Below the pieces are notes generated by a model. It worked only from the letters and a program-made list of their open reading frames with translations, was not told the DNA's origin and did no database searches. Shown here piece after piece: positions 1 to 64,000 of a stretch of DNA of 64,000 nucleotides. Position 1 is the stretch's first letter. Every line of letters starts with the position of its first letter. This DNA comes from Sinohyriopsis cumingii (taxonomy: Eukaryota > Mollusca > Bivalvia > Unionida > Unionidae), in contig CM068839.1 in the NCBI GenBank assembly GCA_028554795.2, positions 14,663,220 to 14,727,219 of the forward strand, in the 5' to 3' direction. The translations under genes and the position numbers were made by a program.

Positions 1-312
1 AAATTTATTTTCTGTCAGTATTGTGTTTATTATCCCATGTAACAAAGAACATTATACATCATCATGTTCATCAACTGAGATTTTCTTGCATGTTTTTTTT
101 TTGTAAGAGGGGTAGTTACAGATGTAGCCTGTTTTACCCTCCCCCAATTCATTCACTGACTTCTACTAAAGAGAATAAAAAGTAATGTAACTAATATAAT
201 GAATTTTATTCCAGTTCAGCTCGAAGAAAGGTGTTAAATTTCATACACAATGAAAATTAGAAATGAACAAGTCAGTAGGTTTAATTTGTACTTTGTACTT
301 TATAACCTACAG

Positions 313-420
313 GATCTGTCAAACTACAAGTATGACATGATGGTGATCAAAAGCCTGGACATTCTAAACAAGTTGTACTCGTCCCAAAGTGACATGTTCC
401 AGCTGGCACTGGAAGCACAG
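313..420 (+). CDS. ITPR: IP3R-like exon 1 of window
   Basis: 36 codons, phase 0 at both ends. Acceptor AG is at 311-312 and donor GTATGA at 421. It encodes residues 1-36 of the joined segment, ending in SQSDMFQLALEAQ. This matches the vertebrate IP3R helix that reads RHFSQRQEVLQAFKQ at the same place relative to the next exon. Confidence 0.85.
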
Positions 421-3400
421 GTATGAAGAAAAGGAAAGAGCATCAAAAGGAGAATGGGTCACAGGTCATATGGGGTTTGAATGCAGTCACCTATTGATTA
501 GTATTTCATTATACTTACAAACATAGTCTTAAGATTGCTGTATTGTTGTGGTTGATGACATAATATAGTCCAAAAGTACAATTTTGACACTTTATTTACC
601 ATATACACTCACTTATAAGTCAAGTCAAACTGCAAACAACAATGATCATTATCTGCTATAACATAATGTACATGCAGATCAGGTCTATGTTATTTGTTCT
701 ACTGATTGCTCCTAAAAAAAAATGCACAGACCCAGATCTGCTGGTATGTTTTGCGAGTCAGATCTGGGTCTGTGCAGCTTGTGGTTGGACTCATCTTACA
801 AGCAAGTACATATTGTAACATTCATAAATTTGTTTAATTTGAATGTCACTTCAGCACAGTATAAATGTACAAAACTGTGTACCATGGTATTATATTGAGT
901 AAATTGTGGTGCTCAGCAAGTACATGTTACAATTACATTTATGTCACTGATCACTGTTGTCATAAACAGACATCTTGTAATAAAAAGCTATGCTGTGTTG
1001 TAGTAATTAATCAATTAACAAGTGCTTCCTGTAACATCATGTCTCACCCTTTTTTAAATTTCTTCATTGTACCATCTTTCTAATGGCTTTATCAGCTTGC
1101 ACAAAAACATTAATTTTGGTTTACACAAACATTAACACTGGCTTGCACAAACTTATTTCGACTGCAAGAACAAACTTAAAGACCTAATAATGTTTCCTAC
1201 CTTAAATATTCTCAGCTTGTTTTTTAATGTTTTCTAATTTCATGGTGTTTGTTTTTGTAGTTATATCATTATATGTTTTTTATCTTATAGGTGTTGTCTA
1301 ATGTTGTAAAGTGCTTAGAGCTTCTAAAGATTAGTTGCTATACAAAGTCCTCATTATTATTATTATTATACAGACAAATGTTGGACTGTATATTAATAGG
1401 TACTGCTTACATACAGACAGATGTTAGACTGTATAATAATAGGTACTACTCACATACAGACAAATGTTGGACTGTACTATAATAGGTACTACTCACATAC
1501 AGACAAATGTTGGACTATAATAATAGGTACTACTCACATACAGACAAATGTTGGACTGTATAATAATAGGTACTACTCACATACAGACAAATGTTGGACT
1601 GTATTATAATAGGTACTACTCACATACAGACAAATGTTGGACTGTATAATAATAGGTACTATTCACATACAGACAAATGTTGGACTGTATAATAATAGGT
1701 ACTACTCACATAAAGACAAACATTGGACTGTATAATAATAGGTACTACTCACATAAAGACAAACGTTGGACTGTATAATAATAGGTACTACTCACATAAA
1801 GACAAATGTTGGACTGCATAATAATAGGTACTACTCACATAAAGACAAACGTTGGACTGTATAATAATAGGTACTACTCACATAAAGACAAATGTTGGAC
1901 TGTATAATAATAGGTACTACTCACATAAAGACAATCATTGGACTGTATAATAATAGGTACTACTCACACACAGAAAAATGTTGGACTGTAAATACTACAA
2001 ATATGACAGTCACATTTTGATCATTTGAATATTTTGTAGGTTCTGGTAACGCACGACTCAGCCCGTGTTCATCGTGAGGTTCAGAGAAGCCTGCCAGTCC
2101 TGAGGCGCCTTTCCAAACAGAAACTTAATGAGCAGCAGGTTCTACATATGAATGAGATTCTCAATGAACTGGCAGAGTAAATAATCCATACATTATTTGA
2201 TCAGGACATTATTATGAATGATATTCTCAATGAACTGGCAGAGTAAATAATCCATACATTATTTGATCAAGACACAATTATGAATGAGATTCTCAATGAA
2301 CTGGCAGAGTAAATAATCCATACATTATTTGATCAGGACATAATTATGAATGAGATTCTCAATGAACTGGCAGAGTAAATAATCCATACATTATTTGATC
2401 AGGACATTATTATGAATGAGATTCTAAATGAACTGGCAGAGTAAATAATCCATACATTATTTGATCAGGACGTAATTATGAATGAGATTCTCAGTGAACT
2501 GGCAGGGTAAATCATCCGTACATTGTTTGATCAGGACGTAATTATGAATGATATTCTCACTGAACTGGCAGAGTAAATAATCCATACATTATTTGATCAG
2601 GACATAATTATGAATGATATTCTCGATGAACTGGCAGAGTAAATAATCCATACATTATTTGATCAGGACATTATTATGAATGATATTCTCAGTGAACTTG
2701 CAGAGTAAATAATCCATACATTATTTGATCAGGGCATAATTATGAATGAGATTCTTAATGAACTGGCAGAGTAAATAATCCATACATTATTTGATCGGGA
2801 TATAATTATGAATGAGATTCTCAATGAACTGGCAGAGTAAATAATCCATACATTATTTGATCAGGACATTATTACGAATGATATTCTCAATGAACTGGCA
2901 GAGTAAATAATCCATACATTATTTGATCAGGACATAATTATGAATGATATTCTCAATGAACTGGCAGAGTAAATAATCCATACATTATTTGATCAAGACA
3001 TAATTATGAATGAGATTCTTAATGAACTGGCAGAGTAAATAATCCATACATTATTTGATCAGGACATTATTATGAATGAGATTCTCAATGAACTGGCAGA
3101 GTAAATAATCCATACATTATTTGATCAGGACATTATTACGAATGATATTCTCAATGAACTGGCAGAGTAAATAATCCATACATTATTTGATCAGGACATT
3201 ATTACGAATGAGATTCTCAATGAACTGGCAGAGTAAATAATCCATACATTATTTGATCAGGACATTATTATGAATGAGATTCGCAATGAACTGGCAGAGT
3301 AAATAATACCTACATTATTTGATCAAGACATAATTATGAATGAGATTCTCAATGAACTGGCAGAGTAAATAATCCATACATTATTTGATCAAGACATAAT

Positions 3401-6400
3401 TATGAATGAGATTCTCAATGAACTGGCAGAGTAAATAATCCATACATTATTTGATCAAGACATAATTATGAACGAGATTCTCAATGAACTGGCAGAGTAA
3501 ATAATCCATACATTATTTGATCAGGACATTATTATGAATGAGATTCTCAATGAACTGGCAGAGTAAATAATCCATACATTATTTGATCAGGACATAATTA
3601 TGAATGATATTCTCAATGAACTGGCAGAGTAAATAATCCATACATTATTTGATCAAGACATTATTATGAATGATATTCTCAATGAACTGGCAGAGTAAAT
3701 AATCCATACATTATTTGATCAGGATGTAATTATGAATGAGATTCTCAATGAACTGGCAGAGTAAATAATCCATACATTATTTGATGAGGACATAATTATG
3801 AATGAGATTCTCAGTGAACTGGCAGAGTAAATAATCCATACATTACTTGATCAGGACATTATTATGAATGAGATTCTCAGTGAACTGGCAGAGTAAATAA
3901 TCCATACATTATTTGATGAGGACATAATTATGAATGAGATTCTCAGTGAACTGGCAGAGTAAATAATCCATACATTATTTGATCAGGACATTATTATGAA
4001 TGAGATTCTCAGTGAACTGGCAGAGTAAATAATCCATACATTATTTGATCAGGACATTATTATGAATGAGATTCTCAATGAACTGGCAGAGTAAATAATC
4101 CATACATTATTTGATCAGGACATAATTATGAATGAGATTCTCAGTGAACTGGCAGAGTAAATAATCCATACATTATTTGATCAGGACATTATTATGAATG
4201 AGATTCTCAATGAACTGGCAGAGTAAATAATCCATACATTATTTGATCAGGACATTATTATGAATGAGATTCTCAATGAACTGGCAGAGTAAATAATCCA
4301 TACATTATTTGATCAGGACATTATTACGAATGAGATTCTCAGTGAACTGGCAGAGTAAATAATCCATACATTATTTTATCAGGACATTATTACGAATGAG
4401 ATTCTCAATGAACTGGCAGAGTAAATAATCCATACATTATTTGATCAGGACATAATTATGAATGATATTCTCAATGAACTGGCAGAGTAAATAATCCATA
4501 CATTATTTGATCAAGACATAATTATGAATGAGATTCTCAATGAACTGGCAGAGTAAATAATCCATACATTATTTGATCAAGACATAATTATGAATGAGAT
4601 TCTCAATGAACTGGCAGAGTAAATAATCCATACATTATTTGATCAGGACATTATTATGAATGAGATTCGCAATGAACTGGCAGAGTAAATAATCCATACA
4701 TTATTTGATCAGGACATTATTACGAATGAGATTCGCAATGAACTGGCAGAGTAAATAATCCATACATTATTTGATCAGGACATTATTACGAATGAGATTT
4801 GCAATGAACTGGCAGAGTAAATAATCTATACATTTTTTGATCAGGACATAATTATGAATGAGATTCTCAATGAACTGGCAGAGTAAATAATCTATACATT
4901 ATTTGATCAAGACATAATTATGAATGAGATTCTCAATGAACTGGCAGAGTAAATAATCCATACATTATTTGATCAAGACATAATTATGAATGAGATTCTC
5001 AATGAACTGGCAGAGTAAATAATCCATACATTATTTGATCAGGACATTATTACGAATGATATTCTCAATGAACTGGCAGAGTAAATAATCCATACATTAT
5101 TTGATCAGGACATTATTATGAATGAGATTCGCAATGAACTGGCAGAGTAAATAATCCATACATTATTTGATCAGGACATTATTACGAATGAGATTCGCAA
5201 TGAACTGGCAGAGTAAATAATCTATACATTTTTTGATCAGGACATTATTATGAATGAGATTCTCAATGAACTGGCAGAGTAAATAATCTATACATTATTT
5301 GATCAAGACATAATTATGAATGAGATTCTCAATGAACTGGCAGAGTAAATAATCCATACATTATTTGATCAAGACATAATTATGAATGAGATTCTCAATG
5401 AACTGGCAGAGTAAATAATCCATACATTATTTGATCAGGACATTATTACGAATGATATTCTCAATGAACTGGCAGAGTAAATAATCCATACATTATTTGA
5501 TCAGGACATTATTATGAATGAGATTCTCAATGAACTGGCAGAGTAAATAATCCATACATTATTTGATCAGGACATTATTACGAATGAGATTCGCAATGAA
5601 CTGGCAGAGTAAATAATCCATACATTATTTGATCAGGACATTATTACGAATGAGATTCGCAATGAACTGGCAGAGTAAATAATCTATACATTTTTTGATC
5701 AGGACATTATTATGAATGAGATTCTCAATGAACTGGCAGAGTAAATAATCTATACATTATTTGATCAAGACATAATTATGAATGAGATTCTCAATGAACT
5801 GGCAGAGTAAATAATCCATACATTATTTGATCAAGACATAATTATGAATGAGATTCTCAATGAACTGGCAGAGTAAATAATCCATACATTATTTGATCAA
5901 GACATTATTACAAATGAGATTCTCAATGAACTGGCAGAGTAAATAATCCATACATTATTTGATCAAGACATAATTATGAATGATATTCTCAATGAACTGG
6001 CAGAGTAAATAATCCATACATTATTTGATCAGGACATTATTATGAATGAGATTCTCAATGAACTGGCAGAGTAAATAATCCATACATTATTTGATCAGGA
6101 CATTATTACGAATGAGATTCGCAATGAACTGGCAGAGTAAATAATCCATACATTATTTGATCAGGACATTATTACGAATGAGATTCGCAATGAACTGGCA
6201 GAGTAAATAATCTATACATTTTTTGATCAGGACATTATTATGAATGAGATTCTCAATGAACTGGCAGAGTAAATAATCTATACATTATTTGATCAAGACA
6301 TAATTATGAATGAGATTCTCAATGAACTGGCAGAGTAAATAATCCATACATTATTTGATCAAGACATAATTATGAATGAGATTCTCAATGAACTGGCAGA

Positions 6401-9400
6401 GTAAATAATCCATACATTATTTGATCAGGACATTATTACGAATGATATTCTCAATGAACTGGCAGAGTAAATAATCCATACATTATTTGATCAGGACATT
6501 ATTACAAATGAGATTCTCAATGAACTGGCAGAGTAAATAATCCATACATTATTTGATCAGGACATAATTACAAATGATATTCTCAATGAACTGGCAGAGT
6601 AAATAATCCATACATTATTTGATCAGGACATTATTATGAATGAGATTCTCAATGAACTGGCAGAGTAAATAATCCATACATTATTTGATCAGGACATTAT
6701 TACGAATGAGATTCGCAATGAACTGGCAGAGTAAATAATCCATACATTATTTGATCAGGACATTATTACGAATGAGATTCGCAATGAACTGGCAGAGTAA
6801 ATAATCTATACATTTTTTGATCAGGACATTATTATGAATGAGATTCTCAATGAACTGGCAGAGTAAATAATCTATACATTATTTGATCAAGACATAATTA
6901 TGAATGAGATTCTCAATGAACTGGCAGAGTAAATAATCCATACATTATTTGATCAAGACATAATTATGAATGAGATTCTCAATGAACTGGCAGAGTAAAT
7001 AATCCATACATTATTTGATCAGGACATTATTACGAATGATATTCTCAATGAACTGGCAGAGTAAATAATCCATACATTATTTGATCAGGACATTATTACG
7101 AATGAGATTCGCAATGAACTGGCAGAGTAAATAATCCATACATTATTTGATCAGGACATTATTACGAATGAGATTCGCAATGAACTGGCAGAGTAAATAA
7201 TCTATACATTTTTTGATCAGGACATTATTATGAATGAGATTCTCAATGAACTGGCAGAGTAAATAATCTATACATTATTTGATCAAGACATAATTATGAA
7301 TGAGATTCTCAATGAACTGGCAGAGTAAATAATCCATACATTATTTGATCAAGACATAATTATGAATGAGATTCTCAATGAACTGGCAGAGTAAATAATC
7401 CATACATTATTTGATCAGGACATTATTACGAATGATATTCTCAATGAACTGGCAGAGTAAATAATCCATACATTATTTGATCAGGACATTATTACAAATG
7501 AGATTCTCAATGAACTGGCAGAGTAAATAATCCATACATTATTTGATCAGGACATAATTACGAATGATATTCTCAATGAACTGGCAGAGTAAATAATCCA
7601 TACATTATTTGATCAGGACATTATTATGAATGAGATTCTCAATGAACTGGCAGAGTAAATAATCCATACATTATTTGATCAGGACATTATTATGAATGAG
7701 ATTCTCAATGAACTGGCAGAGTAAATAATCCATACATTATTTGATGAGGACATAATTATGAATTTGTATTATTCCAATAGTGTTCAGTGTGAGACTGGTT
7801 TCCACACTAACCATATTGTGCTTTATTTGTATTATTCCACTAGTGTTCAGTGTGAGCATGGTTTTCATACTAGCCATATTGTGCTTTATTTGTATTATGC
7901 CAGTAGTGTTCAGTGTGAGACTGGCTTCCACACTAGCTATATTGTGTTTTAGTTTTTACTATTATAGTAGTGTTTCACAAACTCTATAATATTAATTTAT
8001 GAATTGGTAAATTGCATCATTAACATCTATACTTTTTTTTAAGTTGATTGCTGCAAACTGCACAGACCCAGATCTACCATCACATAATGTGCCAGGAGAT
8101 GCACTTTATTAAATGTCATGTGTAAAACAAGTGATATAGACCCTGATGTCCAGTACATTATGTGATGGCAGATCAGAGTCTGTTGCAGTTTAACTCAACT
8201 TATAAGTGATTATATATTGTATCTCTGAAGAACTACATGAATCTTGAGTACATACAGTTTGCTACCTTATATACTGGCTTATAAGTTCAATCCAACTGCA
8301 AACAACATATGAACATGGTCCACTGCATCTACTGTTAAGTTATGTGAAGAAATTGTTTCTTAACTAGTAATACAAAAAATGAACTGTACAACTGTAAGGG
8401 TTCACAACTCTTTGTCTGCAAATTTTATAATAAATACCAAATTTTTACAAATACAAACAGTAGGTTAGCAAGGAAGTTCCATCAAGCTTAAATTATCATT
8501 ATCAGTCAATGGAAAATTGAATCAACTGAGATATGAAGATGTTAAAATTTCTGTCACCTTTTATGAAGATGTTAAAATTTCACCTTTTCTAGGTTTTGTT
8601 TTCTGCCAAAGACACCACATGAGCCACATTTCATGAACCAGAACATAATGATTAGCCATGGTAAGTAGAAGTTTCTGTATTTAATAGACTAGATATAATG
8701 CATGCACATAGCACAGATCCAGATCTGCAGTCACATGATGGCCCATCTGTACAGACCAGTATCTGTTGTCACATAATGGACCATCAGTATAGACCAATAT
8801 CTGTTGTCACATAATGGACCAGAAGTACAGACCAATATCTGTTGTCACATAATGGACCAGCAGTACAGACCAATATCTGTTGTCACATGATGGACCAGCA
8901 GTACAGACCAATATCTGTTGTCACATAATGGACCATCAGTACAGACCAATATCTGTTGTCACATAATGGACCAGCAGTATAGACCAATATCTGTTGTCAC
9001 ATAATGGACCAGCAGTACAGACCACTATATGTTGTCACATAATGGACCGTCTGTACAGACCAGTATCTGTTGTCACATAATGGACCAGCAGCATAGTCAC
9101 AGATCTGCTGAAACACAATGGACTCACAGCACAGACTCTTATATGTGGTCACATTAAGATCTGCTGTCACATAATGGGCTGGCAGCACAGATCCAGATAA
9201 AATAAAGTAAAATATTAGACCAGCAACATACAAGTAGCTCTTTCATCATACAGTCGGCCAGCATACGGTGGGCTTCAAATCAACAAACAGCCCTGATTCG
9301 GATAGACAAATACTTTAAACAACAACGTAGACTCTAATTTACCAATACTTTACACAAAACATAGACTCTGGTCTGCTAATGTTTTATACAACAACATAGA

Positions 9401-12400
9401 CTCTGGTCTGCTAATGTTTTATACAAAAACATCAACTCTAATTTACTAATACATTATACAACAACATATACTCTGGTCTGCTAATACTTTATACAGAAAC
9501 ATAGACTCTAACTTACTAATACATTATACAACAACATAGACTCTGGTCTGCTAATGTTTTATACAAAAACATATACTAATTTACTAATACATTATACAAC
9601 AAAATAGACTGGTCTGCAAATGTTTTATACAACAACATAGACTCTGGTCTACTAATACTTAATACAACAGTGTAGACTGATCAACCAATACTTTATACAA
9701 CAACATTGACTCCAGTATATTTTAATACTTTTTACATCAGCATAGACTGGTCTACTAATGCTTTACACAATATCATAGACTGGTCTACTTTAATACTTTA
9801 TACAACAGCATACATTCTGGTCTGCTAATACTTCATACAACAGTATAGGTCCAGATCTATTAATGCTTTATAAAACATTATAGACGAGTCTACCATTGCT
9901 TTATACAACATCATATTCTCAAAACATTTATTGAAACCCGAGTCTCAAGCAGGAAACTCTGGCTCAACCTAGGAGTTCCAACATATTGACACAGAAGGTT
10001 TAGATTTTTTTTGTAACAAGGGTTCTCTGCAAGAATGCCAGAATAATGCATACGATGTGCAACCTAAGTGTTATGCATAGTTTGGGGACTTTTGAATTTG
10101 AACTTTAAGCTGAGTTTTGGCTGAAAAAGTTACAAATACATTGTGACCCCACTATGGCATGCTTTGTTATAACACAGTTCGGATATAACACTGTTGTAGT
10201 GTGGCTCCCGAAATTTCATATACAGTACATGTATTTTTCTCATACACGAAAAAAATAAATTCTTTCTTAAAAGTAGGAAAAATGTAAAACGTTTCTTAGC
10301 ATTTTGGAGAAGAGATTGAGAATGACAATCGTGAAATTTTATATGTAATTTTCTCGTACACAAGAAAATAGTTTTTTCTTCTTAAAAGTACAAAAATAGG
10401 CCTGTAAAATATTTATTCTGGGATCGCGCAGGGCTTTGCCAATGTTGCAAATTGTGATTTTTTTCCTTAATGGCAGCAAAATATACCATCTGGCAATTTT
10501 TTGTTATTGGCGACATTGTTGACTGTTTAAATTCTTTGTCCATATTGATAAACCATCTTAACAGTGCATTGTTATATCATAATTCGCTTATGTTAACCTC
10601 TAGCATGAGTACTCTATGTTGTGAGAGATCTGCTAATTTTTTGTTGTTGACATTTCTGGTAGTGGATATCATCCGGCTGAGGCATTATCTCATAATCCAT
10701 TTTTCATTGGATTTTTGTCTGCTCACTAGTAATTAATATATTAACATAGACTGATATTTGTGTGTGGATGGTAAGCAAAATTCCTCTTCTTTTCGCTCAG
10801 AATTAAATCATTCAGAACACACATTTTCTGTAGTAATCCCTGTCATCAGACCAGAACACCTGCGTCTCTATCGTCTGTTGACCCTTTTTTAAATTTCTGA
10901 TGCATGCGTGGAAGGAGCATCACTCCATTACCACAAATGAAAAAGAAACAACCGAAAAAAACAAACAAACCAAACCAGATCTTACTTGTTGGTCTATTCC
11001 ATAGGCAGGGAGGAACAGTAACTACAATTGACCAATGGACGGCCAATTCTTTTTTTAACAATGTACCCAGATAAAATAGCTTGCTGAAATGTCAAAGAAA
11101 ACAGATTACCTTTGAAGCACCATTTGTTATGAAAACATACTAAGCAAATGGAAAAAAATAAACCAGTCTCAATCAAGCAGTACAATTATTTGATGTTGCT
11201 GCCACAATAAGAAACGCATTTGTTTGGTTCTCCAAAGGTGTCCTTTAGCGATGACTTCAATAACGCATGCATCCATCATCAAAGAAAGCTGACTTCAGTC
11301 TTCAATAAAAACAAAGAACCTTTCTTCAAAGGAAGTCAGTACCAAACTTAAATAAAAGCAATGGAATCTGATGGATTGTTTCATTTTCCACCATGACTGG
11401 AACACATTTACTGTGCTATGAAAGTTTCCTTTCTGCAGGAAATTTTTTATACTTATGAACACTACCAACGGTGGCTTAAAATGCAAACTAACTTTGCCCG
11501 ACTTGGGACATACTGAAAAGTAAATGTGCTTCATCATTCGTTATGTGATCTTTCTTCCACAGAATTCAGTCCTATATGATCTGTGACAAAATTGTTTAAT
11601 ATTTTAAATCTCTGTGTGTGCATATTTTTGATGGAATTACTTTTGTTGTGGATTCAATGCATGTGATAAGATCGTGGGTGAGTACACAGTGCTGATACTC
11701 TATTCATGCTATAAATTTGACATGTATATATAAACAGTATACATGTATATGTACCAATGCATGGTTCTCTGAATAAAGTCAAATGTTATATATGCTTTCT
11801 CTGTTTTCACTACAGGTGTATTTTTCATTTAACTTGCATTGATTTAAGATGGTAGCTGTGCCATTGATGCACATATTTTTGCACCCACATTTATTACCTA
11901 AACCCCACCTCCGCAAATTTTTTTTGGGTACATGCATCATTTTCTTCAGCTAACTGACCTGGTTGCTTATAACATGGTTCAGTGTATAACGCGGTTGGAT
12001 TCTATGGCTCCCAACTACAGTGTTATAGTAGGGTCACACTGTAGATGTTTCTGAATGCAGAATATGGGATCTTAACCTATGCTCTCAAAACATTGTGAGT
12101 ATGAAATTCTAGCTGAAGCACTTTGATGGCTTGTGACTTTATTTTGATGCAAATTATAATTATAAACCTTAAAAATTTTCTTCACTTGGGAATGTTTCCT
12201 TGACTGCCAAATTTAATTGATGGAGGTATGCTCCAAGTATCTGATTTTGGCGTTTTGAGTTTTATACTCAGATTTGGGGTCTGGATGCACACTCTTTGTT
12301 GGAATTACCAATGTTAGGATGAAAATTGTTACAAAATGCATACTTTGACTTCTCCTATCTTATTAACTAACTTAATTTTTTTTAAATACTGCTCCTCTTG

Positions 12401-15400
12401 AAGCATTATTTCAAGAGACTCAGGTGAGTCCAATTTTCACCAACTTTCTAACATTTGTTATCAAATTATTTAAAAAAACTCAGGTGAGCCCCATTTTAAC
12501 TAACTTTCTCACATTTGCTCTCAAACTGAGATTGCTCATTGCATTACTCTTTTAATTTACCTTGTGGGGATAGTAGAAATGATGAAAATAACTCTAAAAT
12601 TATACACCTAGGAATTTTTTCTTTTCTTGAGAATTTTTTTTATCAGTTCCTCAAATTTGAGGAGATGGCATGTTCTTTAGAAATAAAAGTACATTCTGTT
12701 GAAGGTAATTCAAAAGATTGTGACTTTATTTTACCATATATATTCCTATATATGTCAAGACCAACTGCAAATTGTACAGACCCAGCTCTGCCATCGCATA
12801 ATGTACCAGCAGACCATATATAGTTTATTTGGAATAATCAGTAGAACAAACATAGATCCTGACCTTCTGTGCATTATGCAATGGCAGATCAGGGTCTATG
12901 TTATTTGCAGTTGGACTTGACAAATAAGCAAGTAAAGTTGGTAATCCTTGTTGACTGCTAAATGGTAGTGAAAAATTAATTGTTGTCAACTAAGAAATAA
13001 AAGAGATATTCAAAAATCTGTTTTTGAAAGAAAATGTGATGTTGAATGGCCAGATCAGATGGTAATGCTATAGCTCTTCATGGGTCCTATTAGTCAATGT
13101 ACTTAACAATTCAGTGTTCAATTTATTCGAAGTTGATTTTCTTTAATTTATGTAAACTTGTACACTATGTAATTTGTGCTTATTAAATGTCTCCAATACA
13201 CAAGATCTCATATGAAAAGAAATCATTATGTCTACAGAGATTTAATAATGTGTAATTTGAAATTATTAAACTGCAGTTCTATGCCTGTTTGAAAATCTTC
13301 TTTAACTCTGAGAGCCTTTTAGTAATGTTGAATTGTGACCACTATGAGTTAAGTACATGAACCAAGCTTGCTTCAAAGTCAGGCTCTAATAAAGAGATTC
13401 CAGTCAATTACTGACATCAAACGGGAAATAAAAGGTTTTATTTTGTTATTCTTCTACTGAATACATTTGTAGGCATGATAGCATTACATTCTGAAAGACT
13501 AGCTTCAAAAGTTCTCTAAAGAGAAAAGATAAAATTTGTATTTATAATATACTATGTTCATATGACATTCCATTTCATCTCATATGACATTCCATTTCAT
13601 CTTATATGACATTCCATTTCATCTCATATGACAGTACTTTCACCTTATATGACATTCCATTTCATCTCATATGACATTCCATTTCATCTCATATGGCAGT
13701 TCTTTCACCTCATGACAGTTCATTAATCTCTTTTAATACTCCATTTCATCTCATACTGCATTAATTTTCATCTCTTATTGCAGGTATTTTGGACATTGTT
13801 CTGGACATATTGTCTCAAGAGATTGACTCCAAACTGCTGGTAATTGATTCCTGTCCCTTGGATCTCACTCTGCATCAACAACTATCCCTGGTTCTTATTA
13901 AATATTTAGGATAGATACCTGTCACTGTGTAAACAACTATCCCTTAGCCCTAATTACGACTAATGGTTTTCAAGAAATTTAATGCATTTAATGTGCATGA
14001 ACTAAATGCTTACCTTTCTAGTTTTGACTTTTGTTTTTTTACACCATTTTAGTATGTAAACCTCTGTGTGCGTTTTGATTAATGAAATTTCTGGTTTGAT
14101 TGACACCAGTTTTGAATAAATTCTTAAATACATGATCATGCTAAAAACATCTGGTTATTTGGTTAGATGAAACTTGAAATGTAGATGCAAGAAAATTGTC
14201 CTTCATATAGTCAAATGTAGGTGACTGAAGCCTAACTTTTGTGTACCTCTTGAATGCTGTCAGCTACAAACTCAAATCATTCTATGATATAAGGTTAGGA
14301 TCCTTCAGCCTTTGTTGTAGCTATAAATGTAATTTTTATTTAATGAATTGACTGACTTTTAAACTTTAAATAACCTGACAGATTTTATTCTAGACTAGAT
14401 TTCTCAATATCATCAGAAGGAATTTATGGAAACGTTAGGTGTGTGTCTGTCCATAAATAAAATGTAGTTGTCTTTAAAATGTCATCTGATATACAGTCCC
14501 CTACCTTTTGTATCTATCTAGGAAACTTTTCAAATGAACACAAGGGAACCATATATATTTGATTATAAGTCCAGTCCAACTGCAAACTGCACAGAACTAG
14601 CTATGCCATCAGATTATGAGCCAGCAGATTTGGGTCTATGCATTTTGTTAGGAGTAATGGGTATTGCAAACAAAATATACCCTGATATATCAGCACATTA
14701 TAGGACAAAAAAGATCAGAGTCTATATTGTTTGCAGTTGGAGTTGACTTGTATGTATGTATACTGTGGTAGACCATAATGTTGATAGTACTAGAAATGCA
14801 TGTAACCAAGTGTAATACCTGTGCCCACTTGCAGGTGTCAGGAGATGCTTCTAGACGGGGAAAGGAAAAGGCTAAGATACACAAACCTGTAAGACTATAC
14901 ACTGAATCTATCATCATAAATTCTGTCTCATAATTTAGCTTTATACTCTCAATAATGCTATTTTGTTATATATTATAACTATTTGCTTGATATATTGTTC
15001 ATAAATTAAGTGATAGTTCTGACCTTCAGAATTCATATCATTGATACATTTTCTTAAGACTGAGGTTTAAAACAAATTGTTCATGTATATTGATGGAAAA
15101 ATATTAAACAGAATTCACTAAATGTTTCAAGTGGATTTCATGATAATTGTATGGGTATAAAATGTTTTACTAGGATGTAATCAGCACTCTAAAGCATACG
15201 CTTTTAAAAGTTTTGGGATGGTACCAGCTTTTCTATTAAGGCATTGTGGTGGCGGCTTGTAAAGAGAACATTATCCTGGTTTTCTCATGCTAGCTTGACT
15301 CAATACAAATTTAGCCCCCCCTGGAAAAGTCACCATATCATGGTAGGGACTCTTCCTCTTAAGTTAAACCTAATTCCCCCTTGATAGGGCACCAGGCTAA

Positions 15401-18400
15401 TGTAGGCCCCCTTTTTCCACTCCCCAGTCGCCATGTAAAGGAAACCTGAGATAAATTTTGCAAAGGTTCATTTCTCTCTCCCACAGTGTTAACATCAGTA
15501 CCCTTAAATAGGATGGCTGGCCACTGTAGGACACTTCTTCTCCTTCCCCAGTCCCGCTGGAATGAACACCAGGCCACTGCTGGAGGGTTCCTTCCCTCTG
15601 CATACTGTTCAATTTATTCACTCATTAGGCAGGTCATAGGGTCCCTTCCCATCTCGTCCCAAGTCCCCCTAGAAAGGACACCAAGCCATTATACAGCCTT
15701 TCCTGCCCCCACCCCCATCCCTGTGGATAGGATACAAGGTCACTGCTGCAGGGTTACTTCCCCACCCATTACTGCTTAATTCAGTCTCCCTAATAGGACA
15801 CCAGGCTAGTGCTACAAAGTTCCCCCCACTCACCCTTTGCTGTTTCAGTCCCACTACATAAAATGCAAATCCACTTTGGGGTTCCCCCTGTCCCATATCG
15901 CTGATGGTTTGGATGTTAGGCCATTGCAGAATCCACCCCACCCAACCCTATGTCCCCCTGGATGGCTTGAACACCAGTTTATTGCAGGCATCTCCCATCT
16001 CTTCACTGTTTAATTCAGGATCTTGCCCACCCATTCCCCTTGGATAAGATAGGTATAGCTGTATAGGTGAGTCAGCTAGAGCTGTCAAAGTACCCAGAAT
16101 GAAGTTAGAAAAGCAACAAGTATCTCTTATGAAAAACCTAATCCATTTGCTAGCCACTAGGCTATAGGACTCCCTATGTATAAATACAAAAAAAGTATGC
16201 ATGATTTGCTGTTGAGCTTCATCCTTTACATTCTCATTGATTTTCTTTACTGATTTGGTGAAGTAGTTTCCTTTAGAGAATGTAGCATGTATTTTTGTGT
16301 ATGCATGTGCATGTCTTGGTTAGTTAATTTTGATTTTGATTTTTACCTACTTGAAGTACATACTAATTTAACATAATATGGGCCATGATCTGAGAAACTG
16401 TGTGAGTGATTATTAATATTAAGATATAATATGGGCCATGATGTGAGATACTGTGTGAGTGATTATTAATATTGATCTATATTTTGTGTCATGATCTGAG
16501 ATACTGTGTTGGTGATTATTATAATATAGGTCATGATCTGAGATACTGTGTTGGTGATTATTAATATTAATCTATAATATGTGTCATGATCTGAGATACT
16601 GTGTTGGTGATTATTAATTTAATGTATGATATGGGCCATGATCTGAGATACTGTGTTGGTGATTATTAATTTAATATATAATATAGGTCATGATCTGAGA
16701 TACCATGTGAGTGATTATTAATATTAATCTGTAATTTAAGTCATGTTCTGAGATACTGTGTGTGATTACTAATTTAATATATTTTATGGGTCATGATCTG
16801 AGATACTGTGTGGATGATTATTAATTTAATATATATTATAGGTAATAATTATCTGAGATACTGTGTTGGTGATTATTAATTTAATATATAATATGTGTCA
16901 TGATCTGAGATACTGTGTTGGTGTTTATTAATTTAATGTATAATATAGGTAATTATCTGAGATACTGTGTGAATTATTATTAATTTAATGTATGATATGG
17001 GCCATGATCATAGATAATGTGTTGGTGATTATTAATTTAATATATAATATGGGTCATGATTGAGGTACTGTGTGAGTGTTTATTAATTTAATGTATAATA
17101 TAGGTAATTATCTGAGATACTGTGTGAGTGATTATTAATTTAATATGTAATATGGGTCATGATTTGAGATACTGTGTGAATTATTATTATTTTTAATCTG
17201 TAATATAGGTCATGATCTGAGATACTGTAGTTGATTAAACTTGGTGAAAATACTTATTCATCCTTGTTATCACTGATGCAGATCAATCTATCATTTACCT
17301 GTCTAATTTATTTTCCATGTTTTCCAAAATGTTTCAGGACGAAATTGGAAGAATTGTATTTAACTATTCTTTTTCAGCAATAAATACTGTTGTTGCCTGC
17401 AGTTTGATGTATTCTTACTTAGGAACAATGATCAACACTAGTGTTTATATTTGAAAATTTGATTCTAATGTTTGTCTTACAGCATTCCAGTAGATTTTTA
17501 GTAACTGAATTGGCAAGAAATAAGGTATCCATAAAACAAATAAGCATTTGACCAGTTCAGTGTTTGGCATTCATAAAGACTAACATGATCTACAATATAA
17601 TTTGTTGATATTTAATGAGAATATTATTACCCACCCCCTCATAAAAATGGTTTCATAATGGTTGCTAGGTTTTATTTTGAATCACTACTTAGGAGTCAAA
17701 ATGTTTGACATAGAGCTTAGGAAAAGAGTTTAAAGGTTTTACCTGTCCAATTTCCTCAATTGGTCATGCATTTGCATGATACATCTTTCTCTAAATCTTG
17801 TTGAAAAATATTTTAACCAATAAGAAAGCTGCATTCATTTATTTTCAGTAAAATTTCTAAGTGTGGAGTAAAGATTTTTATTTGAAACATGGAGTCAAGT
17901 TTTATGATGGAGGGGTCAAGCATTGGCATCCTTTTGTTTAAAATTTGGTGGGTTCTTTTGCAGTATTGCTGTTTGCAATAAAGACTTTGCATATACTGAT
18001 CTTGACTGTTGTGTTTCAGAATGGTATGACTATTATTGATATTGACTACTGTGGTTCAGAATGAGGTGAATACTATTGATCTTGACTGCTCTTATTGAGA
18101 ATGAGGTGAATGCTATTGATCTTGACTGCTCTTATTCAGAATGAGGTGAATACTGTTGATCTTGACTACTTTTATTCAGAATGAGGTGAATACTATTGAA
18201 CTTGATATTAAATACTGTGGTTCAGAACAATGTGACTACTATTGATCTTGACTACTGTTTCAGATGGAGGTGATTACTCTTGATCTTGACTACTATGGTT
18301 CAGAATGAGGTGACTACTATTGATCTTGGCTACTTTTATTCGGAATGAGGTGACTACTATTCATTATGACTGCTATGGTTCATAATGAGGTGACTAATGT

Positions 18401-21400
18401 TGACCATGACTGCTGTTGTTCAAAATGAGGTAATTACTCTTAATCTTGACTGTTGTGGTTCAGATTGATGTGACTACTATTGAACTTGACTACTATGATT
18501 CAGAATAAGGTGACTACTATTGATTTTGACTACTATGGTTCAGAATGTGGTGACTACTATTGATCTTGACTGCTATGGTTCAGAATGAGGTGACTACTAT
18601 TGATCTTGGCTACTGTGGTTCAGAATGTGGTGACTACTGTTGATCTTGACTACTATTCTGGTTCAGAAAGAGGTGACTACTATTGATCTTGACTACTATG
18701 GTTCAGAATGAGGTGACTATTATTGATTTTGACTACTATAGTTCAGAATGAGGTGACTGCTATTGATTTTGACTACTATGGTTCAGAATGTGGTGACTAC
18801 TATTGATATTGACTGCTATGGTTCAGAATGAGGTGACTACTATTGATCTTGGCTACTATGGTTCAGAATGTGGTGACTGCTGTTGATCTTGACTACTATT
18901 CTGGTTCAGAATGAGGTGACTACTATTGATTTTGACTACTATGGTTCAGAATGAGGTGACTATTATTGATTTTGACTACTGTGGTTCAGAATGAGGTAAC
19001 TACTGTTGATCTTGACTACTATGGTTCAGAATAAGGTGACTACTGTTGATCTTGACTACTATGGTTCAGAATGACGTGACTATTCATCAGGGTTGGCCTC
19101 TCTGTAGAGAAGCCTCAGACTACAAAAATCACAGTATACATGTTTTAATACTTCCTGTTATAGGCAGAGCAGTATTGTGGGATGAAGTCAGTGTTCCAGA
19201 AGACCTTGTACCTGTTACGGCTGCTGATCAGAGAGAATGTGCAAGTCAAGGGAAGAATCTTCAACAGGCTGGATACACTGCTGGATATCCAGGTTGTCCC
19301 ATCTGATCTGGCTCTTGCACTTAAAGAGGTAAGCAGCAGAAGTCTAACCTTTTGAAACTTGTTCATAATACACAAAAAGTGAACTCAGTTTAGGAGCAAC
19401 TGGTAATTAAAGACCACATGTTCTATGTTCCAGATAGATGTGTGATTTAATATAATTTGACTGTCTGTATTAGCCCTACATAAGATACAAATTATTAAAT
19501 ACAGGCATTTGTTTGAGGACCACCTCTTGGACTGGACTAAGTGACCTCTCAACGCAGTTTTTACATTTCTTCACATCCTTGATTTAAGGTAATGAAAGAA
19601 AGTGGTTGTTTGAACCAAGCGTGATTGCTTATTGAAAGTGATCTTTCATGTAGATTAAACTCTACAGATGTATGAGTCATTGGACAAAGATAAAGTAATA
19701 ACTAGTACAAGCACTGTACTCAAAGGACAAGTTTTGCAATTTCTGTTAAACTATTTATTGCCAGTCAACAGACTGTATGATGGTGCAAGTTTCCAGGTAA
19801 AGAAGATCATCAAGGTGGCATCAGGCCGTACTTTCTCGAAACTTCTCAACAGTTTTCCATAAATTGAGATTTTGCATTATCTTGCTTGTACTAATCAACA
19901 CTGGAATTTTTGAAAAGGCAGATATACAAGAAAGGGTGAAAACAACTTGACAATTTAAAATTTTACTTGTTTTGATTATTTTACTTTTATTAAGGAATTT
20001 AGGAATTTCTTATATTAGAAAAACTATTGAGATATTCCATAGAGTTTAAATTAATAATTACAGGTGAATGAAGAACACTGTAATTACATTTAAAATCCTT
20101 GATGCCTGCTTAATGTTCAGTAAATGGCATTCTTCCAAACCAAACAAAAGAAAGGCACTGCAAACACTCAGTTTGATGAAGAAAATTGGAATATTAAGTG
20201 AAATAGAGTTCAGAGTACCAATACAGACATATTTTATGTTTTACAATAAATATGGCAAATCCAAGTTGACATTTCCACATTTACAGTGAAGTTTATTTAG
20301 TCCTAATTATTAAATCAGTAAAAATATAATTAAAAAATAAATAAATTCAATGAGCAAAGATAAAATAGGAGAGATATCAGAGATGCCCACTATTTCAAAT
20401 TTTGTTGAATTAATATTAGTTTTTAGTGAAAATTCTGCATTCCAAATAATATTGATGAAATTCTTAAAAATCTTAAAAAAATTTAATGAAATTTTGAACA
20501 GGATGTTTTTATTTGGAGGCAGTAAGATAGAAGAGGACTATAGCAGTGATTCCCGATCTCAGGATGCAACCTAAGTCAGGATTCATGGGGGATCATCAAC
20601 AGGGTCATGAAGGTTATCAAAATAAAATGGGCGTTGGGAGGTCCTGATGGTAGCCAGTTTAGTTTTGTAGCTAAACAGGTTGGGATCCACTGTTCTATAA
20701 CATCAACTTGAGAGACTGGTGTAAAAACACCAAATTACTGAAGAAGAACCAGTCAGACTATAAATAGGCGAAAAATAATGGCACAGTTGAAAAGAAAAGA
20801 AAGATGCAGATAATTTGAGCAACCCCCTCCCCCAGGCTGTCTATGGTTATCATTTTGGCAATAAATGTTGAAGGTATTAAAGGTTCTGGTACCATTTATT
20901 CTCATTGGACATTATATGTTGATGACTGTGTACATGGTTGTATAGGTTCATTGTAAGATGCAGCAATTAATGTATAGAATTTTTTTAAATACTTTTAGCT
21001 AGCGTGTTATCCATTTTAGATGTCTGCCACAATTCTGAAAAATTCTGCTAATATTAGTTTCAAGCATGCCCATGGGCTGACATCTCTGTGTAATTAGAAT
21101 TTTTTATCAATTAGCAGAAATATATTTGACAATTTTCAGGTATTTATTGCCAATCAGACTAACTGTCTAAAGGTACGAGCCAATCAAGTAAAGAAGATTG
21201 TTCTGCTGGCATCAGAACATCAGCATGAAGTCCCAGAATTCCTAGAATTGCTCAATGTCCTGGTGAAAGTTGAGGGTCTGAACCTAACAATCAAGCGTAA
21301 CCAGGCACTGGTTATGAAGTATGTTATGCAGAACTTCAAGAAGTCAGGATATGTCCTAGATCAACCCCATGAAACTAAGTATGTACCTTCTCTGACTAAT

Positions 21401-24400
21401 ATAAAATCCTGAGCCCTGGGACACTAAGCATGTACCTTCTCTGACTAGTATAAAATCCTGAGCCCTGGGGCACTAAGCATGTACCTTCTCTGACTAATAT
21501 AAAATCCTGAGCCCTGGGACACTAAGCATGTACCTTCTCTGACTAGTATAAAATCCTGAGCCCTGGGACACTAAGCATGTACCTTCTCTGACTAATATAA
21601 AATTCTAAGCCCTGGGACACTAAGTATGTACCTCACCTGACTAATATAAAACTCTAAGCCCTGGGACACTAAGCATGTACCTTCTCTGACTAATGTAAAC
21701 TTCTAAGCCCTGAGACACTAAGCATGAACCTCACCTGACTAATATAAAATTATTCTGAGCCCTGGAAAACTAAGCATGTATCTTCTCTGACTAATATAAA
21801 ACTCTAAGCCCTGGGACACTAAGCATGTACCTCACCTGACTAATGTAACATTCTAAGCTCTGGGACACTAAGCATGTACCTTACCTGACTAATATAAAAT
21901 TCTAAGCCCTGTGACACTAAGCATGTACCTCACCTGACTAATATAAAATTCTAAGCCCTGGGACACTAAGCATGTTCCTCACCTGACTAATATAAAATTC
22001 TAAGCCCTGTGACACTAAGCGTGTACCTCACCTGACTAATATAAAATTCTAAGCCCTGGGACACTAAGCATGTACCTCACCTGACTAATATATGAGTAGC
22101 TCTTTATAAAGTACTGTTACTTAGTATTTTTTCATTTGTGCACTTTTTAAAAATTAGTCTGTTTTGTGTTTTAACATTAAATGAAACAAAATGTAGCCAT
22201 TATATTTGGACTGAAGTGAGTCTTATAAAATATGGCAAGCGTTTTGTGTGCCCTAAGATCATGGACACATGTTAGTCTTAGAAAATAGGGTATATAGGAT
22301 TCTGTGTTTCCTAGGACCGTGGACACAAGTTAGACTTATACAATGGGATATTTGGGATTCTGTGTGCCCTAGGACCATGGACACAAGTTAGTAGGGCAAG
22401 GATTATGTGTGTCCTTGGACTCTGGACACAAGTTTGTTTTATACCATAGGATATATAGGATTCTGTACGACCAAGGATCATGGACACAAGTTAGTCTTAT
22501 AAAATAGAATATATAGGATTATTGGTGCCCATGGACCATCCATCTGTCCTTCCTTCCATCAGTTGCACAATTTTGTGAATATTACTAGTCTTGTAGTTTT
22601 TAATGGATTGTAGGATGACTTTGTAGATATATTATGTCATCAGTTAGCTGAAAATGTGCATATGGACAAAATTGCTGTGACCCTGCAATTTTTAACTTGC
22701 CTGGTCATAAGGACAAGAGAGCTACATGTCTGGCCATTGATCTATCATGTCCAAGAGAGCTACAGGTCTGGTCATTCATCTGTCATGGCCAAGAGAGCTA
22801 CAGATCTGGTCATTCATCTGTCATGGCCAAAATAGCTACAGGTTTGGTCATTCATCTGTCATGTATCTTTGATCATCCATTCAGTTATTTACTTCCTTTT
22901 CTAAAAATCGCTTGCCCATTTTACACACAATTATGGAGATAATATTTTGGCATCAAGACCATTCAGGTCTTGTTCAGTGGAAATTAATTGTTTGTCCAAT
23001 ATGACCATTGTTACTAAAATAAATCTTTTAATGCCAATTTCCCATCAAATGTGGATGATTGCCATTGAAAATAGAAAAGCATTTAATAACTTCTAATAAA
23101 CAGAATTTGACCAAATTTTACTGAAAGTATGTTAGGTTAAACTGTAAATGGCCTTTCGGATTATGCAAATTATGCCAATCTACCATCAAATATGACCACC
23201 ATTACTAAATATAGAAAACTATTTACACAGCATTATGTCTGAAAACTGTTTAATGGAATTTGACCAACATTGATACAGAGCATCCTGGTGTTGAAGTCTT
23301 ACAGTATATATGAATTATATTAATTATGTCAATGTGCCATAAAATATTAATGACATGTAAAAACCAGAGAAACCTTGAGGCAGTTTTTTTCAATAAGCAT
23401 ATGCAATTAGCAGTACTTGAAGAAATTTCTCCAGAATTCTACTGATAGAAATTTCATGGGTATCTTGCACTTGGCATTTAGGCAGATTAAGCTGGGTGGG
23501 TGATCACAGGCTCACTTTTGTTAAGAAAGTTATTGCCCCTGTTTGACTTGCAGCTAAATACAGTGCATTATAAAATCTTGCGAGAGCTGCCATCTCACAG
23601 TTTTGAATGGATCGCTATGTAACTTGGTACATGTTATGGTCATTATCAGAAGAAGTGTGTATTGACAAAGTACTTTGCTCCTGCAATTTTTGTCAGAGTT
23701 ATTGCCCCTTTTGGACTTGAAGATGGCTGTATTACATAACAGAGTCCTGTGAAAACTAGTCTCAATTTTATAATATATTACTATGTAGTGTATGACAGAA
23801 TATTGAGAACGCTACTATTTTCAGAGGGGCCTTAAGTGGCCGAGTGGTCCAAAACGCTCTTCGTTACGGATCACTGCCATCTCACCTCTGTCTGTGTGGG
23901 TTCGAGTCTAGGATTCGGCCAATGTGGGTATGTGAGAAAACTTGCCAGTAGTTTCTCGTGGGTCGGTGGTTCTTCCCGGGCTTTTCCCGGGTTCTTCCTC
24001 CACCATTAATACTGGCCACCATGCATAGCCTATCATGTGCTGAAAAATGGTGTTAAACCCCACAACAACAACAACAACTATTTTCAGTTTTCAGTAAATT
24101 ACTATGTATTGTGTGACAGAATATTGTGAACACAAATAATTAGAGAGATTTCAATTGATTACTGCATAGTGTGTGACAGATTTTCATGTACATCTATTTT
24201 CATACCTTTCATTGAATTGCTGTGTAATGTGTGACAGAATATTGTGAACACAACTAGTTGCACAGTTTTCAATGAAGTACTATGGTGTGTGTGACAATAT
24301 TTGTAAATGCAACTAGCTTTAGTTTATGATGGATTGCTGTGTAATGTGTGACATAATCGTGAACACAACTAGTTGCAGTTTTCAGTGGATTGCTAAGAGG

Positions 24401-27400
24401 TGTGTGACAAAATATTGTGAACACAGTATTAGTTTTTGATAGATTGCTATTTAGTGTGTGACAGAATACTGTGAACACAACTAGTTTTAGTTTTGAAGGA
24501 TTGCTATGTAGTGTGTGACAAAATGTTGTGAACACAATTAGTATTAGGTTTTGATGGATTGTTATTTAGTGTGTGACAGAATCTTGTGAACACAACTAGT
24601 TTCACAGTTTTCAGTGGATTACTATGTAGGGTGTAACATAATCTTGTGAACACATCAATTAGTTTCACAGTTATCAGTGGATTGCTATGTAGGGTGTAAC
24701 ATAATCTTGTGAACACATCAATTAGTTTCACAGTTTTCAGTGGATTTCTATGTAGGGTGTAACAGAATCTTGTGAACACATCAATTAGTTTCAGTTTTCA
24801 GTGGATCACTATGTAGCATGTGACAAAATATTGTGAATACAATTACTATTCCAGTTTTTAGAGGATTGCTATGAAACTTGGTACATATTATGGTCATTCT
24901 CAGAGATGTGTATGTTGACTAATCACTTTAGTCATTCAATATTTTGAAAGTGTTACTGTACTTAATTCAAGTTAAGTTACAGCTGTATGCAAAACATATA
25001 TGTGACAGAATTTTGCAGTCTTTCCATTATTGATAGATTTGAGTTGTTCTTGGTACAAATGGTCATATCAAGACATGCATATTAACCAATCTTGCATGCT
25101 TTCATGATAATTTGTAAGAGTTATTGCCTTATTTGTTTGCAAATGGAAGCAGCTAGTGTCAGTTTTTTTAACTGATAACGCATATTCATCATGGTGAGGT
25201 AGGAGTGAGATGGAGGAGGGACATGGCTAACATTAATATGAGTTTCTTATGAAGTATCTGATCCAAATTGTCAGATCTAAACTCTCAGAACAATTTGTTT
25301 AAACTTACTCCATGCTTGTCACTGTTAGTGCTCACATAGCTTTTTTTATTGGCCTGTACACACATAGTATAAAGATGACTGTGAAGCGTAGACACACCAT
25401 TTCCATTATTCAGTCTGACCAAGCATTAGCTGGCATATTTACTGACTTATTAACCTTGGGAATGTCACTCCACTGACTGGGCATTCTATTTACATTAGCT
25501 CATTCCACTGGCTTGGCATTCTATTTACATTAGCTCTTTCCACTGTCTGGGCATTCTGTTTACAATGGCTAATTCCTCTGGCTGTTAATTCTGTTTACAA
25601 TAGCTCATTTCCCTGGCTGGGCGTTCTATTTACAATTGCTTATTTCCCTGACTGTGCATTCTAATTACAATAGTTCATTCCATGGATGGCATTCTAATTA
25701 CATTGGGTCATTCCATTGGCTGAGCATTCTATTTACAATAGCTCATTCCACTGGGTGGGCATTCTATTTACAATAGCTCATTCCACTGGCTGGGCATTAT
25801 AATTATAATAGCTCATTCCACTGGCTGAGCATTATAATTATAATAGCTCATTCCATTGGTTGGGCATTTTATTTACAATAGCTCATTCCACTAGCTGGGC
25901 ATCATAATTACAGTAGCTCATTCCACTATCTGGGCATTATGATTATAATAGCTTATTCCACTGGCTGAGCTGTCTTTTTACAGTAGTTCATTTCAATGGC
26001 TGGGAATTCTATTTACATTAGCTTGTTCCAATGGCTGAGTATTCTGTTTACCTTAGCTCTTTCCACTGGCTGAGCATTCTATTTACGTTCACTTGTTCCA
26101 CTGGCTGTGTAGTGTATTTATGAGTACCTCTTTCCACTGGCTGGACATTCTATTTATGGTAGCTTATTCCACTGGCTGGATGAACTAGTTATAGTAGCTA
26201 ATATATAATAAATAATGTGATTACTACAAAATATTGAGTGATGAAATTAAAAAATAGATATATAAATAGACTAGGTCCAGACCAATGTAAAAATTATCTT
26301 TGTATATGTTTGTGTGCTTTGACTTGTTTCCATTGTTATCTTGCCAACAGGTGCATATCCATACTTGATACTGATAATATCTAGCATCGTGAATCCATTT
26401 TCATTAAAAGAGTGCTGTCTTATGAGCCTGAGGTCTTTTGAACACAAAACATTTGAGATTAACTTGAGTATAAGTCATGTTCTTGTCCATAAACAGATAA
26501 CAGATGGCTGTCGACCATGACCTGGTACTCCAACTTTTCAAGCCATGCTTTAACATTTCACAAATGGCAGATTTACTGACATTAAGGTTGATATTCTTGC
26601 AGTTCTTATCTAATCTAATCTTATTTTAATGGAAGCCTTTTCTATCTTCATAGCTTTTAAGGGCACATTTTATTCTATTTGCTTTTTTGGTGGCTCACAG
26701 CCCATTATTGTGGCTTTGTATGGTAAGTTGTGCAAAAATATTGCCATGCTCTTCAAACAGATCTCCTAGTAAGAAGAAACCTGTTAAAACTTTCCTGTAA
26801 ATATACCACTGGGATCTTTACCAGTGTGTTCTCTAAAGAAAATTTCTTGCAAACTGTAACTAATCAACTAACAGTCAAATGTGTACTACAACTCTTTTAC
26901 CATATTGGTCATATCTTAAACTAAAACTTTACTACCGCAAAGGCAAGGCTTCATTATTTAACACAGATAATATTTACAAAACAGAAACGGTCCAATTCGA
27001 ATATGCAAATTAAAGAAACCACCTGACAAATGGGGCCCCTGGAGGCTATGTGGACTAATTTAGGCACTTGACTTTACAGATCACTACATCTCACCTCTGC
27101 ATGAGTTTGAGTCTTGGGCTCAGACAGCATAAGTATATAAGAAAGCTTGGCAATAGCTTGCTGTGGATCAGTGTTTCTTCCTTGGGTTTTGCCATCATCT
27201 TCCTCCACCTAATATACTGGTCACCATGTAAAGATTATGATATGCTGAAAAATGGCATTAAACCCATAACAACCAATCAACCTGACAAGCTGAGCACAGG
27301 GAATAATTCTCAATGTGCAAAAACTTGTTCTTAAGAAAATAAAACCAAGCAACTTTTGGAAAACTATACAAAGTACCTAACAGGGTTTTATCTGCTGTTC

Positions 27401-30400
27401 CTTTTTGTTTTCCTATATATGTACCTCTTTTTAACTCTGCTGGTCATATACCAGAAGATTTAATGGGATGACCTGCTGTCCACTGTTTTACATCTGTTAT
27501 CCCGAGTCTGACATCCATCAATCTGTCCATTAACACAAGTATTTATCGCTACTTCTCCAAAACTGCTTGGGGGATTGCCATGAAACTTTATACACAAATA
27601 TATCCCAAGGTCTAGTTGTTTCTGCATGAAAATGTTGCTGCTCAGACATCCAATATGGCTACCACAGCAGCCATATTGAAAATCATGTTTTCACAACTCC
27701 TTCTGAATGGATGTTGATATCAGCATGAGATGACTTCTTATGATGTCTTGTTGGTCATAATGAAAATAGTTGTACTTGGACATCCAGTATGGCCACCATA
27801 GCAGCCATCTTGAAGATCTTGTTAATACTACTCCTAAATGGATTTTCATAACATGGGGTTTCACTAAAAGAAATTATGATTTTTAGGTGCTTTTAAATTA
27901 AAATGTTGTTGTTGATAGGTTATACATGGTGGCCTGTATATCTGGTGGAGGAAAACCCCCAGGAAGAAGTACCAACCCATATGAAGTTACTGGCAAGCTT
28001 TCTTACATAACCATGTTGGCTAGTCTGAGACTCAAACCCACATGGACAGAGGTAAGATGTCAAGGATCTGTAAAGGCAAGCAACTTAGACCACTCAGCCA
28101 CCCAGGGTCTTAAAATAATAAACCAATTTGACATCCAATATGGCTGCCATCTTAAAAATTTTGTATTTGTTTCCCCTGAATAGAAAGTCATATTTACATG
28201 GGGTTTTCAACAGAAGAATTCTCATGATGTCCGATTTATTCCAAATGAAAATGATGCTGACCTGACATCCAACATAACCACAACAACAATCAATTTGAAA
28301 ATCTTAGTACTGCTACTCCAAAGTAGAAAGTCATAATTAATTTGGGTTTTGACAGAAAGACTTCTTGTGCTATTGAGTTTGTTTTAAATAGAAATTGTGC
28401 CAATCTGATATTCACTATGGCTGATACAGGGGTCATCTTCAGAATTATATAACAAATGTCCTCCTACATGAGTCTTATCAGTATTTGAAGAATTAATAGA
28501 AACTTTAGGCTTTCACCCCCTCCACTTTCCAACATATCATACTGGACAGTATGGTGTTTATTATAATGAATTTATCATTTCAGTTTTCAGGATGTGAATA
28601 TTCCAGGATACTTTTGTTTGAATCACATGATTTTGATTGTGCATTTTCTTGTAGCTTTACTTTAAAATTGATGTGCTATTCTGTGAGGAACACATAACTG
28701 GAGGGATGAAGTTTCATTAAATTTATGATTACAAAACTTGGCTGTTTGATTATAAGCAAACCTGAATAGATTCTCTTTCTCTCTCTCTCCAGTTCTATTC
28801 GTTTCAAGTTCAAAGAGACCATCAGTACATTTAGTGTTCAATACCACACTGTACATTACGATTTCATGGTATAGTAACTGTTTCTATTTTAGTTTTCCAA
28901 AATTTATTTTGTGCTTAACTGTGATCTGTTAACATATTTTGCTGCTGATGCAGGGAGAAGATTCTGACCAATCAGATGGAGACTCCAGGCCACCTGACCT
29001 ACTTTGTCAACCTTGTGGACCTGCTGGCTACATGTGCTGAGGTAAAAGAACAACATACAAGCTTATAAAGGGTTCAATCTTGATAAATTGAAATATCCAT
29101 CAGGATATTAATTCCGTATACAATGGTTAAGGCTTTACAGGTTAGAGAGATATTTCTGTGTATGTGCTCCTTTCTTTACATTGTTTTCTTGGACATGTAT
29201 TGTCTACAATGGAAGGTATTCACATTATACTGTGCCTAAATGTCCCTACTTTAAGAAGCAGATGGTATGTGGGATTAACATTGACTATCGGTGTCAAGTT
29301 TCTGTTTGTGCACTTTGTCTCAACATACTGATGATGATGTTCATCCATCAGTGTCAGTGAGGACCATTCAATGTCTTCACATCAAGGGGGGTGGGTCCAG
29401 AGATGGCTGATCAGTCTGATACGGGCCCAGAAGAGTGTTGCAGTGGGGACATGGATGTACAAGTTGCTGACTGGGAGTTGCAGGACTGCTGTTCCTGGAT
29501 TTGCGCAGATTACATTTCTCAGCTGCATCCACCAGTCTTTTCTGCTCAAATGCTGCCCCACTGACATTGTTTTGACTGTGCCAAGCAGATCAGTTAGCAG
29601 CGACACTCTCCCAGCTGTCAGGGTCAATGCCTAAGTTCTTCAGTGAGGCCTTGAGGGTGTCCTTGTGTCTCTTTTTTTTACCAGCGTGAGATCTCCAGCC
29701 TTGCTGTAGCTCTCCATAGAAGACAACATGGCCAGCCCATCAGAGTTGTGCCTTGCACAGCATGGTGTGGATGCTTGTCATGCTGGCCTGAGTGATCACC
29801 TCTGTGTTTGGTACCTTGTCCTGCCATCTGATTTTCATTAATATTCTCAGGGAGCTCACATGGAAGTGGTTCAGTTTTTTAACATGGCAGCTATACACAG
29901 TCCAGGTCTTGCAAGCAAAGAGTAGGGTGGGGAGAAGAACCATTGCGTAGACTTTGAGTTTGGTGGCAAGCTTGATACCTTTCATATCCCAAATATTTGA
30001 GCAGAGTCTGCCAAATGCTATGCTGACCTTGGCAATCCTGGTGTTGACCTCAGCGTCTATGTGGTCTGCTTGTGAGAGGGTGCTGCCGAGGTATGTGAAC
30101 CTGTCTACATGTTTGAGCTTTTGACCATTGACAGTGATGGATGGTTCCAGGTAATCTTTTGCAGGAGGTGACTATGGAAAAAAGGTCCATGCTCTGTTGC
30201 ATGCCTTCCTCCATGCTGGAGTTGAGGGCACAGGCATCTGTAAACAGGAGGTCGCAGATGTTCTCAACCTGGACTTTGGTTTTGGTTTGAAGCCTCCTCA
30301 GTTTGAACAACTTCCATCCAAATGGTATTGGAGACCTACTCCCACATCACTATCCTTGAAAGCATCCATCAACATTGCGGAGAACATGAGGCTGAAGAGA

Positions 30401-33400
30401 GTGGGGGCTAAGATGCATCCTTGTTTTACACCATTCATAACTGCAAAGGGTTCGGAATAGTTACCCTGATCCTGGGCTCTGGCAAGCAAGCCATCATGAC
30501 AATGCCTCACCATTTCAATGAAGACTTCTGGACATCCAAAATTGGCCATGATCTTCCAAAGGCCTTCCCGGCTGACAGTGTTGAATGCCTTAGTCAGGTC
30601 CAAGAAGGTGTTGTATAGCTGGACATTTTGTTCAAAATACTTTTCTTGCATCTGCCTGGCAGCAAAGATTATATTGATGGTGCTTCTCTCCTTTCTGAAG
30701 CCACACTGACTTTCTGGCAGTAGGCCATGATCAAGGTGCTCTATGAGTCTGTCAGCAGTAGCCTGGTGAGGACCTTGCCAGCGATGCAGAGAAGAGAGAT
30801 TCCTCTCTGGTTGTCACAGGATTTGCGATTGCCTGTGCATTTGTAAATGTGGATGATGGATGCATCTTTGAATTCCTGGGGTATGCATTTCTGCTTTCAC
30901 ATCCCACAGAACATTTCTGTAAGTCTTTCCACTAGCTTAGGCCTACCAGACTTGTAGATCTCAGCTGGGATGGAGTCTGCTCCTGGAGTTTTCCCACAAG
31001 TTAGGAACTCAATGGCTTTATGAATTTCCAGCACTGTTGGAGGGTCAGCTAATCTCTCGATCTCTATCTGGTGTAGATGGTTGATCACTTCATCGTTGAT
31101 GGAAGAGGGTGTGTTGAGGACAACATCAATGTGTTTCACCCAGCAATTCAGTATCTTCTCCTTCTCAGTTATGAGAGTGCTGCCATTGGAGCTCACGAGT
31201 AGGCTATGCCTGATGTTACTGGGCCATAGACATCACGAAGAGCACTATAGAAATTCTTCATGTCATGTCTGTCGGCAAAGGACTGAATATCATCAGCCTT
31301 TCAGCTCAGCCATATGTCCTGCATCTCATGCAGTTCCTTCTGCACAGCTTGGCGGACTCTACTGAAGGCATCTTTCTTTGCAGCGGACTTGGGGTCAGTG
31401 TTGTATGCTCAATGGAGACGATGCTTCTTCTCTAGCAGGGACTGTATTTCTTCACAGTTCTCATCAAACCAGTCTTGGTGCTTTCATGCAGTGATGCCAA
31501 GGGTTTCAGATGTAGTGGAGTACACCAGATATTTGAAGGCCACCCAGCATTTCTCTGTATCATTGGTGTCAGTCTGTTGTTTCCAGCTGGCTTGTCAGAG
31601 CTTCAGACAGAGCTTGCTCAGTGTTGCAGATTTTCAGCATGGAGACATTGAGTTGCTTTGGGACTTTAATTCCCTCTGGACATCTGGGAGGTTGAATTCT
31701 ACGATTCATCTCAGAAATCAGTAGCCTGTGGTCTGTCCAGCAGTCAGCACTACACATGGACTTGGTCACATGGACATCCTGCCTGTCATTCCTATGGACT
31801 AAGATATAGTCCATCAGATGCCAATGCTTAGACCGTGGGTGCGTCCAAGTTGTTTTGTTATGGTTAGGCAGATGGAAGACGGTGTTTGTGATCAGGAGAT
31901 CATATGATGTACACATTCTCGAGAGCAGATGTCCATTGCTGTTGCATTTGCCAATGCCATGTCTACCAATAACTCCCTCCCATGAGATGTGGTCCGTTCC
32001 AACTCTGGTATTAAAATCACTAAGCTTGTCTGACTTTGGTACTGAAGTAATCAGAGCTTCCAGTTCCTGATAGAACTTGTCTTTGGCTTCCTCCGAGTTG
32101 GTCATGGTTGGTGCATAAGCACTAATGAGTGTGGCTTGCTTTTTTCCATGTAAGGGTAGCTTCAGCATTATTAGCAGGTCATTAATTCCCTTTGATAAGA
32201 TGGAGAGCTTATTCACCAAACTCAACTTGACAGCGAAACCAATTCCAGATTCATGATGTTCATCGGTGTCACGTCCACTCCTATACTAATACCCCTGTTG
32301 ATAGAAAACTTGCACCAGGAAATATGTTGAAATCAACAGTGCTACTCACCCCAGCTGGGTTGATGTGACCAGATTTACGTGAAAGGTAAGCTCTTTTTTA
32401 TTGGTGCTCTAATGTCTGTATCTTTTCACTTATTGCCACAATGCTTGTACTGTAGGTGTGTAATTGGGATAAAGGTAAAAGATCAAAACTGTCACCTACT
32501 TTATAAGGCTTTTTAACATTGTATGCAAGAGTAACTGACTTGCAGTAGAGAGCATCAAGGGGCATCTTCTGAGTTTCAACTTCCTTCCTTAGAACTTGGT
32601 TCTTTTTATAAATGACAGATGAAATTTTCAAAATCAGGTATTATTGAGTACAAAATTACACCAAAGATTTTGTTTACATTTTGATTACCATTTTTTCAAT
32701 ATTCTGAAGCTGTATAAATATGGAAACAAAATGAGCTAGTCTTACTAAATCCAGTTTTGGGAAACATGGCAGAATGCTTTTCTTTTGGTATTATTTCAGA
32801 CATATATTTTCTACTCACTGTGTCTATTATCTGTTTACAGGGTGAGAATAAATTCATTGAATCACTATGCCAGACAATTTTACCTTTGGGAGAAATAACC
32901 TGGATAATCAATCATCCTGGTATTGACAAAAACACCAAGAAACCTTTCATCAAGTTCTTGATGTGGGTCTACATGAAGCCAGTAGAAAATTTGATAGAGA
33001 GTGGGGCAGCTGACCTGCAACATGACAGGTAACAATTACCTCCTCCTAATCTTTATTTAACTTTCCTTTCTGTCTGCTAATGTATTAATCCATTTCAAAA
33101 TTTAACAACTTTCTGCCTTGTTATCAATCTCTTTTTATCTATTTCTGTTTTTTTGAGCCAGCTGTGGTGAAAACTTGATGGTGATTACTATGATATCTTC
33201 CAGTATGTGCATGTCTATCCATCCATCCACACCCTTGATTAGCCTCAATGTTAAAGGGTCCATCCATCTACAGCCTTGATTAGCCTCAATGTCCATCCAT
33301 CCATCCATCCATCCACAGCCTTGATTAGCCTCAATGCTAAAGTGTCCATCCATCCATCCATCCATCCACACCATTGATAAACCACAATGTTAAAGGTTCC

Positions 33401-36400
33401 TAAGTTCATCCATCCGTCCACACCCTTGATTAGCCTCAATGTTAAAGTGTCCATCCATCCATCCATCCACACCCTTGATTAGCCTCAATATTAAAATGTC
33501 CATCCATCTATCCACACCCTTGATTAGCCTCAATATTAAAATGTCCATCCATCCATCAACAGCCTTAATTAGCCTCAATGTTAGATTGTAAATCCATTCA
33601 TCAACACCCTTGATTAGCCTCTTTGTTAAAGTGTCAGTCCCTCCATCCACACCTTTTGATTAGCCTCTCTGTTAAAATGTCCATCTATCCATCTATCCAT
33701 CCATCCACACCTTTGATTAGCCTCAATGTTAAAATGTCCATCCATCAATCCATGCCCTTGATCAACCTCTGTGTTAAAGTATCCATCCATTCATCCATCC
33801 ATCCTTCCATCCACACCCTTGATTAGCCTCAGTGTTAAGGTGTCCATCCATTCATCCATCCACACCATTGATTAAGATCAGTCGCAAAGTGTCCATCCAT
33901 CCATCCGTATTCATCACCCTGAAAAACTGTTTTAAAAAAATATACAAATCTATAGAATTTTCACTTATCACTCTGAAGGGACATTTATTTTAGCCAGAAG
34001 TCAGTGGCTTGCATATATCTACAAATGTAAATATATATGTAGATACCATGAAATATCACTAACTGACCTGGCTCCCTGTAATCCAGCATCCTATGTACAG
34101 TGGCCTTTATTGGCTCAAATATGGCCTTTGTAATACTATTTAATGTCCATAAGCTGGTCACTTCTAAAATGAAGGCCAAATGTTTTGCTCTGGCATTGTC
34201 TGTTTTGGGACAATTTCACAATATTTGTGATCATTTTCTACTTTGAGGTGATGTTTTTAAACAGATGTGATGATTGCAGCAATTTTTGCATCTCATTCCT
34301 GTATTTAAGAAATCCAGGTTTTGTATTTCAGACAACTGTGGAAGTTCATAGGCTCTGTGGTGGAAGATATCAATCTGGTGACAGAGGTTGTGAAGAGGGC
34401 CCCTGCAAGGGTGACTGAGTTGCTGAAAATGCCACCTCATAAAGAGTATAGTACAGATTCTATATTAGATGTCCTTCAACAAATCTTAGCCTCCTGCTGT
34501 AAAACTGTTATGGGGATGGGTACCATGAAATTGACTTAATTTAGTTCTCTCATTAATTCCTAATTAGGGCCCCTATTGAGATGCATGACACCAGGTATTA
34601 GTGACTATTCTCAATCCATCTGTTTCAATGCCCATTCACATTGCATGTAACCATCATAACTTTGCAGCCCTTTTACATAATTGGATGTCCCCTGGCAGGT
34701 GAGTTGCTTATTATACAGACATAAAATAAATGAGATTTGCATTACATGGATTAGTCTTTCAATCTTCATTGCATGATTCTTTGTAGACTGATGTATTATG
34801 TCCAAATGGGCAAAATTGTTTTAAAAATATTATTCTCACTGATCTAATGTAATTTTTTTCACTAAAAAACAAAGAAAAAGTTTACTAAAATGTATGCCTA
34901 ACTATATAAACATCAATGATGTGAAGTGGATAATGTCACAGGTAAACGTTTATGTGTCCAGTAAAAGGTAGATTTCTTTTGGCAAGAAACGGTTTTTTGT
35001 ATTAGCCTTAAATATTAATGTATTTTTACATTTGAAGGCACTGTATATTTTCATACATGCCCTGAAGTACTTTCAGATATTTTTGCTGGTATTTTTAAAA
35101 TCCCTTGTTATGTATTTTACTTGGGAAGTGTTCTTGTACTGAAACAAATTTTCATTGTTTTTTTTTCCATCCATATTTTATTAGTAACTTGCATGACACT
35201 GCTATATCAGTTACCATATGCACATATACAAACATCAAACATTATTCTGTGAGTGAAGAACTTGAATTTAGGACTTGTCTTTTATGTATAAGAAATAATG
35301 TCAGATTTAAATGAGCTTAGGAATTCCTCAGTATGTCTCTTTATTGCAGTGCCGTGACCGACGAGAATGATGAGAAGTCAGCACTACATATAAACTTGTT
35401 CTTTGTTGTGGAGGCCATCATGCCATTTTTAGAGGTGAGAGATAGGACTGTGTTATTGTATGAAAGAATCAGCTGGAAGAAAAAGAAATGTCCATTCATG
35501 AGAACTCAGGAGTGATTGGACTGATTTACTGGATGAAAGAATCAGCTAAAAAGAGAAATGTCCATTAACTAGTTAGGTGTTTAAAGTGAATTTGTGATAG
35601 ATTGTACTTAGTTGATATATGAAAGACTCAGATTAAAAATAAATGTACATGAATTAGTCAGCTGTTTAAAATGACTCATGAACAAGCTCTTCAGCTGATT
35701 TCTTTTATTTTCAGATTTGACTTTTTTTTTGTCTTCAATTGAAAAATTCATTTGTTAAATTCCACAATATTCTTTCATTTAAAATATTTTACAATTGTTT
35801 TTAGACCATTTTGGGTAACTATCAAAAATTTGACATATTTTCTGTTTGATGGGATATATTTTAGATTGTAATGTATAAAAGTCAGGTTTGGACAGTAATA
35901 GACAGAGCTGTACATTGTAATATAGAGACTGTCAGGCATGGACAGTAATATATGAGCTGTACATAGTGATATAGGGACTGTCAGGCTTGGACAATAATAT
36001 ATTAGCTGTACATTGTAATATAGAGACTGTCAGGCATGGATAGTAATATATTAGCTGTACATTGTAATACAGAGACTGTCAGGCTTGGACAGTAATATAT
36101 TAGCTGTACATTGTAATATAGAGACTGTCAGGCTTGGACAGTAATATATGAGCTGTTCATTGTAATATAGAGACTGTCAGGCTTGGACAGTAATACACAG
36201 AGCTGTTCATTGTAATATAGAGACTGTCAGTCTTGGACAGCAATATATGAGCTGTACATTGTAATGTAGAGATCGTCAGGCTTGGACAGTAATATATTAG
36301 CTGTACAGTAATATAGAGACTGTCAGGCTTGGACAGTAATATATGAGCTGTTCACTGTAATATAGAGACTGTCAGGCTTGGACAGTAACATCCAGAGCTG

Positions 36401-39400
36401 TTATTAAGTCACTGAACATAATTCAATTTATATTAATTTTGTATACACTGAATTTGGGTGGATGCACACATGCTGATGCTAATCTTTAGCAAGAAATTTT
36501 AGAATATGGTATGTTTGGTTGGTTGTTTTGCTTTGTAATGTCACGTCAACACATGAGAAGTTTTATCATGCAGAGGCTATAAGGACAAAGTGCTTGTCCA
36601 GGGACACAACATGGCATGGTATGGCAGGATTTGAACATGCACCTTTATGTTCAAGAGTCCATGACTCTAAACACTGTATTTTGCAGCCCCTGGAATGTGT
36701 TATGTAGTACATGTGATGTTTTCCTGTACTTTGCAGCCCCTAGATTGTGTTATGTATTACATGTGATGTTTTCCTGTACTTTGCAGCCCCTAGATTATGT
36801 TCTGTACTACACGTAATGTTTTTCTGTACTTTGCAGCCCCTAGATTTTGTTATGTAGTACATGTGATGTTTTACTGTACTTTGCAGCCCCTAGATTGTGT
36901 TATGTAGTACATGTGATGTTTTCCTGTACTTTGCAGTCCCTAGATTGTGATATATAGTACATGTGATGTTTTCCTGTACTTTTACATCCCTAGATTGTGT
37001 TATGTACTACATGTGATGTTTTCCTGTACTTTGCAGGTCTTCTATACCTCATTCTATGCTGCTGACAAGGATTTATATCCAGATGAAGTCTTCCACACTG
37101 AAAGTGCTGCTAACGCCCTGACTGTAAGTTCATTTTAGTCCAAATACCACAAACATCAGCATAAAGGAGGATTCAGGAAATATTATCTGTTGTTGGAAAT
37201 ACGTTAGTAATAGGGACAAGCTCTGTGCATTTATGAATTAAAACTGGAATAAAAGTATTCTAGCTTTAGTAATAAGAATGATAAAGGCATTTTGTATTTG
37301 AGTATCAGTCATCCAGCTTTTCAGATCAAATTAACTCAATAATGCATCATTATGTGATGTCATGTACACTCATTGAAGTTAATGGTTAAGTAGTTTTAAT
37401 AACTTACTTTTGGAAAACAATTTGAATTTATACTTTATTTTTTTCATCAATGATGAATTTATGCATTTAGGTTGCAAACACTCTTTACATCAAATGAAAT
37501 TTTAAAAAATTCCTTTACCAGGAAGTGTACTTTAACTTCTCAATCTAGAAACTTAAAATCGAGGTAACAGCTACAGTTTTTGTCAGAAGCTGATTAAAGT
37601 AGATCAAACTGTACATGAAAAAGTATATATTTTAACATTTGATGACATAAATTCTGTTAATTTTATTTAATTTTCTGGAAAATTTCAGCATGTTAAAACA
37701 TTTGCATTAAAATTTATTATTTAAAAGTTAAATTACAGTCTGTTAAATAGCAGTAGCGAAAGGCATACAACCGCAGAATATCAAAGGATTTAATACATTA
37801 GGTTTAATGTATTAATACATTTACTTATTTTCTCTTTTATTTTATTTATTATATTAAAAGTCTAGATATTTTGAAGGGAGCATGTGACCTAACATAATGA
37901 TACATTGCCAGTAATATCTGAGCCTTGTAGACTAAAATTTAAAAAAAACACCAACAACTTTGTTAGGAATTGGAATTTTTTAATTCTCTTTGCAGCTCCG
38001 TAAATCATTGATCAGAGTCAAACTATTATATATGTAAACAATAAAGTTTTACAAATAGCAAGATGAAAGAAAAAAAATTAATTCAGTTTGCAAGAAGAGA
38101 AAGGAGGGACATAGGTAATAAAAAAAGCCTGTAGGATTAACCAAACATTATTGTTCAGAGAATGCCATGCTGAGTTTGAATTTTGCATGCACAGTACTAA
38201 ATTAACAGCCAGCAAAACACAAAACTGTAAGCTCAGTATCATCTTTTGATGACAGAGACAAAATAATTGTGAGAAAAAAAGTTAAAATCATGCAATAAAG
38301 TTTTCAACCAAAATTGTTACGACAAAGCTGGGGGATTGGAAGTGTCCTATAACAATAAGTAGACCTTTAATGAGATAAGATAAGAATTCTTTATTTCAGA
38401 CTACAAAGTCCATACCTCTAAAATAAAATATAGATATAAATTAAAATATTGTAAACATAAAAGAACATATATATCATACTTACAATTATACAGATACATA
38501 TAATAGTATGGTAGGGTAGTAGTATGTCACAGTGCTGATTAAGCTTTTAAACTTTATATTTGTGAAACTATATTAATTGTGTGACTCTTAGAATAACTAT
38601 AAATATTACATAATATAGTGACATAAATAAGGGTTTTGTTCAATTTGAAATACTTCGTGCTGGTCTGCACAGTTGCTCTAAGGGCAGACTGGCACATTTT
38701 ACAGTAGTGTATCAAAATTAATTATTGTTAAATTGGGATATATTAATTTGTAAATGGGCTGCAATGAAGATACCCAGGTCAATTCCAGTTTATCCCCACC
38801 CACCCCAAAAGCAAGTAACCTTGGTGCTTTGGCTGATTAAAACTATATTCTCTGTGTTTAGATGTCAGTCACAGCTAATACAACTTGATGCTTGGTTGTC
38901 TGAAGCAAAGACTAATAGCATTTTACATCTCTTCAAACCTAGGCTTCAATTTTGTTGCTACTCCTCCAGTATAATTATTATTTCATATTATAAAACATTT
39001 GTATCATTGTGGATCATTTGACACCCTTTAGAAATTGAGACAGGTAGATAGCAAGATATTTAATGAGAGACTGCTCATTTTGCAGTATTGCAGCAGAGGA
39101 CAAAGTGCGTTTTCTGTCATCATGTCCATTATATCAGTTATCAGATACACCTTGTCTATCAGCTATCATCCTGTCAAGTATATCACTTATCAGATACACC
39201 TTATCTATCAGCTATCATCCTGTCCAGAATATCATATTTATCTGATATACCTTATCAATCAGCTATCATCCTGTCCAGTATATCACATTTATCTGATATA
39301 CCTTCATCTATCAGCTATCATCCTGTCAGGTATATCACATTTATCTGAATTACCTTATCTATCAGCTATCATCCTGTCAAGTATATCACATTTATCTGAA

Positions 39401-42400
39401 TTACCTTATCTATCAGCTATCATCCTGTCCAGCATATCTCATTTATCTGATATACCTTGTCTATCCGCTATCATCCTGTCCATATATCATATTTATCTGA
39501 AATACCTTGTCTATCAGCTATCATCCTGTCCAGTATATCATATTTATCTGATATACCTTATCTATCAGCTATCATCCTGTCCAGTATATCATATTTATCT
39601 GATATACCTTGTCTATCAGCTATCATCCTGTCAAGTATATCATAGTTATCTGATATACCTTATCTATCAGCTATCATCCTGTCCAGTATATCATATTTAT
39701 CTGATATACCTTGTCTATCAGCTATCATCCTGTCCAGTATATCATATTTATCTGATACACCTTGTCTGTCAGCTATCATCCTGTCAAGTATATCATATTT
39801 ATCTGATATACCTTATCTATCAGCTATCATCCTGTCAAGTATATCATAGTTATCTGATATACCTTATCTATCAGCTATCATCCTGTCCAGTATATCATAT
39901 TTATCTGATATACCTTGTCTATCAGCTATCATCCTGTCCAGAATATCATATTTATCTGATATACCTTATCTATCAGCTATCATCCTGTCAAGTATATCAT
40001 AGTTATCTGATATACCTTATCTATCAGCTATCATCCTGTCCAGTATATCATATTTATCTGATATACCTTGTCTATCAGCTATCATCCTGTCCGTATATCA
40101 TATTTATCTGATATACCTTGTCTATCAGCTATCATCCTGTCCAGTATATCATATTTATCTGATATACCTTGTCTATCAGCTATCATCCTGTCCAGTATAT
40201 CATAGTTATCTGATATACCTTGTCTATCAGCTATCATCCTGTCCAGTATATCACATTTATCTGATATACCATATCTATCAACTATCATCCTGTCCGTATA
40301 TCATATTTATCTGATATACCTTGTCTATCAGCTTTCATCCTGTCAAGTATATCACATTTATCTGATATACCTTATCTATCAGCTATCATCCTGTCTGTAT
40401 ATCATAGTTATCTGATACACCTTGTCTATCAGCTATCAGCCTGTCCAGTATATCACATTTATCTGATACACCTTGTCTATCAGCTATCATCCTGTCCAGT
40501 ATATCATATTTATCTGATACACCTTATCTATCAGCTATCATCCTGTCCAATATATCATAGTTATCAGATGCACCTTATCTATCAGCTATAATCCTGTCAG
40601 GTATATCACTTATCAGATGCACCTTATCTATCAGCTATCATCCTTTCTATTATATCTGTTATCAGATGCACCTTATCTATTTGATGTTATCCTGTTCAGT
40701 ATCAGTTATTAGATGCACCTTATCTATCAGTTTATCATCCTGTCTAGTATATCAGTTATCAGATGCACCTTACCTATCTACTGTTATCTTGTCCATTATA
40801 TCATAGTTATCTGATGCACATTATCTATCAGTTAGGACTTCCAGGATTAACATAAATTCCATTATGAAGAAATTTTAGATCTACCACAGGACTGTGTAAG
40901 TATAATTGCAAGATAAATAATTGACTGCCTTGAAATCAGAAAAGTTAACTCTTTAACCCCTGGCACCATGTTTATGTGGCAGGAGGTAGAAGCCAACTGC
41001 TGAGCTCTGTAACGTAAATGGCATGTATGATACACTAAAGTGGGTGGTATTATAGAAAGGTAGACATATGTAGCTCTACAATGATACCAAATAATCTGGA
41101 AGTTCTAGTTGCACTACAAAATACAGAGGAAGAAACCCAATTTTTTGGACCCAATTTTTTTCACCGATTTTGTGTCCGGATTTCAGACTTTTTGGTCTCA
41201 GATCTAAGGCAGACCAGTATGAACTGCACACAGACAGATGAACCTGTGTAAAAAGTAGGATAAGATGGGCATTTAGAGTAAAGAGTGGTTTTGAAACGAA
41301 AATAATGGGTCCATCAAGCAAATAAAAAACTCCCAACTTTTACCCTTCTGCTCATGCACGAGTGAAATAGCCTATGAAAAACGATGTTTCTAACCCAACT
41401 AGGTCTTAGGTTAATGGAAAATCACTTGGAAGTTGATGTATTAGGATGTATTCAGAAATTGCCCACAAAATGTGTTTCCTACCAGCATTTCAGGCCAAAA
41501 TGAGAAAAATCTCCAGGGGTTAATGATTTAATGGGTGCATTTTTATGATGTCACCAAATTTGAATATTCCTTGCGTTTTTAATCACTTGTGCTTCAACAT
41601 TGCACATAAATTCCAAATTTATCCATTCCTTGATGATTTGCATGAAAGTTCCAAAACCCTTGTTAACTCATTGACCCCTGGTGCCAAGTTTACTGCTGAG
41701 CTCTGTAGCGCCAAGGTCATGTTTGATACACTAAAGTGGGTGGTATTATAGTAAGGCAGACAAATGTAGCTCTACAATGATACCAAATAATCTGGAAGTT
41801 CTAGTTGCACTACAAAATACAGAGGGGATAAACCTAACTTTTTGGACCTGATTTTTTTCCACCCAAAATTTGCCCATGGTCAAAATCTAATTTTGTGTCC
41901 GGATTTTAGACTTTTTGGTCTCAGATCTAAGGCAGACCAGTCTGAAATGGACACAGATAGATGAACCTTAGCAAAAAGTAGGATAAGATGGGCGTTTGGA
42001 ATTGGAATAAAGAGTGGTCTAGATACGAAAATGATGGGTCCGTTAAGCAAAAACATGTTTAAAAAGTCCAACTTTTACCCTTCTAATAATAATAATAATA
42101 ATAATAATAATCATCATCATATTTAAAGAGGGTAACACAATTAGCTAAGATAGCTAAGAACTAATCTACCTTGAGACCCTCAGACAAAGGAATTTATTTA
42201 TTTTAGCTGCACCTCTGAAGCCACTCGATATATTGGGTTTGGAAGAAGGAAATAGAGTGGGCATTTCTAATCTCAACTGGAATACTATTCCAGAGCAGAG
42301 TTCCCAAGTGTTGGAAACATTTTTTAAATTAATCCTTATTTGGTTGGGGAATTTTATACTGTTTGGTAGACATGGATCGCAGGCGGGGAGTATTACCAGG

Positions 42401-45400
42401 TAGCCTATACTGGAATAGTGATTGTAAATATTCAGGAGCGCTATTATGGGATATCATGTGCATTAATTTGGCTTTTCTCAAACAGATTCGGTCTTTAATA
42501 GGTAATATTTTTAACTTACCAGCTACATTTTCCTTGCTTTCTTTCTGGATTGATATTAGCCCTAATGCTCTTTTTTGAAGATGTGCCAGCTTTGCTCTGT
42601 TTTTATCATTTGAATTACCCTATACTGTATTACAGTAATCTAAATAGGATTGTATGTAACTGTTATAAAATAGTTTTCTATGCTTTCTGTGAGAAAATGT
42701 CTTATCCTACTGAGAAGCTATAAACTTGATTTTACTCTTTTACTGATATGTTTGATATGTTCAGTCCATGATAGGTTATTATCTACCAGAACACCAAATA
42801 TCTTTCGTGACAGACCATTTGCACATTTTTATCCTTCCATGTCAGACATAGTTCATCACTATCAAGATTTGTTCTTTTTTGCCATGTTTGAGATAAGTAA
42901 TATTTTAGTTTTACCAGTATTTACCACCATGCAATTGCATGTGCACCAGTTGTCCAGTTTGTTTAGGGCATTCTGTAAAGAAATTATCGAGTTCTTGCTT
43001 GGTGTTTTGGATGTCTGACAATGTTATGTCATCTGCATAGAGATCTGTAGATGATATTGGGTCTCTTAGTAAAAGTGGTAGGTCATTAATAAATAAATAA
43101 ATAGCAATGGACCCAGAATTGAGCCTTGTTGTACTCCATATCTAATTGTTCCAGGTTCAGACAGAACATTATTTATGTAAACATGTTGTGTTCTCTCACT
43201 TAAGTATGAAGTAAACCAGCTAATTGTTCTTTCATTACACTGGTAGATTTTCAGTTTCTTCAAAAGGATTTCATTATCCACCATGTCAAAAGCTTTCCTG
43301 AAATCTACAAATACAGATCCTATTATTCTACCTTGGTCATGTGCTTGAAGCAATTTATCAGTATGGGAGATCAAGGCAGTCTCACCGGAATGTTTCTGTC
43401 TAAAGCCTGATTGATTAGGGTGTAAGAGCAAGTGTTTGGTTAAATATGACATGAATGAGTCATGGACATGTTTTTCAATCAATTTTGACAAGTTTGGTAG
43501 TATTGAGATTGGTCGTTAATTAGCAGCATCCTTAGAACCAGATTTATGAATAGGAGTTACTTTTGCAGTGTTCCCTATTTTGGGGACAGATGAGGTTGCA
43601 ATACTTAAACTGATTATGAATATTATGCTATCTACAATAGCAGAGGCAGAAGATTTAATGAGTTGTGGGCCAATCTGTTTAAGTACTGCATCTATCTTGG
43701 TATCAAGTTCACTGAGACATTTTTTAACAAAGTTTTTTTATACTGGTGGGATAGAAAAACATACCTCCTTAGAGATTTTACTGCTTCAGAATTTTTTCAG
43801 TTCATTAAAGTGTTTTTCTATCACTGGTTCTTTTTACTTTGTGGTAATGTTGGTGAATAAATCATTGAAAACATTTGCAGTTTCAGTGTCATCAGTGACT
43901 ATAGTGTCATTTACCAGAAGTGAGTGAATTTTATTTGTCTGATCTTTGTGTGCTCCTCCAGTGAGTTCTTGTAAGACTTTCCAAATAGAGTTTGTGTTGC
44001 TCTTTTTGTTTTCAAGCAGCAATTGATAATAAGTTTTTTAGCTTTTTTAATCATACTTGTTATTTTATTTCTCCATTCTTTATATTGTGCATGGTTTCCC
44101 ATAGTCTTGAATTGGTCACATGTTTTCATAGCACCTAGGATTTCAGTAATAAGCCAATTAGGTTGAATTTCAGTCTTTACTCGATGTACTTTCAGTGGTG
44201 CATGCTTAGAGACTACATCCATAAATAAGTCAGTCCACACCCTCAGAGCTTCATCTATATCATCAAATTTTGGTTCATATTCCATGGAACTTTATATAGG
44301 TCATTGAGAAATTGATTTTCATTAAAATTTATGAACGATCTGTAAGTGATCGTTTTGTGTGTATTTTTCTTATTTTTCTTGCATTTAACCATTCTTGTCA
44401 AAAAAGTAGGATAGTGGTCACTAAGACCAACAATCGGTACAAAACACATTGTCTGGTAAGTTGGTATAAATGTGATCGATAAAGGTGCTTGATTTTTCTG
44501 TTATCCTTGTGAGCTCATTTACCAGCTGGTCTAGGCCTAATGATTCAATAAATTCCATCCAGTTTTTCCTTATTTGAATACTGAGAAGGTCCTTATTTAT
44601 ATCGCCGAGTACATATGTTTCTTTCACCTGTGCAAGAACATTTTCCATTTGTTTCAAAAAGTTATCATTCCAAATTGCTTCGGAGGAAGGTGGCCTATAA
44701 ATGAAACCAACTAGGAATGATTTTGCATTATTTTGAAAAATTTCCACCCAGATAATCTCAATTTCATGTGACTCCAAGTCAAGTTGCCTTTCTGCATTTA
44801 CATTTTCCCAAATGTATACAACAAGCCCTCCCCCTGCTGTCTCTCTCTCCCTGTATAATGATTTATTGTAGTCTTGACAGTGAAATAGATTATCCTTGTG
44901 GTTAGCATTTAATTTGGGTTCAGTCTGTCCTAAAATATGTATATTATTTTCCTTGGAAGACAACATTAACTTAATCTGGTCTATTTTTCCCACTATTTTT
45001 CCCACTATACCTTGTACATTTAAGTGACCTTTGTTAAAATCTTTTGTATTTAGTTTCATATCAATTATATGTATGTCATCATGCAATGGGATACTCTATG
45101 AGATTGTCTCCATACTACTTTTATCATTCTAACATCCTATTTCTACATTTAAATGTTCATATATATTAGCGTCTTCAAAGTCACATATAGACCCTAAAAA
45201 TCCGCTAACTTTCGCATTTATAATAGCGTCCGCTGAATAATTAGAGACAAGGTACAATTAGATTTGTTTTAAATGAAGCATTGACATTCTCTTCTTTGCC
45301 AGCTTCCTAATATGTATAATACATTGATTGACAAAGTCTTTGTTTGTGTCCATGTTTATGGAATCTGAAGTACTCAATATGTTTGCCATGATGGCATACC

Positions 45401-48400
45401 TGTGTCATGTTCCCAGTTTCTCCACAGTAGAGACAGTACTCTTCATTATAGTGCCTGAAAATGAGGCATGCATGTTAATATTAATCAGTAGTTGAGAGGT
45501 CCCACATCATGGTGAAGAGGCGCCTACAGTCAAGTATAAACATCGGCAAAATTAGAAGCTTTCCCAGAGGGGACATAGGAAGTGACCATGATCTGGTGAT
45601 CATGATGTTCAGGCTACATCTAAAGAAGGTCAAGAAAGAGAGCCACACAAGAACAAAATTTGATCTTGAGAAATTGAAGGATCTTGAAATAGCAAAAGCC
45701 TTCCAGGCAATGATTGGTGGGAAATTTGCACCGATCACTATCCTAGATGCTGAAAATACTGACATGGACTCATTGATCACCAGCTTCAATACAGTAATGA
45801 CCAAAACAGCCAGTGGTATCCTTGGTAGACATCGCCCAATCAAGAAACCCCGGGTCATAGCTGAGGGCATGCAGCCTTTTGGGCGACCATGAGACTGGAC
45901 ATCATCAATGCCAACCTCATCACAGTAATAGAGCACCTCTATGACAAGGTCACCAGTGCAGTATACTTCAATGGCAGCATAGGGGACTGGTTCAGAATGA
46001 CAGTTGGAGTCAGACAAGGCTGTCTTCTCTAGTCCACACTATTCAACATCTTTCTATAGAGAATCATGGCAGACGCGCTTGATAAGCATACCGGGACAGT
46101 CAGCATCGGAGGCAGAACAATCACCAACTTACGTTTTGCTGATGACATTGATGGACTAGCAGGAAATAAGCAAGAATTAGCTAGCTTAGTAGAGAGCCGT
46201 GACAAAACCTGGATGGAAATTAGTGCAGAGAAGACCAAAATGATGACCAACTTCATCAAGGGCATCAGCACTGACATCAGGGTCCAACGTACAAAGCTAG
46301 AAAAACAGTCCACAGCTTCAAGTATTTGGGGCAACTGTAATAGATGAAGGATTGAAGCCTGAAATACTCTCCAGGATTGCACTGACAACAGCAGCACTGA
46401 CAAAACTGAAGCCCATCTGGAAGGACAAGAACATCACACTCAGTTCAAAGGTCAGACTGATGCACTCACTGCGGATCTCCATATTTCTCTATGCCTGCGA
46501 TTCATGGACCATAACAGCAGATGAGATGTTTCCGAAAGATCCTCGGCGTCACATACAAAGACCATATCACCAATGAAGAAATATGGCAGAGGATAAGACA
46601 AGCCATTGGGCCTCACCTCCTGATCATAGTGAAAAAATGGAAACTGCAGTGGTATAGGTATGTCTCACGATCATCAGGACTTGTCAAGACAATCCTACAA
46701 GGCACTGTACAAAGAAGAAGAAAGAGAGGCAGGCAAAGAAAGAGGTGGGAAGATAACATTCAAGAGTGGACAGGTTTGATACTGAGTGACTCACTGAGAA
46801 AGACAGAAAATCAAAAGGAATGGAGGAAGCTGGTTGTTAGGTCTTGTGCAGTGCCCCAACGGTGTTCCAGACTACGGGACTGATGATGATGATGATGATG
46901 ATGAGTTGAGAGGTTCTTTTTCTGTTTAAATGAATTTTGTCTCTATGATAGAGACTTAGGTTAACATCCTGGTTCTGAACAAGGATGTGTATTGTGGAAT
47001 GTACTGTAGGTTGAAGTCTTCACATAGGTCAATTATCAGATCATTGATTTCTTTCACCTTGGTGTCCACATGAATAAGTAATTCCGATATCATTATTTTA
47101 CATGTATTTGGGCTGCAATACCTAGCAGCATACAGTAAACTTTAAAAATCTGTTCTGATTTGATTTAGTGACCTTCCCTCACTGGTATCATTTCCACCTA
47201 CTAAAATAATAATTTGGTTGTATTTGTTAGGTCAGTATTCATTATTCTGTCCATGATGTTGTTGATATTTGCACCCCTTAGAGTCTCTACATCTGTTTTA
47301 AAAAGTCTCCTTGGTATTCTGCTTTTCAATATTGAGGAGCCAATTATTAGAGTCCTATCTTTTCTAGCTTGTGATTTCATTTGTTGTACTATGGATTGTA
47401 TTTCAGACACATCTCTTGGAGGAAGGGGTGCTGAAATTGGTGTTTCAGTTGTGTGAACTATTCGAGCTGATGTTGACACATTTGTCTGAGTACTGGGAAA
47501 TGCAGTTGTTGGTGCAGGCAACAGACTTGTCTGAGCTGAGGACCATTGTGTGTACACTTATTGCTGTTGCAGGTGTGACACATGACTGAGAGGGGGTACT
47601 GTTGTTTGCAGTGCAGGATTACTTTGGGTATAAGTTGTCACTTGCATGGTCATTGTACATTTTCTTTTGGCTGATGTTGGGATTGTCTGTGTCTGAGCAT
47701 CTGACATTGTTTCTATTTGGGAATCTGTCTGAATTGCTGTTTCACATAAGGTTACTTGCTCATTAACTCTTCCCTGTGCTGACTTAATAGCATGTAACTG
47801 TAGTTTTAATTCTTCAGTTTGGGCCTCCAAGTTCCTAATTGTTTTTTGATGTATACACATGGAGAAATCATTAAGGTTTAAGCCATCACTGCTGTGGTCA
47901 TGATTTTAATACTCTGGAAGGGTGTTAATTTTATTGCCTGAGTCATTTAAGTCAATGACTTTAGGAGCTGTTTCATGTTTGGTACTACATCTAGTTGTAA
48001 GCATATAACTGCCTTTAGCATGGGTATTCTCCCTGTCTACATACAGATAATATGATCTAACCATGCATCCCATTCATTATAAATGCATACAAAAGCTGAC
48101 AATAAATTTGGGAAGGAGGTTAAATTACAGTCGTTGTAAATGTAGACAAAAGCTGAGAATCAACTGGAGATAAGGGGAATCTAGTATAAATCTATACAGT
48201 GAAACTAACATAAATGTTTTTTTGATGATGTCAAATATCCCTTACACTTTTAAATTACATTACTAGGATTAGGAATTGTCAATTTCATAATTATATATTT
48301 GATTATATTTTATTAACATCTTACTCAACTGCATATCATGTATTTTTCTTGTGTTCAGGCCCTTTGTGATGTCATTGGACCCGTCTTGTCTGATCCAAAG

Positions 48401-49696
48401 CACATGAAGTCCATGGTTACGTCTTTGACAGCTTTAGTGTCTACATCAAATGCACCCAGAGCGGTAGGTACCATACATTTATATTTACCTGCTGATTACA
48501 TTCTTCCTCAGTATGTCTGACACTATAGATAAAAGTACATCAAAATCATATAAAATGTTTCTTTGTTTTTCTTTCCATAAAGTTCACAACTATAAGAAAC
48601 ATATCCCATTAGGAATGATGTATATGCGACTTACATGTTTAAATTCTAGCCTGCCAACATTTCTGTGCTTTCATCCTAAGGAATATTTTTATGGGAAACA
48701 AATGTTACAGAAATAAATAAAGTAATTTAATATCTAGTACAGGATCTAGTGATTCGAAAATCCTTTAAATGTCACTTTATATTTTCAAATATAACCCGTC
48801 ATCTGATTTTGTTGTATCATCATGACTAGAATCAGTTGTCATCAACAGAGAAATTATATCGTCTTGTGCAATCTTCATAGAACAAAGGAGTACTTGGAAG
48901 AATAGTGCTTTAATAACTGCATCATTTATTTATCTTCCTCTTCATCAATAATAGATTAATACAATTTCACTTAATGGTCGGTTATCACAGTGAAACAGGT
49001 TGAGTATAGTATGCCAGAAGATTTTAAGAACTTAAGTTTTCCTCATAACTAGAGTGATGTAATTTCACTTAACTGTCAGATATCACATTGATACAGATAT
49101 GCCAGAATGGATCTTAATTAAGTTTTTTCATCCATAGAGTCGAGCAATTTTATTTAGCAGATGGGTATTGCAATGAGTCGTGTTGTGCCAGAATATCTTA
49201 GTTCCTTTTCAGATTATGGTTGGAGTTTTGGAGAAGTTCAATAGTGAGATAAAAACTGGAGACACAAAAAGTGCTGTTAGAAAGGTAACATCCCCATTGA
49301 TGATATTTATTGTATGTTGATTTCTTAGATATCCATTAAAGTAACCCACAAATAAAATAAAATTAATGTTGAATAAGAAAAATAACAAATATACTCAGGT
49401 TATATGATTTGTTGATGTCTGCATTTAAAAAATATTTTAATAGATTTTTTTTGTTTGTCATTATAGCATTTTGCAAAATTAACCTGGTTTAGTATCAGCA
49501 TGGACTTAATGCCCTGTAAAGGATCATTGTCAATTGCAAAGAATAATTTGAAAATGTACCCTAAACAACATCACCAAAGTGTTTTGACTCAAGTGACACA
49601 GATGGCATCAAGCTTCAAAATGGCACTTAACATTTTTTGGGGTACAGCCCCTTCATATTTTAAATTTATAATTTAAAAAAGGTACATGCTTTTGTG

Positions 49697-49766
<70 letters not shown>

Positions 49767-52700
49767 ACACACACACCAGTATGAAATGTGCCATGCAATG
49801 AACATAGTTTGTCTGGTCAGGAGATTATTTGCTGTTGTTTTTTTTCAACAGGGCAACATGGAATACTATGCCAGTGAGCTAGAGCTGAATGCTAAGTTTC
49901 ATATGTTTGCTACAAACTGCCAACATGTTCACTGTGGACAGAACTCAGTTTCCCAGCAACTCAAAGTCAAGTCAAAAAGAGGTATGTACTATATATCTGT
50001 TACAGAGCGGGCAGTTTGGCCTTTTGATAAACTGGTGTCCTATCTTGGTGCAGGGCTGGGGGTGGTGTAGCATGGTTATTAGGTGCTAGTGGACATGTTT
50101 TTTCAGTTAATTCAGGTCATTCTGACTGGGATAACCTCCAATATGAACCATATAGTCAGAAGAAAAAAACTGTGAAGTGTACTTTAGCATTATTTTTATG
50201 TGTGCATGTGCAAGGTAAATGCACACAAGCCTACACATAAGTAAACAGACTGATAAACTTAAAATACATTGAGTTTTAAAGATTTGTCAGCATTTAGGGT
50301 AAATGTCCTCTTTTTGTGGCATTTCATGTAGGAATTTACCTGCTTTTGGACATCTTTTATGATCTCAGCCTTCTCATTACCCTTTGAAGGTACTGGCTCT
50401 AAATTAAAAGTACAGTGCTAAGTCAGTGCATACAACATTTTTTTTAAAAATGTTAGTATTTTAAAATTAGACAAGCATAATGTTTAAATCAGTACAAATA
50501 GAAGGGTTTGAGCAGGCTGCTGGCAGCTAACAAGAAGGCTCTTTTATACACAAAAAGCTGTTCACCATTACCTGATTTGCATGGTTTACCATTACCTGAT
50601 TTGCATGGTTCACCATTACCTGATTTGCATGGTTCACCATTACCTGATTTGCATGGTTTACCATTACTTGATTTGCATGTTTTACCATTACTTGATTTAT
50701 ATGGTTTACCATTACCTGATTTGCGTGGTTTACCATTACTTGATTTATATGGTATAACGTTACCTGATTTGCAAGGTTTACCATTACCTGATTTGCATGG
50801 TTCACCATTACTTGATTTATATGGTATAACATTATCTGATTTATATGGTTTACCATTACTTGATTTATATGGTTTACCATTACCTGATTTGCATGGTTCA
50901 CCATTACCTGATTTATATGGTGTATCGTTACCTGATTTATATGGTTTACCATTGCTTGATTTATATGGTTTACCATTACTTATTGTTATAGTTTGCTGTT
51001 GCTGATGCTATTATGTATCTTGAAACAAGGTTTACCATTGGATCATGAAACTATATGGATACATTTTTGGGGGTAATTTTTGTTGAGTTGCCTTGGTGGA
51101 GGCTCAACATTGCAACCATTGTTGTGTCCTAATGCCTGTCTACATCAGTCCATTCACACACTAGATTAACCTTAATATTAAAAGATTTTATGGAAGAACT
51201 GTATTGTTTTGATTCAGATAATGCGAGTGGAATGTCAGGTAGATTGCCTTTGGTTCAGATAATACTAGTGGAATGTCAGGTAGATTGCCTTTGGTTCAGA
51301 TAATGCTAGTGGAATGACAGGCAGATTGCCTTTGGTTCAGATAATGCTAGTGGAATGACAGGCAAATTGCCTTTGGTTCAGATAATGCTAGTGGAATGAC
51401 AGGCAGATTGCCTTTGATTCAGATAATGTTAGTGGAATGACAGGCAGATTGCCTTTGATTCAGATAATGCTAGTGGAATGTCAGGCAGATTGCTTTTGAT
51501 TCAGATAATGCTAGTGGAATGACAGGCTGATTGCCTTTGGTTCAGATAATGCTAGTGGAATCTCAGGCAGATTGCTTTTAGTTCACATAATGCTAGTGGA
51601 ATGTCAGGCAGATTGCCTTTGATTCAGATAATGCTAGTGGAATGACAGGCAGATTGCCTTTGGTTCAGATAATGCTAGTGGAATGTCAGGTAGATTGCCT
51701 TTGATTCAGGTAATGCTAGTGGAATGTCAGGTAATTGCCTTTGGTTCAGATAATGCTAGTGGAATGACAGGCAGATTGCCTTTGGTTCAGATAATGTTAG
51801 TGGAATGTCAGGCAGATTGCCTTTGGTTCAGATAATGCTAACGGAATGAGAGGCAGATTGCCTTTGATTCAGATAATGCTAGTGGAATGACAGGCAGATT
51901 GCCTTTGGTTCAGATAATGCTAGTGGAATGTCAGGTAGATTGCCTTTGATTCAGGTAATGCTAGTGGAATGTCAGGTAATTGCCTTTGGTTCAGATAATG
52001 CTAGTGGAATGACAGGCAGATTGCCTTTGGTTCAGATAATGTTAGTGGAATGTCAGGCAGATTGCCTTTGGTTCAGATAATGCTAATGGAATGAGAGGCA
52101 GATTGCCTTTGATTCAGATAATGCTAGTGGAATGACAGGCTGATTGCCTTTGGTTCAGATAATGCTAGTGGAATGTCAGGCAGATTGTCTTTGGTTCAGA
52201 TAATGCTAGTGGAATGTCAGGTAGATTGCCTTTGGTTCAGATAATGCTAGTGGAATGACAGGCAGATTGCCTTTGATTCAGATAATGCTAGTGGAATATC
52301 AGGTAGATTGCCTTTGGTAGTGGATTGATAGGCATGTGGAATGTTACTGTGGCATATGCCAAAGAAAGGCTGATGATGACGTACATTTTTGGAAGTCCAT
52401 GTCATTTAATTCACACAGTAGCAGAAAAAGCTGCAAAGAAACTGACTATAAAAGCAATGTTCATGTTGGTGGATATGTATTATTTAGGTAAATGTTTAAA
52501 GCATAAAAAAGAACTGAGTGAATTTCAAAATACTGGCATGCATAAGATTCAGAAGTACATTGCATCCATTTGGCTTTCTATAGGCAATTTACTCAGGTGA
52601 CTGATTGGAATGCTCACAAAGCTTTTGCAGAATCAGAGGTAGCCATTGCAAAGCATATAGCATAGGAAGAAAAAGAAGAGGAGTCTTGAATGTGATATTT

Positions 52701-55700
52701 GCCCAGTATAAGTGCAGACAAAGACAAATAACACTACTGAAGATCAAAGGAATAGTTACTCAATTAGAAAACCTTGAGACAGAGTTGCTCAAGCTCAAAT
52801 GCTGATGATTTACTTGTGATCACAAAAGGTCAGAGTAATATTAGGAAAGAACTTAGTTGATCTGGTTGTTCAAGGTCCAGTTCAACTTCCAGTATTAATA
52901 AAAGCAAAGTCAGTTGATCTGGTCGCACAAGGTCCAGTTCAGTCATATCCTTTTTAATGTTGAAGTTGTTGAGTGAATTGTACATTATGCTTTGTAAAAC
53001 CTAGTGATGGCAATGTCTATAACTGATGTGCTGTACAAGAAAAGTGAAACTCAAGGAGACAGTGCCACTGTATACGTTTGGAGCTCACATATTACTGTGA
53101 TATATATTTTCCTATAAGGCAAATCCAACTGCACATTCAAATCTGCTGTCACATTGTGCATTGGCAGATCTAGGTCTATCCAGTTTGTTGAGAGTAATCA
53201 GTAGAACAAATAACATGGACCCTTATCTGCCATCACATGATGAACTGGCAGCTCAGTGTTATGTTGTTTGCAGTTGGACATAACTTTCATGTGAGTATAT
53301 ATGGTATACAAGTGTATGACACTTGTATTGTCCTATAAGCTTTCAGAAGTTGCCATTGGTTACTAATGAATTTTTCAAACATTCAGAAGTTGCTAATGGC
53401 TAATAATGAACTGTTGAAATGTGCAGAACTTGCCAGTGGATAATAATGAATTTCTCAAATATTCAGAAGTTACCGGTGGATAATAATGAATTTCTCCAAT
53501 ATTCAGAAGTTACCAGTGGATAATAATGAACTATTAAAATATATAGAAGTTGCCAGTTAGTGTCTGTGAAGACTGTCACACAAGACTGAATAATGAGCGT
53601 TTTTTAATGGATTACTCGAAATTGGTGCATCAAGCAGATTATCAGATTCTGTTACATAGTGTGAGTGCAGTGACACAGCTTAGCATCTGATTGGGAAATT
53701 GAAGAATCCAAACCCTGGAAAATTAACATGTGGTGATCTGTTGTGCATAATGTTGACTGTACTTACAATGTGCTACTGCAATGCTGACAGTGAGTGGATA
53801 TTTAGTTGAAGATACAAGAACCATAGTGAATTTAGATACATAGACAATAGTGAATGTAGATACTAGGACCTTAGCAAATTTAGATACAAAGACCAGAGTG
53901 AATTTAGATTCAAAGAACATAGTGATCTTAAATTCAAGAACATAGCAAATTTAGAAAACAAGGACCAAAATAAATTTAGAAAACAAGGACCATAATGAAT
54001 TTAAATACAAGACCATAGTGAATTTAGATACTAGGACCATAGCAAATTTAAATACAAAGACCTGTGTGAATTTAGATACAAAGACCCTGGTGAATTTAGA
54101 TGCAAGGACCATTGTGAATTTAGATACAGAGACCATAGTGACTTTAGATACAAGGACCATGCTGAATTTAAATACCAAGGACCATAAGAAATTTATATAA
54201 CAAGGACCATGGTGAATTTAGATTCAAGGACCATAGTGAATTTAGATACAAATTGGTATTACATGTTACAATTGTTTCCATAGAATATCCCTGTGAAGAT
54301 GATGACACTTGTGGAGTTTGTTTCAGTTAGTCATGTCCTTCCTCAGCCACGAAAGAATTTGACAAAAATTGACAGAAAGTGTCCTAGCATATAAACATTT
54401 ATTTCAACAAAACACTTAACAGAAGTTGACCAACTTTGATACAAACCATTCAGGCATAGTGGCCTTTCAAAATTGAATAAATGATGCTGATTAGCAATCA
54501 AACATTGATGAATATGCTAAAATAGAAACCCTTGAAACATTTATTTTCATAGCATATGTAATCAGCAGCATTGGAAAAATTTCAACAAAAACATTCTGAT
54601 TTTTAGGCAGATAACAGCTATGTGAGTGAAAGCTTTCTACATCTGGCTATTTGGCAGATATCAGCCATGTGAGTGAAAGCTTTCTACATCCGGCTATTCG
54701 GCAGATATCAGCCATGTGAGTGAAAGCTTTCTACATCTGGCTATTAGGCAGATATCAGCCATATGAGTGAAAGCATTCAACATCTGGCTATTTGGCAGAT
54801 ATCAGCCATGTGAGTGAAAGCTTTCTACATCTGGCTATTTGGCAATATATCAGCCATGTGAGTGAAAGTTTTCTATATCTGGCTATTTGGCAGATATCAG
54901 CCATGTGAGTGAAAGCTTTCTACATCTGGATGTTAGGCAGCTGTCAGCCATGCAAGTGACTTCAGACTCACTCATGCCTCTTTTTAATTTTTAACATCCA
55001 TATTTAGAATTTTTCAAGACTTTTACATTTTTATGGGCGGTCACTTATGATGAAAACATGTAGAATGCTTTGGAAAAATGGTAAAAGTTTCCATGTTATT
55101 GGGATGCACAAAATATCAGCATACATTTGCATGGTGTGTTAGTGACTACACTTATTTCTCCATAGAGACATCAAATATATTTAATGCTATTGCTTGTGTT
55201 TCATGCACACCTAACTGATGTGAACCTGGATCTTCTCTCATATAGTGTGTCTGTACCTAGATCTTCTCTCGTATAGTGTGTCTGTACCCAGATCTTCTCT
55301 CATATAGTGTGTCTGTACCCAGATCTTTTCTCATATAATGTGTCTGTACCCAGATCTTCTCTCATATAGTGTCTGTACCCAGAACTTTCTGTCATATAGT
55401 GTGCTCTACCCAGATCTTCTGTCATATAGTATGTATGTACCCAGATCTTCTCTCATATAATGTGTCTCTGCCCAGTACCCAGATCTTCTGTCATAATAGT
55501 GTGTCTGTACCCAGATCTTCTCTCATATAGTGTCTGTACCCAGATCTTCTCTCATATAATATGTCTCTACCCAGATCTTCTATCATATAGTGTGTCTGTA
55601 CCCAGATCTTCTGTCATATAGTGTGTATGTTCCCAGATCTTCTCTCATATAATGTGTCTCTACCCAGTACCCAGATCTTCTGTCATATAGTGTCTGTACC

Positions 55701-58700
55701 CAGAAGTTTCTCTCATATAGTGTGTCTGTACCCAGATCGTCTGTCATATAGTGTCTGTACACAGATCTTCTGTCATATAATGTGTCTCTACCCAGATCTT
55801 CTGTCAAGTAATGCACTTAGACCACAGTCTTCTGTAACATAGTGTACATGTATCCAGTGATTCTGTCAAATAATGTACATGGACCCAGAACTTCTGTCAA
55901 ATAATGTACATGGACTCGGATCTTCTGTCAAATAATGTACATGAACTCAGATCTTCTGTCAAATAATTTACATGGACCCAGAACTTCTGTCAAATAATGT
56001 ACATGGACTCAGATCTTCAGTCAAATAGTGTACAGGGACACAGATCCTTTGTCAAATAATGTATATTATGTGTCAGCAGATCAGGGTCTATTGTGTTCAT
56101 TTTACAAATGATTTGAAGTTATCATTGTGGAACCTTATTAGGATGTGAATGACATGACTGCAAATGTGGTCTGTACTGTTGCAATTGGGTATTTTCAACA
56201 CAAAGGTGCATATTCAACACTACTGTGCCTTATGCATGGTGAAATATGAGTATCCAAGATTTGTTTCCTTCACAGAATATACAGAGGTAGGAAGCAGTGA
56301 GGAACTTCCTTTAGGTGAAGACTTTCAGAATCTTGTGAAAACATTCATTGACAATCATGAAAAGAAGTCTTCCAAAAGATATGCTTTAACAAAGAAGCTG
56401 TTGGAGCAGCTGGCGTAAGTATTACTGATGATGTGGAACATATGCTAATTATGTACTTATTGGGTTAAGGAATAAGTATTACTGATGATATGGAACATGC
56501 TACACATGTAGGGAGTGGGTTTAGGAGTAAGTATTACTGATGATATGGAACATGCTACACTTGCAAGGAGTGTGTTAAGGAGTAAGTATTACACTGGTCA
56601 ACAGTGAAATCATTACTGACTTGAAAAGGCCCTAATCTGTAGTATTTTGGTGTGCCGAACACGAATATAACCGTGAAAAATTTGTATTGGCTCTCGTTTT
56701 GAAGATATTCATATACCTCATTTTCTATGTTTCACTGTGTAAATTTCTCCAGTAGGACTGCAGCAACATCCGGAATAATGATGTAACATTGCATAATACC
56801 ATCATGCTCACATCATCCACAGTTGATTGCATCATTTTCTGATGCAATGCAATACTAATGCCATGCGGCTGCTGAAGTAAGTTGACGTCAGCAGTGTACT
56901 ATACATGTGTAGGCCTATTATACTAATGCCAGGCGGCTGCTGAAGCTGACGTAAGCAGTGTACTATATAAAGCCCAATCAGATAGGTTCAGCATTTAAAA
57001 TATTTTAGACGTTGTGCGAGACAGTTCAAGCTACTGTTACATAAAACTTATTATTTTATCCATTTACGTACAATAAAGAACAGTAATGCCTCGAAAGTGT
57101 GTTAATACCGCGGACAATTTTTGCTATATTTGTGGGGAAGTGACATTTGCCAACCAGAAGAAAAGTATCAATTCTCAAGTGAAGAAGGCATATCATCTTT
57201 ACTTCGGATGCAAGGTTGGTGACCAAGACAAGCCTTGGGCTCCGCATATATGCTGTGCTACATGTACAACACAGCTTTCACAGTGGTTGAATTGCAAAAG
57301 GTCATCAATGCCGTTTGCAGTCCCAATGGTGTGGAGAGAGCCAAGCAACCACCTAAATGACTGTTACTTCTGCTTGGTTTCTCCTCTTTCCGGCGGAATA
57401 ACGAAGCGAAAGAAGTCGAGAATAGTCTACCCAAACATTCCGTCTGCATTGAGACGAGTTCCACATGGTGAGGGACTTCCTATTCCAGAACCTCCAGCAG
57501 AATATTCTCTTGATTCATCTGACGAAGACAAAGGTGAGTCGACCTGTTCTTCTCCTGGTCCATCAGCATGCAGTGATCCAGATTTTCACTGTGGTGCATC
57601 ATCAACCCCACACAGAATAACACAGGAAGAACTAAATGACCTGATTCGTGATTTGGACTTATCAAAGAACAAGGCAGAATTGCTAGGATCAAGACTCCAA
57701 CAATGGAATCTTCTAGAAGAAGATGTCACAATTACTGCATATCGAAAGCGCCACCAGCAATTGGAGCCTTTCTTCAGAAAGGAAAGTAATCTGATATTCT
57801 GTTCCGATATTGAGGGCCTCATGAATGCTTTAAAAATCACTCATGACCCACAAGAATGGAGACTATTTGTGGACTCTTCGAAACTGAGTCTCAAGGCTGT
57901 GCTTTTGCACAATGGAAACATTCTTCCATCTATTCCAGTAGCGTATGCTGTCCACATGAAAGAGACATACGATAACTTAAGGCAGCTACTGAATTCCATT
58001 GAGTATAACAAGTACAGCTGGCACCTCTGTGGTGATTTGAAGGTAGTTGCCCTTTTAATGGGACTGCAGCAAGGATATACAAAATACATGTGTTTCTTAT
58101 GCGAGTGGGATAGCCGAGCAAGGGAAATGCACTACATGAGGAAGGAATGGACTCACAGGCAGAATGTAGCTATTGGAGAGAAGAATATCCAACACCCAGC
58201 TCTGGTTGAGGCTCAGAAAATCTTGCTACCACCCCTTCACATCAAACTAGGTTTGATGAAGAACTTCGTGAAAGCCATTGACCGGACTTTGCCAGCATTC
58301 CGATACCTGCATGAAAAATTCCCTCGACTCAGCGAAGCAAAGATTAAAGAGGGAGTTTTTGTGGGTCCTCAGATTCGAGAGCTTTTCAAAGATGACCGGT
58401 TCAACAACTTGCTGGAAGGTGACGCGAAACAAGCATGGAATGCTTTTCGCCTAGTTTCTACAAACTTCCTCGGAAATGTTAGGGCAGAAAACTATAAGGA
58501 ACTAGTAGAAGACAAGTTGATGAAGTATAAGAAACTTGGCTGCAATATGTCTCTAAAGATTCACCTCCTTCATTCCCATTTGGATTTCTTTCCTAGCAAC
58601 TGTGGTATTGTTAGTGATGAACACGGCGAACGTTTTCATCAAGATATCGCAACAATGGAACAAAGATACCAGGGAAAATGGTCCACTACAATGCTGGCTG

Positions 58701-59834
58701 ACTACTGCTGGACACTCCTCAGAGATGCTCCCGAACAGCTGTACAAGAGACAGGCGAAGAAATCTAAGATGTAGTCAATGACTTGATTTTTTATAGGTAG
58801 GCTATTACAGTTGACCTTTTACTATTGGAATGCATTTCGTTATGTAAACATTAATTTCTTGCAGATTACAAAAAAACTAGAGCCAATTTTGCAATTTGAC
58901 TGTCATATTCGTGTTCAGCACATAAAAATTGATAAGAATTGACTAATTTTATTTCAGTAACATGACTTTTGTAAAAATTTGTTGTCCAGTGTTATTGATG
59001 ATATGGAACATGCTACTCTTGTAGGGAGTGGGTTCAGGAATAAGTATTACTGATGATGTGGAACATGCTACTCATGTAGGGAGTGTGTTAAGGAGTAAGT
59101 TTTACTGAGGATATGGAACATGCTACTCAAACAGGGAGTGGGAACAGGAGCAAGTATTGCCAAAGATATAGAACATGCTATTCATGTATGGAGTGAGGGC
59201 AGTTGTTCCCATCAATGTACATGGTCTCATTAAACATTAGATACATTTTGTTGAGCTTTTCTTCTTGGTGGAAGTTAACACAGCAATCACTTTGCCATTC
59301 ATGTGTATAACCATACATCCATCTGACCCAATGGCTGTCGATAATCTGTTCATACATATAACCATATTTTTAACAAATGCATATGCTGCCTTCATCTTTA
59401 TTTTATATACATTTTATCTAATAGTAATAATGTTTACAGGATTTATCTAAAATTTTGTGTAATCCATTTTTGCATTTTAAAACCTAATTACATTTAGTTT
59501 TCATGATGTAGACTCTGTTAGGTGCCATAAATTGCTGACTCATTCATACATACATGCATATATTGATCCATAGATAGTTACATATATACATACATACATA
59601 CATGCATACATACATCCATCCATACATGCATGCATGCATGCATGCATGCATGCATACATACATACATACATACATACATACATACATTGATACATATATA
59701 CACTGATACATGCATGCATGCATGCATGCATACATACATACATACATACATACATACATACATACATGCCTGCCTACTTACTTACCTACCTACCTACCTA
59801 CATACATACATATATACATACATATATACATACA

Positions 59835-59896
<62 letters not shown>

Positions 59897-59949
59897 CATA
59901 CATACATACATGCATACATACATACATTACATTACATACATACATAGAT

Positions 59950-59996
<47 letters not shown>

Positions 59997-60317
59997 CTAA
60001 CTTAAGGTCAAGGTCAAGTTCTTTACTCTGTAATTAAATAAAGGTGTGCTTAGGAAAATTAGGTCTTTTGTTTTAATAGTATCCAGGATCTTTTCCAGAT
60101 CATTAATATTGTCATCTGATAATAGGTTCAAGAAATCAGTAAAGAAAGTAAAATTATCATTTGTGGCTCATATGTCACATCACTAAGCCTTCATAGAGGA
60201 CATTTTATACATTTAAAGGAGTAAATGAAATATTTGAATATTTTTAAGCACTGTGTCCTTAAGAATAATGAAATAATTCATTAAAACTTTAATGCTGAAA
60301 ATAATTGGCACTTGCTT

Positions 60318-60353
<36 letters not shown>

Positions 60354-63300
60354 GCAAGTTTGTTGGGTGTAAAATTTTTTACAAGTAATGATGTCTTAAT
60401 TCCATGGGTATAAGATTGTGAAGTAGAAAGATGTTTTTAAAATACATTTTTCATCATGATTGGAATTTCTTTAACCATTGCACAAATTGAATACCTTTAT
60501 AATTACACCATTGTACAAATTGAATACCTTTATAATTACACCATTGTACAAATTGAATACCTTTATAATTACATCATTGTGCAAATTGCGGAGTTTATCA
60601 TCATTGTTAATGGACAACTACAATATTGCTCAAAGATTACAGACTTCCTGATTTTGTGACTAACTGCAGGATATCTGCCAAGCAAATCCGTCTGGCTATG
60701 ATGCCATCAGGTGCAGAAGAGGTCCTGGACATTAAATGTCTGCAGATTCTGAGGGCCATCATCCATAATGAGGAGAGAAAGCTTCCAGAGGACTGGGATA
60801 CAAGAGCCTCAGAAACCAAGATCAAAAAGTGAGCAGTTAACCATAAATACATGTATTTGTAGATACTTTGAGTCCAATTTCACTGTATATGAATCTTTGT
60901 TAATTCTGGAAATAAGGCATATTTATGGGAAAACAATGATTTGCAGTTGATCTTCATTCTCCTAACATGTATGAGAATTGAGGATTTCATTAGATTATAA
61001 ATATACATTCTGTTTGACATACCTTTGTATTTTGCCTAATTAGAGCATGCTTTAGTTTGTAACTCTACAGGTGATAGACCAGAAGAATTCATTGGGTGGC
61101 CTACTTTCTGTTACCTGTCATCTGAGGTCCATTGTCCATCTCTAGATTATCACAAATTTGTTATCGCTACTTCTTCTAAACTACATATAAGATTGCCATT
61201 AAACTTTACACGCACATTCAACCAATGGTCTAGTTGGTCCTAGATGAAAATAGTGCAGCGCTCACACTTACAATATGTCCGTCATAGTGGCCATCGTGAA
61301 TACTTTGTTATCTGATCTGACAGCTGACATGGATGGTTTTCATTTAAAGACAAATCATGTTTATCTTGATCCTAAATGAAAATGGTGCGGATCTGACAAT
61401 TGATAAGGTAGCTATTTTTAAAATATAGATTTCATAGGATAAAATATAGATTTCATAGGATGTTTGGTTTGCCCTGAAGTAAAATGGTGCTACTAGTACA
61501 CCCAGCATGGTAGACACTATGGCAATCTTGAAATTCATTTTATTGATACTTCTTTTGAATTGATAGTCATTATCAACATGGAACCATTACTAAAAGACAT
61601 TGGATGATGTCTAGTTGCTCTAAAATGAAAATATCAGTCTGATGTCCATTATGGTCACCATGACTGCCATATTGTTATTACTTTTCCTCCAGAACTGAAA
61701 GTCATATTGACATGAGGTTTTCATCCTGAGACTTCTTATGATATGTAATTGTTCCTGATTTCAAATGTGCTGATCACACATCCAGTATGACCATCATGGC
61801 AGCCATCTTGAAAATCTCATTGCTATTCCTCCTGAATGGAAAGTTACATTGACATGGAGCTTTTCACCTGAAGGCTTCTTCTGATGTCAGGTTGTCCCTA
61901 AATGTAAATGGTGCCACTTGGACATTCAATGTGGGTAACACAGTGATCATCTTGAAAACCTTGTTATTGTTATTCCTCATGAATGGAAGAGAGTATCAAC
62001 CTGGGCTTTTCACTGAAAGACTTCTTATGATGTCTGCTTGGCTGTAAATGAAAATGACAAACTGGCCACATATCAGCCATCTTGAAAATCTTTTCTCACT
62101 ATTTTTTCTCATTAGAAAGTCCTACATTAAAAATGGGGTTTTCACCAGAAGACCTCTTAGAATATCTAGTTGGTTCTAAATTAAAACTTTTCCAATCTGA
62201 CCTCCAATATGGCTGCCATGGTGGCTGTCACCTGGAGGCTTCTGATGATGTCTAGGATGGCCCTAACTGTAAATAGTGCCTCTTGGACTTTCGTTATGGA
62301 CAACACAGTGGCTATCTTGAAAATTTTGTTGTTGCTATTCCTACTGAATGAAGGGTAATATCAATATGGGATTCTCACTAAACGACTTCTGATCATGTCT
62401 AATTGGTTCAAAGGTTAAATGGTGTTGATTTCATGTCCAGTACATCCACCATGGTAGCCATGTTGAAGATCTTTTTGTCAACTCTCCTCTGAAACATGAT
62501 ATTGTATCGACATTTTCATGAAAAACTTCTTATGGTATCTGATTGATCCTAAATAATTACGTTGCCTACCCTGCATCCAATATAACACCATGGCAGCCAT
62601 CTTGAAAATTTTGTTATTGCTTTTCCTCCTGAACAGTAGTCATATTATCGTGGGTTTTTCACTGGAAAATTTATTATAATGTCTAGTTACTCCCAAATTA
62701 AATTTTGTTGATCTGACCTCCATTATGGCTTTCACAGCATCTGTTTTGAAAATCTGTCACTACTCCTTCTAGTTGGATGGTTATATCGATCGGTTTTATC
62801 CAAAATACTCACTGTGATCTAAATGAAAATGACACTGATCTGGCATCCACCATGGTAGCCATCTTGAAAATCTTGCTACTGCAACAACTTCTGGATGGAT
62901 GGTCATATCAACATGGGGTTTTCACCAAAATTCTTCTTTTGATGCTACCTGGTCTTAAATTAAAATGTTGCTGACTGAACATCCAATATGGCCACCATGG
63001 CAACCATCTTGAACACTCAGTAGTTCAAAAGAATAATAGGTCTTGAATTCTTAGAAAAAAAATTCAACTAGTAGAGTGTCATTCCTTTTGAATGAATTCT
63101 GTACACTTAAATAAAGTGACTGAGTTGATGGATGAGTGGATGGAAAATCCACAACAAAATGGTTCTTTTGCATATGTAATGGTAAAACAGTAATATGCAG
63201 GTTTCCACAGGTCAGAGTTACAAAGCAGAATAAATTTTTCCACGTGTTTTGAAACTTTCAGATCTACAAATACTCCAAAACAGATCTCTATAAGCATCTA

Positions 63301-63649: not shown

Positions 63650-64000
63650 GTATGACTTAGGTCTGGGGAGGGCCAGTCCCAACAGGGAGGTCCAGGTATG
63701 ACTTAGGTCTGGGGAGGGCCAGTCCCAACAGGGAGGTCCAGGTATGACTTAGGTCTGGAGAGGGTCAGTCCCAACAGGGAGGTCCAGTTATGACTTAGGT
63801 CTGGGGAGGGCCAGTCCCAACAGGGAGGTCCAGGTATGACTTAGGTCTGGGGAGGGTCAGTCCCAACAGGGAGGTCCAGTTATGACTTAGGTCTGGGGAG
63901 GGACAGTCCCAACAGGGAGGTCCAGGTATGACTTAGGTCTGGGGAGGGCCAGTACCAACAGGGAGGTCCAGGTATGACTTAGGTCTGGGGAGGGCCAGTC
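63632..64000 (+). repeat. 46-bp minisatellite seeded on the exon 18 5' splice site, at least 8 copies
   Basis: The unit is CCAACAGGGAGGTCCAG (the exon 18 tail), then GTATGACTTAGGTCTGGGGA GGGCCAGTC. The first copy is coding plus the true donor. Most later copies keep CCAG|GTATGA unchanged; two (about 63789 and 63880) read CCAGTTATGA and lost the GT. The array runs off the end of the window. Confidence 0.96.

Follow-up and report, generated by a model that had tools for sequence, protein, structure and literature searches.

The ITPR gene and its exons

The window, the whole 64,000-nucleotide stretch analysed here, comes from a freshwater mussel (unionid-like, as judged by protein identity, with a genome of 2.9 Gb) and holds part of an ITPR (IP3-receptor) gene, a calcium-channel gene. 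Exons were modelled by tblastn with the mollusc receptors P0121 and P0122 and by GT-AG junction modelling. Matches to the receptors of Sinanodonta and Mercenaria run through every exon and give 17 of them in the window, rather than the 18 counted in an initial annotation of this DNA. All 17 lie on the + strand and are based on tblastn and GT-AG modelling unless stated; "formerly" gives the exon number of the initial annotation:

313..420, +, ITPR exon w1 (gene exon 22)
2040..2176, +, ITPR exon w2 (formerly exon 2; gene exon 23)
8593..8660, +, ITPR exon w3
13784..13839, +, ITPR exon w4 (formerly exon 4)
19164..19328, +, ITPR exon w5
21140..21378, +, ITPR exon w6 (formerly exon 7; gene exon 27)
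28954..29041, +, ITPR exon w7
32841..33028, +, ITPR exon w8
34332..34445, +, ITPR exon w9
35350..35434, +, ITPR exon w10
37037..37123, +, ITPR exon w11 (formerly exon 12)
48359..48463, +, ITPR exon w12
49213..49284, +, ITPR exon w13
49852..49981, +, ITPR exon w14
56276..56414, +, ITPR exon w15 (formerly exon 16; gene exon 36); tblastn, donor by eye, the automatic junction search giving none
60671..60828, +, ITPR exon w16; tblastn, acceptor by eye
63493..63649, +, ITPR exon w17 (formerly exon 18; gene exon 38)

Across the whole gene, 59 exons were found, and the junction models cover 57 of 58 junctions, all but the one at the change of query from P0121 to P0122. The exon 36-37 junction (w15 donor, w16 acceptor) and a GC donor at gene exon 11 were set by eye, and at eight modelled junctions a second choice lay within 5 score units. 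Segments at 14522, 19668, 22614, 41590 and 42158, among others, look exon-like by reading frame alone and gained no support from tblastn with the mollusc receptors; 28954-29041 and 49852-49981 are true exons by receptor homology. The best protein match of the window gene was the Sinanodonta receptor at 75% identity, a figure that counts in the false segment at 19668, which the query included. First PDB scans with early exon queries found nothing at 0.001 (best 0.0075) and Pfam scans with such queries gave nothing useful; a cleaner query matched ITPR2 at 5.3e-6 in a PDB scan.

Tandem arrays at splice junctions of the window

TRF placed tandem arrays at several splice junctions of the gene, and these belong to an already named class, the mirages, with which they are compared below:

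2147..7763, +, donor mirage at w2; 66-bp unit x 85.1, 30 nt of exon in the unit
13558..13790, +, weak acceptor case at w4; 22-bp array reaching 7 nt into exon w4
21374..22092, +, donor mirage at w6; 49-bp unit x 14.7, 5 nt of exon in the array
36674..37036, +, acceptor mirage before w11; 50-bp unit x 7.3
56415..56592, +, donor mirage at w15, left part; 55-bp unit x 3.2, beginning at GTAAGT
56587..58995, +, mobile element of 2.4 kb inside the w15 array; ORF 57086-58774, 562 aa
58988..59195, +, donor mirage at w15, right part; 55-bp unit of the left part x 3.8
63633..64000, continuing to 64307 beyond the window end, +, donor mirage at w17; 46-bp unit x 14.7

In the w2 array, the first unit begins with 30 nt of exon, so the donor falls within it (last exon base 2176), and GTAAAT is kept in 85/85 units. 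The w6 array retains GTATGT in its first copy, and GC replaces GT in 13/15 aligned copies (GT kept in 2/15), as expected if selection acts on the edge copy alone. The w15 array, which starts exactly at the GT (56415; last exon base 56414) and includes 0 nt of exon, keeps GT in 3/4 aligned units; its two parts, 56415-56592 and 58988-59195, are a single array interrupted by the 2.4-kb mobile element, whose 562-aa ORF has no Pfam match and which has a copy with 99.6% identity in one intron of the paralog described below. In the w17 array, 17 nt of exon are included (exon end 63649) and GT is kept in 10/12 aligned copies. On the acceptor side, the w11 array ends on the last intron base (first exon base 37037), with AG kept in 7/8 aligned copies and CTTTGCAG in 6/8 aligned units, and the w4 array is a weak case, AG being kept in 1/3 aligned copies. 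No TRF array of period at least 10 lies within 40 nt of the other splice sites of the window. The junction units, eight from ITPR and two from myosin (see below), showed no cross-match at E <= 0.01; being unrelated, they are no single mobile repeat.

What the initial annotation had described is borne out in part. Arrays do lie at the donors of its exons 2, 7, 16 and 18 (w2, w6, w15 and w17); the last 5-30 exon bases said to be part of the unit at exons 2, 7 and 18 correspond to 30, 5 and 17 nt; the minisatellite said to end exactly at the exon 12 acceptor is the w11 array; and the units are, as it held, unrelated. The weaker version reported at exon 4 survives as a weak case, but that at exon 14 does not, there being no TRF array within 40 nt; the arrays at junctions are real, and the corrections concern the exon count and the exon 14 case.

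Recurrence in the gene, its paralog and myosin genes

The whole ITPR gene has six donor arrays and two acceptor arrays (one weak) among 57 donors and 57 acceptors, the further donor arrays lying outside the window at exons 47 and 53. The exon 47 array is at a two-copy stage, with GT kept in 2/2, and the exon 53 array keeps GT in 4/4 aligned units. The amount of exon taken into the six donor arrays ranges from 0 to 32 nt (5-32 nt at gene exons 23, 27, 38, 47 and 53), so their left edges sit at no one fixed place.

At exon 53, the inner copies are in frame and stop-free over three units, which makes exonization conceivable there and would suit a model put forward for amphioxus mirages (PMC3087553), in which introns are born by tandem duplication of exonic AG/GT sites and the arrays are the remains. 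For the mussel gene we consider this model most improbable, because at the other five donor mirages a reading frame continued past the exon runs into a stop within 4 to 38 nt, and because each of the six introns has its partner acceptor 1.6 to 7.6 kb away.

An ITPR paralog at a distance of 500 kb has each of the window's five strong cases; the non-array DNA of the two loci has diverged by 7.7%. Copy numbers differ by up to about six-fold (window/paralog: w2, 85.1/22.0; w6, 14.7/20.5; w11, 7.3/10.2; w15, about 7/45; w17, 14.7/13.6), as does the TE state of the two loci; the paralog keeps GT in 39/45 units at w15 and AG in 7/11 aligned units at w11. No splice-junction array is private to one paralog among the borders compared, from which the paralog exon-16 donor was left out, suggesting that births are not frequent. 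Within this pair, junction arrays endure while copy number drifts.

Elsewhere in the genome, a myosin sample had junction arrays at 2/20 exons, a donor array at exon L033 (19 bp x 4) and an acceptor array at exon L035 (57 bp x 3.2). The sample comprised 20 of 71 matches, spread over ten contigs with several in one gene region, chosen for having no stops inside the match and mostly by rank order with the longest omitted; about 200 nt of flank was inspected and borders were set by eye.

Assembly errors arise easily in long near-identical arrays, and collapse or expansion of repeats at hard-to-assemble places could have made the exact copy numbers wrong. As an explanation of the arrays themselves, such an artefact has a negligible probability, given that the paralogous locus has them too, with copy numbers and a TE state of its own, and that arrays of two to four copies occur at further exons. 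Recurrence in the same gene, in myosin and in the paralog indicates that the junction arrays are old and not an assembly slip.

The arrays might alternatively be functional, acting as decoy donors or U1-binding arrays that tune receptor splicing, as could be read from the invariant GTAAAT at w2, the GT retained in most paralog w15 units and the persistence of junction arrays in both paralogs. We judge this very unlikely, because the w6 array has lost GT from most aligned units, in w2 copies 2-85 the exon-derived part is as diverged (3.13%) as the intron-derived part (3.14%), non-junction arrays persisted too (25/28 window array entries with at least 2 unit hits in the paralog), and copy number differs so widely between the loci. 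Selection on the inner w2 donors was also considered: the 85 copies show no striking variant of the donor hexamer, but the differences among them fall at few positions and two donor variants occur among the 22 copies of the paralog array, so the idea was dropped. Gene conversion of the w2 coding tail from the array was likewise rejected, the one base before the unit that differs from the paralog not being array-like.

Preference for splice sites and origin of the arrays

The ITPR gene contains 94 arrays, which fill 48.3 kb of its 212.6-kb span at densities per kb of 0.47 in the window, 0.47 in the upstream part and 0.39 in the downstream part. In tests that assume independent sites and are dominated by one gene, the whole gene has arrays at 6/57 donors against 1.45 expected under random seeding (Poisson P 0.004) and at 2/57 acceptors (P 0.42). 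Enrichment of array edges within this gene, assessed by an edge-copy test, held for pooled donors (7/57 against 2.7% of intron positions, P 0.001; 8/57, P 0.0007 at a laxer and 6/57, P 0.0036 at a stricter cut-off) but not for acceptors (2/57, P 0.48), and it split into 5/17 donors in the window and 2/40 outside, the latter against about 2.6% of control positions (P 0.28). Acceptors outside the window gave 0/40, and window acceptors exceeded controls at the laxest cut-off (3/17, P 0.033). The density of array starts peaked in the bin closest to donors (-35..+30 nt), which held 8 starts for the 57 donors. The donor excess stems mainly from the window, where the idea arose and where five junction arrays form an unusual local cluster; the rate outside it and that in myosin (1 donor and 1 acceptor of 20 exons) are near chance.

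The whole-gene excess, its restriction to donors and the crowding of array starts around them would fit a process in which splice donors, or transcription or splicing there, promote tandem duplication, making active 5' splice sites, and not acceptors, preferred birthplaces of such duplications in minisatellite-rich genomes. If splice-spanning duplications are purged, the chance rate would be still lower, and the excess may be understated. We nevertheless regard seeding at donors as doubtful, considering the near-chance rate outside the window, the scattered left edges and the lack of a paralog-private junction array among the borders compared.

On balance, we think it likely that the junction arrays are mirages formed by chance tandem duplication together with purifying selection, for which splice-site targeting is unnecessary. 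The locus is rich in intronic minisatellites. An occasional short tandem duplication would happen to span a donor or acceptor, as the two-copy stage at gene exon 47 suggests, and would be tolerated if the outermost copy beside the coding exon, the 5'-most donor or exon-nearest acceptor, stayed in use; array growth is then on the intron side only. Selection would exclude exons from array middles, a step visible as an absence: 0/114 splice sites lie mid-array, also with intron-only windows, against 1005/5222 intron control positions (19%), which are 37 nt apart and not independent. This supports the initial suggestion that selection spares arrays outside a frozen coding copy; together with the unrelated units, it is the part of the initial interpretation that holds, whereas a recurrent process picking exon-intron borders finds no backing in 2/40 donors and 0/40 acceptors outside the window against about 2.6%.

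The mussel arrays offer natural tests of splice-site choice. After exon w2 come 85 tandem donors, all with one hexamer and spaced 66 bp apart, of which the first would have to be chosen under either exon definition or a first-come rule; at gene exon 53, three in-frame inner donors could, judging from the reading frame, add 19-residue repeats to an ion channel.

Comparison with known systems

According to a report on human CBS 844ins68, the more distal site is strongly favoured, the upstream copy being removed and the rest of exon 8 kept; the sites are called donors in that text and a cited title says 3' splice site (PMC2630376). A 31-bp VNTR of CBS is listed at exon 13-intron 13 (PMC1395315). 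Unlike the mussel arrays, the CBS cases are single human loci, 844ins68 having two copies. Human IFI6 (6-16) carries a minisatellite with several splice donors. Human segmental duplications have internal tandem repeats at boundaries, on average 30-bp units x 4, which can yield new introns or alternative splicing (PMC2812944). As described there, these resemble the mussel arrays in being minisatellites at exon-intron boundaries, and differ in their few copies and in lying in primate-specific duplicated genes.

The initial annotation knew of no named class for such arrays, but mirages, tandem duplications of exon-intron boundaries, have been described in the amphioxus (lancelet) genes Adh3, globin BflGb6 and BflGb9, and TnC, with similar repeats in PGBD5 (PMC3087553; PMC3902484). 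In these reports, mirages affect 5' and 3' boundaries, carry splice signals in many but not all units, have units of 10-72 bp (Adh3) or about 150-160 bp (globins), and vary in copy number between haplotypes (PMC3087553; PMC3902484). The mussel arrays are likewise minisatellite-like tandem arrays by TRF, affect both donors and acceptors (6 and 2 in ITPR; L033 and L035 in myosin) and keep splice signals partially (GT in 85/85, 2/15, 3/4, 10/12, 2/2 and 4/4; AG in 7/8 and, in the paralog, 7/11). Their unit spans the boundary at five donors, whereas the w15 donor and w11 acceptor arrays merely abut it and are mirages in a loose sense. Copy number varies between haplotypes in amphioxus; in the mussel the comparison was between paralogs only, where it differs. 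For amphioxus, RT-PCR was used to check that splicing is normal; the mussel arrays are described at the DNA level. No report of mirages in a mollusc appeared in searches of an open-access literature collection, which for most papers, some on mollusc introns among them, covered the listings. Set against amphioxus, where six copies are cited for BflGb6, the mussel arrays reach 85 copies and 5.6 kb, and they occur in a mollusc host, at six donors and two acceptors (one weak) of one gene.

Tandem arrays at the splice borders of an IP3 receptor gene

The plus-strand gene of the window (C16:14663220-14727219; genome 2.90 Gb) encodes an IP3 receptor (ITPR), as its joined exons are 75% identical to the Sinanodonta woodiana receptor (P0121) and 59% to that of Mercenaria (P0122), match 68 proteins, including other mollusc receptors, at E <= 0.001, and match solved ITPR2 chains by sequence (5.3e-6). 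These protein identities suggest that the host mussel is near Sinanodonta. Modelling with tblastn and GT-AG borders gave 59 exons across ~212.6 kb, 17 of which (w1-w17) lie inside the window.

Tandem Repeats Finder (TRF) placed arrays covering or abutting the modelled donors of w2, w6, w15 and w17 and the acceptor of w11, in agreement with the initial annotation, which had numbered these exons 2, 7, 16, 18 and 12. Of the weaker versions that it proposed at exons 4 and 14, the former stands as a weak case (w4), and the remaining window borders had no TRF array of period at least 10 within 40 nt. Outside the window, arrays cover the donors of gene exon 47 (66-bp unit, two copies) and gene exon 53 (57-bp unit, four copies), and others start 13 nt past the donor of gene exon 11 and 27 nt past that of gene exon 14. 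In all six donor cases of the gene the array reaches into the intron only. No junction unit matched another, bearing out the view that the units are unrelated.

Junction arrays of the window gene and its paralog
w2 donor: 66-bp unit, 85.1 copies in the window, 22.0 in the paralog
w6 donor: 49-bp unit, 14.7 copies in the window, 20.5 in the paralog
w11 acceptor: 50-bp unit, 7.3 copies in the window, 10.2 in the paralog
w15 donor: 55-bp unit, ~7 copies in the window, ~45 in the paralog
w17 donor: 46-bp unit, 14.7 copies in the window, 13.6 in the paralog

Splice signals within the units

At w2, GTAAAT follows a 30-nt exon copy in 85/85 units. GT is retained in 10/12 aligned units at w17, in 39/45 units of the w15 array in the paralog, and in 2/15 aligned units at w6, the exon-adjoining first unit being one of the two; AG is retained in 7/8 units at w11. 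In 5/6 donor arrays, read-through past the first donor would end at a stop codon 4 to 38 nt on. At gene exon 53 (main coordinates 200937-201060; C16 ~14794156-14794279) the first stop ends 257 nt past the first donor, and the inner copies are in frame and stop-free for three units; if used, these inner donors would add 19-residue repeats to the channel, of which they are a possible source.

Persistence of the arrays in a second ITPR locus

A second ITPR locus lies ~500 kb upstream (C16:14163220-14235419), with a non-array divergence from the window gene of 7.7% (1689/21822 sites, counting alignable blocks of at least 300 nt, excluding one near-identical transposon copy). All five strong window cases recur there; the w4 array does too, although TRF reported no array within 40 nt of that exon. 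As 25 of 28 window array entries (score at least 100, unit at least 15, the split w15 array counted twice) also have at least two unit matches in this 72.2-kb stretch, the junction arrays are as persistent as other arrays, and the differing copies show that their copy number moves. For several exons, the paralog rather than the window gene is the nearer match to the Sinanodonta receptor, which may mean faster evolution of the window copy.

Mobile sequences of the window
56587-58995: 2.4-kb mobile element whose 562-aa ORF is intact; it splits the ~7 units of the w15 array (3.2 + 3.8)
577-817, 12709-12944, 14548-14770 and 53100-53315: ~220-bp dispersed segments, probably SINE-like, matching other places in the paralog region on either strand (among the matches listed)
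30298-32225, 43066-45086 and 45509-46883: ORF pieces on both strands resembling, by eye, LINE-type reverse transcriptase and endonuclease

The 2.4-kb element has a 99.6% identical twin in a different intron of the paralog, so its entry into the w15 array came later. Its ORF had no Pfam match and 1941 homologues at E <= 0.001 among 7991 candidates scored, the named ones among the 120 matches listed coming from a frog, a firefly and a moth.

Chance or targeting of splice borders

The initial annotation attributed the arrays to a recurrent process that picks exon-intron borders. In a seed model reducing each of the gene's 94 arrays to one unit (collapsed length 168,389 bp), 1.45 of 57 donors were expected to be touched and 6 were observed (P 0.004), against 2 of 57 acceptors for the same expectation (P 0.42). 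We then scored edge copies, in which the first 30 intron nt match at least 22/30 on the downstream side and not on the upstream side, looking 260 nt either way, with the mirror test for acceptors: donors gave 7/57 versus 142/5222 intron positions (P 0.001) and acceptors 2/57 versus 146/5222 (P 0.48). Border-centred test windows gave 5/57 donors versus 132/5222 (P 0.016) and 0/57 acceptors.

When borders were split by the origin of the hypothesis, window donors were edge copies in 5/17 cases (P 0.00016), the fifth, gene exon 31 (w10), barely reaching the cut-off and having no TRF array. Donors outside the window gave 2/40 (P 0.28), a sample that could miss a 2- to 3-fold effect; acceptors gave 2/17 inside (P 0.11) and 0/40 outside. 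At a cut-off of 24 the donors were 4/17 (P 0.002) inside and 2/40 (P 0.23) outside, and at 20 they were 5/17 inside and 3/40 outside (P 0.15), where the acceptors of the window reached 3/17 (P 0.033). The independent part of the gene, its donors being near the control rate, lends targeting no support.

Among 20 myosin exons from elsewhere in the genome, chosen from 71 matches, one had a donor array (L033) and one an acceptor array (L035), while an array starts ~29 nt past the donor at L052 and another ends ~65 nt before the acceptor at L034. Junction arrays are thus not private to one gene, and their myosin rate is near the chance rate. Several myosin-head matches on G000 C9, near 72.5 Mb and at 104.1-104.5 Mb, sit in open frames of 379-802 aa, long in comparison with the short exons that make up most other matches.

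Splice sites were never found mid-array, with matches on both sides (0/114 versus 1005/5222 intron positions), for which the chance is (1-0.19)^114, ~3e-11, treating sites as independent; intron-only test windows again gave 0/114. This is the signature expected of selection against array spread over coding exons combined with one-sided growth, under which an array meeting an exon would end there, producing the edges at splice sites that were first noticed.

Proposed origin and comparison with known mirages

We propose that short tandem duplications are born throughout introns, that those spanning a junction would be tolerated while the outermost site stays in use, and that they may afterwards expand and contract as any minisatellite does. 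Precedents, in the excerpted text of their sources, are amphioxus globin RT-PCR and Adh3 data suggesting that regular splicing is undisturbed by mirages, the tandem duplications of exon-intron boundaries named in that animal (PMC3087553), and human CBS 844ins68, whose upstream copy is spliced out and intact exon retained (PMC2630376).

We file the junction arrays as mirages in a mollusc, the mussel splice borders being modelled from sequence. The mussel ITPR gene shows the defining features: tandem arrays, units that take in a boundary, 5' and 3' boundaries alike, and splice signals in many units. Copy-number instability is a feature of mirages between alleles, whereas for the mussel arrays it was compared between paralogs only. 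As far as the excerpted descriptions of the published cases compared go, the mussel mirages are bigger and more numerous per gene.
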